Source of the DNA: Heliocidaris erythrogramma
Taxonomy: Eukaryota > Echinodermata > Echinoidea > Camarodonta > Echinometridae
Direction: 5' to 3'
Assembly (NCBI GenBank): GCA_025617745.1
Contig: CM046871.1
Span: forward strand, 36,953,751 to 37,017,750
Length of the DNA stretch: 64,000 bases
In this document: piece by piece, positions 1 to 64,000 of the stretch
Position numbering within the stretch: the first letter of the stretch is position 1
Layout of the letters: each line of letters begins with the position of its first letter
Position numbers and translations under genes: made by a program
Notes under the pieces: model-generated
What the model saw: the letters and a program-made list of their open reading frames with translations, nothing else
Database searches by the model: none
Told to the model about the DNA's origin: nothing

Positions 1-1317
1 CTTGTACTATCAAATTACAGGCCTATATCTTTATTAACTACATTTTCCAAAATATTAGAAAAAATTGTTTTTTCACGAACAGTAGATTTTCTAAATCAGA
101 ATGAAATTTTACACGACTGTCAATTTGGTTTTAGAAAAAGTCATAATACATCACATGCAATCTTGTCTTTCATCAACAAAGTTGCTACCTCTATTGACGA
201 TGGTACTCACACAATAGGAATGTTTTTAGATTTTTCTAAAGCGTTCGATACGATAGACCACAGAATTCTTTTACATAAACTGTCCCATTATGGAATTAGA
301 GGCATCGTTTTAGACTGGTTTTGTAACTATTTATATAAACGCCAACAATACGTTTCCATTGAAAATAATATGTCAGACCTAAGAAATATTACTTGTGGTG
401 TACCTCAGGGTTCCATTCTTGGCCCATTGTTATTTATTTTATACATCAACGATTTCCCTAGATCATCGAATTTATTTTCCTTTATCACTTACGCAGATGA
501 CACCAATCTTTTCCTTTCACACAAAAACTTAGAAACTCTTTGTCGACTTGTCAATTCTGAACTGAATTCAGTTATCACTTGGGTTAAAGCTAATAAATTG
601 TCCTTAAATCTAGAAAAAACCAATTATATGCTATTTAGTAATACATTTAACCATCTACCTTACCCAATCTTAATAGACAACATTCAAATACACCAGGTTA
701 CTACAACAAAATTTTTAGGAATACTAATTGATGACAAACTTTCATGGAAACATCACATTGATAACATATGTAAGGTTATTTCAAGAAATATTGGCATAAT
801 CAACAAACTAAAATGGACATTTCCCCCCAATATTCTTAAATCTTTATACTCCACGTTAGTTCTTCCTTACTTAAATTACGGAATTCTTGCATGGGGAAAC
901 AGCACGGCATGCCTATTAGATAGAATTCTATTACTACAAAAAAAAGCTATGCGGATCATAAGTCATGTACATTACAGACACCACTCTGATGGTCTTTTTT
1001 ATACTAATAATATTCTAAAAATTTACGACATTTATCGATTAAATCTTGCCATACTTATGTATCAGTTTCACAAAGGAGAACTACCCAAAGTTTTTAATAA
1101 TATATTTCAAGCAAATAATGAAATTCATCACTATCCCACTAGACAAATTAATCTTTATCACCTCCCTAGAACTCGTACAGCACTCGCACAGAATACTTTT
1201 ATATTTACTGCTCCCAAATTTTGGAACTCCCTTCCACTGAACATGAGAGAGAGCCTAAGCTTAGGCACATTTAAACTAAAACTAAAAAAAACTTTTATTG
1301 CTTTTTATACACTCTAA
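1..1317 (+). CDS. Non-LTR retrotransposon reverse transcriptase (CR1/L2/Jockey-like), 5' end outside window
   Basis: The frame is open from the first base of the window to the TAA at 1315-1317, about 438 codons, so the element is cut by the window edge and not by a stop. Visible RT motifs in order are NYRPISLL (from about 13), FGFRKSHNTSHA (from about 127), FLDFSKAFDTIDH, the block GVPQGSILGPLLF, the catalytic YADD box (about 490-501), and KFLGILIDDKLSWKHH in the thumb. The C-terminal tail with SLPLNMRESLSLGTFK is typical of the CR1/L2/Jockey group. RT of this class copies its own RNA at a nicked target site. The endonuclease and any ORF1 would lie left of the window. No frameshift or stop is visible, so this may be a young copy. 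Clade assignment within the group is uncertain. Confidence 0.93.
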   Translation, partial: LVLSNYRPISLLTTFSKILEKIVFSRTVDFLNQNEILHDCQFGFRKSHNTSHAILSFINKVATSIDDGTHTIGMFLDFSKAFDTIDHRILLHKLSHYGIRGIVLDWFCNYLYKRQQYVSIENNMSDLRNITCGVPQGSILGPLLFILYINDFPRSSNLFSFITYADDTNLFLSHKNLETLCRLVNSELNSVITWVKANKLSLNLEKTNYMLFSNTFNHLPYPILIDNIQIHQVTTTKFLGILIDDKLSWKHHIDNICKVISRNIGIINKLKWTFPPNILKSLYSTLVLPYLNYGILAWGNSTACLLDRILLLQKKAMRIISHVHYRHHSDGLFYTNNILKIYDIYRLNLAILMYQFHKGELPKVFNNIFQANNEIHHYPTRQINLYHLPRTRTALAQNTFIFTAPKFWNSLPLNMRESLSLGTFKLKLKKTFIAFYTL

Positions 1318-1980
1318 AACCAACCCCTCAATAATCTTTTGGTATTATTCAAACGACAAGTATAATAGTGTTTATTAAAAAATAAACTTACACAACTCGA
1401 CCTTTAACTTTTCCTACAACCCCCCCCCCCCCCCCCATCCGCTCCTGTCACTATGTCCTTTGTTATTGTTTGTTTGTTTTTGTTTTGTTTTGGTTTTTTT
1501 GTGTTGGGTTTTTGGCCTTTATTTTACTACCTTGTGGATCCTTCATGTATAATTGCTTACAATTGCCTACAGCTGGAAACAGTAATACTCTTTAATACCA
1601 TTTTTTTTTTTTTTTAATTAAAATTTTGTATGTGCTTAAAAAATAACGTCTTCCCGTATTTATTTTTGTTCAAATATTTTACAGTCTAATTATTCCAGGG
1701 GCCAGCGTTTTGTACAAGCTCTGCTTCTTTTGCTGGTCTCTTTTTTCATTTCTTTTCTTACTTTAAATCACACACTTGAATAACTATGTACATGTATTTA
1801 AATCATATTATTATCTAAATTGATTCTAATGAGTAATATTGTTATTATTCATGTTACCCATACACTATGTTTATGATGATTACTTGTTGATTTGTATTTA
1901 CATTATTACTGATTTGTATGTTGATTGCTGAAAAGAATTGAAATAAACAAACAATAAATCTAAATCTAAATCTAATCTAA
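1318..1980 (+). mobile_element. 3' UTR and repeat tail of the LINE at 1-1317
   Basis: AT-rich sequence without a gene follows the RT stop. It includes a C run at about 1421-1436 and a T run near 1602-1615. It ends in short tandem repeats of the type AAATCT (about 1952-1980), where the sequence character changes to purine-rich DNA. Short 3' tandem repeats instead of a long poly-A are characteristic of CR1/L2-group LINEs. The exact boundary is inferred from this tail. Confidence 0.7.
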
Positions 1981-2285
1981 AAGCGAGGCTTGTCGAGTTA
2001 GGTCCCCGTTTATCGAAGAAAAGGAGCTGGAAAGTAGAATAGGGAGATTAAGATGAGAAGAAACGAAGAAAGGACGGAAATCAGCAGATGGAAACAAAAG
2101 AGAACATAAAAAAATTAAATAGTTATAGAGTGAAAGAGAAATAGAGAGAGAGAGAGTCTGTGTGTGTGGAGAGAGAGAAAAAAGAAAAGAGAGAAGAGAG
2201 AAGCGAAGTACAGATCGAGATCAGCAACCATGCAGCATTCAAGTAAATGGTTTAAGCAAAAGAGATTTCGATTGTTTTTTTTAAA
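1981..2285. other. Purine-rich intergenic stretch, no gene seen
   Basis: GA-rich simple sequence with runs of GAGA at about 2140-2160 and 2171-2205 and a short GT run. No coding signal on either strand. Confidence 0.6.
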
Positions 2286-2289
2286 TGGT

Positions 2290-3868
2290 GCAGTCTCTCT
2301 ATTTCCTTAAGGTCTGGATCGAGACTGTTCCAGACCTTGGGACGAAAGACGAATGTTTTGTGTGCTAGGAGAGTTCTCGTGCGGGGAAGATGGAAACAAA
2401 TGATTGTCTCGTTGGGTAGTTCTGGAGTGTATTGTTAGTTGTGAAAAGGTCTGAGAGAGCATTCGGAAGTTCATTATTTATTAGTTGGAACATAAATTGA
2501 CCCAGATTATAAAGGTATAAGTCAGACACTTTAAGAACTTTATTAATATGAAAGAGCTGGTCAGTACGTGAGAGATAACCTGTAAGAGATACAATCCTCA
2601 TGGCCTTTTTTTTTAAGTAATAGTAATCTGTTTAGTTGTTACGCGGTAGAGTTGCCCCATGCTAAAATTCCATAATTAAGATGTGGAAAACATAAGGTTA
2701 GGTAAAGAGACAGCAAAATAAAGGATGGGAATTGATATTTCAATTTATTAATTACTCCTGTGTTTCGCGAAATCAATTTTGACAAGTTATCAGTATGTGG
2801 TTTCCAAGAGAGCTTATCGTCAATTATTATACCTAAGAATTTAATAGTTTTTCACTTTTTCGATAGGTATGTTATCAAAAAGAATATTACCAGGCAGGGA
2901 CTGAAGAGTATTGCTGAAGAGCATGTAATTTGTTTTCTTTAGGTTTAGAGACAACTTATTCGCTTTTATCCAATCCGTAATCCGTAACAGCTCGGAAATG
3001 ACTGTTGAAAGTAAAATTGCAGGGTCTCGATGGGAGAAAAAAGAGATTGGAATCGTCAGCAAACAATATGAAAGATAAAATGGAGGAAGATTTATAAAAG
3101 TCATTGATGTATAAGATAAAAAGCAAGGGTCCAAGGGGAGATCCCTGTGGTACTCCACAATTTACTGGTTTAATAGAAGAACTGTGCCCGTTGAGTGATA
3201 CATATTGGTTTCTATTAGAAAGGTAGTTAGTGAACCACTAAAAGGCCTTTCCTTTAATCCCGTAATGGGATAATTTATATAATAAAATAGTGTGATCAAT
3301 AGTGTCAAAGGTCTTGGAGAAGTCCAGGAAGATTCCAACCGTGTGTGATCCTTTATCGATGGCGCTGGTTATTGTGTTAATAAGAGTTAAGACTGCTTGG
3401 GAAGTGCTGTGTTTTTCTCTGAATCCAAATTGGAAATTGCAAAAAATATTGTCTTTAAAAAAGGATACCGTACGTTTGTATATAATTTTTTCAAGAATTT
3501 TTGATCGTGAAGTTAGGAGTGAGATAGGTCTGTAATTACTAAGACTGAGTTTATTTCCTTTTTTAAAAATAGGGACGACTTTTGCAGTTTTCATTTTGAT
3601 GGGAACCACACCTGAGTTTAGAGACAGATTAAAAATATGCATTAGGGGTTTTGCTATTTGAAATACTATTTGTTCTAGTATACATTTGTCTAGGGAATCT
3701 TTGCCGTGGCTTTTTTTTATTTGGTATATCATTTATTATATTAAATACTTCGTAAACAGTGACGGGAGTGAAAAATATCGTGTTTGAGACTGGGTTATCC
3801 AGATAATTGAGAAATGATTTGTTTATAGGAGGACTGTTTTTGGCCAAGTCTTCTCCAATGTTTGCAAA
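2290..3868 (-). pseudogene. Broken LINE reverse transcriptase (relative of the element at 1-1317), reverse strand
   Basis: Translated segments of one RT appear in order on the reverse strand but in different frames. 3629-3847 holds the linker before the RT domain. 3238-3732 holds NYRPISLLTSRSKILEK, FGFREKHSTSQA and FLDFSKTFDTIDH. 2841-3158 holds the VPQGS region and then WIKANKLSLNLKKTNYMLFSN. 2365-2601 holds the C-terminal region. The GPLLF and YADD regions fall in shifted frames, so several indels have destroyed the ORF. The shared WxKANKLSLNLxKTNYMLFSN block shows it belongs to the same family as the element at 1-1317. Similarity stops near 3868, so the copy is 5'-truncated. It is almost certainly inactive. 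Confidence 0.9.
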
Positions 3869-4918
3869 GTATCACCATAGGGAGAAAGTGGTCTTAGCGC
3901 CCAAATTTTCCTTCTCCTTAACGTTTTGACGGCTTGATTCAGTACTTTCTCGGGGTCTTGCCAACTTTTTAGGCATATTGACAACAGAGGGCAGGCGACT
4001 GCTTCTTCCATACCTAGTCCTATAGTCCATTAGAAGTCATTTTTTCTTTTTGAATATTGGGATGTTATATGTGCAGTGCGTAAAAAATGAACGTTAGGGA
4101 GAAGTGGTGTTATGTTTTCCTGGGGTTAAAAATTGTTTTTAGAGGAAAAATCTATTGTTAAGCTTTCAAATGTTAACCATATGTCATCATCTTTTGTGAA
4201 TACCTCACAGTTAATCAATTTAACAGTTACCCTACAAATTAGTTCCTTCCTTCTTAATTTTCAAGCGAATAATGAAATTGCCCCTATGGTAGATTTTTTA
4301 AAGCATTTCCCCCTATGGTTGAATCTAGGTATATATACATACATGTATAGATATCGAAGAAATTAAATACTCAGACATCAAATTAAACACTGCGGTGTTA
4401 ACGTCAGTCCAACTTTTTGGCTCCTGTGGTGTTTTTGTTTACTCCCTGAGTATTTAGTCTTTCTTCGATATCTATTAATTACACACCGACGCAGAACTTT
4501 CCTATTTTGTTTATATACATGTATATGTATATAATGTATATAAAGAACAAAATTCGAAAAATATCATGCTTACTTCCAAGAACAGTTTATTTGCAGATTC
4601 ACTGGTGTTAGAACATAATAGCATGACAATTTGTCCGGGAGAGAGAAACAACAAAGAGATGGAAATTTAACAAAAAGTGGAGGACAACGGACGCCATGCA
4701 ATCCTTACCTTTTTTATGAATATTTTTATTTCCCCAAAGAGTAATGAATAATAATTCAATTTCCACATCTCCCAATCAATATGATTAAATTCTGATTGCC
4801 CGACTGCTCAACGTTTATCATGAATTGCATTTAACAAAAGCAAATAAAAAGAGTAATCAACTGAATTTGCAGACGTATCCTGCTGGCACAATTAGCTGGT
4901 GGCGAGGAGAGGAGCCCA
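3869..4918. other. Intergenic DNA, no gene; contains one imperfect inverted repeat
   Basis: I see no coding potential beyond random short frames. Apart from the inverted repeat listed separately (4348-4474), there are only short AT tracts. Confidence 0.6.
4348..4474. repeat. Short inverted-repeat element (about 28-bp arms)
   Basis: The left arm at 4348-4374 (TAGATATCGAAGAAATTAAA...) and the right arm at 4446-4474 are near-perfect reverse complements with one small gap. They enclose about 70 bp. This looks like a small MITE or hairpin-forming remnant. No clear target duplication was identified. Confidence 0.75.
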
Positions 4919-5052
4919 GGTCCCCGTTTCATAAAACAAGTTACAATAATTGTTATAAGCTACTGAAATCCTTGAATCTGATTGGCTGAGAGCAAATTTG
5001 TTATAGAAATGGGGCAGTTGTTACTGATAACAAGTTTTATGAAACGGGGCCC
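4919..5052. mobile_element. MITE-like element, copy 1
   Basis: It is bounded by inverted repeats CCCCGTTTCATAAAAC (left) and GTTTTATGAAACGGGG (right), with a further inner inverted pair around ACAAGTTA / TGATAACAAG. Total length is about 134 bp and it has no coding capacity. A diverged copy in the opposite orientation lies at 16071-16208, which confirms it as a dispersed element. Superfamily is not assignable from what is visible. Confidence 0.85.
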
Positions 5053-5715
5053 AGACCTGAAAATAGTAATTTATTTCTCTTTACTTCGACTTATTCATTA
5101 ATTTGCCAATACCATTTAATTTATTTCCATTTGATTCAATCTATTTCATGATGCGTTTTACCTAAACAACAATACAAACAATTCAACCAATAATATTATA
5201 GTAATAAATGAATTGAGCACATATCTGCTTTCTTGCAACATTCCAGACTGCATGAAATGAACATAATATTGTAAGCTAAAACAAATTTATACATTGCGCG
5301 TGAATAATGAGAGGCTTATACTGAAAAACAAGACCTGTCAAGGTATCAAATTAACCGCAAAATCAGTCTACCGATGTTAATTGATAGTGTCACGACCTTA
5401 TTTTCATCAAACATGATTAGCACGATGCTGCTCATAAAAGAAAAATGATCTGTCACGCCTTGTCATTTATTGATATAAGCTGAGCGTTGCTGTGGTGATA
5501 CATACATCAGAAGCTGAAATTGCTTTCTTGGCATATTGTAAACAGACCCGTTAAAACGGCAATTATTAATCGATGTGTTTATCTTGTTTAATTTACTAAT
5601 TTTGTTCCCATTTCTCTCAGTCTGCCAGTAGCAATTTTTCTTTTGTTTCATTGTTCTCCTTTTATCTATCTCAATTTTTTCCTATAACTTTCTTAATCTC
5701 TTTTTCTATTGACCA

Positions 5716-5755
<40 letters not shown>

Positions 5756-6145
5756 TTATTTTCCTTTCACTTCAAGTCCCTCTGTCTCCACTTTTCTCTG
5801 CCCCCCTCTCGCTCGTATCCTCCCCCCCCCCCCCCAGCGAGAAAAAAAAAACAATGTTCGCTTTTCCTATTGACTATTACTTCTACCTGCCTACCATGTC
5901 TACAATGCATAAAAAAGAATATATCATTAAACACAATAGACAGTATAGAAAAGCAAATTTCCTTATTCACATAACAGTATAGTGATCATTAAATTAAAAA
6001 GGAACCATGGAATTTACTACTGAATACAGTAGGAAATATTCTTGTGCATATAAGCCTTCTATATTCTCTTAAATGATGACTTAAATTTGTGATATCGTGA
6101 AAATAATTATTTGCATGGAAACGATGTGAAAGGTATTACATGTGG
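5053..6145. other. Intergenic DNA, no gene; microsatellites
   Basis: No coding signal. Simple repeats include (CT)n then (CA)n at about 5715-5755 and a C run at 5823-5835. Confidence 0.6.
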
Positions 6146-6320
6146 ACAGGCCGGGTAGGGGGGGGGGGGGGGTGCTGCAGCACCCCCTGCAATTTGTTTT
6201 TTGTTTCAAAAGTAGTTAAAAAGAGACACTAAAATGCTGAGGACCTTTATTTTTGCTTGTCAGACATTTTTGGCTCACAGCACCCCCAGTAACAAAATCG
6301 TTCCCAGGCGCCTGCATGTG
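6146..6320. repeat. Dispersed repeat fragment with CAGCACCCCC ends
   Basis: A G run at about 6157-6171 is followed by GCTGCAGCACCCCCTG; the fragment ends near GCTCACAGCACCCCCAG and GGCGCCTGCATGTGG. Related wording recurs at about 7450-7540 (TACAGCACCCCCACC, then CAGGTGCCTGCCC), so this appears to be a dispersed family. Boundaries are approximate. Confidence 0.5.
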
Positions 6321-6673
6321 GACAAGTCCAAGGTATGCCCCATACTTTATACAAGTATTTTGGAATTGTTTATGGAATTGTGAACGTAAATTGACATAAA
6401 AATTTCATTTTACTAGATATTTTGTTTGATCCAAATTCTAGGATGGCTACTGGCTTGAAACAGTCGTCAAATATTATTGGTGTGTATAGGTGAAGTATGG
6501 GACAAAATAGCTGGGACTTGCCCGTGTGTTTCCGCATCATACGATTCACAAACTTAGCTGCAAAAATATACCTCCTGATCATATATCGTGCTGATGTATA
6601 TATATATATATGAAAACCTATTGGGATAACGTCATTTATAGGCCTAATTGTACAATAATTAATCTTTCTGCAG

Positions 6674-6704
6674 ATTTCTTACATCATGCTACTCCTATTC
6701 AAAG
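6674..6704 (+). CDS. Candidate 5' exon (exon 0) of the SUEL/adhesion-GPCR-like gene
   Basis: A pyrimidine-rich acceptor (CTTTCTGCAG) ends at 6673 and a strong donor (AAAG|GTGAGT) starts at 6705. The 31-nt interval ends in phase 1. That phase is what exon 1 needs, because the joining codon becomes GCT (Ala). It reads ISYIMLLLFK, a short hydrophobic stretch that could be the end of a signal peptide. An in-frame stop at 6656-6658 means coding must come from an upstream exon, or begin at the ATG at 6686, which would give a very short signal sequence. I could not find the upstream exon. The case rests on splice signals and phase only. Confidence 0.4.
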
Positions 6705-7044
6705 GTGAGTTAATACTCAACAATTATAATCCATGAAATAAATAAATAGAATAATAGTGTCTATATGTTTGAGTGTGTGTATTTAGATGCTTTTGTTGTG
6801 TGCGTATTTTTTAGTGTTTTGGGGCAGTCGTAAGGGCGTGAAATTGTGTCTGAAGTGGGATCGGGGAAAACCCCGACTTAATTACAATATTGTTTGGTGC
6901 CTATTACAGAGAAATGGAGCTGCAATCATATGGTTTAGATGCAAATGTAAATATTATTTCTCAGTGATGTGAGTGGAGGATTGGCTGGGGAAGTAAAGAA
7001 CTTCTCAATCTTAGAATTAGATATCTTTCTTTTATCTTATTTAG
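6705..7044 (+). other. Intron 0 (candidate)
   Basis: Non-coding between candidate exon 0 and exon 1. It contains short (GT)n-like sequence near 6770-6810 and a pyrimidine-rich 3' end. A second, unspliced reading of exon 1 back to an ATG at 6969 is possible but less likely. Confidence 0.4.
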
Positions 7045-7214
7045 CTGGATACCCTTTGACCCTGGATAAGTGCGAGGAGGGAGACTTGAGCGTTACTTTC
7101 TCAATGAACTGCCCTACTGACTACGCGATCGAATTAACAACTGCCATCTGTGTGCGCGTGACAGGATGTGATAACTTTGACCCGTCTTTGGCTGCATCAT
7201 GTGACGGGGAGAAG
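7045..7214 (+). CDS. Exon 1: N-terminal half of SUEL-type lectin domain 1
   Basis: The acceptor is TTATCTTATTTAG (ends 7044) and the donor is GAAG|GTGAAT (7215). Phase is 1 in and 0 out. The peptide begins AGYPLTLDKCEEG and ends AASCDGEK, with Cys residues in DKC, MNC, AIC, TGC and ASC. SUEL/rhamnose-binding-lectin domains are about 90-100-residue extracellular folds with conserved disulfides; this exon gives the first half and exon 2 completes it. The usual YGR sugar-contact motif is not present where expected; the segment reads ELTTAICVRVTGC. Spliced joining to exon 2 keeps the frame across the conserved SCDG block. It is well supported by the match to SUEL domain 2 (exon 5). Confidence 0.8.
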
Positions 7215-8039
7215 GTGAATTAATACATGCGTGCGTGCCCGTCTGTATGTGTGCGTGTGTATGTGTGTGTGTTTTATATAGAAATGAATAAAGATTACTA
7301 AAAAAAAAAAGTGTGTGTGAGGGTGTGTGTGTGAGTGTTTACTTAAAAAATAAACTTCAGCCAAGTTAAAAAAAATTGATTCAAGGTATGTTCATTTATA
7401 CATATTTTGGGTTGGTTTATATGTACATGATTCTGTTTACTACTACTTTTTAGCTACAGCACCCCCACCATCCTCAGCCTTCTATAGGGGAATATGCTGC
7501 CTGCAGCACCCCGGCTCCCAGGTGCCTGCCCTTGGGTAGTTGTCCAAGGGGTAGTTTTCGCAGTGGTAGTTGTCCCGGAGTAGTTGTCCCGGTGGGTGTT
7601 GTTCCCCAAGTGTTATGACCGACTGACTGACTGATTGAAAGAATGAATGAATGAATGAATTTTATTGAAAATATCTAAACAATGTGGTAGGATTTTGTGT
7701 ACACAGTCGTAATATAAATTCAACTGATGATAATGTAACTGATATAACTTACATCAGCTTTTATTCAGGTTAAACACACACGGTGCGCACTCTACACTGG
7801 GGAGCATTCTAGCCAGTCGCCATTTCGCATAATTATAGCCATTTATTATGTTTATCTTTTTATAAACATGAATTTCAAATCATCACGTACATTTTCGATA
7901 TCTATTTGGTAAACCTGGAAAAGTGATTAGGATTAATAATAGTGAAGATTTTTTTTTCAGGATTGTTTATTTATCGGGTATATTTTAATTGTTTATGACC
8001 TCTCCCTGAAATACTGTCATTGCTTATCATGATGTGCAG
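7215..8039 (+). other. Intron 1: GT-rich repeats and a LINE-like tail
   Basis: It holds (GT)n runs (about 7220-7340), a CAGCACCCCC-type repeat fragment at about 7450-7540, short TAGTTGTCC repeats at about 7543-7600, and GACT/GAAT microsatellites at about 7617-7660. The GAAT run followed by TTTTATTG could be the reverse-strand 3' tail of an L2/CR1 LINE, but no RT sequence follows. Confidence 0.5.
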
Positions 8040-8157
8040 ACAGCACTGTGGGGTCCATATTGTGAAACTCGCAACCCATGCATGATCACGTGTAGTGGAA
8101 CTTCATCATTATCAGGCTGCTCTGGGGACGAGACCTACGTACATGCTGAATATACAT
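8040..8157 (+). CDS. Exon 2: C-terminal half of SUEL-type lectin domain 1
   Basis: The acceptor GATGTGCAG ends at 8039 and the donor T|GTGAGT begins at 8158. Phase is 0 in and 1 out. The peptide starts TALWGPYCETRNPCMITC and ends YVHAEYT plus the first base of a Cys codon. The ending (VxxxYxC) is the standard C-terminus of SUEL domains and matches IYVGYHC in exon 5. The terminal Cys codon is split by the intron and restored by GT at the start of exon 3 (TGT). That shared detail with the exon 5/6 junction strongly supports the model. The canonical DPC motif is absent. Confidence 0.82.
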
Positions 8158-9200
8158 GTGAGTGTGTAAAGCTCCTTGCACTCTTGGCCTCATTTGCCTG
8201 ACGCATGGGCCGCGGAATCCCTCCCCCCCCCCCCCCCCCCTCCACTCCCCCTTTATTTTAGGAAACACGCTTTCATAAATTCTTGGAAAAAACGTTCGAA
8301 AAGTGTCATAAATGAGTGAAATCACTCAGCCGAGGCGATTGAGATGTTAAATTATGTAGGTCTCCTTCGCCGTGTTCAAGTAAAATTAATTCACATAATG
8401 CATCCTTCGCTTGCTGTATTTCTGTATCATTGAACGTTCATAATGATGCCATTTACAGGCTATAATAAAAATTCGTCACTGGTTTCGCGAAACCAGCAAC
8501 GTAGACTTATATTCACATCAGCATGGCCAGCGTCAATATTAGAGAGTATGGCTCTTTGTCATTGGCCTGGTTTAAAGGGATTCGGTAACTTTGTGGAGGC
8601 TTGATTTAATAACTTGTTGAATTTTGATATCTTTCTTGTATAATGATGTTCAGAAGGATAAATAAATAGCCAGGCATAGAAAGGTTTTCAAATATATAAT
8701 GTTATTATTAAGATTACTGAATACTCCCATTTACGAAAGCATATGGCCATACGCTTTAGTCTAACACTGAATCTATGAGGGAAATGAGTCTGGCATTTCC
8801 GGTCACTTGCATATGTCACTTGCATACTTTTGTGAAGGATATGATGATTTTGGAGTGCTTTTTCCCCCTGGGCTTCATTTTTACACCATATACACTGATA
8901 GCATGTAAGGCCAGACAGCTCAGATTTATCAAGCCTCTACAAAGTTACCAAATCACTTAATATCATTGATGAATGATGACTGTTTCACTATAATCTTGAT
9001 GCTCCGGTCACATTTCGTCTAGTCTGTATTTCGTCAAAGATAATGTAGACTTATTTTGATATCAGATTTAGCTTGCGTTTAGGGCTAGTGTTAGGTTCGG
9101 TATATAGTGTTAGGTCCGAGGATAAAGTAAGGAATTTGATTAGTATTGGAAACTAACAAAGAAATATTGCCCATGGCAAGGCTTAAACATCCTACCCGGA
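8158..9200 (+). other. Intron 2, left part: no feature recognised
   Basis: A C run lies at about 8221-8240. Otherwise this is unremarkable AT-rich DNA with no coding or repeat structure that I can support. Confidence 0.55.
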
Positions 9201-9565
9201 TACACTCTTAAAATAATTGGGCAAAAAAATGCCCAACTTTTAACCAACACTGGGCAACATACTGTCCACACAACTATTGTTTAAAATTTGTCCAACTGAT
9301 GTTGGGCAATCCATTTAGTATGTTGTTGGGCAAATTAAATTGCCCATCAGTTGGTGACCCATCAGATTTTACCCAACTCTACAATTGCCCAACGGTTGGT
9401 TATATTCTCAGTTGGGTAATTATTTGCCCAACCAATTTTACCCAATAGGATTGCCCAACCCTCTTTTTGTCCAGCTGTAAGGTAATAAATATTATGTGGT
9501 TTGGCAAATTCAGTTGCCCAAATGTTTCCTTTTTCCTCCAACCTAGGTAAAAAAAAAATTAAACC

Positions 9566-9748
9566 TGCGTGTGTGTGTGATTGGGTTTTTTACAGACGTG
9601 TATCAATCAGATATGATTATTTACGTCTGGGACCGACCTTTAACGTCATCATCCGAAAGACGTGACTCAGTCTCGAACCTGGGTCCGCTGAATCAGTTTA
9701 TAACTTCCACTGGTAGCTGGATTACAGGCGCACGCCACAACGCCCAGT
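9566..9748 (-). mobile_element. SINE copy 1 with 7SL-RNA-like head
   Basis: On the reverse strand the element begins with a stretch (9747 back to about 9710) including GGCGTGCGCCTGTAATCCAG, close to the conserved 5' Alu-domain wording of SRP/7SL RNA. A B-box-like GGTTCGAGACT follows at about 9670-9680. Then comes a core, TCTTTCGGATGATGACGTTA, which resembles the conserved core of invertebrate SINEs. It ends in AAAAAACCCAATCACACACA. The arrangement (pol III head, core, simple tail) is that of a SINE. The 7SL comparison is from memory. Confidence 0.7.
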
Positions 9749-9931
9749 TGTGCGTGTGTGTGTGTAATTGGGTTTTTACAGACGTGTATCAATCAGATAT
9801 GATTATTTACGTCTGGGACCGACCTTTAACGTCACCATCCGAAAGACGTGACTCAGTCTCGAACCTGGGTCCGCTGAATCAGTTTATAACTTCCACTGGT
9901 AGCTGGATTACAGGCGCACGCCACAACGCCC
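9749..9931 (-). mobile_element. SINE copy 2, tandem duplicate of copy 1
   Basis: It is nearly identical to copy 1 over about 180 bp in the same orientation and includes the GT-rich tail, the B-box-like site (about 9857-9866) and the 7SL-like head (about 9895-9931). The only clear core differences are a base or two (TCATCATCC versus TCACCATCC). It is probably a local tandem duplication because the CA/GT tail also repeats. Confidence 0.7.
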
Positions 9932-10355
9932 TTGTGCTTACGTCTTTATGGGTTTTAACTTAAGTTATCCTTTATCTTTAGTTAGTTAGTAAAATCAGGC
10001 CACCCCAAACCATACGCTACTAAAAATCATGAATATTCATATCAGTGTTTTCCAATATTTGGGGGGGGGGGGGGGGGAATGCGAATTTCTAACCAACCAT
10101 CAGTTACCCAACAAAATTTACCCAACTGGCAAAGGGAATGTTACAAAATTACACAACTACAGGGCAACAAGTACCCAACCCATACTTACCAAACACTGGT
10201 GGTAAATATTATTGACCAATATTTGTTACACCACTCGAGTGTCCAGTTGTTTAATAATAGCCCAGAATTGGGCATATTTTTAACCAACCAGCAGTTACCC
10301 AACTAAATTTACCCAACATTTTAAGAGTGTAGGATTAGGTGAGGAAAGAAAGGCA

Positions 10356-10579
10356 AAATATTTTGGTCACATCAAAGGCCATCAGAGTCTCTTAAAAGAA
10401 ATTATGTTGGAGGTGAGAGTAGAAGGTAGTAGACCAAGAGGCAAGCCGAGAACCAACTGGGATGAGGACGTTAAGACCGGGAGAGGAAAAACACTGTGCA
10501 CTAGAAAGGCACAGAACAGAGATGTGTAGAAAAATGTTGTAATCAACCTCCGAACCCGGAGAAGATACCACAATAGATA
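10356..10579 (+). pseudogene. C-terminal fragment of a LINE reverse transcriptase
   Basis: The + frame from 10356 reads KYFGHIKGHQSLLKEIML, then RVEGSRPRGKPRTNWDEDVK. This matches the well-known tail of many LINE RT proteins (GHIxRH..L..xxLEGxVEGxRxRGRPRxxW). The frame continues past one in-frame TAG at about 10526-10528 to a stop at 10577-10579, with an RTRRRYHNR ending. It lies immediately right of the TIR element. It is 5'-truncated and inactive. Confidence 0.75.
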
Positions 10580-10865
10580 GAAACTGAACATGTTGTCCGA
10601 GGAGCAATTGTCCCTAAAGCAAACTAAAACACTTAAAAAAAAACTAACCACCACTTCCAACACCAACACTAATACACTCCCACTGTTGAGAAAGCCGGAC
10701 TATATACATAACCAAAAACATTGTACTGGTTTATTTCATAAGTCCTCTGGCAACTGAATTATCTCATTTCCATAAGCTTTATACACGATCCACCCAGTTC
10801 AAGCAGTCAATATGTTAACATCTGGGTTCTGCCATGTAACATTCTGCTGTCTAATTATCACCAAG
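10580..10865 (+). other. Intron 2, right end: no feature seen
   Basis: Non-coding; ends in the acceptor of exon 3. Confidence 0.5.
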
Positions 10866-10918
10866 GTGAGTGGGCCGGGACCGGCAACCCTCCGGCGCAA
10901 GAGACTACTCCGGCACTG
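10866..10918 (+). CDS. Exon 3: Pro/Thr linker after SUEL domain 1
   Basis: The acceptor ATCACCAAG ends at 10865 and the donor CTG|GTAAGT begins at 10919. The exon is 53 nt, phase 1 to 0. It completes the last Cys of SUEL domain 1, then reads EWAGTGNPPAQETTPAL. It has the same phase pattern, position and end (ACTG or CGCTG, then GTAAGT) as exon 6, so the two are likely duplicates. This is a flexible extracellular linker with no domain of its own. Confidence 0.75.
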
Positions 10919-11569
10919 GTAAGTAAACTTTTAATGACACTTGCTATTTTCTCCCATAATCTTACCAACCACACCTAAGATCTTAGTATATCTGAAGTAT
11001 TTATCAAGTTGATAGCTCTTACCAGTCCTTGCATGGGACCAAATATTGAATAAAATTATGCTCCGATGTGTCAGATTATGATTACAGTTCCATGATACTT
11101 AGTAACGTATAGAGAATAAAAAAACAATGTATATTCCCACTTACCCATATCATAATTTTAACACCTTCTAATTTTTGTAAGGATTACATCGGCCTTATGA
11201 ATTTATGCCAGCATAAACTTGCCTTTATTATAATTGAATGATATCTAACATTAAAGTCTATGTTTGAATTGTCTAGTGGCTAATGCCCAAAATTTTGAAC
11301 ATGTTGAAGTGACCTTGTCATGAGAGTACCCATTCTATTGCCTCATTTATACACTGGTAAGTCTCCAAATTATTCCTCCCCTCTCTCATGCTTTCTCTCT
11401 TTCTCTTTCTCTGTATCTCAAACTCTTTTTTATCCGCATTCCCCCTTTCCCCCTCTCTCTCTCTCTCCTTTTTCATTGTTATGACAGATGAAAAATGTCG
11501 TATTTCAAAGCCTATCATATAATTCATTTTCATTTTTTTTTCTTTCCTTATTTTGTTTTACCCTCCTAG
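10919..11569 (+). other. Intron 3: CT-rich microsatellite
   Basis: Non-coding. A CT-rich tract at about 11375-11470 and T-rich sequence at about 11527-11560 form the 3' pyrimidine region. Confidence 0.55.
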
Positions 11570-11591
11570 GCTCCTACCACAGTACCAGCAG
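11570..11591 (+). CDS. Exon 4: 22-nt linker microexon
   Basis: A strong pyrimidine tract with CCTCCTAG ends at 11569; the donor is G|GTTAGA at 11592. Phase is 0 to 1, encoding APTTVPA plus one base. Exon 7 begins with the same APTTV peptide in the same phase, which supports this very small exon. The last base (G) joins AC of exon 5 to give Asp. The donor is slightly weak. Confidence 0.65.
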
Positions 11592-12552
11592 GTTAGACTG
11601 ATATTATTTTTTTCCTTTTAGTCATAATGACTGTATCTAATTATATCCTGAATTACATTATTAAGTTGATTATTATTCCTTTACTAACATAGGATAATAC
11701 CTCTGTACAATTATCAGTGGCTGCATACTGCATGTTATTATACCGTATATGTTTTACTAATAAATCATAAATTTACATGTACATGAAATTAATGTCCTGA
11801 CTTGTTTTGCCCCACAATATGTTAACTTTCAATAGCAACCAGTTTCACTAACTCATCACAACCATGTACACTCATTTTATGTAGTTTATTATCCATAAAT
11901 GTATTTTATACTAACAACAGTTGTAGTCCAAATTGAATGGATTTATCATCATAACTACCGTATCTTTCGCGGTGCCACCAGACACAATACTGCGCTATTT
12001 ACATAATATAGTGTTCAGTGGTCATAATAATTATTGTCATCATTAGTTTCGTTCACACGATGGGAGCTGAACTTTAATTTTCGCTTGTAGTTTCAAAACT
12101 TTAAGTTAACTTGAAGTTATCTTGTAGTTTAGGAACGTATGAACGGACTCGTGGTTTCGAAACTTTGTGGTTCTAGAACCACAAGCGAGCTCGTGATTAA
12201 GCCCTTAACCACGAGCAGCGGGGGTCCTCCGTCGAAGTCTCGGCCCATGTGAACGTAATAAACTTTAAGTTTCGCAAGCTTGTGGTTAGGAATGACCTAG
12301 CTGTTTATATTACATTTCCGGGTCATACCCTTCGCGCGAATTATTAACACAGGATCTGTATGTGTACTGTACACACAATCGGTAGTATCTGCTTCCGGAG
12401 TTAACCTAGCCTTTTGACAAGGCCTCGTGACTTGGCTATTTTCCTCGTCATGCTGTGCCTGAGATGAGACTAGCCGGCCACGAAAAGAATCAACACGGCC
12501 CGGGTGAACGCGCGATCGAGCGACATTAGTCGCGATGCCTTTTGGAACCTAG

Positions 12553-14170
12553 GTTTATTTATTTATTTATTTATTTATTTCTGATATTTATACAGGGTGA
12601 CTCATTATCACCAATATTGGTGGTCTTCCATGAGGCCCTGATAGCAATAGTAAGTAACAATAATAGCCAACAAAATCATGAAAATAAACTCATAACCAAA
12701 AAAAAATAAGAACAAACATAAATATATATATATACATGTATATACAAAGAATATGGTATCCTCGTAATCAAAATTGGTTTTACGAAAATGTTGAAATTGT
12801 TCCACATTCCTGTCATCTTAATTCATAATGTATAGACGGTGATATTTTCAAAAATCTGTTGAAAAATAACCATTTATATATGGGTTATTTTGAAATGGCA
12901 TTGTATAATTTTGAAAGTACACACAAGAAGTATAAAGACTACTTTAGCTCAGTATAGAAACAAAATTGTTATATACATATTTACAAAACATATTATAGGG
13001 TAGTATACTTATTCAAAGATTACACAATGATTGCATCTAATATAGTATAACAATCGACTGTACAGTGTCTCTTATGAAACAATAAAATGCAAATTATTTA
13101 TTGATTATAAATGATATGAAATCATTCATACATTTTGAAAAGCATTATGTCATCGTACATTTTTGGGCAAAGAAACAAACCATCAAACATATTTTCCAAA
13201 TCAGGGCAACAAAAAATGACATATTACTGATGAAGACAAATATAAAATAGCATCAAGTGAAATTTTCTAGCAATAAGAATGAATATGACTCATTTACCAT
13301 GCTGTTATGTAAACAATCAAACCAATCCTTTGCGATAAGGAATGACTCATAAAATTTCTTATTGCGAACAGATTTTGCAAGATCTTTTGAACATATATTT
13401 AAAAGTGTTCACAGAGCTTGCCATTTTTAGTGATCTGTCCAACTGATTCCATGCTATAATTGAAGATACGAGGGGCTATGTTTAAAGCATTCTGTTTTAT
13501 ACTTTGGCACAGAAAGTAAACCTTCATCTGCCTGCCTCGTATGATACTGATGAATGTCACTTACTTTAACTAAACTTTCTTGTAAATAGGATGGTGCCAA
13601 ATTGTGTGTACACTTGAACATCATAGTAACACGCTGAAATTCAAATCGTTTCTCAATTGGCATCCATTTCAGATTGCTAATTAATTCACTTGATGGAGTC
13701 TCATAACTTTTGTTTGAAATTATTCTAGCAGCTCGTTTTTGAACTTTCTGAAGCTTATACGTTTGTTCCTGATATCGATTTGACCACACAGAGGAACAAT
13801 AATCAAAGTGAGGCAACACGAGTGCATTATACAGCATCTTTAAAGATGTTAATGGTAAATAATCCTTCGCTCGTTTTATTACACTGACATTTCTCTGCGT
13901 TACCTTTGTTACTTTGTCAACGTGTTTGGACCAATTCAATTCTTCATCAATTAATATACCAAGACATTTGGCGACATTAACTCTTTTCAATACCTTTCCA
14001 TTTATAGAAACATTGAAGGATGTTATTTTGTTTAAATTAGCACGCGAAGCTATGACCATCACGCATGTCTTCTCCGTGTTTAGTACAAGGCGGTTTTGAT
14101 TAATCCATACCATTAATTCTTCCAATGCGAAAGAAAGTTTTTCTTCAACCTCAGTTTCCATCAACCTCAG
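12553..14170 (-). mobile_element. 5'-truncated CR1/L2-like LINE inside the inverted-repeat element
   Basis: On the reverse strand this runs from the RT fragment (14164 down) through an about 800-bp AT-rich 3' UTR to a tail of AAATA-type repeats at 12553-12580. Such tandem-repeat tails are usual for CR1/L2-group LINEs. It is truncated before the catalytic YADD box. Confidence 0.78.
13454..14164 (-). pseudogene. Reverse transcriptase C-terminal fragment of the LINE at 12553-14170
   Basis: The 236-codon frame carries the RT region after the active site: WINQNRLVLNTEKTCVMV, KCLGILIDEELNWSKHVDK, LVLPHFDYCSSVWSN and KRAARIIS. These are hallmarks of CR1/L2-type LINEs. The first half of RT, including YADD, is missing. 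Near the end a frameshift (about 13460-13475) throws the reading into a premature stop; the usual ending wording (WNQLDRSLKMASS) continues in another frame to about 13364. It is therefore non-functional, and is a different subfamily from the LINEs at 1-3868. Confidence 0.88.
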
Positions 14171-14690
14171 TTTCCATCGTCCGATATGAATTATTCACGA
14201 GTTGACATTTGTACGCTAAAACGGTATCTGCGGGGCTTGCTTTCCATGATTGATGTACTAGTAGCTTGCACGGGCCGCGCTAGCTCGAGATGAAGGCGAA
14301 TTTGCATACCAAATGTATGCTGACGTCATGCGAAGATACGTTTGCTGATTGGCTCCTACCTATAAGGTAGCAGATCCTCGCTAGGAACAAAGGATAACAT
14401 AAGAAATACAGGCCAGGTTCCAAAAGGCCCTCGGACTCACGTCGCTCGATCGCGCATTCACCGGGCTGGGCGGCTAGTCTTGTTATGCAGCCACTACTAG
14501 CTTACTTGCCGAGAAAAATAGCCAAGTCAAGAGGGCCTTGTCAAAAGGCTAGGGTTAACCACGAAGCACGCTCGGCTTGTACTTTGAGTTCGTTGTTTCA
14601 GGCTGGCGTGAACCCTCGCTGAGGTTATATAGGGACTTGTGGTTTCGTTAACTTAAAGTTTCGAAACCACGAGTCCCGTATGAACGTACC

Positions 14691-15202
14691 TATTATGGGG
14701 ATGACACCATCGTCAGAAATGGTTTTGGAATTGCCCTCCCCTCCGTCCCTAACTGTCATGGTCACAAACCTTCCTGTCCGTACCGCTTGTTATATCTGAA
14801 ATGATATTAATAACCGTGAAATATTGGACATGACTACCGCCTCGGTAAACACCGGTGGTTTACCTTAGGTTGCGTTGTTTTTGCGCTTGACATCGGCATA
14901 ATCTTATACACGGACATGTGAGTACGCAGGGGACCTTCCGTCAGCACAGCTTATTTTCCATTTCCACTTGCCATTCATTCATCGCGGTATCTTTGAACGA
15001 GCCTTAACAGTGTTTTGTTTATGTTTATAGTTATATCTGTCTTTTAAAAAATGTTTTTTTTTGCCTCTGACGAAGTTTCTGCTAGGATCGAAAGCTCAGG
15101 CCCCTTTTGACTCTGTTTTAAAAATTGTATATATTTCTAATCTGATGTTTTATATTTTTATGTTTAGCTCGTGTTGTTGTTTATGTTTGTGTTCATGTTT
15201 AG
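14691..15202 (+). other. Intron 4, right end: no feature seen
   Basis: Non-coding AT-rich DNA leading to the exon 5 acceptor. Confidence 0.5.
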
Positions 15203-15481
15203 ACGTTCAAGTGTATGTCCAATGTCAATGGTGGAACATTAACGACCGTATCGGGTGCGCATCTGGAGGATATATTACGATAATATGGGGGTACTGCACG
15301 TTTATCAACGATTGTGACGATGACTATTATTTCGAAGAATGCCAAGTTGACCTAACATCTGAATACGCCGGTAGTTGCAACGGGGAAGAACACTGCAGAG
15401 TTCGCTGTGGGAACGGCTGGGACCGCCCCAGTGGATGTTCCCATGGCAACAACCGCAGATGGATTTATGTTGGTTATCATT
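15203..15481 (+). CDS. Exon 5: SUEL-type lectin domain 2 (whole domain in one exon)
   Basis: The acceptor TGTTCATGTTTAG ends at 15202 and the donor T|GTGAGT begins at 15482. Phase is 1 to 1, about 93 residues. The peptide starts DVQVYVQCQWWNINDRIGC, continues through a Cys- and Asp-rich stretch to GSCNGEEHCRVRCGNGWDRP, and ends RRWIYVGYHC. This fits the SUEL/rhamnose-binding lectin pattern: GCxSGxxITI near the start, SCNGEEHCxVRC in the middle, VxYxC at the end. The usual YGR and FGDPC signature motifs are replaced (WGYCTF and WDRPSGC), so classical galactose/rhamnose binding is doubtful. Domain 1 is split by an intron at the equivalent of SCNGEE; this one is not. Confidence 0.9.
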
Positions 15482-16070
15482 GTGAGTTTATATTGCTCTT
15501 GAATCTTTTTATTTCTCACTGATTTTGTACTTGTCGAATCCCCGTTTTTTCTCTTAACGATCTGTTAACGCTATAATATCAGTCATTCGCAAGAAATGTC
15601 TTATACAAAGTGAGCAACGTATTTATTTACATTCATTATAGTGGGTAAATCTCGTTGTTTAATGAATATAAGCAACTTTGATATTTACACTTTATTGGTT
15701 GGTTTGTCACTTATGGTAAATATTGTATATATTTTGTGTCAATCAATTAAAACTAACATGAAATTAACATGCACAATTATTTTGAATCCATTGTCATATA
15801 TACTGCAAGAAGCTTAGCCCATATAAATATGTAATTACTAATACGTATATCAATCCATATGCACGTAATGCTTTGTGGAAATCCATGACATTTTTATATG
15901 CTCATTAAATAGCCAATATAATAAAATGTTCGATGGCCTGCAATAATGGCAACAAAAGCCTGCGTCATCAATTATTTAGTATGATGTCAGAAAACACTTG
16001 TAGTATTTCCTCCGACGGAGAGGAAGGTAGTCAAAATTTTTAGTTTTTGCACACGAGCCGCCAATAGACC
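15482..16070 (+). other. Intron 5, left part: no feature recognised
   Basis: AT-rich, without coding signal or repeat structure that I can support. Confidence 0.5.
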
Positions 16071-16208
16071 CGGGGGCGTTTCATCAAGTGTCTTGTCGGT
16101 GATTTTTACCGACAAATTTGCTCTCAGCCAATCAGATGCAAGGATTTCAGTAGCTTATAACAGTTATTGCAACTTGTCGTTGATGACAAGTTTTACGAAA
16201 TAGGTCCC
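16071..16208. mobile_element. MITE-like element, copy 2 (inverted and diverged)
   Basis: It contains the reverse complement of the core of the 4919-5052 element (GATTTCAGTAGCTTATAACA and CAGCCAATCAGATGCAAGGA). Its ends are CGTTTCATCAAGTG and GACAAGTTTTACGAAATAGG, decayed forms of the same inverted repeats. Confidence 0.8.
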
Positions 16209-16569
16209 TGTTCACAAATATATTCAACTTGTATGCATACTTTTGAAATAGAGGTTGTTCTTGACTACCTGGAAGCTTGTCAGAGGCTTGTCAGACATAG
16301 CAACAAGTAATGTATGCAAACTGGATTCCAAGTATTGTAGTTCATTCATTAATAACAGGTTAATGAAATACCTCGTTACTAGGTCCCCAGGAAAGATACA
16401 TCCATAAACTATTCCCTGACATAGGACTGCATCAGGGGCTGTTGCGGTCTTTGTCATGCCACTCAAGAGTGATATCTTACAAAAGTCACTTGTTTTGCTT
16501 TCATTTCTTTATCCGACACCGATGGAATATCTCGGGATACTTTTTGCTTGTAATAATAAATGTCTTGTT

Positions 16570-16822
16570 TACCCAGGATAGCCTCATCAGTATTATTTAC
16601 TGTTCTCCCTGAGGGTCCTGCAATCATACTATTACCCCGGCTTTAGCCGAGCTACCATCATGGTGCTTGCTACTGGGTGACCATTTACCTTAACCTGGGT
16701 GGAGAGTGGCAAACTGTAGATTAAATTTTTGCCAAAGGACGTTAGTTTCTTGGCCGGGACTTGAACCCCATACCTTGTGCTTCACAGTCCGGCGACTTAT
16801 CCACTAGATCACATCACCTCCA
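16570..16822 (-). mobile_element. tRNA-derived SINE
   Basis: On the reverse strand from about 16822 the sequence is tRNA-like. It has an A-box-type TGATCTAGTGGATAAG and a B-box-type GGGTTCAAGTCCCGGCC (+ strand about 16754-16771) at normal tRNA spacing. A non-tRNA body of about 180 bp follows (CTACAGTTTGCCACTCTCCA, TAGCTCGGCTAAAGCCGGGG). It ends in AT-rich sequence near 16550. No gene. Confidence 0.8.
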
Positions 16823-16845
16823 GTTAATGCTTATTAATGCCTCAT

Positions 16846-16862
16846 TATTATTATTATTATTA

Positions 16863-16909
<47 letters not shown>

Positions 16910-16912
16910 ATA
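16846..16912. repeat. (ATT)n microsatellite
   Basis: About 22 tandem ATT triplets with one interruption, abutting the head side of the SINE, then AATAATAATA. Confidence 0.95.
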
Positions 16913-17260
16913 ATAATATATTTGTCATATATCAACACATGTTAACAATATTTGACGAAAGCTGAAAAAGTGAATCCAATCACTGGTGCCCTCGGGCATT
17001 CCATTCTCTTTTTCAATAGTATCTTTAATGGAGAAGTTCGTAATCAATTTGATCGAAGCCCATGTACAGTGCTGGTAAGCTTTGAATTCAACTGATAAAT
17101 TTTCTCACTTTGCACTTTCTCCAATAGTGGGAGAATGAGTAAAACCGAAAGTGTTTCATTCAGTGACATAAGCGTTACAAAACAGTATTCATTTGTCACA
17201 ATGTCTATTTTTTGTCTTCTCATATTCATCTCTTACACATTTTTTCCTATGATGATCAAG

Positions 17261-17322
17261 GCACAGGAGGCGAACCTCTGGTAGAGGAGACTACTACAAG
17301 TAGTACAGCCGTGACAACGCTG
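17261..17322 (+). CDS. Exon 6: Thr/Ser linker after SUEL domain 2
   Basis: The acceptor ATGATCAAG ends at 17260 and the donor CTG|GTAAGT starts at 17323. The exon is 62 nt, phase 1 to 0. Its first two bases (GC) complete the terminal Cys codon of SUEL domain 2 (TGC). It then encodes TGGEPLVEETTTSSTAVTTL, an extracellular linker likely to be O-glycosylated. It parallels exon 3 in phase and place. Confidence 0.8.
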
Positions 17323-18101
17323 GTAAGTAAAACTTTTTACAATTAAATCTGAATTATATCAATATTAGGGAGTGTTATACAATCGATAAAATGCCATAAG
17401 AAAGTAATAGCGTACAACTGCCACCACCATTATATCTAACAGTATGGCGTAAATATTTTAGACAGGAATATGACCAATTACTCAAAAGCAGTTAGAGTCA
17501 CGTCCATCTGGTACTAACACGCTAAAAACTACTTTCGAAACATAATCTCAAGGGCAATTTCAAAGGCCTATTGTAGTGCCCATAGAAATCAGGTTCGGAT
17601 TATGTAATACGCGATTGTAATGTTCGCACATTTCTAAAGGTGACAGACAGGTCTATTGAAATTGTCTTGAGTTTATTTTTCGAAAGTAGTTTTTATCGTG
17701 TTTACTTTGCATCCACTACCATTTATCGACTTTTGATAATAAACTATAGGTCCGCCAGTTATCCAGGCTCTCATGCGAATGTTTTGCTCTCTATGAACTG
17801 ATGAAGAATGCTAGAGAAAGAGAGTTTTGAAACAGCAAGATTGCCAGACGAGTCTATGGATACGAATCTAAAGAGAGAGAAAGAGACAGAGAGAGATAAT
17901 AGCGCAACTTTATGGAAAAAGGCATGTAATTCCCCCTTCCATCTCTCTCTGTCATGATCTTAATCTGTCATTATATATCTTCCTCCTTCTCTTTTTCTCT
18001 ACACCTCTCTAATTCTCACATCACCTCTCCCCCTTTCCAACTTTCACAAGACTGTTGCAAAAAAAAAATAATTGTCTGCATCAATTTCTGTGTTCTTTCA
18101 G
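17323..18101 (+). other. Intron 6: no gene; an imperfect inverted repeat and GA/CT tracts
   Basis: Segments GCTAAAAACTACTTTCGAAA (about 17521) and TTTCGAAAGTAGTTTTTATC (about 17677) are inverted copies and enclose other inverted matches (AGGCCTATTG... and ...AGGTCTATTG), suggesting a small degenerate foldback or MITE of about 180 bp. GA repeats lie at about 17870-17895 and CT-rich sequence at about 17935-18010. Confidence 0.55.
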
Positions 18102-18159
18102 GCTCCGACCACTACCGTGACTACGGGAATCTCTACTGCGCAGGCGACTACACCATCTG
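18102..18159 (+). CDS. Exon 7: Thr-rich linker (duplicate of exon 4)
   Basis: The acceptor GTGTTCTTTCAG ends at 18101 and the donor G|GTGAGA starts at 18160. Phase is 0 to 1. It encodes APTTVTTGISTAQATTPS and one base. It begins with the same APTTV as exon 4. The sequence is mucin-like and has no fold of its own. Confidence 0.78.
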
Positions 18160-18539
18160 GTGAGACCATTACTCTTCCGAACAAACTTATTAATATTAAG
18201 AAAATATTTTTAAACATGGTAAATGGATTACAATAGAGATGTTTGTCTTGCAATATGCAAATAACGGTATAAATGAACACAACTTAAACACGCACACCGT
18301 GGGGCACTGTAATCAAATTTTCATGATTTGGACAATGTTAATTAACTCTGGTCACATTTTTTACACCACTTTCACACTTTAGGAGATCTATACAATGTGC
18401 AAAACGCTATGTGCACAGTCTGTTCACATTTTCTGACATGCTGTGGTTTTATAGAGAATCACGAATTGTACTCCATAGTATGAGCGCAGAACACTTCAAG
18501 GTTTTGGCAATAGAAACACACTTTGTTCAAATAACAATA

Positions 18540-19450
18540 ATACTGCTCGACACAATTTTAATGATTTCACAGTGATGTGGGAACACTGTGTTCACGATCT
18601 ACTGACACTGTGTGACTTCCACACCACAGTTTGGATATGTAACACTGTTGAACAGTGGACGATTTATTTTTTTCAGTTCACATTGTATTCATTCTGGTAA
18701 TTGTTTTCATTATGTGGTCACACTTTGTTCATTATATGGCCATAATGTGGTTACGCTTTGTTCATACTATTACTGTAGTCACAATGCCTTCATATTGTGG
18801 GCACACTGTGTTCATACTGTGGTCACACTTTGTTCACTCTGTGGCCACAGTGATGTGAAGACTCTGTGTTCATACTGTGGTCACACTTTGTTCACTCTGT
18901 GGCCACAGTGATGTGAAGACACTGTGTTCACGGTCTGCTCACACTATGCGATGCTGTGTGACTTATAGACCTCAGTTTTGATATGTAACATTATTAAACA
19001 GTTGACGAATTGATTATAATGTGTTCACATTATGTTCATAATATGGTCATAGTGTTGTCACATTGTGTTCATACTGCGGTTGCACTGTCTTAATAGGGTG
19101 GTCAAACTGTGTTCATACTGTGGTTACACTACTTTCATACTGTGGTCACACTGTGTCATAATGTGTTCATACTGTGGGAACACTGTGTTCATACCGTGGT
19201 CACATTCTGGTCCTACCATGATCGCACTGTGTTCATGCTGTGGTCACATTGTGCTCATAGTGTGGTCACACTGTAGTCACTCAGTTGTCGCATTCAATTC
19301 ATACTGTAGTTGCACTGTGTTCATCCGGTCACTTTGTGTTCTTATTGTGGTAACATTGTCTTCATAGCGTGGTAACCTTGTGTTCTAATTGTGGTCACAT
19401 TGTGTTCTTGCTGTGGTCACACTGTGTTCATACTGTTTTTACACCGTTGG
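18540..19450. repeat. Degenerate about 22-bp minisatellite in intron 7
   Basis: Variants of CACACTGTGTTCATACTGTG recur roughly every 22-24 bp, densest from 18655 to 18920 and 19020 to 19450 (for example ACTTTGTTCACTCTGTGGCC, TCATACTGTGGTCACACTG). The apparent open frames rich in CSHCVHTV are products of this repeat and not genes. It ends about 30 bp before exon 8. Confidence 0.88.
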
Positions 19451-19480
19451 CACAATTTTCTTCATTCCTAAAACTTACAG

Positions 19481-19723
19481 ATAATATGATTACTACTCAG
19501 TCAACTACATCATCGCCTCCTCCTAACACATTTCTCGATACCACAACGTCTCAACCATCGACGCAACACACAATGACGTCAAAGCCTTCGACGCAATCAC
19601 AACTATCCACGCAAAACATCACGACATCAATGACCACGCTTGGTACCAATGGAATGCAAACGACCGAGAACATTACGACTCCTGCGCAGAAACCCTTGGC
19701 AGAGATTCTCACCGCCTGCTTCG
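19481..19723 (+). CDS. Exon 8: Ser/Thr-rich mucin-like stalk
   Basis: The acceptor AAAACTTACAG ends at 19480 and the donor TTCG|GTAAGG is at 19724. The exon is 243 nt, phase 1 to 1. It encodes about 81 residues dominated by Thr, Ser, Gln and Pro with repeats of the type STQ (PSTQHT, PSTQSQLSTQN) and ends LAEILTACF. This composition marks a heavily O-glycosylated extracellular stalk between the lectin domains and the GAIN region, as is common in adhesion GPCRs. The open frame extends left into the intron minisatellite only by chance. Confidence 0.8.
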
Positions 19724-20213
19724 GTAAGGAGAAGAAGAAAATTAGAGAAAATATGAAAATAAAATGGTGGAAGTGAAATGACAAGAAGGGAGCGTGCTTG
19801 CTAATAACGAAAAAAAAAAAACAATAAAGTAGAGGAAGAAAAATAAAATATAGGGAGCATGAAATAGAAAGAGGAAGAATATAAAAAAGAATAATGAAAG
19901 CCATATCCTTACCCTAATACATCTTTCTTCGCCTTATAATTCCGTGAATTTAACCTCTGAAATTCTTGTTTTCTTGTTCTTTTTCATCCCACTCTCTCTC
20001 TCTCTGTCTCTCCGTCTCTACACCCACCCACACATACACTTATGTCTGCTCATATATGTGAAGATACCCAACTTAAACATTTCGACAGCGTCTCGGTAGT
20101 GTACATTGGGTAGTGTGAGGATTGGTGAGACAGAAGACCTTTGAAATTCTTGTTTCTGGTTATTTTTCATCCCCCTTTTCTTCTCTCTCTCTCTACACCC
20201 ACCCACACACACC

Positions 20214-20268
<55 letters not shown>

Positions 20269-21586
20269 ATTATTAACGAAAGAAAACATTTAGTTTTCCA
20301 TTAGCTTGTTAAGCCCATCATCAAATTTCGGAGATAACGAAGTAATTTTTCTGATTTTATGAGTGTAAGGGGCTTCTGTTTAGAAGAATTGATAAACATT
20401 TTCAGAGCACACTTGTACTTTTTGTTGGAGACCCCCTATTATCAAATTGTTCTTTCCATTCTTTTTTTGTTGTAATATTACTCAAAGAGTTTCTTTGCTT
20501 CTGTCAACTGGATTCACATGTGGATTTTTTGTATCCACATGTGATTAATCAGTGACGGACAGATCTGCAGTGTCAGGTTTCAATAACTGAAACAATCTTT
20601 GTTCTCTGTTGTGTCCGTATAACAATGGAATAATGAATATTTGATAATTATCGTAATTATTCATAAGATATCCATTGCAAACGCTTTATATGACTCACAC
20701 ATACCTGTCAAACCATAAATAGTACACCTTCCCCCAAATGTACTTAGCATAGAAGTCAAAGGATAGTTCAATTAGGACATATTGTAAAGCTTCGCCATCT
20801 CATTCATTCTAAGCACAGTGGAAAATTTATGCTGTGTTTGATTAATTCTTAGACGATGTACGCTTGTATTGTTGTTATTATTATTCTTGATGGATTGTTC
20901 AGGTCTCCCCAACAAATAATTGGTTTGGAATAAAGGTGGATTTTTTCATTATCTATTGCAAACAAATTCACTTATGAGAGGCGTAATAGAAAAAACCCAT
21001 TATAATACCGTTGGATTAAAGATAGATCTACTTAAATTTCAAGGGCGTCGATCCGGGGAGGGGAGTGGGGGAGAGGAGTGGGGCAGGGGGCAGTTGCCCC
21101 CCCCCCCCGAAAATATTGGGGGATATAATTGTCCCCCCCCCCGCACCCGAATAAATCCGGAAGTGTAAGACAAAATAAGGAAAATTATGCAAAACTCGGG
21201 AACCTTCCGAACAATGAAATACTAAAGGTATTTCACCATCAGACTTCAAGTTCGTCAATTTCACCATCAGACTTCAAGTTCGTCAATTTCGACATCAGAC
21301 TTCAAGTTCGTCAATTTCGCCGCGCGCAAATGCTCTAACTTTCCCTGCTTCATATAACCGTGGAGAAGCTGGTAATTACGAGGCTTTAAAAAAACATGTG
21401 CAAAATGAACATCGTTACGTTAGGCTGCCCCCCCCCCCCACCCCTCCATCCCAAAAACGGAACATCCAAACCATTACCGTTTTCACGATAAGATAAAGTG
21501 AGCTCCCAATGGAGACGTTGTTCACACATCAGTCGAATGTGGGGATGCATTTAAATGTAACTCCTGTTTTTATTCATAATTTACAG
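19724..21586 (+). other. Intron 8: microsatellites and short tandem duplications
   Basis: An about 90-bp block with GAAATTCTTGTTTTC, TTTTTCATCCC, CT repeats and CACCCACACA occurs twice (about 19955-20040 and 20140-20222). The second copy leads into (AT)n at 20224-20262. G- and C-rich tracts with GGGGGCAGTTGCCCCCC are at about 21055-21140, and another C run is at about 21428-21438. No gene seen. Confidence 0.65.
21234..21317. repeat. Three 28-bp direct tandem repeats
   Basis: A 28-bp unit beginning CACCATCAGACTTCAAGTTC is repeated three times without spacers (21234, 21262, 21290); the third differs at the first few bases. Confidence 0.95.
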
Positions 21587-21712
21587 ACAATGCGACTGAG
21601 GGTGAATCTAGCGCCAAACCTTACCGACCGCTGTCATTCTCTACGGCTGGTGAAACCGAAACCTCACGTCTATCTGTTAGCTTCCATTCGCCATTCCTAC
21701 AGACCAAACCAG
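21587..21712 (+). CDS. Exon 9: stalk / start of GAIN-like region
   Basis: The acceptor ATAATTTACAG ends at 21586 and the donor CCAG|GTTATA starts at 21713. The exon is 126 nt, phase 1 to 1. It reads DNATEGESSAKPYRPLSFST, followed by a segment with alternating hydrophobic residues (LSVSFHSPFLQTKP). No domain is recognised by itself. It sits just before the exon with GAIN-type beta strands and is probably the beginning of that domain. The donor is weaker than the others. Confidence 0.62.
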
Positions 21713-22118
21713 GTTATAATTTTATTCATTTACTTTCTAAATATTATTTTAGTTTTTACACCCGCCGCCTCTCTCTCTCTATCTTTCCATCTATCTCTCC
21801 CTCTCTAACTGTCTCTTTCTCAGTTTTCTCTGCAGCATCCATCTCTCTGACAAGGTCATGCGCAGTGCCCATTACTCTAGCTTTCTCTTGCTTTTCCTAT
21901 TCATTTCCTTGTAAGTTACTAGTACCTCATTTTTTTCTACTAGACAGGATTCGTGGAATTCCGTTGCTATTAATGTTTTGCCCCCTCCCCCTCTCACCCA
22001 TGCCCCTTTCTGACAATTCTGCTCAGCTTGTACGTGTGCAATCAATAATATTGGATAGTCTGACTTTTCGCCAGAAAATTTAATGTCTTTCCTTTGTTTT
22101 TTTCCTACTCGTTTTCAG
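21713..22118 (+). other. Intron 9: CT-rich, no other feature
   Basis: CT-rich simple sequence at about 21770-21840; otherwise unremarkable. Confidence 0.5.
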
Positions 22119-22348
22119 TGAAGGTTGCCATTGAGGCTTTCCAGGAGCCTAAAGCTGGTTGTGACACGAGCCCGTCGGCCCCATCGAACACCTCGTCGAC
22201 AGCAGCCCCGTCATCGGAGGACGACAAAGCGTCTGGGTCGGCGTTGTCACTGACCTCCGTGGTCAACGTAACCGTCTACTGCTACAACGGCGCTCCCCTT
22301 CAGCTCCGAGAAGGGGAATATGTTGATGTCGTGTTCCCCGCTAAAATT
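22119..22348 (+). CDS. Exon 10: GAIN-domain segment
   Basis: The acceptor CTCGTTTTCAG ends at 22118 and the donor ATT|GTATGT starts at 22349. Phase is 1 to 0. It begins VKVAIEAFQEPKAGCDTS, then has a Ser/Ala/Pro-rich loop (about 24 residues), then strand-like VVNVTVYCYNG and GEYVDVVFPAKI. Beta-strand wording of this kind directly before a Cys/Trp GPS block is typical of the GAIN domain of adhesion GPCRs and polycystin-like proteins. The following intron is about 21.7 kb and is filled by the first repeat array. Confidence 0.75.
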
Positions 22349-22528
22349 GTATGTAACCATATTATAACATGTATTCAGGGGATAATGCCTTAAGGACTAT
22401 ATTAGTGACGACAGGGGGGAAATCCCGGAAAGATATGGTAAAAAGACTTCATCGAAAGTATGGAAAATAGATATTACTTGACATTTTTAGTGAACTGGAA
22501 ATGTTTTATAGAGCATCTTAAAGACAAA

Positions 22529-24320
22529 CTAGACTTGAATTCGTCACGAAGACGAATTAGGTGGTCTGTCCTTAAATTGGCACGATCATGATTGTAATCA
22601 GGATGATCATATTAATGGGGAAATACTAAACAGAAGACAGGATGTCAAGAATGCCATGAATGGAGATGCTTCCTGAGGACAGGAATGTAGCAAAATGTGT
22701 ATCGGTCATTGTAAAATGATTATGGTGATGATAACGGTGATTATGATTATAATGACATAATGATGATGGCGATGATATAATAGTAGCGATGATGATCATG
22801 ATGGTGATGATAATAATGATGATGATACAGGATACTTGGGAGATTAACACCATAGCTCTAATACAGGACAGGAAATCACAATTTGCCATAGGGTTGTACA
22901 TAAACTACTGCACACTACTTTCTAATAGACATAATACGGAAAATAAGGCAGTTTATTACATGATTAGTGATTTTTTATGTTACAATAGTCGAAGAGGATG
23001 GTAAAATGACAGGCAAAAAGAAGCAAAAAAAAAAAAAAAATCGGCCCCGGGATCGAACCAGGTACCTTGACCATGGTAGTCATGTGCTTTACCGATAGAC
23101 CAAAATAATTCCCATAGAGATAACACGTAAACGAAAAACGGGATTCTCAAATCCCATTTTGTACTGAAAAATTGGGCATGATCCCGACATCTGATTAAAA
23201 ATTGGAGGGCTTACTAATAAAAGCTTATAGTCTCAGCTACAACATATTAAAATCTGGAAGGAAATAGACCAATAATAACTGAGATACTGCTCAGAGAACG
23301 ATGTCATGTAGATTCGTGATTCGAAAAAAAATCATCTTCCATAGACATAACACGCAAATAGGGAAAAATCTGACATGTCGTCTTTAATTGAAGATTTCAG
23401 TGTGATAACGTCATCAAAATGAAACATGATGGAAACTGATCTGGTAGAGAATTGTCTCAGCTATAACATATCAAAATTTGGAAGAAAATCGATCACCTAT
23501 TACTGAAATATTAGCAAATGAATACAAAAATGATGACGTCATTTTTTCAAAATCATTTTTTTGAGTTCATATGCAAATATGATGACGTTAGAACATGAGA
23601 TCGGCAAAAATTCTACATGATTTCAAATCTACAACTCACAGGCTTTCAGAATATGTAAAGAAATTGGGGGGTTTCCGTATATTCTGAGGAGCTATGGCGA
23701 ATTCTAGATGGGCATGTTTTTACCACTTTTTACATTAGAATGCCCATTGACGTGCGCACGAATTTGAAAGTTTGACGCGCGCGTACGACATTATGGAAGG
23801 TCGAGATTGACTGTAAATAGTTGGAAATTGTCAAGAATAGTGTCAGGAAGACAAAATATGCGAAAAAATGGCGTTTTTACGTTCTCTACGCGCTGTGTGC
23901 GCGCATAACGCGCGCACGGACGCGCACGGACAGAAAAAATTAAAATGCTTAAAATGTCCTGAACAATACTCTAATTTGATTAAAAAGAGATTTTGAGCAT
24001 TTTTAAATTTTGACGCGCGCGTACGTGCGCGTCATGATGTGCGCGCAAATTTTGATGACATTTTATGTTGTCCCTTGACCTGAAGTTAATGTATGTCAAA
24101 TATGGTTCATTTTTGATGACTCGTTATGAAGATATGATTGATAATGTGATATCACAAAATGGCGTCTGGATGACGTCACGATGACCTGATGACCTTGAAA
24201 TAGATACCCGAGCTTGATCTGATATGTCCTCATGACTGTAGAGATTTTGATAAAATTTGACTCAGCCGATATTGAGGAATCATGGCAACAAGAAAGTGGT
24301 GGAAAAATAAAAATAAATAA
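22529..24320 (-). repeat. Array unit 1 (type A, 1.79 kb)
   Basis: Starts CTAGACTTGAATTCGTCACG with the GACGAATT hairpin arm. It has a short GAT microsatellite (about 22720-22830), poly-A at 23025-23040, tRNA-like segment variant i at 23041-23102, CG-rich blocks at about 23880-23930 and 24012-24050, and an AT-rich end. Confidence 0.9.
23041..23102 (-). other. tRNA-like segment, variant i (representative; one per complete unit)
   Basis: On the reverse strand: A-box-like TGGTCTATCGGTAAAGCA, B-box-like GGTTCGATCCCGGGGCCGA, then an immediate run of T (the + strand poly-A), which would act as a pol III terminator. The D and anticodon stems do not pair properly, so this is a tRNA-derived segment and not a tRNA gene. 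Confidence 0.75.
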
Positions 24321-26841
24321 CTAGACATTGAATTCGTCACTGAAGACGAATTAGGTGATCTGTCTTGATCTTGATATTTTTGACGAAGACGAATGACAAA
24401 ATGATAATGTGAAAGGTGACGTTGATATCACGAGGACATTAATTATAATGAATCTAATCAAGATTTTTATGATTTCAGCCCTTTCCTAGCATTTTCAATT
24501 CGTAGGCTCTAGCTACTACATTATTAGTGAAATAGCGCCCCTTTGTTTCAATGGGACATAAAGTGTGTGAACATGAATTTTGGATGATTCGTGGATATCA
24601 TGACAATGATGATAATGATGTTGATGATAATCATCATCATCATCATGAATATCATCATGACAGTAATGATAATGATGTTGATGATAATCATGATAATGAT
24701 TATATCATGACAGTGATGATAATGATCTGGATGATAATCATCATCATCATGATGAATATCATCATGACAGTGATGATGACAATGATGTTGATGATCATTA
24801 TATCATCATGACAGTGATGATGATAATGTGGACGATAATCATTACCATCATCATCATGAATATTATGACAGTGATGGTGATACTGTGATGTTGATGATAA
24901 TCATGATAATCATGATGATGATGGTGATGATAATGTTGATAATCATGGTGATGATGATGATAATGATGATGATTGATGGTGATGATGATGCTGATGATAA
25001 TCATTATCATCATGAATATCATCATAGTGATGATGATAATGATGTTGATGATAATCATGATGATGATAATGATAATGGTGATGACCATGACTGAAATGAC
25101 ATTGACCATGCCAAATATGAAAGAAAGATGACATTTCGTGAAGAAGATACGATCAAGATGCGGGAACTTGACCTTATTAGGAGTGATGACTGACAAAAAT
25201 TTGAAGATAATTGACTAAGCCAATTTTGAGAAATTGTGATATCAAATAGGACGATTTGATATTGCAGGATACTTGGGAGATAAACCCCATAGCTCTAATA
25301 CACGACAGGGAATCAAAATTTCCATAGGGTTGTACACAAACTACTGCACATTACGTTCTAATAGACATAACATGGAAAATAACGCAGTTTATTACATGAT
25401 TTGTGATTGTTTATGTTATAATAGTCGAAGAGGATGGTAAAATAACAAGCAAAAACAAGCAAAAAAAGAAAAAAAAAATCGGCCCCGGGGATCGAACCAG
25501 GTACCTTGACCATGGTAGTCATGTGCTTTACCGATAGACCAGAATATTTCCCATAGAGATAGCACGTACACGAAAAACGGGATTCTAAAATCCCATTTTG
25601 TACTTAAAAATTGGGCATGATGCCGACATCTGATCAAAAATTGGAGACCACACTTGTAAAAGCTTATAGTCTCAGCTACAACATATTAAAATCTGGAAGA
25701 AAATAGAGCAAAAATAACTGAGATACTGCTCAGAGAACGATGTCATGTAGATTCATGATTCGAAAAAAAATCATCTTCCATAGACATAACACGCAAACAG
25801 GGAAAATTCTGACATGGCATCTTGCATTGAAAATTTCAGTATGATGACGTCATCAAAATGAAAAATGGTGGTGACTGATCTGGTAGAGAATTGTCTCAGC
25901 TATAACATATCAAAATTTGGAAGAAAATCGATCACCTATTACTGAAATATTAGCAAATGAATACAAAAATGATGACGTCATTTTTTCAAAATCATTTTTT
26001 TGAGTTCATATGCAAATATGATGACGTTAGAACATGAGATCGGCAAAAATTCTACATGAATTCAAATCTACAACTCCCAGGCTTTCAGAATATGTAAGGG
26101 AATTGGGGAGTTTCCGTGCATTCTGAGGAGCTATGGCGAATTCTAGATAGGCATGTTTTTACCACTTTTTAGATTAGAATTCCCATTGACGTGCGCACGA
26201 ATTTGAAAGTTTGATGCGCGCGTACGACATTATGGAAGGTCGAGAATGACTATAAATAGTTGGAAATTGTCAAGAATAGTATCAGGAAGATGAAACATGC
26301 GAAAAAATGGCGTTTTTACGTTCTCTACGCGCTGTGCGCGCGCATAACGCGCGCGCGGACGCGCACGGACGGAAAATTTTGAAATGCTTAAAATGTCCTG
26401 AACCATTCTCTAATTTGATTAAAAAGTGATTTTGAGCATTTTTAAATTTTGACGCGCGCGTACGTGCGCGTCATGATGTGTGCGCGGATTTTGAACACAT
26501 TTTATGTTGACCCTTGACGTGAAGTTAATGTATGTCAAATATGGCTCAATTTTGATGATTCGTTATGAAGATATGATTGATAATGTGATTTTACAAAATG
26601 GCGTCTAGATGACGTCATGATGACCTGATGACCATGAAAAAGATACCCGAGCTTGACCTTATATGACCTGATGACTTACTGAAATGTCATGAAATTTGAC
26701 TGAAAAGTTTTTGATATTTCGTGGAAACAAGAAAGGGGGGGAAAAATAAAAATAAATAAATAATAATAAAGAAAATTCTGACGAAATCAAGAGGTGATCT
26801 GTCAAATGACAGATCACCTAATAAATAAATAAATAAATAAA
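24321..26841 (-). repeat. Array unit 2 (type B, 2.52 kb) with a mini-palindrome at its end
   Basis: Starts CTAGACATTGAATTCGTCAC. Type B differs by an extra leader (about 24360-24590) and a long ATG/GAT/CAT microsatellite (about 24595-25090). The tRNA-like segment variant i is at 25479-25541. The body is as in type A. Ends with a mini-palindrome at 26769-26823. The type-B-specific part is nearly identical to units 14-17 in the other intron. Confidence 0.9.
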
Positions 26842-28837
26842 CTAGAAATTTAATTCGTCACTGAAGACGAATTAGGTGATCTGTCCTCATGATAATATAA
26901 TGATGTGATGATGATAATCATGATGGTGATTGATGGTGATGATAATCATGATAATATAATGATGATGATGTGATGATAATCATGATGATGATGATGATGG
27001 TGGTGATGATAATCATGATAATATGATAATGTGATGATGATAATAATGATGATGATAATCATGATGATGATGTGATGATGATGGTGATAATGATGATGGT
27101 GATGATGATAATCATGATAATATAATGATGATGATGTGATGATGATAATCATGATGATGATGATGATGGTGGTGGTGATAATCATGATAATATAATGATA
27201 TGATGATAATGATGATAATCATGATGATGGTGATAATGATGATGATAATGATGATGATTATGATGATGGTGATGATAATCATGATAATATAATGATGATG
27301 ATGTGATGATGATAATCATGATGATGATGATGATGGTGGTGATGATAATCATGATAATATAATGATGATGATGTGATGATGATAACAGTAATGATTATGA
27401 TGATGGTATAATGAACAAACTACTGCACACTACTTCCTAATAGATATAACACGGAAAATGAGGCAGTTTATTGCATGATTTGTGATTGTTTATGTTATAA
27501 TAGTCGAAGAGGATGGTAAAATGACAAGCAAAAAGAAGCAAAAAAAAAAAAAAAATTATGGACCCCCGGGGATCGAACCTGGGTCACCGGCGTGGGAGTC
27601 AAGTGCTTTGACCAATATACCAAAATATTTCCCATAGAGATAACACGTAAACGAAAAACGGGATTCTCAAATCAAATTTGGTAGTTAAAAATTGGGCATG
27701 ATGCCGACATCTGATCAAAATTTGGAGACCACACTTGTAAAAGCTTATAGTCTCAGCTACAACATATTAAAATCTGGAAGGAAATAGACCAAAAATAACT
27801 GAGATATTGCTCAGAGAACGATGTCATGTAGATTCATGGTTCGAAAAAAAATCATCTTCCATAGACATAACACGCAAATAGGGGAAATTCTGACATGTCG
27901 TTTTTAATTGAAAATTTCACTGTGATGACGTCATCAAAATGAAAAACTGTGCCCATTGATCTTGTAGAGAATTGTCTCAGCTATAACATATCAAAATTTG
28001 GAAGAAAATCGATCACCTATTACTGAAATATTATCAAAAGAATACAAAAATGATGACATAATTTTTTCAAAATCACTTTTTTGAGTTCATATGCAAATAT
28101 GATGACGTTAGAACATGAGATCGGCAAAAATTCTACATGAATTCATATCTACAACTCACAGGCTTTCAGAATATGTAAAGAAATTGGGGGGTTTCCGCCC
28201 TTTCTGAGGAGCTATGGCGAATTCTAGATGGGCATGTTTTTACCACTTTTTGCATTAGAATGCCCTTTGACGTGCGCACAAATTTGAAAGTTTGATGCGC
28301 GCGTACGACATTATGGAAGGTCGAGAATGACTGTAAATAGTTGGAAATTGTCAAGAATAGTATCAGGAAGATGAAACATGCGAAAAAATGGCGTTTTTAC
28401 GTTCTCTACGCGCTGTGCGCGCGCATAACGCGCGCGCGGACGCGCACGGACAGGAAATTTTAAAATGCGTAAAATGTCCTGAACCATACCCTAATTTGAT
28501 TAAAAAGTGATTTTGAGCATTTTAAAATTTCGACGCGCGCGTACGTGCGCGTCATGATGCGTGCACGGATTTTGATGACATTTTATGTTGACCCGTGACC
28601 TGAAGTTCATGTGTCTCAAATATGGTTTATTTTTGATGACTCGTTATGAAGATATGATTGATAATGTGATTTTACAAAATGGCGTCTAGATGACGTCATG
28701 ATGACCTGATGACCATGAAAAAGATACCCGAGCTTGACCTTATATGACCTGATGACTTACTGAAATGTCATGAAATTTGACTGAAAAGTTTTTGAGATTT
28801 TGTGGAAACAAGAAAGGGGGGGAAAAATAAAAATAAA
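26842..28837 (-). repeat. Array unit 3 (expanded microsatellite, 2.0 kb)
   Basis: Starts CTAGAAATTTAATTCGTCAC and goes almost directly into a long GATGAT/GATAAT microsatellite (about 26886-27410). The tRNA-like segment at about 27556-27622 is variant ii (GATCGAACCTGGGTCACCGG). Confidence 0.88.
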
Positions 28838-30633
28838 CTAGACTTGAATTCGTCACGAAGACGAATTAGGTGGTCTGTCCTTAAATTGGCACGATCATGA
28901 TTGTAATCAGGATGATCATATTAATGGGGAAATACTAAACAGAAGACAGGATGTCAAGAATGCCATGAATGGAGATGCTTCCTGAGGACAGGAATGTAGC
29001 AAAATGTGTATCGGTCATTGTAAAATGATTATGGTGATGATAACGGTGATTATGATGATTATAATGACATAATGATGATGGCGATGATATAATAGTAGCG
29101 ATGATGATCATGATGGTGATGATAATAATGATGATGATACAGGATACTTGGGAGATTAACACCATAGCTCTAATACAGGACAGGAAATCACAATTTGCCA
29201 TAGGGTTGTACATAAACTACTGCACACTACTTTCTAATAGACATAATACGGAAAATAAGGCAGTTTATTACATGATTAGTGATTTTTTATGTTACAATAG
29301 TCGAAGAGGATGGTAAAATGACAGGCAAAAAGAAGCAAAAAAAAAAAAAAAAAAAAAATCGGCCCCGGGATCGAACCAGGTACCTTGTCCATGGTAGTCA
29401 TGTGCTTTACCGATAGACCAAAATAATTCCCATAGAGATAACACGTAAACGAAAAACGGGATTCTCAAATCCCATTTTGTACTGAAAAATTGGGCATGAT
29501 CCCGACATCTGATTAAAAATTGGAGGGCTTACTGATAAAAGCTTATAGTCTCAGCTACAACATATTAAAATCTGGAAGGAGATAGACCAATAATAACTGA
29601 GATACTGCTCAGAGAACGATGTCATGTAGATTCGTGATTCGAAAAAAAATCATCTTCCATAGACATAACACGCAAATAGGGAAAAATCTGACATGTCGTC
29701 TTTAATTGAAGATTTCAGTGTGATAACGTCATCAAAATGAAAATGATGGCAACTGATCTTGTAGAGAATTGTCTCAGCTATAACATATCAAAATTTGGAA
29801 GAAAATCGATAACCTATTACTGAAATATTATCAAAAGAATACAAAAATGATGACATAATTTTTTCAAAATCACTTTTTTGAGTTCATATGCAAATATGAT
29901 GGCGTTAGAACATGAGATCGGCAAAAATTCTACATGAATTCATATCTACAACTCACAGGCTTTCAGAATATGTAAAGAAATTGGGGGGTTTCCGCCCTTT
30001 CTGAGGAGCTATGGCGAATTCTAGATGGGCATGTTTTTACCACTTTTTGCATTAGAATGCCCTTTGACGTGCGCACAAATTTGAAAGTTTGATGCGCGCG
30101 TACGACATTATGGAAGGTCGAGAATGACTGTAAATAGTTGGAAATTGTCAAGAATAGTATCAGGAAGATGAAACATGCGAAAAAATGGCGTTTTTACGTT
30201 CTCTACGCGCTGTGCGCGCGCATAACGCGCGCGCGGACGCGCACGGACAGGAAATTTTAAAATGCGTAAAATGTCCTGAACCATACCCTAATTTGATTAA
30301 AAAGTGATTTTGAGCATTTTAAAATTTCGACGCGCGCGTACGTGCGCGTCATGATGCGTGCACGGATTTTGATGACATTTTATGTTGACCCGTGACCTGA
30401 AGTTCATGTGTCTCAAATATGGTTTATTTTTGATGACTCGTTATGAAGATATGATTGATAATGTGATTTTACAAAATGGCGTCTAGATGACGTCATGATG
30501 ACCTGATGACCATGAAAAAGATACCCGAGCTTGACCTTATATGACCTGATGACTTACTGAAATGTCATGAAATTTGACTGAAAAGTTTTTGAGATTTTGT
30601 GGAAACAAGAAAGGGGGGAAAAATAAAAATAAA
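28838..30633 (-). repeat. Array unit 4 (type A, 1.80 kb)
   Basis: Nearly identical to unit 5. tRNA-like variant i at 29359-29420, preceded by about 20 A. Confidence 0.9.
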
Positions 30634-32448
30634 CTAGACTTGAATTCGTCACGAAGACGAATTAGGTGGTCTGTCCTTAAATTGGCACGATCATGATTGT
30701 AATCAGGATGATCATATTAATGGGGAAATACTAAACAGAAGACAGGATGTCAAGAATGCCATGAATGGAGATGCTTCCTGAGGACAGGAATGTAGCAAAA
30801 TGTGTATCGGTCATTGTAAAATGATTATGGTGATGATAACGGTGATTATGATGATTATAATGACGTAATGATGATGGCGATGATATAATAGTAGCGATGA
30901 TGATCATGATGGTGATGATAATAATGATGATGATACAGGATACTTGGGAGATTAACACCATAGCTCTAATACAGGACAGGAAATCACAATTTGCCATAGG
31001 GTTGTACATAAACTACTGCACACTACTTTCTAATAGACATAATACGGAAAATAAGGCAGTTTATTACATGATTAGTGATTTTTTATGTTACAATAGTCGA
31101 AGAGGATGGTAAAATGACAGGCAAAAAGAAGCAAAAAAAAAAAAAAAAAAAAAAATCGGCCCCGGGATCGAACCAGGTACCTTGTCCATGGTAGTCATGT
31201 GCTTTACCGATAGACCAAAATAATTCCCATAGAGATAACACGTAAACGAAAAACGGGATTCTCAAATCCCATTTTGTACTGAAAAATTGGGCATGATCCC
31301 GACATCTGATTAAAAATTGGAGGGCTTACTGATAAAAGCTTATAGTCTCAGCTACAACATATTAAAATCTGGAAGGAGATAGACCAATAATAACTGAGAT
31401 ACTGCTCAGAGAACGATGTCATGTAGATTCGTGATTCGAAAAAAAATCATCTTCCATAGACATAACACGCAAATAGGGAAAAATCTGACATGTCGTCTTT
31501 AATTGAAGATTTCAGTGTGATAACGTCATCAAAATGAAAATGATGGCAACTGATCTTGTAGAGAATTGTCTCAGCTATAACATATCAAAATTTGGAAGAA
31601 AATCGATCACCTATTACTGAAATATTATCAAAAGAATACAAAAATGATGACATAATTTTTTCAAAATCACTTTTTTGAGTTCATATGCAAATATGATGGC
31701 GTTAGAACATGAGATCGGCAAAAATTCTACATGAATTCATATCTACAACTCACAGGCTTTCAGAATATGTAAAGAAATTGGGGGGTTTCCGCCCCTTCTG
31801 AGGAGCTATGGCGAATTCTAGATGGGCATGTTTTTACCACTTTTTACATTAGAGTGCCCATTGACGTGCGCAAGAATTTGAAAGTTTGATGCGCGCGTAC
31901 GACATTATGGAAGGTCGAAAATGACTGTAAATAGTTGGAAATTGTCAAGAATAGTATCAGGAAGATGAAACATGCGAAAAATGGCGTTTTTACGTTCTCT
32001 GCGCGCTGTGCGCGTGCATAACGCGCGCGCGGACGCGCACGGACAGGAAATTTTAAAATGCGTAAAATGTCCTGAACCATACCCTAATTTGATTAAAAAG
32101 TGATTTTGAGCATTTTTAAATTTTGACGCGCGCGTTCGTGCGCGTCATGATGCGTGTACGGATTTTGATGACATTTTATGTTGACCCGTGACCTGAAGTT
32201 AATGTATGTCAAATATGGTTCATTTTTGATGACTCGTTATGAAGATATGATTGATAATGAGATTTCACAAAAAGGCGCCTTGATGACGTCACGATGACCT
32301 GATGACCTTGAAAAAGATAGGGGAACTTGATCTGATATGGCCTGATAATTGACAAAAATTTGAAGAAAATTGATCGAGTTGATTTTGAGATATTGTGTTC
32401 ACAAGAAAGTGGTGGAAAAATAAAAATAAATAATAAAGAAATAAATAA
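30634..32448 (-). repeat. Array unit 5 (type A, 1.82 kb)
   Basis: Nearly identical to unit 4 through most of its length, pointing to recent duplication. tRNA-like variant i at 31156-31217. Confidence 0.9.
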
Positions 32449-34261
32449 CTAGAATTTAATTCGTCATGAGGACGAATTAGGTGGTCTGTCTTTCAATTTG
32501 TACGATCATCATTGTAATCAGGATGATCATAATAATGGGGAAATACTAAACTGAAGATAGGATGTCAAGAATGCCATGAATGGAGATGGTTCTTGAGGAC
32601 GGGAATGTAGCAAAATGTGTAACGGTCATTGTAAAATGATTATGGTGATGATGATAATGGTGATTATGATGATTATAATGATATAATGATGATGGCGATG
32701 ATATAATAATAGCGATGATGATCATGACGGTGATGATAATAATGATGATGATACAGGATACTTGGGAGATTAACCCCACAGCTCTAATACAGGACAGGAA
32801 ATCACAATTTCCATAGGGTTGTACACAAACTACTGCACACTACTTTCTAATAGACATAATATGGAAAATAAGGCAGTTTATTACATGATTTGTGATTTTT
32901 TATGTTACAATAGTCGAAGAGGATGGTAAAATGACAGGCAAAAAGAAGCAAAAAAAAAAAAAAAAAAAATCGGCCCCGGGGATCGAACCAGGTACCTTGA
33001 CCATGGTAGTCATGTGCTTTACCGATAGACCAGAATATTTCCCATAGAGATAACACGTAAACGTAAACGGGATTCTCAAATCACATTTTGTACTGAAAAA
33101 TTGGGCATGATCCCGACATCTGATCAAAAATTGGAGACCACACTTGTAAAAGCTTATAGTCTCAGCTACAACATATTAAAATCTGGAAGAAAATAGACCA
33201 AAAATAACTGAGATACAGCTCAGAGAACGATGTCATGTAGATTCATGATTCGAAAAAAAATCATCTTCCATAGACATAACACGCAAATAGGGAAAATTCT
33301 GACATGGCATCTTGCATTGAAAATTTCAGTGTGATGACGTCATCAAAATGAAAAATGGTAGTGACTGATCTTGTAGAGAATTGTCTCAGCTATAACATAT
33401 CAACATTTGGAAGAAAATCGATCACCTATTACTGAAATATTATCAAATGAATACAAAAAAGATGACGTAATTTTGTCAAAATCATTTTTTTGAGTTCATA
33501 TGCAAATATGATGATGTTAGAAAATGCGATCGGCAAAAATTCTGCATGAATTCCAATCTACAACTCACAGGCTTTCATAATATGTACAGAAATTTGGGGG
33601 TTTCCTCGCGTTCTGACGAGCTATGGCGGATTCTAGATAGGCATGTTTTTACCACTTTTTACATTAGAATGCCCATTGACGTGCGCACGAATTTCAAAGT
33701 TTGACGCGCGCGTACGACATTATGGAAGGTCGAGATTGACTGTAAATAGTTGGAAATTGTCAAGAATAGTGTCAGGAAGACAAAATATGCGAACAACGGC
33801 GTTTTTACGTTCTCTACGCGCTGTGTGCGCGCATAACGCGCGCACGGACGCGCACGGACAGAAAAATTCAAAATGCTTAAAATGTCCTGGACAATACTCT
33901 AATTTGATGAAAAACTGATTTTAAGCATTTCTAAATTTTGACGCGCGCGTACGTGCGCGTCATGATGCGCGCGCGGATTTTGATGACATTTTATGTTGAC
34001 CCTTGACCTGAAGTTCATGTCTGTCAATTATGGTTCATTTTGGATGACTCGTTATGAAGATATGATTGATAATGTGATTTCACAAAATGGCGCCTGGATG
34101 ACGTCACGATGACCTGATGACCTTGATAATGATAGGGGCACTTGATCTGCTATGGCCTGATAATTGACGAAAATCTGAAGAAAATTGATCGAGTTGATTT
34201 TGAGAATTCACGGTCACAAGAAATAAGTTGAAAATAAAGAATAAATAATAATAAATAATAA
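32449..34261 (-). repeat. Array unit 6 (type A, 1.81 kb)
   Basis: Starts CTAGAATTTAATTCGTCATG (ATGAGG hairpin loop). tRNA-like variant i at 32970-33031. The end differs from units 4-5 (AATAAGTTGAAAATAAAG). Confidence 0.9.
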
Positions 34262-34775
34262 CTAGAATTTAATTCGTCATGAGGACGAATTAGGTGGTCT
34301 GTCTTTCAATTTGTATGATCATGATTGTAATCAGGATGATCATAATAATGGGGAAATACTAAACTGAAGATAGGATGTCAAGAATGCCATGAATGGAGAT
34401 GCTTCTTGAGGACAGGAATGTAGCAAAATGTGTAACGGTCATTGTAAAATGATTATGGTGATGATGATAATGGTGATTATGATGATTATAATGATATATA
34501 ATGGCGATGATATAATAGCGATGATGATCATGACGGTGATGATAATAATGATGATGATACAGGATACTTGGCAGATTAACCCCTTAGCTCTAATACAGGA
34601 CAGGAAATCACAATTTCCATAGGGTTGTACACAAAACTACTGCACACTACTTTCTAATAGACATAATACGGAAAATAAGGCAGTTTATTACATGATTTGT
34701 GATTTTTTATGTTATATTAGTCGAAGAGGATGGTAAAATGACAGGCAAAAAGAAGCAAAAAAAAAAAATTGTTAT

Positions 34776-34839
34776 GGACCCACCGGGGATCGAACCTGGG
34801 TCACCGGAATGGGAGGCAAGTGCTTTGACCAATAGACCA
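34776..34839 (-). other. tRNA-like segment, variant ii (representative; also 27556, 42374, 51038)
   Basis: Reverse-strand TGGTCTATTGGTCAAAGCAC and GACCCAGGTTCGATCCCCGG, closer to a real tRNA (perhaps of Gly type) than variant i. It occupies the same slot between the same flanking sequences. Confidence 0.72.
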
Positions 34840-36070
34840 AAATATTTCCCATAGAGATAACACGTAAACGAAAACGGGATTCTCAAATCACATTTTGTAC
34901 TGAAAAATTGGGCATGATCCCGACATCTGATCAAAAATTGGAGGGCTTACTACTGAAAGCTTATAGTCTCAGCTACAACATATTAAAATCTGGAAGAAAA
35001 TAGACCAAAAATAACTGAGATACTGCTCAGAGAACGATGTCATGTAGATTCATGATTCGAAAAAAAATCATCTTCCATAGACATAACACGCAAATAGGGA
35101 AAATTATGACATGGCATCTTGCATTGAAAATTTCAGTGTGATGACGCCATCAAAATGAAAAATGGTAGCTATTGATCTTGTAGAGAATTGTCTCAGCTAT
35201 AACATATCAAAATTTGGAAGAAAATCGATCACCTATTACTGAAATATTAGCAAATGAATACAAAAATGATGACGTCATTTTTTCAAAATCATTTTTTTGA
35301 GTTCATATGCAAATATGATGATGTTAGAACATGAGATCGGCAAAAATTCTACATGAATTCAAATTTACAACTCCCAGGCTTTCAGAATATGTAAAGGAAT
35401 TGGGGGGTTTCCTCGCATTCTGAGGAGCTATGGCGAATTGTAGATGGGCATGTTTTTACCACTTTTTTCATTAGAATGCCCATTGACGTGCGCACGAATT
35501 TGAAAGTTTGATGCGCGCGTACGACATTATGGAAGGTCGAGAATGACTGTAAATAGTTGGAAATTGTCAATAATAGCATCAGGAAGATGAAACATGCGAA
35601 AAAATGGCGTTTTTACGTTCTCTACGCGCTGTGCGCGCGCATAACGCGCGCGCGGACGCGCACGGACAGAAAATATTAAAATGCGTAAAATGTCCTGAAC
35701 CATACCCTAATTTGATTAAAAAGTCATTTGGAGCATTTTTAAATTTTGACGCGCGCGTACGTGCGCGTCATGATGCGCGCGCGGATTTTGATGACATTTT
35801 ATGTCGACCCTTGACCTGAAGTTAATGTATGTCAAATATGGTTCATGTTTGATGACTCGTTATGAAGATATGATTGATAATGTGATTTCACAAAATGGCG
35901 CCTGGATGACGTCACGATGACCTGATGACCTTGATAATGATAGGAGCACTTGATCTGCTATGGCCTGAAAATTGACGAAAATCTGAAGAAAATTGATCGA
36001 GTTGATTTTGAGAATTCACGGTCACAAGAAATAAGTTGAAAATAAAGAATAAATAATAATAATAAATAAT

Positions 36071-36370
36071 AAAGAAAATTCTGACGAAATTAAGAGGTGA
36101 TCTGTCGATACCGACAGACCACCTAATAAAGAAAATTCTGACGAAATTAAGAGGTGATCTGTCGATACCGACAGACCACCTAATAAAGAAAATTCTGACG
36201 AAATTAAGAGGTGGTCTGTCGACTACGACAGACCACCTAATAAATAATAATAATAATAAAGAAAATTCTGACGAAATTAATAGGTGATCTGTCATGACAG
36301 ATCACCTAATAAAGAAAGAAAATTCTGACGAAATTAAGAGGTGGTCTGTCGACTACGACAGACCACCTAA
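36071..36370. repeat. Cluster of five about 55-bp mini-palindromic elements
   Basis: Each reads AAAGAAAATTCTGACGAAAT, then a hairpin of AGGTG(A/G)TCTGTC and its complement GACAG(A/G)(C/T)CACCT around a few bases, then AATAA. Six further copies: 26769, 41798, 43661, 43719, 52328 and 59727. They occur only at unit junctions, on the right of a unit's AT-rich end. Confidence 0.92.
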
Positions 36371-36377
36371 TAATAAA

Positions 36378-38175
36378 CTAGAATTTAATTCGTCATGAGG
36401 ACGAATTAGGTGGTCTGTCTTTCAATTTGTACGATCATGATTGTAATCAGGATGATCATAACAATGGGGAAATGCTAAACTGAAGATAGGATGTCAAGAA
36501 TGCCATGAATGGAGATGCTTCTTGAGGACAGGAATGTAGCAAAATGTGTAACGGTCATTGTAAAATGATTATGGTGATGATGATAATGGTGATTATGATG
36601 ATTATAATGATATAATGATGATGGCGATGATATAATAATAGCGATGATGATCATGACGGTGACGATAATAATGATGATGATACAGGATACTTGGGAGATT
36701 AACCCCATAGCTCTAATACAGGACAGGAAATCACAATTTCCATAGGGTTGTACACAAACTACTGCACACTACTGTCTAATAGACATAATACGGAAAATAA
36801 GGCAGTTTATTACATGATTAGTGATTTTTTATGTTACAATAGTCGAAGAGGATGGTAAAATGACAGGCAAAAAGAAGCAAAAAAAAAAAAAAAAAAAAAA
36901 CGGCCCCGGGATCGAACCAGGTACCTTGACCATGGTAGTCATGTGCTTTACCGATAGACCAGAATATTTCCCATAGAGATAACACGTAAACGAAAACGGG
37001 ATTCTCAAATCCCATTTTGTACTGAAAAATTGGGCATGATCCCGACATCTGATTAAAAATTGGAGGGCTTACTAATAAAAGCTTATAGTCTCAGCTACAA
37101 CATATTAAAATCTGGAAGGAAATAGACCAATAATAACTGAGATACTGCTCAGAGAACGATGTCATGTAGATTCGTGATTCGAAAAAAAATCATCTTCCAT
37201 AGACATAACACGCAAATAGGGAAAAATCTGACATGTCGTCTTTAATTGAAGATTTCAGTGTGATAACGTCATCAAAATGAAAAATGATGGTAACTGATCT
37301 GGTAGAGAATTGTCTCAGCTATAACATATCAAAATTTGGAAGAAAATCGATCACCTATTACTGAAATATTAGCAAATGAATACAAAAATGATGACGTCAT
37401 TTTTTCAAAATCATTTTTTTGAGTTCATATGCAAATATGATGACGTTAGAACATGAGATCGGCAAAAATTCTACATGATTTCAAATCTACAACTCACAGG
37501 CTTTCAGAATATGTAAAGAAATTGGGGGGTTTCCGTATATTCTGAGGAGCTATGGCGAATTCTAGATAGGCATGTTTTTACCACTTTTTACATTAGAATG
37601 CCCATTGACGTGCGCACGAATTTGAAAGTTTGACGCGCGCGTACGACATTATGGAAGGTCGAGATTGACTGTAAATAGTTGGAAATTGTCAAGAATAGTG
37701 TCAGGAAGACAAAATATGCGAAAAAATGGCGTTTTTACGTTCTCTACGCGCTGTGTGCGCGCATAACGCGCGCACGGACGCGCACGGACAGAAAAAATTA
37801 AAATGCTTAAAATGTCCTGAACAATACTCTAATTTGATTAAAAAGTGATTTGGAGCAATTTTAAATTTTGACGCGCGCGTACGTGCGCGTCATGAGGCGC
37901 GCACGGATTTTGATGACATTTTCTGTTGACCCGTGACCTGAAGTTAATGTATGTCAAATATGGTTCATTTTTGATGACTCGTTATGAAGTTATGATTGAT
38001 AATGTGATTTCACAAAATGGCGCCTGGATGACGTCACGATGACATGATGACCTTGAAAAACAAATCCCAGCTTGACCTTATTTGCCCGGATGACTGACGG
38101 ATATTTCATGAAAATTGACTGACAAGTTCTCGAGATTTCATGGAAACAAGAAAGTGGTGGAAAAATAAAAATAAA
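36378..38175 (-). repeat. Array unit 8 (type A, 1.80 kb)
   Basis: tRNA-like variant i at 36900-36961. The body is close to unit 1 (shared AGATTTCAGTGTGATAACG). Confidence 0.9.
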
Positions 38176-39972
38176 CTAGACTTGAATTCGTCACGAAGAC
38201 GAATTAGGTGGTCTGTCCTTAAATTGGCACGATCATGATTGTACCAGGATGATCATATTAATGGGGAAATACTAAACAGAAGACAGGATGTCAAGAATGC
38301 CATGAATGGAGATGCTTCCTGAGGACAGGAATGTAGCAAAATGTGTATCGGTCATTGTAAAATGATTATGGTGATGATAACGGTGATTATGATTATAATG
38401 ACATAATGATGATGGCGATGATATACTAGTAGCGATGATGATCATGATGGTGATGATAATAATGATGATGATACAGGATACTTGGGAGATTAACACCATA
38501 GCTCTAATACAGGACAGGAAATCACAATTTGCCATAGGGTTGTACATAAACTACTGCACACTACTTTCTAATAGACATAATACGGAAAATAAGGCAGTTT
38601 ATTACATGATTAGTGATTTTTTATGTTACAATAGTCGAAGAGGATGGTAAAATGACAGGCAAAAAGAAGCAAAAAGAAGCAAAAAAAATAAAAAATCGGC
38701 CCCGGGATCGAACCAGGTACCTTGACCATGGTAGTCATGTGCTTTACCGATAGACCAAAATAATTCCCATAGAGATAACACGTAAACGAAAAACGGGATT
38801 CTCAAATCCCATTTTGTACTGAAAAATTGGGCGTGATCCCGACATCTGATTAAAAATTGGAGGGCTTATTAATAAAAGCTTATAGTCTCAGCTACAACAT
38901 ATTAAAATCTGGAAGGAAATAGACCAACAATAACTGAGATACTGCTCAGAGAACGATGTCATGTAGATTCGTGATTCGAAAAAAAATCATCTTCCATAGA
39001 CATAACACGCAAATAGGGAAAAATCTGACATGTCGTCTTTAATTGAAGATTTCAGTGTGATAACGTCATCAAAATGAAAAATGATGGTAACTGATCTGGT
39101 AGAGAATTGTCTCAGCTATAACATATCAAAATTTGGAAGAAAATCGATCACTTATTACTGAAATATTAGCAAATGAATACAAAAATGATGACGTCATTTT
39201 TTCAAAATCATTTTTTTGAGTTCATATGCAAATATGATGACGTTAGAACATGAGATCGGCAAAAATTCTACATGATTTCAAATCTACAACTCACAGGCTT
39301 TCAGAATATGTAAAGAAATTGGGGGGTTTCCGTATATTCTGAGGAGCTATGGCGAATTCTAGATGGGCATGTTTTTACCACTTTTTACATTAGAATGCCC
39401 ATTGACGTGCGCACGAATTTGAAAGTTTGACGCGCGCGTACGACATTATGGAAGGTCGAGATTGACTGTAAATAGTTGGAAATTGTCAAGAATAGTGTCA
39501 GGAAGACAAAATATGCGAAAAAATGGCGTTTTCACGTTCTCTACGCGCTGTGTGCGCGCATAACGCGCGCACGGACGCGCACGGACAGAAAAAATTAAAA
39601 TGCTTAAAATGTCCTGAACAATACTCTAATTTGATAGAAAAGAGATTTTGAGCATTTTTAAATTTTGACGCGCGCGTACGTGCGCGTCATGATGTGCGCG
39701 CAAATTTTGATGACATTTTATGTTGTCCCTTGACCTGAAGTTAATGTATGTCAAATATGGTTCATTTTTGATGACTCGTTATGAAGATATGATTGATAAT
39801 GTGATATCACAAAATGGCGCCTGGATGACGTCACGATGACCTGATGACCTTGAAATAGATACCCGAGCTTGATCTGATATGTCCTCATGACTGTAGAGAT
39901 TTTGATAAAATTTGACTCAGCCGATATTGAGGAATCATGGCAACAAGAAAGTGGTGGAAAAATAAAAATAAA
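38176..39972 (-). repeat. Array unit 9 (type A, 1.80 kb)
   Basis: Very close to unit 1, including the GATATCACAAAATGGCG and CCGATATTGAGGAATCATGG end region. tRNA-like variant i at 38696-38757; the A tract is interrupted. Confidence 0.9.
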
Positions 39973-41852
39973 CTAGAAATTGAATTCGTCACGAAGACGA
40001 ATTAGGTGGTCTGTCCTTAAATTGGCACGATCATGATTGTAATCAGGATGATCATAATAATGGGGAAATACTAAACAGAAGATAGGATGTCAAGAATGCC
40101 ATGAATGGAGATGCTTCTTGAGGACAGGAATGTAGCAAAATGTGTAACGGTCATTGTAAAATGATTATGGTGATGATGATAATGGTGATTATGATGATTA
40201 TAATGATATAATGATGGCGATGATATAATAATAGCGATGATGATCATGACGGTGATTATAATAATGATGATGATACAGGATACTTGGGAGATTAACCCCA
40301 TAGCTCTAATACAGGACAGGAAATCACAATTTCCATAGGGTTGTACACAAACTACTGCACACTACTTTCTAATAGACATAATACGGAAAATAAGGCAGTT
40401 TATTACATGATTTGTGATTTTTTATGTTACAATAGTCGAAGAGGATGGTAAAATGACAGGCAAAAAGAAGCAAAAAAAAAAAAAAAAAAATCGGCCCCGG
40501 GGATCGAACCAGGTACCTTGACCATGGTAGTCATGTGCTTTACCGATAGACCAGAATATTTCCCATAGAGATAACACGTAAACGAAAACGGGATTCTCAA
40601 ATCACATTTTGTACTGAAAAATTGGGCATGATCCCGACATCTGATCAAAAATTGGAGGGCTTACTAATGAAAGCTTATAGTCTCAGCTACAACATATTAA
40701 AATCTGGAAGAAAATAGACCAAAAATAACTGAGATACTGCTCAGAGAACGATGTCATGTAGATTCATGATTCGAAAAAAAGTCATCTTCCATAGACATAA
40801 CACGCAAATAGGGAAAATTCTGACATGGCGTCTTTAATTGAACATTTCAGTGTGATGACGTCATCAAAATGAAAAATGGTGGTAACTGGTCTCGTAGAGA
40901 ATTGTCTCAGCTATAACATATCAAAATTTGGAAGAAAATCGACCACCTATTACTGAAATATGATCAAAAGAATACAAAAATGATGACGTCATTTTTTCAG
41001 AATCATTTTTTTGAGTTCATATGCAAATATGATAATGTTAGAACATGAGATCGGCAAAAATTCTACATGAATTCAAATCTACAACTCCCAGGCTTTCAGA
41101 ATATGTAAAGAAATTTGGCGGTTTCGGGGCATTCTGACGAGCTATGGCGGATTCTAGATAGGCATGCTTTTACCACTTTTTACATTAGAATGACCATTGA
41201 CGTGCGCACGAATTTGAAAGATTGACGCGCGCGTACGACATTATGGAAGGTCGAGAATGACTGTAAATAGTTGGAAATTGTCAAGAATAATATCAGGAAG
41301 ATGAAACATGCGAAAAAACGGCGTTTTTACGTTCTCTACGCGCTGTGTGCGCGCATAACGCGCGCATGGACGCGCACGGACAGAAAAATTTAAAATGCTT
41401 AAAATGTCCTGAACAATACCCTAATTTGATTAAAAAGTGATTTTGAGCATTTTTAAATTTTGACGCGCGCGTACGTGCGCGTCAATATGTGCACGCGGAT
41501 TTTGATGACATTTTCTGTTGACCCTTGACCTGAAGTTAATGTATGCCAAATATGGTTCACTTTTGATGACTCGTTATGAAGATATGATTGATAATGTGAT
41601 TTCACAAAATGGCGCCTGGATGACGTCACGATGACCTGATGACCTTGAAATAGATACCCAAGCTTGATCGGATATGTCCTCATGACTGTAGAGATTTTGA
41701 TAAAAATTGACTCAGCCGATATTGAGGAATCATGGTAACAAGAAAGTGGTGGAAAAATAAAAATAAATAATAAATAAATAATAAATAATAAATAATAAAG
41801 AAAATTCTGACGAAATTAAGAGGTGGTCTGTCGACTACGACAGACCACCTAA
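39973..41852 (-). repeat. Array unit 10 (type A plus one mini-palindrome, 1.88 kb)
   Basis: tRNA-like variant i at 40491-40552. Ends with (AAATAAT)n and a mini-palindrome at 41798-41851. Confidence 0.9.
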
Positions 41853-43775
41853 CTAGAGTTTAATTCGTCATGAGGACGAATTAGGTGATCTGTCTTTCAA
41901 TTTGTACGATCATGATTGTAATCAGGATGATCATAATAATGGGGAAATGCTAAACTGAAGATAGGAAGTCAAGAATGCCATGAATGAAGATGCTTCTTGA
42001 GGAGAGGAATGTAGCAAAATGTGTAACGGTCATTATAAAATGATTATGGTGATGATGATAATGGTGATTATGATGATTATAATGATATGATAATTTAAGA
42101 TAATTGACTAAGCCAATTTTGAGAAATTGTGATATCAAACAGGACTATTTGATATTGCAGGATACTTGGGAGATAAACCCCGTAGCTCTAATACACGACA
42201 GGGAATCACAATTTCCATAGGGTTGTACACAAACTACTGCAGACTACTTTCTAATAGACATAACACGGAAAATAAGGCATTTTATTGCATGGTTTGTGAT
42301 TGTTTATGTTATAATAGTCGAAGAGGATGGTAAACTGACAAGCAAAAAGAAGCAAAAAAAAAAAAAAAATTATGGACCGACCGGGGATCGAACCTGGGTC
42401 ACCTGCATGGCAGTCAAGTGCTTTGACCAATAGACCAAAATATTTCCCATAGAGATAACACGTAAGCGAAAAACGGGATTCTCAAATCCCATTTGGTAGT
42501 TCAAAATTGGGCGTGATCCCGACATCTGATCAAAAATTGGAGGGCTTACTAATAAAAGCTTATAGTCTCAGCTACAACATATTAAAATCTGGAAGGAAAT
42601 AGACTAAAAATAACTGAGATACTGCTCAGAGAACGATGTCATGTAGATTCATGATTCGAAAAAAAATCATCTTCCATAGACATAACACGCAAATAGGGAA
42701 AATTCTGACATGGCACCTTTAATTGAAAATTTCACTGTGATGACGTCATCAAAATGAAAAACTGTGGTGACTGATCTTGTAGAGAATTGTCTCAGCTATA
42801 ACATATCAAAATTTGGAAGAAAACTGACTACCTATTACTGAAATATTATCAAATGAATACAAAAAAGATGACGTAACTTTTTCAAAATCATTTTTTTGAG
42901 TTCATATGCAAATATGATGACGTCAGAACATGCGATCAGCAAAAATTCTACATGAATTCAAATCTTCAACTCACAGGCTTTCAGAATATGTAAAGAAATT
43001 GGGAGGTTTCCGCATATTCTGACGAGCTATGGCGGATTCTAGATAGGCATGTTTTTACCACTTTTTACATTAGAATGCCCATTGATGTGCGCACGAATTT
43101 GAAAGTTTGACGCGCGCGTACGACATTATGGAAGGTCGAGAACGACTGTAAATAGTTGCAAATTGTCAAGAATAGTGTCAGGAAGACAAACCATGCGAAA
43201 AAACAGCGTTTTTACGTTATGTACACGCTGCGCGCGCGCATAACGCGCACACGGACGCGCACGGACGGAAATTTTTGAAATGCTTAAAATGTCCTGAACG
43301 GTACTCTAATTTGATTAAGAAGTGATTTGGAGCATTTCTAAATTTTGACGCGCGCGTACGTGCGCGTCATGATGCGTGCGCGGATTTTGATGACATTTTA
43401 TGTTGATCCTTGACGTGAAGTTAATGTATGTCAAATATGGCTCAATTTTGATGATTCGTTATGAAGATATGATTGATAATGTGATTTTACAAAATGGCGT
43501 CTAGATGACGTCATGATGACCTGATGACCATGAAAAAGATACCCGAGCTTGACCTTATATGACCTGATGACTTACTGAAATGTCATGAAATTTGACTTAA
43601 AAGTTTTTGAGATTTCGTGGAAACAAGAAAGGGGGGGAAAAATAAAAATAAATAAATAATAAAGAAAATTCTGACGAAATCAAGAGGTGATCTGTCAAAT
43701 GACAGATCACCTAATAATAAAGAAAATTCTGACGAAATTAAGAGGTGGTCTGACTACGACAGACCACCTAATAAA
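41853..43775 (-). repeat. Array unit 11 (mosaic, 1.92 kb), last of array 1
   Basis: Type-A start with a shortened microsatellite, then a sudden switch near 42090 to wording otherwise found in type B (TAATTGACTAAGCCAATTTT). tRNA-like variant ii at about 42374-42437. Closes with two mini-palindromes (43661-43714, 43719-43773). Confidence 0.88.
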
Positions 43776-44077
43776 GGAAATCACACTCGATAGAAAATCT
43801 GTTAATGGAGAACTTGTTGCAAAAAAGACAAAAATGAACACATTAATGAAGTCTCTATCTATCTATCTTTCTTTCCTTCTGTTTTCTTCTTCCCTTCTCT
43901 TATTCTCTTTGCATGTTAATCTTATTCTTTTCCCCTCCGTTTCTCTCTTTCTCTCTCTCTCTCCCTCTCTCCCTCCCTCATATCTCTTCCTCGCCCTCCT
44001 GACTTTCTCATTCCTCTGCCCGCCCTCCCCGATCTTTGGATCTATCTCTTTCTTTGTCATTACATTTCGTCCTACAG
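43776..44077 (+). other. Right end of intron 10: CT-rich tract
   Basis: Unique sequence followed by a long CTTT/CTCT pyrimidine tract (about 43850-44000) and the exon 11 acceptor. Confidence 0.6.
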
Positions 44078-44127
44078 GACTTTGATAATGAAGTTCCAGT
44101 CTGTACTTCCATGAAGCAAGACGAGTT
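44078..44127 (+). CDS. Exon 11: start of the GPS motif
   Basis: The acceptor TTTCGTCCTACAG ends at 44077, preceded by a long CT-rich tract, and the donor GTAAGT starts at 44128. The exon is 50 nt, phase 0 to 2. It encodes DFDNEVPVCTSMKQDE plus two bases. The Cys is the first conserved Cys of the GPS motif, which normally reads C-x(n)-W-x-x-x-GC. Joining to exon 12 gives Phe then GWEW, keeping the expected spacing. Confidence 0.78.
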
Positions 44128-44673
44128 GTAAGTAAAATGCCTAGTGATTCAGATAATGACAATTAACTTCAAATTCTAAATTTCTTTCGACCAAATCATC
44201 AAGATACTCAAGGTGAAAAGGTCAATTAACATTTTCTTATCCAACAGGTTTGTCAGGACGGTGTCAATTTAGAACTCACAGTATTCAGTAACCGGTAACC
44301 TGGCATATATATTTATGATATACTATTTTTATCTTTCAAAAGAATATAATAACTATTTTTAAAAAATATAACTATCAAAAAACCTGTCAGTTGGATTATT
44401 TTATATGATAAAATTGTTGGTGACAATAGTCCAAATTGACTGATTGCCATATAACACTTATCAACAACAGCAACGTAATACAATGTGAGCACATCAAGCT
44501 AAGGAATTCAAAATTCATATACACATAGAACAAGCTAGAAAACCATATAACAAACATTGCCTTCACTTAACTTTTGTTACCTTTATCTTTTTCGTTTTTT
44601 AAATTTTATTTTGTAAAAATGATTTATTGGAAAAATAATGCTAAAATATAATTTGTTTCCATCTTATTTGGAG
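44128..44673 (+). other. Intron 11: no feature recognised
   Basis: AT-rich, non-coding. A short open stretch after CCAACAG at about 44247 was considered and rejected as an exon. Confidence 0.6.
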
Positions 44674-44782
44674 TGGCTGGGAGTGGACGACAGAGGGCTG
44701 CAAGGCTACTTATTCTAACTACACCCACGTGACCTGTAGATGTGATCACCTGTCTGCTATCGCACTCCAACGGGGGCCAAAG
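44674..44782 (+). CDS. Exon 12: GPS autoproteolysis motif
   Basis: The acceptor TCTTATTTGGAG ends at 44673 and the donor AAAG|GTCATT starts at 44783. Phase is 2 to 0. The peptide GWEWTTEGCKATYSNYTHV is followed by TCRCDHLSAIALQRGPK. It has the diagnostic GPS features: two Trp, GC, CxC, and the His-Leu-Ser tripeptide followed by Ala. In adhesion GPCRs the GAIN domain cleaves itself between HL and S/T, leaving a tethered agonist that would start here SAIALQ. All residues needed for cleavage (H, L, S) are present. NYT is a possible glycosylation site. Confidence 0.9.
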
Positions 44783-45693
44783 GTCATTAATCATTTGTTT
44801 TGTTTTTCAGTGTGTTCTTCTTTATCTTCTAAATAAGAAAATATGCCCTGCAGTTGTGTTTAGAATTGTATCCTTTGATAAACATCATAATCAAGAAATA
44901 TATACTAATATCCTTTGACGAATAAAGATAATAAAAGCATGATGTTACTGACATTGCGTGATATAGCTACATAATCAAATTCAAAGTAATAATAGGTTGT
45001 AAACACTATTTTGTCCTTATTGGAATTTTTTTATAATTCTAGCAGGTTTACACTCAGCTAAAAAATAGCAGCTTCACAAAAAGCAAGTCATTCAATGAAA
45101 AACAGAAAAGGTAAAAGTGTGGGCTATTTAAGTGGAAGAAGATTGGGGCTTTGATGAACAATAAATGCAGAGCCCATATTACCAGATCTGCATAATTTAT
45201 AAAAAATTCAAGTTTTATGAAATAATGTTTAGTTGTGAATTATCTATATTACTTTGAGGAGAATTAACCCTTTGGAATCAATAGGCATTTTGTGGTTTGG
45301 TTCAATAACGTTTGATTCAGAGCTCTAAAAAATATACCAGATGCATGAGTAGAAACAGCAAAAATTTCTGCACACACTATGTCCATTTTTGTTGCATTAC
45401 CATATTCCGTTTGATGCCAGAAATTAAAAAAAAAATGAATAAGCTTTACAATCATTAAATTGGCAACAAAGTGAGAGGTTAAAAATGATTGTTTTTTATC
45501 AAACTTTGCATTTTTTTATAAACGTTTCGACAAAATTCCCAACCATATAATTGTTTTCAAAGGTATTACACATATAAGAACCATTTAACACTAAAAGAAA
45601 ACTATTATTGTTGCCAATTTGAAGATCAAAATGTGATCGAATTAGCTTTTAAACAAATCCCGTCCAATAGAAGATTCGTGTTCACTGTTGCAG
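44783..45693 (+). other. Intron 12: no feature recognised
   Basis: AT-rich unique sequence; no gene or repeat that I can support. Confidence 0.55.
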
Positions 45694-45806
45694 GGATTCA
45701 AGGTGGATGGCTTCAACGCGTTCGTCCTGTTAATACTTGAAAAGACTTTAGGTTTCATCTCAGTGGTCAGCGTCTTTGTCATGCTCGTCATCTATGCAAC
45801 TCTTGG
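45694..45806 (+). CDS. Exon 13: first transmembrane helix of the 7TM domain
   Basis: The acceptor TTCACTGTTGCAG ends at 45693 and the donor TTGG|GTCAGT starts at 45807. The exon is 113 nt, phase 0 to 2. It encodes GFKVDGFNAFVLLILEKTLG, then FISVVSVFVMLVIYATLG. A hydrophobic segment of about 25 residues directly after the GPS is where TM1 of an adhesion GPCR belongs. An intron at the end of TM1 is also usual. TM2-TM7 are not in the window; from 45948 on there is only repeat array, so they should lie beyond 64000. Confidence 0.85.
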
Positions 45807-45947
45807 GTCAGTTTCTTCTTTTTCTCCAAATTGGTTATTAAAGAAAACAGATACACATGTAGACCTATGCAGTCCGTGTCACAAGACCAAACTGAATGGG
45901 AGTGTCTGACTGACTTTGCAAAAAAAATTACCAAAAGCAAAAAGAAA

Positions 45948-47743
45948 CTAGAATTTAATTCGTCATGAGGACGAATTAGGTGGTCTGTCCTTAAATTTGC
46001 ACGATCATGATTGTAATCAGGATGATCATATAAATGGGGAAATACTAAACAGAAGACAGGATGTCAAGAATGCCATGAATGGAGATGCTTCCTGAGGACA
46101 GGAATGTAGCAAAATGTGTAACGGTCATTGTAAAACGATTATGGTGATGATGATAATGGTGATTATGATGATTATAATGATATAATGATGATGGCGATGA
46201 TATAATAATATCGATGATGATCATGACGGTGATGGTAATAATGATGATGATACAGGATACTTGGGAGATTAACCCCATAGCTCTAATACAGGAGAGGAAA
46301 TCACAATTTCCATAGGGTTGTACACAAACTACTGTACACTACTTTCTAATGGACATAATATGGAAAATAAGGCAGTTTATTACATGATTTGTGATTTTTT
46401 ATGTTACAATAGTCGAAGAGGATGGTAAAATGACAGGCAAAAAGAAGCAAAAAATAAAAAATAAAAAATCGGCCCGGGGATCGAACCAGGTACCTTGACC
46501 ATGGTAGTCATGTGCTTTACCGATAGACCAGAATAGTTCCCATAGAGATAACACGTAAACGAAAACGGGATTCTCAAATCACATTTTGTACTGAAAAATT
46601 GGGCATGATCCCGACATCTGATCAAAAATTGGAGGGCTTACTAATGAAAGCTTATAGTCTCAGCTACAACATATTAAAATCTGGAAGGAAATAGACCAAA
46701 AATAACTGAGATACTGCTCAAAGAACGATGTCATGTAGATTCATGATTCGAAAAAAAATCATCTTCCATAGACATAACACGCAAATAGGGAACATTCTGA
46801 CATGGCATCTTTAATTGAAAATTTCAGTATGATGACGTCATCAAAATGAAAAATGGTGGCAACTGATCTGGTAGAGAATTGTCTGAGCTATAACATATCA
46901 AAATTTGGAAGAAAATCGATTACCTATTACTGAAATATTAGCAAATGAATACAAAAATGATGACGTCATTTTTTCAAAATCATTTTTTTGAGTTCATATG
47001 CAAATATGATGACGTTAGAACATGAGATCGGCAAAAAATTCTACATGAATTCAAATCTACATCTCACAGGCTTTCAGAATATGTAAGGGAATTGGGGTTT
47101 CCGTGCATTCTGAGGAGCTATGGCGAATTCTAGATAGGCATGTTTTTACCACTTTTTACATTAGAATTCCCATTGACGTGCGCACGAATTTGAAAGTTTG
47201 ATGTGCGCGTACGACATTATGGAAGGTCGAGAATGACTGTAAATAGTTGGAAATTGTCAAGAATAGTATCAGGAAGATGAAACATGCGAAAAAATGGCAT
47301 TTTTACGTTCTCTACGCGCTGTGCGCGCGCATAACGGGCGCGCGGACGCGCACGGACAGGAAATTTTAAAATGCTTAAAATGTCCTGAACAATACCCTAA
47401 TTTGATTAAAAAGTGATTTGGAGCATTTTTAAATTTTGACGCGCGCGTACGTGCGCGTCATGATGCGTGCACGGATTTTGATGACATTTTATGTTGACCC
47501 GTGACCTGAAGTTAATGTATGTCAAATATGGTTCATTTTTGATGACTCGTTATGAAGATATGATTGATAATGTGATTTCACAAAATGGCGCCTTGATGAC
47601 GTCACGATGACCTGATGACCTTGAAAAAGATAGGGGAACTTGATCTGATATGGCCTGATAATTGACAAAAATTTGAAGAAAATTGATCGAGTTGATTTTG
47701 AGATATTGTGTTCACAAGAAAGTGGTGGAAAAATAAAAATAAA
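45948..47743 (-). repeat. Array unit 12 (type A, 1.80 kb)
   Basis: Starts CTAGAATTTAATTCGTCATG. tRNA-like variant i at 46469-46530; the A tract is interrupted by T. The end matches unit 5 (AGATATTGTGTTCACAAG). Confidence 0.9.
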
Positions 47744-47990
47744 CTAGAATTTAATTCGTCATGAGGACGAATTAGGTGGTCTGTCTTTCAATTTGTACGA
47801 TCATGATTGTAATCAGGATGATCATAATAATGGGGAAATACTAAACTGCAAAGAGTATGTCAAGAATGCCATGAATGGAGATGCTTCTTGAGGACATCAT
47901 AATGATGATGGTGATAATGATGATAATGATTGGGATAATGGTGATGACCATGACTGCAATGACAGTGACCTTAAAGTAGATATTCAAAGA
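47744..47990 (-). repeat. Unit 13: truncated type-A start
   Basis: The CTAG hairpin start and leader are normal to about 47890. It then jumps into a short GATAAT run and TGACCATGACTGCAATGACA, a type-B-like piece, and ends at unique sequence. Confidence 0.8.
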
Positions 47991-48900
47991 AAATCACAAA
48001 TATGGCAAATAATGTATCACTAGAAACTGGGAAGCTTACAGATGGCAATCGTATAAGTTTTATGTCAACTGCGTATCTGATGATTATAAAAACAACACAA
48101 ATAAAAGCTCTTCTCAGCATCTGGAATATCCGAGGATTCGCCAGAAATATAGCGATGTTTTGATGTCGTCACACAATTAGGGATCGATCCTGCTTAAGCA
48201 GACGACGTCCTATAATGAATGAACGTAATTGCAATGCAATTATTTATCAAATTATAAAGAGTTTGATGTATTTAAACATGACCTTATTTCACACCATTAT
48301 AAAGGGAAAGTGAAACGGATTCTGATAGCTAAAACCGTTTGATTGTAAATACACAGGAGAAGGGTCAATGATCAATGAAATAAACCCCACTTTCAAATTG
48401 AAAAGCCCTCCGAATAATAGCAGGATGGTATTCGTTCCTCTTGAAACGCCGAACATGCCCCGGTGCAGCAGCTGAAAATACAATGGCGTCTTATTTTGTT
48501 TACAAGTGACTGATTCCTTTATTTTTTAAACGCTGCACTTTTCATCAAAATAATACCATACACGAAGTTAAGAGTGAGGCAACAGACTAACATTAAGACT
48601 AGTGAAGGAAGAGAAATAAGTGAAGAGGAGATGACAAAATAGGCTCTGAAAAATGTGTAAGATGTTATGGGACATCTTCTGCTTAGACAGGACTGGTCCA
48701 TGTGTGTCGTCACATATCTCAGCAGCGTTCGAGGAGTTCTTCAGCTGCTATATCGGGGGTTGTATTTTACCGTTTTATAATTGATAATAATCACTACTTC
48801 AAATGTTTCCAAGCGTTGAATTTGGATAACCTTGTTTAATTTATGCCATGTATGCAATAATAAGTATTAAGCCAATATTTAAAATCATCAGAGTTCTACT
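47991..48900. other. Unique sequence interrupting array 2; no gene seen
   Basis: About 900 bp unlike any array unit, without a convincing ORF on either strand. It could be an insertion or a remnant of the original intron. Confidence 0.6.
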
Positions 48901-50285
48901 TTAACCATGCCAAATATGAAAGAGAAATCACATTTCGTTATGAAGATACAACCATAAGTTGATTTGCACAAAATGGCGCTTAGATGATGTCACGATAACC
49001 TGATGACCATGAAAAAGATGTGGGAACTTGACCTTATTAGGACCGATGACTGACGAAAATTTGAAGATAATTGAGTGAGCCAATTTTGAGAATTTGTGAT
49101 ATCAATAGGATTAATGATATTGCAGGATAACTTTAATACACTTCAGGAATTCAGATTTTCCATAAGGTTATACATAAACTACTGCACACTACTTTCTAAC
49201 AGACATAACATGCAAAATAAGGCATTTGATCAAAAATTGGAGACCACATTTATAAAAGCTTATAGTCTCAGCTATAACATACTAAAATCTGGAAGAAAAT
49301 AGACCCAAAACAACTGAGATACAGCTCAGAGAACAATGTCATGTAGATTCATGATTTTTTAAAAAAAGGTCATCTTCCATAGACATACAACACGCAAATA
49401 GGGAAAATTCTGACATGGCATCTTTATTTGAAAATTTCTCTATAATGACGTCATCAAAATGAAAAATGGTGGTGACCGATTTTGCAGGAAATTGCCTCAG
49501 CTACAACATATTAAAATCTGGGCGAGAAACGACCAATAATTACGAATCTAGAGCCAAATTTGTATAAATGTGATGACGTCAAAACATGAAAAATGGAAAT
49601 TTTGAATTCTGCCGCCATTTTGATGACGTCATAATGTTTATAAGGGTCAAATGATACATGAAATGACATCCATGATTCATACCCTAACTGATGATGATGG
49701 GGGGGGGGGGGGGGGGGGGGGGAGGAGTTGTCAACGGGCTATCTAACAAGCTACAGTGAATTTTGTATAGGCATGTTTTTGCCCATATATGGCCTATAGT
49801 GAGGGATCACGCCCGCGCGTGCTGCAAAATTTGACGGACGATAATTTCCTTCTTAATTGTCGTAGAAAGATAGAAAAGGTATCAAATTGCTCAGAATTTT
49901 GTGTTCTATGAGGGCACACAAGAAAAAATGGCGATTTTAGGCTCCGTCATGGTGGAATACGGGAAAACGCGCACGCACCCGTGTACGCGCGCAAATTTTG
50001 AAATGCTCAAAATGACCTGAAACGTGTGCAGACTTGATCCTACGTGATTTTGAGCATTTTTAAATTTTGACGCGCGCGTACGCGCACGTCCTGACCTTTA
50101 GATGACCTGTGAGGACGTGACTTGATGACCCGTCATGTGAACTTCATGTGATGCGAATATAGTTGATTTTTGATGATCGATTATGAAGATATAATCGATC
50201 TTGTAAATTTACAAAATGGCGTCTTGATGACGTCACGATGACATGATGACCTTGTGCTTTTCACAGTCAAGTTTTCGTACAAAAT
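48901..50285 (-). repeat. Old, divergent array unit
   Basis: Recognisable unit wording (CCATGCCAAATATGAAAGAG, GATGACGTCATCAAAATG.. pieces, GACGCGCGCGTACGCGCACG) in the usual order, but with many substitutions and no tRNA-like segment or poly-A. It contains a run of 24 G at 49699-49722. Confidence 0.8.
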
Positions 50286-50561
50286 TTTATGGCTGTGCCA
50301 AATTTCAAAAAGATTCAAGATTTAGTTTTTAAGTATTGGGCCTAGCAAAAAATAGTGGTTTTGGTGGTTTTTGGAGAATTAATATGAAATTTCCATTTTT
50401 TCATTTGTCAATGGGAGGAAAAAAAGGAAAAATGTGAAGAATCTTTGAATTGGAAGTAAAATGGTCCCACATTTCCTGCAAATCTGAACCATTTTTTTCG
50501 TTGTAGATGGCAGGATGGAGGAGCTATTAAGGAAAAGATGGACAAGAAAACGACGTCGACA

Positions 50562-50596
<35 letters not shown>

Positions 50597-50850
50597 AATT
50601 GAGCTACGAATCTGCTTTTTGGTGTGCATGATGTTTGGTCAAGATGTGATGATTGTGGAAAGATTCAGAAAGATCGACCAACTTGTTTAGGAGTTATCGG
50701 GGTTGGCATTTTTCATTGTTGTGCGCGCACTGACGCGCGAACATAAGCGTACGCGCGCGTCTAATTTTCTGAAATTGACCGGATCAGTATTAGCTTTAAT
50801 CCTGCCAAATATGAGTGAGAAATGACTTTCCGTTATGAAGATATGACCAT
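50286..50850. other. Divergent segment between old units, with 30-A tract
   Basis: No gene. A run of about 30 A at 50565-50594, then a small piece with TACGCGCGCGTC and GTTATGAAGATATGACCATG that recalls the array unit. Confidence 0.55.
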
Positions 50851-52381
50851 GAACTAATACACGACAGGGAATCAAAATTTCCATAGGGTTGTACACAAAC
50901 TACTGGAGACTACTTTCCAATGGAAATAACATGCAAAATAAGGCAGTTTATTGCATGGTTTGTGATTGTGTATGTTATAATAGTCGAACAAGATCGTAAA
51001 ATGAAAGGCAAAAAGAAGCAAAAAAAATTTTTTTTAATGGACGCACCGGGGATCGAACCTGGGTCACCGGAATGGGAGGCAAGTGCTTTGACCAATAGAC
51101 CAAAATATTTCCCATAGAGATAACACGTAAACGAAAAACGGGATTCTCAAATCCCATTTGGTAGTTCAAAATTGGGCATAATCCCGACATCTGTTCAAAA
51201 ATTGGAGACAACATTTATGAAAGCTTATAGTCTCAGCTATAACATATTAAAATCTGGAAGGAAATAGACCAAAAATAACTGAGATACTGCCCAGAGAACG
51301 ATGTCATGTAGATTCATGAGTCGAAAAAAAATCATCTTCCATAGACATAACACGCAAATAGGGGAAATTCTGACATGGCGTCTTTAATTGAAAATTTCAC
51401 TATGATGCCTTCATCAAAATGAAAAATGCTGGTCCTGATCTGGTAGAGAATTGTCTCAGCTATAACATATCAAAGTTTGGAAGAAAATCGACTACCTATT
51501 ACTGAAATATTATCACATGAACACAAAAATGATGACGTCATTCTTTTCAAAATGAGAGTTTTGAGTTCATAGGCAGATACGATGACGTTAGAACATGAGA
51601 TCGGCAAAAATTCTACATGAATTCAAATCCACAACTCACAGGCTTCCAGAATATGTACAGGAATTTGGGGGTATCCGTGCATTCTGACGAGCTATGGCGA
51701 ATTCTAGATAGGCATGTTTTCACCACTTTTTACATTAGAATGCCCATTGACGCGCCCACGTAATTGAAAATTTGACGCGCGCGTGTGGCATTATGGAAGG
51801 TCGAGAATGACTGTAAATAGTTGGAAATTGTCAACAATAGTATCAGCAAGACAAACCATGCGAAAAAACGGAGTTTTTACGTTCTCTACGCGCTGTGTGC
51901 GCGCATAACGCGAGGACAAACGCGCACGGACGGAAAATTTTGAAATGCTCAAAATGTCCTGAACCATACTCTAATTTGATTAAAAAGTGATTTTGAGCAT
52001 TTTTAAATTTTGACGCGCGCGTACGTGCGCGTCATGATGCGTGCGCGGATTTTGATGGCATTTTATGTTGACCCTTGACCTGAAGTTGATGTGTGTCAAA
52101 TATGGTTCATTTTTGATGACTCGTTATGAAGATATGATTGATAATGTGATTTCACAAAATGGCGCCTGGATGACGTCACGATGACCTGATGACCTTGAAA
52201 AAGATAGGGGAACTTGATCTGATATGGTCTGATAATTGACAAAAATTTGAAGAAAATTGATCGAGTTGATTTTGAGAAATTGTGTTCACAAGAAAGTGGT
52301 GGAAAAATAAAAATAAAGAATAAAGAATAAAGAAAATTCTGACGAAATTAAAAGGTGATCTGTCGTTGACAGACCACCTAA
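50851..52381 (-). repeat. Array unit lacking its start (variant ii tRNA-like segment) plus mini-palindrome
   Basis: Begins in mid-unit (CTAATACACGACAGGGAATC) without CTAG or microsatellite. tRNA-like variant ii at about 51038-51102. Normal end with a mini-palindrome at 52328-52380. Confidence 0.85.
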
Positions 52382-54827
52382 CTAGACATTGAATTCGTCA
52401 CTGAAGACGAATTAGGTGATCTGTCTTGATCTTGATATTTTTGACGAAGACGAATGACAAAATGATAATGTGAAAGGTGACGTTGATATCACGAGGACAT
52501 TAATTATAATGAATCTAATCAAGATTTTTATGATTTCAGCCCTTTCCTAGCATTTTCAATTCGTAGGCTCTAGCTACTACATTATTAGTGAAATAGCGCC
52601 CCTTTGTTTCAATGGGACATAAAGTGTGTGAACATGAATTTTGGATGATTCGTGGATATCATGACAATGATGATAATGATGTTGATGATAATCATCATCA
52701 TCATCATGAATATCATCATGACAGTAATGATAATGATGTTGATGATAATCATGATAATGATTATATCATGACAGTGATGATAATGATGTGGATGATAATC
52801 ATCATCATCATGATGAATATCATCATGACAGTGATGATGACAATGATGTTGATGATCATTATATCATCATGACAGTGATGATGATAATGTGGACGATAAT
52901 CATTACCATCATCATCATGAATATTATGACAGTGATGGTGATACTGTGATGTTGATGATAATCATGATAATCATGATGATGATGGTGATGATAATGTTGA
53001 TAATCATGGTGATGATGATGATAATGATGATGATTGATGGTGATGATGATGCTGATGATAATCATTATCATCATGAATATCATCATAGTGATGATGATAA
53101 TGATGTTGATGATAATCATGATGATGATAATGATAATGGTGATGACCATGACTGAAATGACATTGACCATGCCAAATATGAAAGAAAGATGACATTTCGT
53201 GAAGAAGATACGATCAAGATGCGGGAACTTGACCTTATTAGGAGTGATGACTGACAAAAATTTGAAGATAATTGACTAAGCCAATTTTGAGAAATTGTGA
53301 TATCAAATAGGACGATTTGATATTGCAGGATACTTGGGAGATAAACCCCATAGCTCTAATACACGACAGGGAATCAAAATTTCCATAGGGTTGTACACAA
53401 ACTACTGCACATTACGTTCTAATAGACATAACATGGAAAATAACGCAGTTTATTACATGATTTGTGATTGTTTATGTTATAATAGTCGAAGAGGATGGTA
53501 AAATAACAAGCAAAAACAAGCAAAAAAAAAAAAAAAAAAAAAAATCGGCCCCGGGGATCGAACCAGGTACCTTGACCATGGTAGTCATGTGCTTTACCGA
53601 TAGACCAGAATATTTCCCATAGAGATAGCACGTACACGAAAAACGGGATTCTAAAATCCCATTTTGTACTTAAAAATTGGGCATGATGCCGACATCTGAT
53701 CAAAAATTGGAGACCACACTTGTAAAAGCTTATAGTCTCAGCTACAACATATTAAAATCTGGAAGAAAATAGAGCAAAAATAACTGAGATACTGCTCAGA
53801 GAACGATGTCATGTAGATTCATGATTCGAAAAAAAATCATCTTCCATAGACATAACACGCAAACAGGGAAAATTCTGACATGGCATCTTGCATTGAAAAT
53901 TTCAGTATGATGACGTCATCAAAATGAAAAATGGTGGTGACTGATCTGGTAGAGAATTGTCTCAGCTATAACATATCAAAATTTGGAAGAAAATCGATCA
54001 CCTATTACTGAAATATTAGCAAATGAATACAAAAATGATGACGTCATTTTTTCAAAATCATTTTTTTGAGTTCATATGCAAATATGATGACGTTAGAACA
54101 TGAGATCGGCAAAAATTCTACATGAATTCAAATCTACAACTCCAGGCTTTCAGAATATGTAAGGGAATTGGGGAGTTTCCGTGCATTCTGAGGAGCTATG
54201 GCGAATTCTAGATAGGCATGTTTTTACCACTTTTTAGATTAGAATTCCCATTGACGTGCGCACGAATTTGAAAGTTTGATGCGCGCGTACGACATTATGG
54301 AAGGTCGAGAATGACTATAAATAGTTGGAAATTGTCAAGAATAGTATCAGGAAGATGAAACATGCGAAAAAATGGCGTTTTTACGTTCTCTACGCGCTGT
54401 GCGCGCGCATAACGCGCGCGCGGACGCGCACGGACGGAAAATTTTGAAATGCTTAAAATGTCCTGAACCATTCTCCAATTTGATTAAAAAGTGATTTTGA
54501 GCATTTTTAAATTTTGACGCGCGCGTACGTGCGCGTCATGATGTGTGCGCGGATTTTGATGACATTTTATGTTGACCCTTGACGTGAAGTTAATGTATGT
54601 CAAATATGGCTCAATTTTGATGATTCGTTATGAAGATATGATTGATAATGTGATTTTACAAAATGGCGTCTAGATGACGTCATGATGACCTGATGACCAT
54701 GAAAAAGATACCCGAGCTTGACCTTATATGACCTGATGACTTACTGAAATGTCATGAAATTTGACTGAAAAGTTTTTGAGATTTCGTGGAAACAAGAAAG
54801 GGGGGAAAAATAAAAATAAATAAATAA
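52382..54827 (-). repeat. Array unit 14 (type B, 2.45 kb)
   Basis: Long microsatellite at about 52655-53150. tRNA-like variant i at 53545-53607. Nearly identical to unit 2, which lies 28 kb away across exons 11-13. Confidence 0.9.
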
Positions 54828-57272
54828 CTAGACATTGAATTCGTCACTGAAGACGAATTAGGTGATCTGTCTTGATCTTGATATTTTTGACGAAGACGAA
54901 TGACAAAATGATAATGTGAAAGATGACGTTGATATCACGAGGACATTAATTATAATGAATCTAATCAAGATTTTTTATGATTTCAGCCCTTTCCTAGCAT
55001 TTTCAATTCGTAGGCTCTAGCTACTACATTATTAGTGAAATAGCGCCCCCTTTGTTTCAATGGGACATAAAGTGTGTGAACATGAATTTTGGATGATTCG
55101 TGGATATCATGACAATGATGATAATGATGTTGATGATAATCATCATCATCATCATGAATATCATCATGACAGTAATGATAATGATGTTGATGATAATCAT
55201 GATAATGATTATATCATGACAGTGATGATAATGATGTGGATGATAATCATCATCATCATGATGAATATCATCATGACAGTGATGATGACAATGATGTTGA
55301 TGATCATTATATCATCATGACAGTGATGATGATAATGTGGACGATAATCATTACCATCATCATCATGAATATTATGACAGTGATGGTGATACTGTGATGT
55401 TGATGATAATCATGATAATCATGATGATGATGGTGATGATAATGTTGATAATCATGGTGATGATGATGATAATGATGATGATTGATGGTGATGATGATGC
55501 TGATGATAATCATCATCATCATGAATATCATCATAGTGATGATGATAATGATGTTGATGATAATCATGATGATGATAATGATAATGGTGATGACCATGAC
55601 TGAAATGACATTGACCTTAGCCATGCCAAATATGAAAGAAAGATGACATTTCGTGAAGAAGATACGATCAAGATGCGGGAACTTGACCTTATTAGGAGTG
55701 ATGACTGACAAAAATTTGAAGATAATTGACTACGCCAATTTTGAGAAATTGTGATATCAAATAGGACGATTTGATATTGCAGGATACTTGGGAGATAAAC
55801 CCCATAGCTCTAATACACGACAGGGAATCAAAATTTCCATAGGGTTGTACACAAACTACTGCACATTACGTTCTAATAGACATAACATGGAAAATAACGC
55901 AGTTTATTACATGATTTGTGATTGTTTATGTTATAATAGTCGAAGAGGATGGTAAAATAACAAGCAAAAACAAACAAAAAAAAAAATCGGCCCCGGGGAT
56001 CGAACCAGGTACCTTGACCATGGTAGTCATGTGCTTTACCGATAGACCAGAATATTTCCCATAGAGATAGCACGTACACGAAAAACGGGATTCTAAAATC
56101 CCATTTTGTACTTAAAAATTGGGCATGATGCCGACATCTGATCAAAAATTGGAGACCACACTTGTAAAAGCTTATAGTCTCAGCTACAACATATTAAAAT
56201 CTGGAAGAAAATAGACCAAGAATAACTGAGATACTGCTCAGAGAACGATGTCATGTAGATTCATGATTCGAAAAAAAATCATCTTCCATAGACATAACAC
56301 GCAAATAGGGAAAATTCTGACATGGCATCTTGCATTGAAAATTTCAGTATGATGACGTCATCAAAATGAAAAATGGTGGTGACTGATCTGGTAGAGAATT
56401 GTCTCAGCTATAACATATCAAAATTTGGAAGAAAATCGATCACCTATTACTGAAATATTAGCAAATGAATACAAAAATGATGACGTCATTTTTTCAAAAT
56501 CATTTTTTTGAGTTCATATGCAAATATGATGACGTTAGAACATGAGATCGGCAAAAATTCTACATGAATTCAAATCTACAACTCCCAGGCTTTCAGAATA
56601 TGTAAGGAATTGGGGAGTTTCCGTGCATTCTGAGGAGCTATGGCGAATTCTAGATAGGCATGTTTTTACCACTTTTTACATTAGAATTCCCATTGACGTG
56701 CACACGAATTTGAAAGTTTGATGCGCGCGTACGACATTATGGAAGGTCGAGAATGACTATAAATAGTTGGAAATTGTCAAGAATAGTATCAGGAAGATGA
56801 AACATGCGAAAAAATGGCGTTTTTTTACGTTCTCTACGCGCTGTGCGCGCGCATAACGCGCGCGCGGACGCGCACGGACGGAAAATTTTGAAATGCTTAA
56901 AATGTCCTGAACCATACTCTAATTTGATTAAAAAGTGATTTTGAGCATTTTTAAATTTTGACGCGCGCGTACGTGCGCGTCATGATGTGTGCGCGGATTT
57001 TGAACACATTTTATGTTGACCCTTGACGTGAAGTTAATGTATGTCAAATATGGCTCAATTTTGATGATTCGTTATGAAGATATGATTGATAATGTGATTT
57101 TACAAAATGGCGTCTAGATGACGTCATGATGACCTGATGACCATGAAAAAGATACCCGAGCTTGACCTTATATGACCTGATGACTTACTGAAATGTCATG
57201 AAATTTGACTGAAAAGTTTTTGAGATTTCGTGGAAACAAGAAAGGGGGGGAAAAATAAAAATAAATAAATAA
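54828..57272 (-). repeat. Array unit 15 (type B, 2.45 kb)
   Basis: Microsatellite at about 55100-55595. tRNA-like variant i at 55987-56049. Shares private changes with unit 16 (GCGCCCCCTTTG, ATTGACCTTAGCCATGCC). Confidence 0.9.
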
Positions 57273-59814
57273 CTAGACATTGAATTCGTCACTGAAGACG
57301 AATTAGGTGATCTGTCTTGATCTTGATATTTTTGACGAAGACGAATGACAAAATGATAATGTGAAAGATGACGTTGATATCACGAGGACATTAATTATAA
57401 TGAATCTAATCAAGATTTTTTATGATTTCAGCCCTTTCCTAGCATTTTCAATTCGTAGGCTCTAGCTACTACATTATTAGTGAAATAGCGCCCCCTTTGT
57501 TTCAATGGGACATAAAGTGTGTGAACATGAATTTTGGATGATTCGTGGATATCATGACAATGATGATAATGATGTTGATGATAATCATCATCATCATCAT
57601 GAATATCATCATGACAGTAATGATAATGATGTTGATGATAATCATGATAATGATTATATCATGACAGTGATGATAATGATGTGGATGATAATCATCATCA
57701 TCATGATGAATATCATCATGACAGTGATGATGACAATGATGTTGATGATCATTATATCATCATGACAGTGATGATGATAATGTGGACGATAATCATTACC
57801 ATCATCATCATGAATATTATGACAGTGATGGTGATACTGTGATGTTGATGATAATCATGATAATCATGATGATGATGGTGATGATAATGTTGATAATCAT
57901 GGTGATGATGATGATAATGATGATGATTGATGGTGATGATGATGCTGATGATAATCATCATCATCATGAATATCATCATAGTGATGATGATAATGATGTT
58001 GATGATAATCATGATGATGATAATGATAATGGTGATGACCATGACTGAAATGACATTGACCTTAGCCATGCCAAATATGAAAGAAAGATGACATTTCGTG
58101 AAGAAGATACGATCAAGATGCGGGAACTTGACCTTATTAGGAGTGATGACTGACAAAAATTTGAAGATAATTGACTACGCCAATTTTGAGAAATTGTGAT
58201 ATCAAATAGGACGATTTGATATTGCAGGATACTTGGGAGATAAACCCCATAGCTCTAATACACGACAGGGAATCAAAATTTCCATAGGGTTGTACACAAA
58301 CTACTGCACATTACGTTCTAATAGACATAACATGGAAAATAACGCAGTTTATTACATGATTTGTGATTGTTTATGTTATAATAGTCGAAGAGGATGGTAA
58401 AATAACAAGCAAAAACAAACAAAAAAAAAAATCGGCCCCGGGGATCGAACCAGGTACCTTGACCATGGTAGTCATGTGCTTTACCGATAGACCAGAATAT
58501 TTCCCATAGAGATAGCACGTACACGAAAAACGGGATTCTAAAATCCCATTTTGTACTTAAAAATTGGGCATGATGCCGACATCTGATCAAAAATTGGAGA
58601 CCACACTTGTAAAAGCTTATAGTCTCAGCTACAACATATTAAAATCTGGAAGAAATAGACCAAGAATAACTGAGATACTGCTCAGAGAACGATGTCATGT
58701 AGATTCATGATTCGAAAAAAAATCATCTTCCATAGACATAACACGCAAATAGGGAAAATTCTGACATGGCATCTTGCATTGAAAATTTCAGTATGATGAC
58801 GTCATCAAAATGAAAAATGGTGGTGACTGATCTGGTAGAGAATTGTCTCAGCTATAACATATCAAAATTTGGAAGAAAATCGATCACCTATTACTGAAAT
58901 ATTAGCAAATGAATACAAAAATGATGACGTCATTTTTTCAAAATCATTTTTTGAGTTCATATGCAAATATGATGACGTTAGAACATGAGATCGGCAAAAA
59001 TTCTACATGAATTCAAATCTACAACTCCCAGGCTTTCAGAATATGTAAGGGAATTGGGGAGTTTCCGTGCATTCTGAGGAGCTATGGCGAATTCTAGATA
59101 GGCATGTTTTTACCACTTTTTACATTAGAATTCCCATTGACGTGCACACGAATTTGAAAGTTTGATGCGCGCGTACGACATTATGGAAGGTCGAGAATGA
59201 CTGTAAATAGTTGGAAATTGTCAAGAATAGTATCAGGAAGATGAAACATGCGAAAAAATGGCGTTTTTACGTTCTCTACGCGCTGTGCGCGCGCATAACG
59301 CGCGCGCGGACGCGCACGGACGGAAAATTTTGAAATGCTTAAAATGTCCTGAACCATACTCTAATTTGATTAAAAAGTGATTTTGAGCATTTTTAAATTT
59401 TGACGCGCGCGTACGTGCGCGTCATGATGTGTGCGCGGATTTTGATGACATTTTATGTTGACCCTTGACCTGAAGTTCATGTGTGTCAAATATGGTTCAT
59501 TTTTGATGACTCGTTATGAAGATATGATTGATAATGTGATTTCACAAAATGGCGCCTGGATGACGTCACGATGACCTGATGACCTTGAAATAGATACCCG
59601 AGCTTGACTTGATAGGTCCTCATGACTGTAGAGATTTTGATAAAAATTGACTCAGCCGATATTGAGGAATCATGGTAACAAGAAAGTGGTGGAAAAAATA
59701 AAAATAAATAATAAAGAAATAATAAAGAAAGAAAATTCTGACGAAATTAAGAGGTGGTCTGTCGACTACGACAGACCACCTAATAAACTAGAATTTAATT
59801 CGTCATGAAGACGA
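57273..59814 (-). repeat. Array unit 16 (type B, mini-palindrome and a remnant start at its end)
   Basis: tRNA-like variant i at 58432-58493. Nearly identical to unit 15 up to its last part, where it changes to a type-A-style ending. It ends with a mini-palindrome (59727-59783) and a 27-bp remnant of a type-A start (59788-59814). Confidence 0.9.
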
Positions 59815-62255
59815 ACTAGACATTGAATTCGTCACTGAAGACGAATTAGGTGATCTGTCTTGATCTTGATATTTTTGACGAAGACGAATGACAAAATGAT
59901 AATGTGAAAGATGACGTTGATATCACGAGGACATTAATTATAATGAATCTAATCAAGATTTTTATGATTTCAGCCCTTTCCTAGCATTTTCAATTCGTAG
60001 GCTCTAGCTACTACATTATTAGTGAAATAGCGCCCCCTTTGTTTCAATGGGACATAAAGTGTGTGAACATGAATTTTGGATGATTCGTGGATATCATGAC
60101 AATGATGATAATGATGTTGATGATAATCATCATCATCATCATGAATATCATCATGACAGTAATGATAATGATGTTGATGATAATCATGATAATGATTATA
60201 TCATGACAGTGATGATAATGATGTGGATGATAATCATCATCATCATGATGAATATCATCATGACAGTGATGATGACAATGATGTTGATGATCATTATATC
60301 ATCATGACAGTGATGATGATAATGTGGACGATAATCATTACCATCATCATCATGATATTATGACAGTGATGGTGATACTGTGATGTTGATGATAATCATG
60401 ATAATCATGGGGATGATAATGTTGATAATCATGGTGATGATGATGATAATGATGATGATTGATGGTGATGATGATGCTGATGATAATCATCATCATCATG
60501 AATATCATCATAGTGATGATGATAATGATGTTGATAATCATGATGATGATAATGATAATGGTGATGACCATGACTGAAATGACATTGACCTTAGCCATGC
60601 CAAATATGAAAGAAAGATGACATTTCGTGAAGAAGATACGATCAAGATGCGGGAACTTGACCTTATTAGGAGTGATGACTGACAAAAATTTGAAGATAAT
60701 TGACTAAGCCAATTTTGAGAAATTGTGATATCAAATAGGACGATTTGATATTGCAGGATACTTGGGAGATAAACCCCATAGCTCTAATACACGACAGGGA
60801 ATCAAAATTTCCATAGGGTTGTACACAAACTACTGCACATTACGTTCTAATAGACATAACATGGAAAATAACGCAGTTTATTACATGATTTGTGATTGTT
60901 CATGTTATAATAGTCGAAGAGGATGGTAAAACTAACAAGCAAAAACAAGCAAAAAAAAAAAAAAAAAAAATCGGCCCCGGGATCGAACCAGGTACCTTGA
61001 CCATGGTAGTCATGTGCTTTACCGATAGACCAGAATATTTCCCATAGAGATAGCACGTACACGAAAAACGGGATTCTAAAATCCCATTTTGTACTTAAAA
61101 ATTGGGCATGATGCCGACATCTGATCAAAAATTGGAGACCACACTTGTAAAAGCTTATAGTCTCAGCTACAACATATTAAAATCTGGAAGAAAATAGACC
61201 AAAAATAACTGAGATACTGCTCAGAGAACGATGTCATGTAGATTCATGATTCGAAAAAAAATCATCTTCCATAGACATAACACGCAAATAGGGAAAATTC
61301 TGACATGGCATCTTGCATTGAAAATTTCAGTATGATGACGTCATCAAAATGAAAAATGGTGGTGACTGATCTGGTAGAGAATTGTCTCAGCTATAACATA
61401 TCAAAATTTGGAAGAAAATCGATCACCTATTACTGAAATATTAGCAAATGAATACAAAAATGATGACGTCATTTTTCAAAATCATTTTTTTGAGTTCATA
61501 TGCAAATATGATGACGTTAGAACATGAGATCGGCAAAAATTCTACATGAATTCAAATCTACAACTCCCAGGCTTTCAGAATATGTAAGGGAATTGGGGAG
61601 TTTCCGTGCATTCTGAGGAGCTATGGCGAATTCTAGATAGGCATGTTTTTACCACTTTTTACATTAGAATTCCCATTGACGTGCACACGAATTTGAAAGT
61701 TTGATGCGCGCGTACGACATTATGGAAGGTCGAGAATGACTGTAAGTAGTTGGAAATTGTCAAGAATAGTATCAGGAAGATGAAACATGCGAAAAAATGG
61801 CGTTTTTACGTTCTCTACGCGCTGTGCGCGCGCATAACGCGCGCGCGGACGCGCACGGACGGAAAATTTTGAAATGCTTAAAATGTCCTGAACCATACTT
61901 AATTTGATTAAAAAGTGATTTTGAGCATTTTTAAATTTTGACGCGCGCGTACGTGCGCGTCATGATGTGTGCGCGGATTTTGATGACATTTTATGTTGAC
62001 CCTTGACCTGAAGTTCATGTGTGTCAAATATGGTTCATTTTTGATGACTCGTTATGAAGATATGATTGATAATGTGATTTCACAAAATGGCGCCTGGATG
62101 ACGTCATGATGACGTGATGACCTTGAAAATGATTTATGAGCTAGATCTTATATGACCTGATGACTGACGGAAATGTCATGAAAATTGACTGAGAACTTTT
62201 TGAGATTTCGTGGAAACAAGAAAGGGGGGGGGGGAAAATAAAAATAAATAAATAA
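59815..62255 (-). repeat. Array unit 17 (type B, 2.44 kb)
   Basis: As unit 15 with small deletions in the microsatellite. tRNA-like variant i at 60971-61032. Confidence 0.9.
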
Positions 62256-64000
62256 CTAGACATTGAATTCGTCACTGAAGACGAATTAGGTGATCTGTCT
62301 TGATCTTGATATTTTTGACGAAGACGAATGACAAAATGATAATGTGAAAGATGACGTTGATATCACGAGGACATTAATTATAATGAATCTAATCAAGATT
62401 TTTATGATTTCAGCCCTTTCCTAGCATTTTCAATTCGTAGGCTCTAGCTACTACATTATTAGTGAAATAGCGCCCCTTTGTTTCAATGGACATAAAGTGT
62501 GTGAACATGAATTGTTGGATGATTCGTGGATATCATGACAATGATGATAATGATGTTGATGATAATCATCATCATCATCATGAATATCATCATGACAGTA
62601 ATGATAATGATGTTGATGATAATCATGATAATGATTATATCATGACAGTGATGATAATGAGGATGTGGATGATGATCATCATCATCATGATGAATATCAT
62701 CATGACAGTGATGATGACAATGATGTTGATGATCATTATATCATCATGACAGTGATGATGATAATGTGGACGATAATCAATACCATCATCATGAATATTA
62801 TACAGCGATGGTGATACTGTGATGTTGATGATTATCATGATAATCATGATGATGGTGATGATAATGTGATAATCATCGTGATGATGATGATAATGATGAT
62901 AATCATCATCATCATGAATATCATCATAGTGATGATTGATAATGATGTTGATTGATAATCATGATGATGATAATGATAATGGTGATGACCATGACTGAAA
63001 TGACATTGACCTTAAGCCATGCCAAATATGAAAGAAAGATGACATTTCGTGAAGAAGATACGATCAAGATGCGGGAATTGACCTTATTAGGAGTGATGAC
63101 TGACAAAAATTGAAGATAATTGACTAAGCCATTTTGAGAAATTGTGATATCAAATAGGACGATTTGATATTGCAGGATACTTGGGAGATAAACCCCATAG
63201 CTCTAATACACGACAGGGAATCAAAATTTCCATAGGGTTGTACACAAACTACTGCACATTACGTTCTAATAGACATAACATGGAAAATAACGCAGTTTAT
63301 TACATGTTGTGATTGTTTATTGTTATAATAGTCGAAGAGGATGGTAAAATAACAAGCAAAAAAAAAAAAAAAAAAAAAAAAATCGGCCCCGGGATCGAAC
63401 CAGGTACCCTTGACCATGGTAGTCATGTGCTTTACCGATAGACCAGAATATTTCCATAGAGATAGCACGTACACGAAAAACGGGATTCTAAAATCCCATT
63501 TTGTACTTAAAAAATTGGGCATGATGCCGACATCTGATCAAAAATTGGAGACCACACTTGTAAAAGCTTATAGTCCGTGCTACAACATATTAAAATCTGG
63601 AGAAAATAGACCAAGAATAACTGAGATACTGCTCAGAGAACGATGTCATGTAGTAGAGCTCATGATTCGAAAAAAAATCATCTTCCATAGACATAACCGC
63701 AAATTGGGAAAATTCTGACATGGCATTTGCATTGAAAATTTCAGTATGATGACGTCATCAAATGAAAAATGGTGGTAACTGATCTGTAGAGAATTGTCTC
63801 AGCTATAAACATATCAAAATTTCGGAAGAAATCGATCACCTATTACTGAAATATTAGCAAATGAATACAAAAATGATGACGTCCTTTTTTCAAAATCATT
63901 TTTTGAGTTCATATGCAAATATGATGACGTTTAGAACATGAGATCGGCAAAAATTCTACATGAATTCAAATCTACAACTCCCAGGCTTTCAGAATATGTA
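62256..64000 (-). repeat. Array unit 18 (type B, cut by the window end)
   Basis: Same order as the other type-B units but with many single-base insertions and deletions. tRNA-like variant i at about 63383-63444. Confidence 0.9.

Follow-up and report, generated by a model that had tools for sequence, protein, structure and literature searches.

Canonical Helitrons (Helitron1) are defined, in part, by a 5′ TC, insertion between A and T, and a 3′ CTRR that follows a hairpin, and circle multimers are one of the explanations for tandem Helitrons. Part of this definition is also given in a study of fungal elements (PMC5148889). The closest counterparts of the repeats analyzed here are the HINEs and DINE-1 elements of Metaseiulus, Culex and Drosophila which, as described in the portions of PMC4067079 used here, carry 12–15-bp subterminal inverted repeats (subTIRs) 2–4 nt from the 5′ end, a subTIR ~38–60 nt from the 3′ end and a palindrome 8–35 nt from the 3′ end. 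The section of that paper on clusters proposes bypassed termination or adjacent insertion; nested self-insertion is not among the proposals in that section. Cg_HINE of the Pacific oyster, as far as the relevant parts of PMC7492417 go, possesses a subTIR, a complementary inverted repeat, a microsatellite, a 3′ palindrome, a preference for TT and an association with tandem repeats, all of which are shared by the element described below. The FoHeli Helitron2 elements of Fusarium oxysporum have asymmetric terminal inverted repeats, again as in the present element, and for these fungal elements self-insertion, resulting in several 5′ termini and a single 3′ terminus, has already been proposed in print (PMC5148889, in part). 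A term search of PMC8268682 for nested or tandem Helitrons gave nothing.

Two arrays in the window

The window, a 64,000-nt stretch of the genome of Heliocidaris erythrogramma (contig CM046871.1, positions 36,953,751 to 37,017,750), contains 18 exact heads consisting of CTAG, a 5–6-nt spacer and a hairpin, all on the plus strand (22538–62287), compared to 0.01 hairpins expected from shuffled sequences, among which 18 were reached in 0 of 100. The CTAG and spacer precede the hairpin in all 18 units and in one orientation, exactly as stated in the original prediction, which was made from the sequence alone. The spacing of 1.79–2.54 kb agrees with the predicted 1.8–2.5-kb units, except that one interval measures 4.1 kb and another 4.6 kb. 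The 4.6-kb interval (47744–52381) comprises one diverged copy plus a repeat of ~0.9 kb that is distinct from the units and common to loci L070 and L119, so that the possibility of this interval being a less-deleted autonomous copy is not supported.

The head-to-tail arrangement predicted for positions 22529–64000 is also observed, except that there are two arrays, with host DNA between them (43.77–45.95 kb). Array 1 (22529–43771, minus strand) consists of 11 units, nested or head-to-tail, with the 5′ end at 43771 and the 3′ CTAG at 22529, both flanks having been inspected. Array 2 (45948–64000, minus strand) contains seven unit heads and is incomplete because the window ends where the contig (C19) ends, at 37,017,750. 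The host DNA includes an exon with a GPS motif (44672–44791, plus strand; PF01825, E = 5.8e-9) and a sequence interpreted as the exon encoding transmembrane helix 1 of an adhesion GPCR (45697–45813, plus strand; no Pfam hit on its own). Given the GPS-domain exon between them, both arrays probably lie within introns of a single gene, in agreement with the predicted intragenic location. Gene capture between the arrays was considered and rejected, the DNA there being host exon sequence.

Element termini and affiliation

Read on the minus strand, the element has the structure 5′-TT-AGGTGRTCTGTC-loop-GACAGAYCACCT-spacer-T-rich strip-body-GAT microsatellite-GACAGAYCACCT-hairpin-N5/6-CTAG-3′, with the CTAG beside TT. 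The 3′ terminus is exemplified by unit 1 (22529–22570, minus strand), where the subTIR GACAGACCACCT is followed by an 8-bp-stem hairpin, a 5-nt spacer, CTAG and the host TT (fold of −7.2 kcal/mol, z −3.1). The 5′ terminus, or 5′ module, is exemplified by unit 10 (41821–41852, minus strand), in which TTAGGTGGTCTGTC, a loop and GACAGACCACCT, that is, the subTIR and its complement, form an exact joint with the CTAG of unit 11; pairing of the subTIR with its own complement forms a 13-bp 5′ hairpin (−16 kcal/mol, z −8.6). The subTIR TTAGGTGRTCTGTC is found at the 5′ end and again in the 3′ region, and in all 10 two-ended copies the same G/A variant is present at both ends (eight G, two A). The inverted repeats (AATTAGGTGGTCTGTC inside the 3′ hairpin, TTAGGTGGTCTGTC at the 5′ end) are strictly subterminal; the claim that terminal inverted repeats are lacking thus holds for the extreme ends, but it overlooked the subterminal repeats along with the 5′ hairpin, and the TT target likewise went unnoticed. 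The GAT microsatellite lies inside the hairpin end as predicted, in unit 1 ~190 nt from the CTAG end (22716–22826), and occupies ~480 bp in the 2.4-kb units. The number of 5′ modules varies among units: some have none, and unit 7 carries a stack of five at its 5′ end (36067–36377, minus strand). One example of a module-less junction is at 24304–24320 (minus strand), where nothing separates the CTAG of unit 2 from the unit 1 T-rich strip (AAAATAAAAATAAATAA when read on the plus strand).

This organization fits copies of a HINE, that is, a non-autonomous Helentron (Helitron2-class rolling-circle transposon), an element type that is already known. The subTIR is followed by its complement, a microsatellite is present and the target is TT or T-rich, all as in the HINEs of PMC4067079 (in the portions used), for which no clear target change is described; in the present element no change beyond a possible TT duplication was seen. 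The corresponding distances are 2 nt from the 5′ end for the 5′ subTIR, ~42 nt from the 3′ end for the 3′ subTIR, counted from the outer edge of this subTIR, and 9–10 nt from the 3′ end for the palindrome. Unlike these HINEs, the present element ends in CTAG, which the same portions of PMC4067079 assign to the Helitron-like proto-Helentron of Phytophthora. Rolling-circle class and a CTRR (CTAG) after the 3′ hairpin are shared with Helitron1; however, the element has TTAGG in place of the 5′ TC, carries subTIRs and targets TT instead of a site between A and T. With the subTIRs, the 5′ hairpin, the 5′ TT and the TT target, it fits a HINE and not a canonical Helitron, so that the predicted non-autonomous, Helitron-class origin is supported, although the type within that class is different.

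Genome-wide copies and target preference

Across the genome, 4030 exact 3′ ends were detected, compared to 0 in the control, and TT adjoins 3798 of these, in accord with the prediction that the unit end lies next to T. Among the first 100 heads listed, 51 are isolated; the solitary dispersed copies that were sought to follow up the original prediction thus exist, and the repeat is not a pure satellite. In 20 isolated copies, a manual selection from the list for contig C1, TT directly follows CTAG without exception. The 5′ end was located in seven of these copies (four with the strict pattern, three with changed modules), reading TTAGG in each case, and was not found in the other 13 within the 401 bases fetched. 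Loci L007, L008 and L069 are consistent with a TT target and TTAGG ends. When unit 1 was used as the query, 36 of the 41 matches listed, the window's own included (best 40 of 5137 candidates scored), were 99–100% identical and spread over 16 contigs. The family is abundant and shows signs of recent activity, and is thus well suited as a test case.

Reading of the copy flanks revealed no target repeat beyond TT or T-rich overlap, in line with the predicted absence of an obvious target duplication. No paralogous empty site was found for two copies tested, the flanks of both being unique; hence, a 2-bp TT duplication is possible and, in the flanks read, is indistinguishable from a TT borne by the element.

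Probable nested self-insertion and the growth of the arrays

In our view, these observations are explained best, and with good confidence, by HINE copies that formed arrays through nested insertion into the T-rich strip, followed by tandem duplication of parts. A new copy, after an inferred single-stranded rolling-circle step, would land at a TT of the T-rich strip of an older copy, just inside its 5′ module; the older module would end up stacked outside the new one, and the older body would follow the new CTAG with no module of its own. The T-richness of the strip is confined to one strand, so nested copies would share direction, giving rise to head-to-tail arrays. Exact end-to-end joints (CTAG|TTAGG; 445 genome-wide) would arise where a copy inserted at the TT that terminates an older one, and portions of certain arrays would have been subsequently amplified by ordinary tandem duplication.

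Several lines of evidence bear on this scheme. Genome-wide, exact patterns, which miss mutated sites, identify 746 module-less junctions, 1055 stacked modules (stacks accordingly outnumber junctions) and 1005 cases of an intact strip plus module. On C1, a second 5′ module is present in 15 of the 23 bodies behind a module-less junction, compared to 9 of the 62 others (Fisher p = 1.2e-5); put differently, the 85 intact strip-module bodies divide into 15 that combine a junction one body away with a second module, 8 with the junction only, 9 with the second module only, and 53 with neither. In nine clusters with one junction, one stack and no other junction, these two are separated by 1.79–2.40 kb, which is one body. 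The lengths of the left and right strip remnants are inversely correlated (n = 9; Pearson −0.90, Spearman −0.72; permutation p = 0.006), in a test on nine pairs that was carried out once the trend was already apparent by eye and that deals with microsatellites that change length; the remnants in the nine clusters sum to 26.3 (sd 4.2), compared to 20.9 (sd 5.9) in 26 intact strips. Listed neighbours up to 12 kb apart have the same orientation in 42 cases and the opposite one in 0, the respective numbers for neighbours farther apart being 31 and 26; other listings include two opposite pairs, namely the junctions C1:35835768 (minus) and C1:35845332 (plus), 9.6 kb apart, and C1:27069630 (plus) with the head at 27072159 (minus), 2.5 kb apart. 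Within the window, a 28-bp remnant of the 3′ hairpin end of another element (59788–59815, minus strand), split at AA/TT, where the CTAG end of unit 17 intervenes, is read as a nested insertion whose other side is off the contig. The bookkeeping is imperfect: array 1 has 11 bodies and 9 modules, and junctions and stacks are equal in number in only 17 of the 38 C1 clusters with either. Matching of unit types to module types in array 1, attempted by eye, was only partial and was kept out of the evidence.

Local expansion of a satellite via unequal crossing-over after a single insertion, with the element nature being ancient history, is an improbable alternative. It would account for the near-identical neighbours u14 and u15 (99.3%), for the six of 17 units whose closest relative in the window is a neighbour (u3, u4, u5, u6, u13 and u16) and for the regular spacing of 2543 bp at C2:165–176 kb and 7771 bp at C1:695–705 kb. 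However, 51 of the first 100 heads listed are isolated, unit 1 has its 99–100% matches on other contigs (among the best 40 of 5137 scored), adjacent window units are on average barely more similar than non-adjacent ones (93.4% vs 92.1%), and the closest pairs, u1–u9 (99.3%) and u2–u14 (99.7%, across the two arrays), are 16 and 28 kb apart, respectively. Furthermore, unequal crossing-over predicts neither the pairing of junctions with stacks one body away nor complementary strip lengths. A classical satellite is tandem only and locally homogenised, which this family is not. Nevertheless, the regular spacings show tandem duplication, and the above-chance closeness of neighbours indicates that duplication or conversion also operates locally. 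The arrays thus look to have been built largely through nested self-insertion of a recently active element into the T-rich strip between the 5′ hairpin and the body, to which ordinary tandem duplication contributes, and not through the conversion of one old element into a satellite, which amends the original prediction.

Less probable still are rolling-circle concatemers, produced by overrun of the terminator or repeated rounds on a circle and inserted at once as a multimer. Such multimers would yield exact joints like the 445 detected here, and bypassed termination is the published account of tandem Helitrons (PMC4067079, in the portions used), but their units are expected to be identical, whereas divergence among the window units reaches 13%, and the two exact joints located there, the only ones compared, link unlike units (u10–u11, 89.6%; u13–u14, 88.3%). 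Nor would a circle be expected to yield joints that lack the module together with a corresponding excess of modules.

The possibility that the AAAATAAAAATAAATAA end is the poly(A)-like tail of a SINE-like retroposon on the plus strand, with arrays generated by template jumping, can be practically dismissed: despite the A-rich end and the tRNA-like B box that 18 units carry, the A-rich strip lies internally, with complete copies running on into the 5′ module, the tRNA-like boxes are on the strand opposite to an A-tail, the subTIRs and hairpins match at both ends with no target duplication seen, and complete solitary copies already contradict this origin.

Under nested insertion, we are slightly inclined to view the strand-asymmetric T-rich strip as the element's own landing pad, such that polarised nested arrays would self-assemble without unequal crossing-over to start them and module stacks would record the order of insertion; composite copies bearing more than one 5′ module might also be able to move in their own right. 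If true, this would be a route from transposon to satellite in which unequal crossing-over is not needed at the start, and nesting would explain the mostly uniform direction of tandem Helentron copies. The several 5′ termini and single 3′ terminus proposed for FoHeli are the signature of the present module stacks; the respective portions of PMC5148889 present a proposal based on a few fungal cases, whereas here hundreds of junctions and a quantitative test are available, and the T-rich strip, a further difference, would account for the constant orientation. In Cg_HINE (PMC7492417, in part), short repeats are tandem within one element, whereas here entire 1.8–2.5-kb elements are nested or joined and inner copies lack the 5′ module. 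Internal bookkeeping of modules and module-less bodies, which can be counted in any genome, helps to tell nested insertion from duplication.

Helentrons in the genome and other features of the units

The genome encodes Helentron proteins (Rep, PIF1 and Exo_endo_phos), with a Helentron-type RGS motif at 29 of 30 loci, and these Rep-helicase-endonuclease Helentrons could mobilise the HINE in trans. The predicted autonomous Rep/helicase element with the same last 50 bp was not found at the few loci examined: five Rep loci from the 103 matches listed, namely three Helentron loci, each represented also by a portion of another copy, and two additional Rep loci, lack the HINE end in Rep orientation in their 3′ regions, which is not a firm negative given that the Helentron 3′ ends are undelimited. 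The 3′ region of L072 contains HINE copies of a diverged subfamily which, being downstream of Rep and opposite to it, are read as separate insertions. The remaining HINE-end matches at Rep loci have 3–4 errors and were taken as chance.

In the single unit examined in this respect (32449–34261), the longest frame is 97 aa, as befits a HINE-type element devoid of coding capacity. A- and B-box-like words occur, and ARAGORN detected no tRNA genes in the window units. With E up to 5, no hammerhead or other ribozyme among the listed Rfam rows reached the gathering score, and the miRNA-like Rfam matches within the arrays fall mostly in the GAT microsatellite.

Structure of the repeat units and of the two arrays

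An 8-bp-stem hairpin occurs 18 times in the window, on the plus strand between 22,529 and 62,287 and each time preceded by CTAG, and the corresponding units (u1 to u18, numbered along the plus strand) come in two sizes: about 1.8 kb, where the GAT region spans about 110 bp, and about 2.4 kb, where it spans about 480 bp. The original prediction that these repeats derive from a non-autonomous Helitron-class element is borne out by the combination of CTAG and hairpin in the 18 units and by 4030 dispersed matches to the exact 3′ end in the 1.06-Gb genome (reversed control, 0). The family is of the HINE type (non-autonomous Helentrons), and the best explanation of its arrays, in our judgment a probable one, is that they largely consist of nested self-insertions, supplemented by tandem duplication.

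Read on the element (minus) strand, a complete copy starts with TT-AGGTGRTCTGTC-loop-GACAGAYCACCT (the 5′ module, i.e., a subterminal inverted repeat [subTIR], a loop and its own complement) and a short spacer, followed inward by a T-rich strip (TTTATTTATTTTTATTTTT and similar), the body and the GAT microsatellite, and closes with GACAGAYCACCT, the 3′ hairpin, 5–6 nt, CTAG and then TT. Terminal inverted repeats had been described as lacking, which holds for the extreme ends, but subterminal inverted repeats are present near both ends. The fold of the u10 5′ module is a hairpin of 13 bp (-16 kcal/mol, z -8.6); that of the u1 3′ end has -7.2 kcal/mol (z -3.1). The B-box-like word GGTTCGATCCC is found at 18 places in the arrays, always on the element strand (e.g., 23059, 25498 and 63401), and in the three stretches inspected is preceded by the A-box-like TGGTCTATCGG and followed by a T run. 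ARAGORN called no tRNA; these words may be a promoter for RNA polymerase III or a captured fragment of tRNA origin.

The units form two arrays. Array 1 (22,529–43,771) begins with CTAG after host sequence ending in GACAAA and ends with the last 5′ module, which itself closes in CACCTAA and borders on host sequence; array 2 starts at 45,948 and is cut off where contig C19, and with it the window, stops. Because the arrays are separated by an exon with a GPS motif (PF01825, E 5.8e-9) and by a stretch which on reading, without a Pfam match, resembles transmembrane helix 1 of an adhesion GPCR, both probably lie, in the same orientation, within introns of one gene. The 37-Mb contig stops inside the array and the host gene (64000), where either the assembly breaks or the chromosome ends. 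A distinct repeat, about 0.9 kb long (47971–48881), is matched in two other loci, L070 and L119; the L119 copy is bordered by TTAA, and its ends are inverted. The window further contains a sequence of 186 bp present as a 98% tandem duplicate (9569–9931; 94% match in locus L071) and a reverse transcriptase fragment read as a LINE remnant (3238–3732, minus strand; PF00078, E 1.9e-17).

Dispersal, target and age

TT adjoins 3798 of the 4030 exact 3′ ends. The first 100 listed places all lie on contig C1; 51 of these ends are isolated, being more than 12 kb from any other on the list, a count based on ends with the exact pattern. In 20 hand-picked isolated C1 copies, for which short end pieces were fetched, CTAG is invariably followed by TT; the 5′ end was located in seven (four by the strict pattern, three with changed modules) and was not found within the 401 bases fetched in the other 13. 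All seven 5′ ends read TTAGG, as do those in loci L007, L008 and L069, and the variable base of the subTIR is identical at the 5′ and 3′ sides in each of the 10 copies with both ends (8 G, 2 A). No flank repeat beyond TT or T-rich overlap was seen on reading the flanks of the copies examined. Searches with two joined empty sites gave no match apart from the flanks themselves, and these flanks consist of unique DNA. With scoring applied to the best 40 of 5137 candidates, 36 of the 41 listed matches to u1, the window's own included, show 99–100% identity. These lie on 16 contigs, a sequence pattern which suggests that the element was recently active; the HINE-type family was probably mobile in the recent past.

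Probable nested insertion and added tandem duplication

A rival reading is that the arrays are a satellite grown locally by unequal crossing-over. We regard this as improbable, even though the closest relative is a neighbor for 6 of the 17 window units. Mean identity is similar for adjacent (93.4%) and non-adjacent (92.1%) units, and the closest pairs include distant ones, u1–u9 (99.3%) and, across the two arrays, u2–u14 (99.7%), which speaks for separate arrivals of the units. The neighbor-relative counts, the likeness of u14 and u15 (99.3%) and regular spacings elsewhere nevertheless show that ordinary tandem duplication also contributes: spacing is about 2543 bp at five places in C2:165326–175558 and 7771 bp in C1:694878–704564, and both of these arrays probably grew in this way.

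Among listed ends, neighbors at most 12 kb apart share their orientation in 42 of 42 cases, and those farther apart are divided into 31 same versus 26 opposite. This bias would be explained by a TT target combined with a strip whose T-richness is confined to one strand. The junction listings hold two orientation exceptions (C1:35.84 Mb and C1:27.07 Mb) which, with the neighbor-relative count, slightly lower our confidence in nested insertion and make the satellite reading a little less improbable.

Junction types were counted genome-wide with exact patterns. The 5′ module is followed by CTAG within 30 bases in 792 cases (445 of them exact end-to-end joints), the strip is followed by CTAG within 30 bases without a module in 746, a module directly by a second module in 1055, and strip plus module is uninterrupted in 1005. 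Insertion into the strip would pair each module-less junction with a surplus module one body away. Among 85 C1 bodies with intact strip and module, 15 have a junction and a second module, 8 a junction only, 9 a second module only and 53 neither (Fisher p 1.2e-5, odds ratio 11). Counts of junctions and of stacks (modules in series) correlate over 45 C1 junction clusters (Spearman 0.57), but of the 38 clusters with at least one of the two, only 17 balance exactly; self-insertion could also yield single bodies with two modules and a surplus of stacks over junctions.

Nine clusters hold one junction and one stack and no other junction, at a spacing of 1.79–2.40 kb, that is, one body. In these nine pairs, a small sample in which the trend was noticed by eye before the script was run, one remnant of the split strip is longer where the other is shorter (Pearson -0.90, Spearman -0.72; the spread of their sum has a permutation p of 0.006), and they add up to 26.3 (sd 4.2), the new copy's AA included, versus 20.9 (sd 5.9) in 26 unbroken strips. 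This complementarity works as an internal empty-site test. In the window, a 28-bp remnant at 59,788, the other side of which lies beyond the contig end, looks like one copy interrupted between AA and TT by a second one. The end-to-end arrangement of units recurs at L072:3455–7001, in a HINE subfamily whose similarity to the window units is only about 75%.

Relationship to known elements and possible partners

As described for HINEs (PMC4067079), the 5′ subTIR begins 2–4 nt inside the element and the 3′ subTIR about 38–60 nt inside it, a palindrome lies 8–35 nt from the 3′ terminus, microsatellites are present, and targets are T-rich, having two or more T on either side; the window element agrees in the position and kind of these features. 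The same source gives CTAG with a 5′ TT, as here, for a Phytophthora proto-Helentron, and oyster HINEs show the same modules (PMC7492417). For Fusarium Helitron2 elements, self-insertion resulting in several 5′ termini and one 3′ terminus has been proposed (PMC5148889).

The genome yields 103 listed Rep-domain matches. The Helentron-type RGS motif is found in 29 of 30 Rep loci examined, and a PIF1 helicase and an endonuclease in both C-terminal parts scanned; the HINE end in Rep orientation is absent from the 3′ regions of the five Rep loci examined. The Helentron-type Rep frames in loci L040–L068 belong to several families and are unusually long, with up to 4199 aa open.
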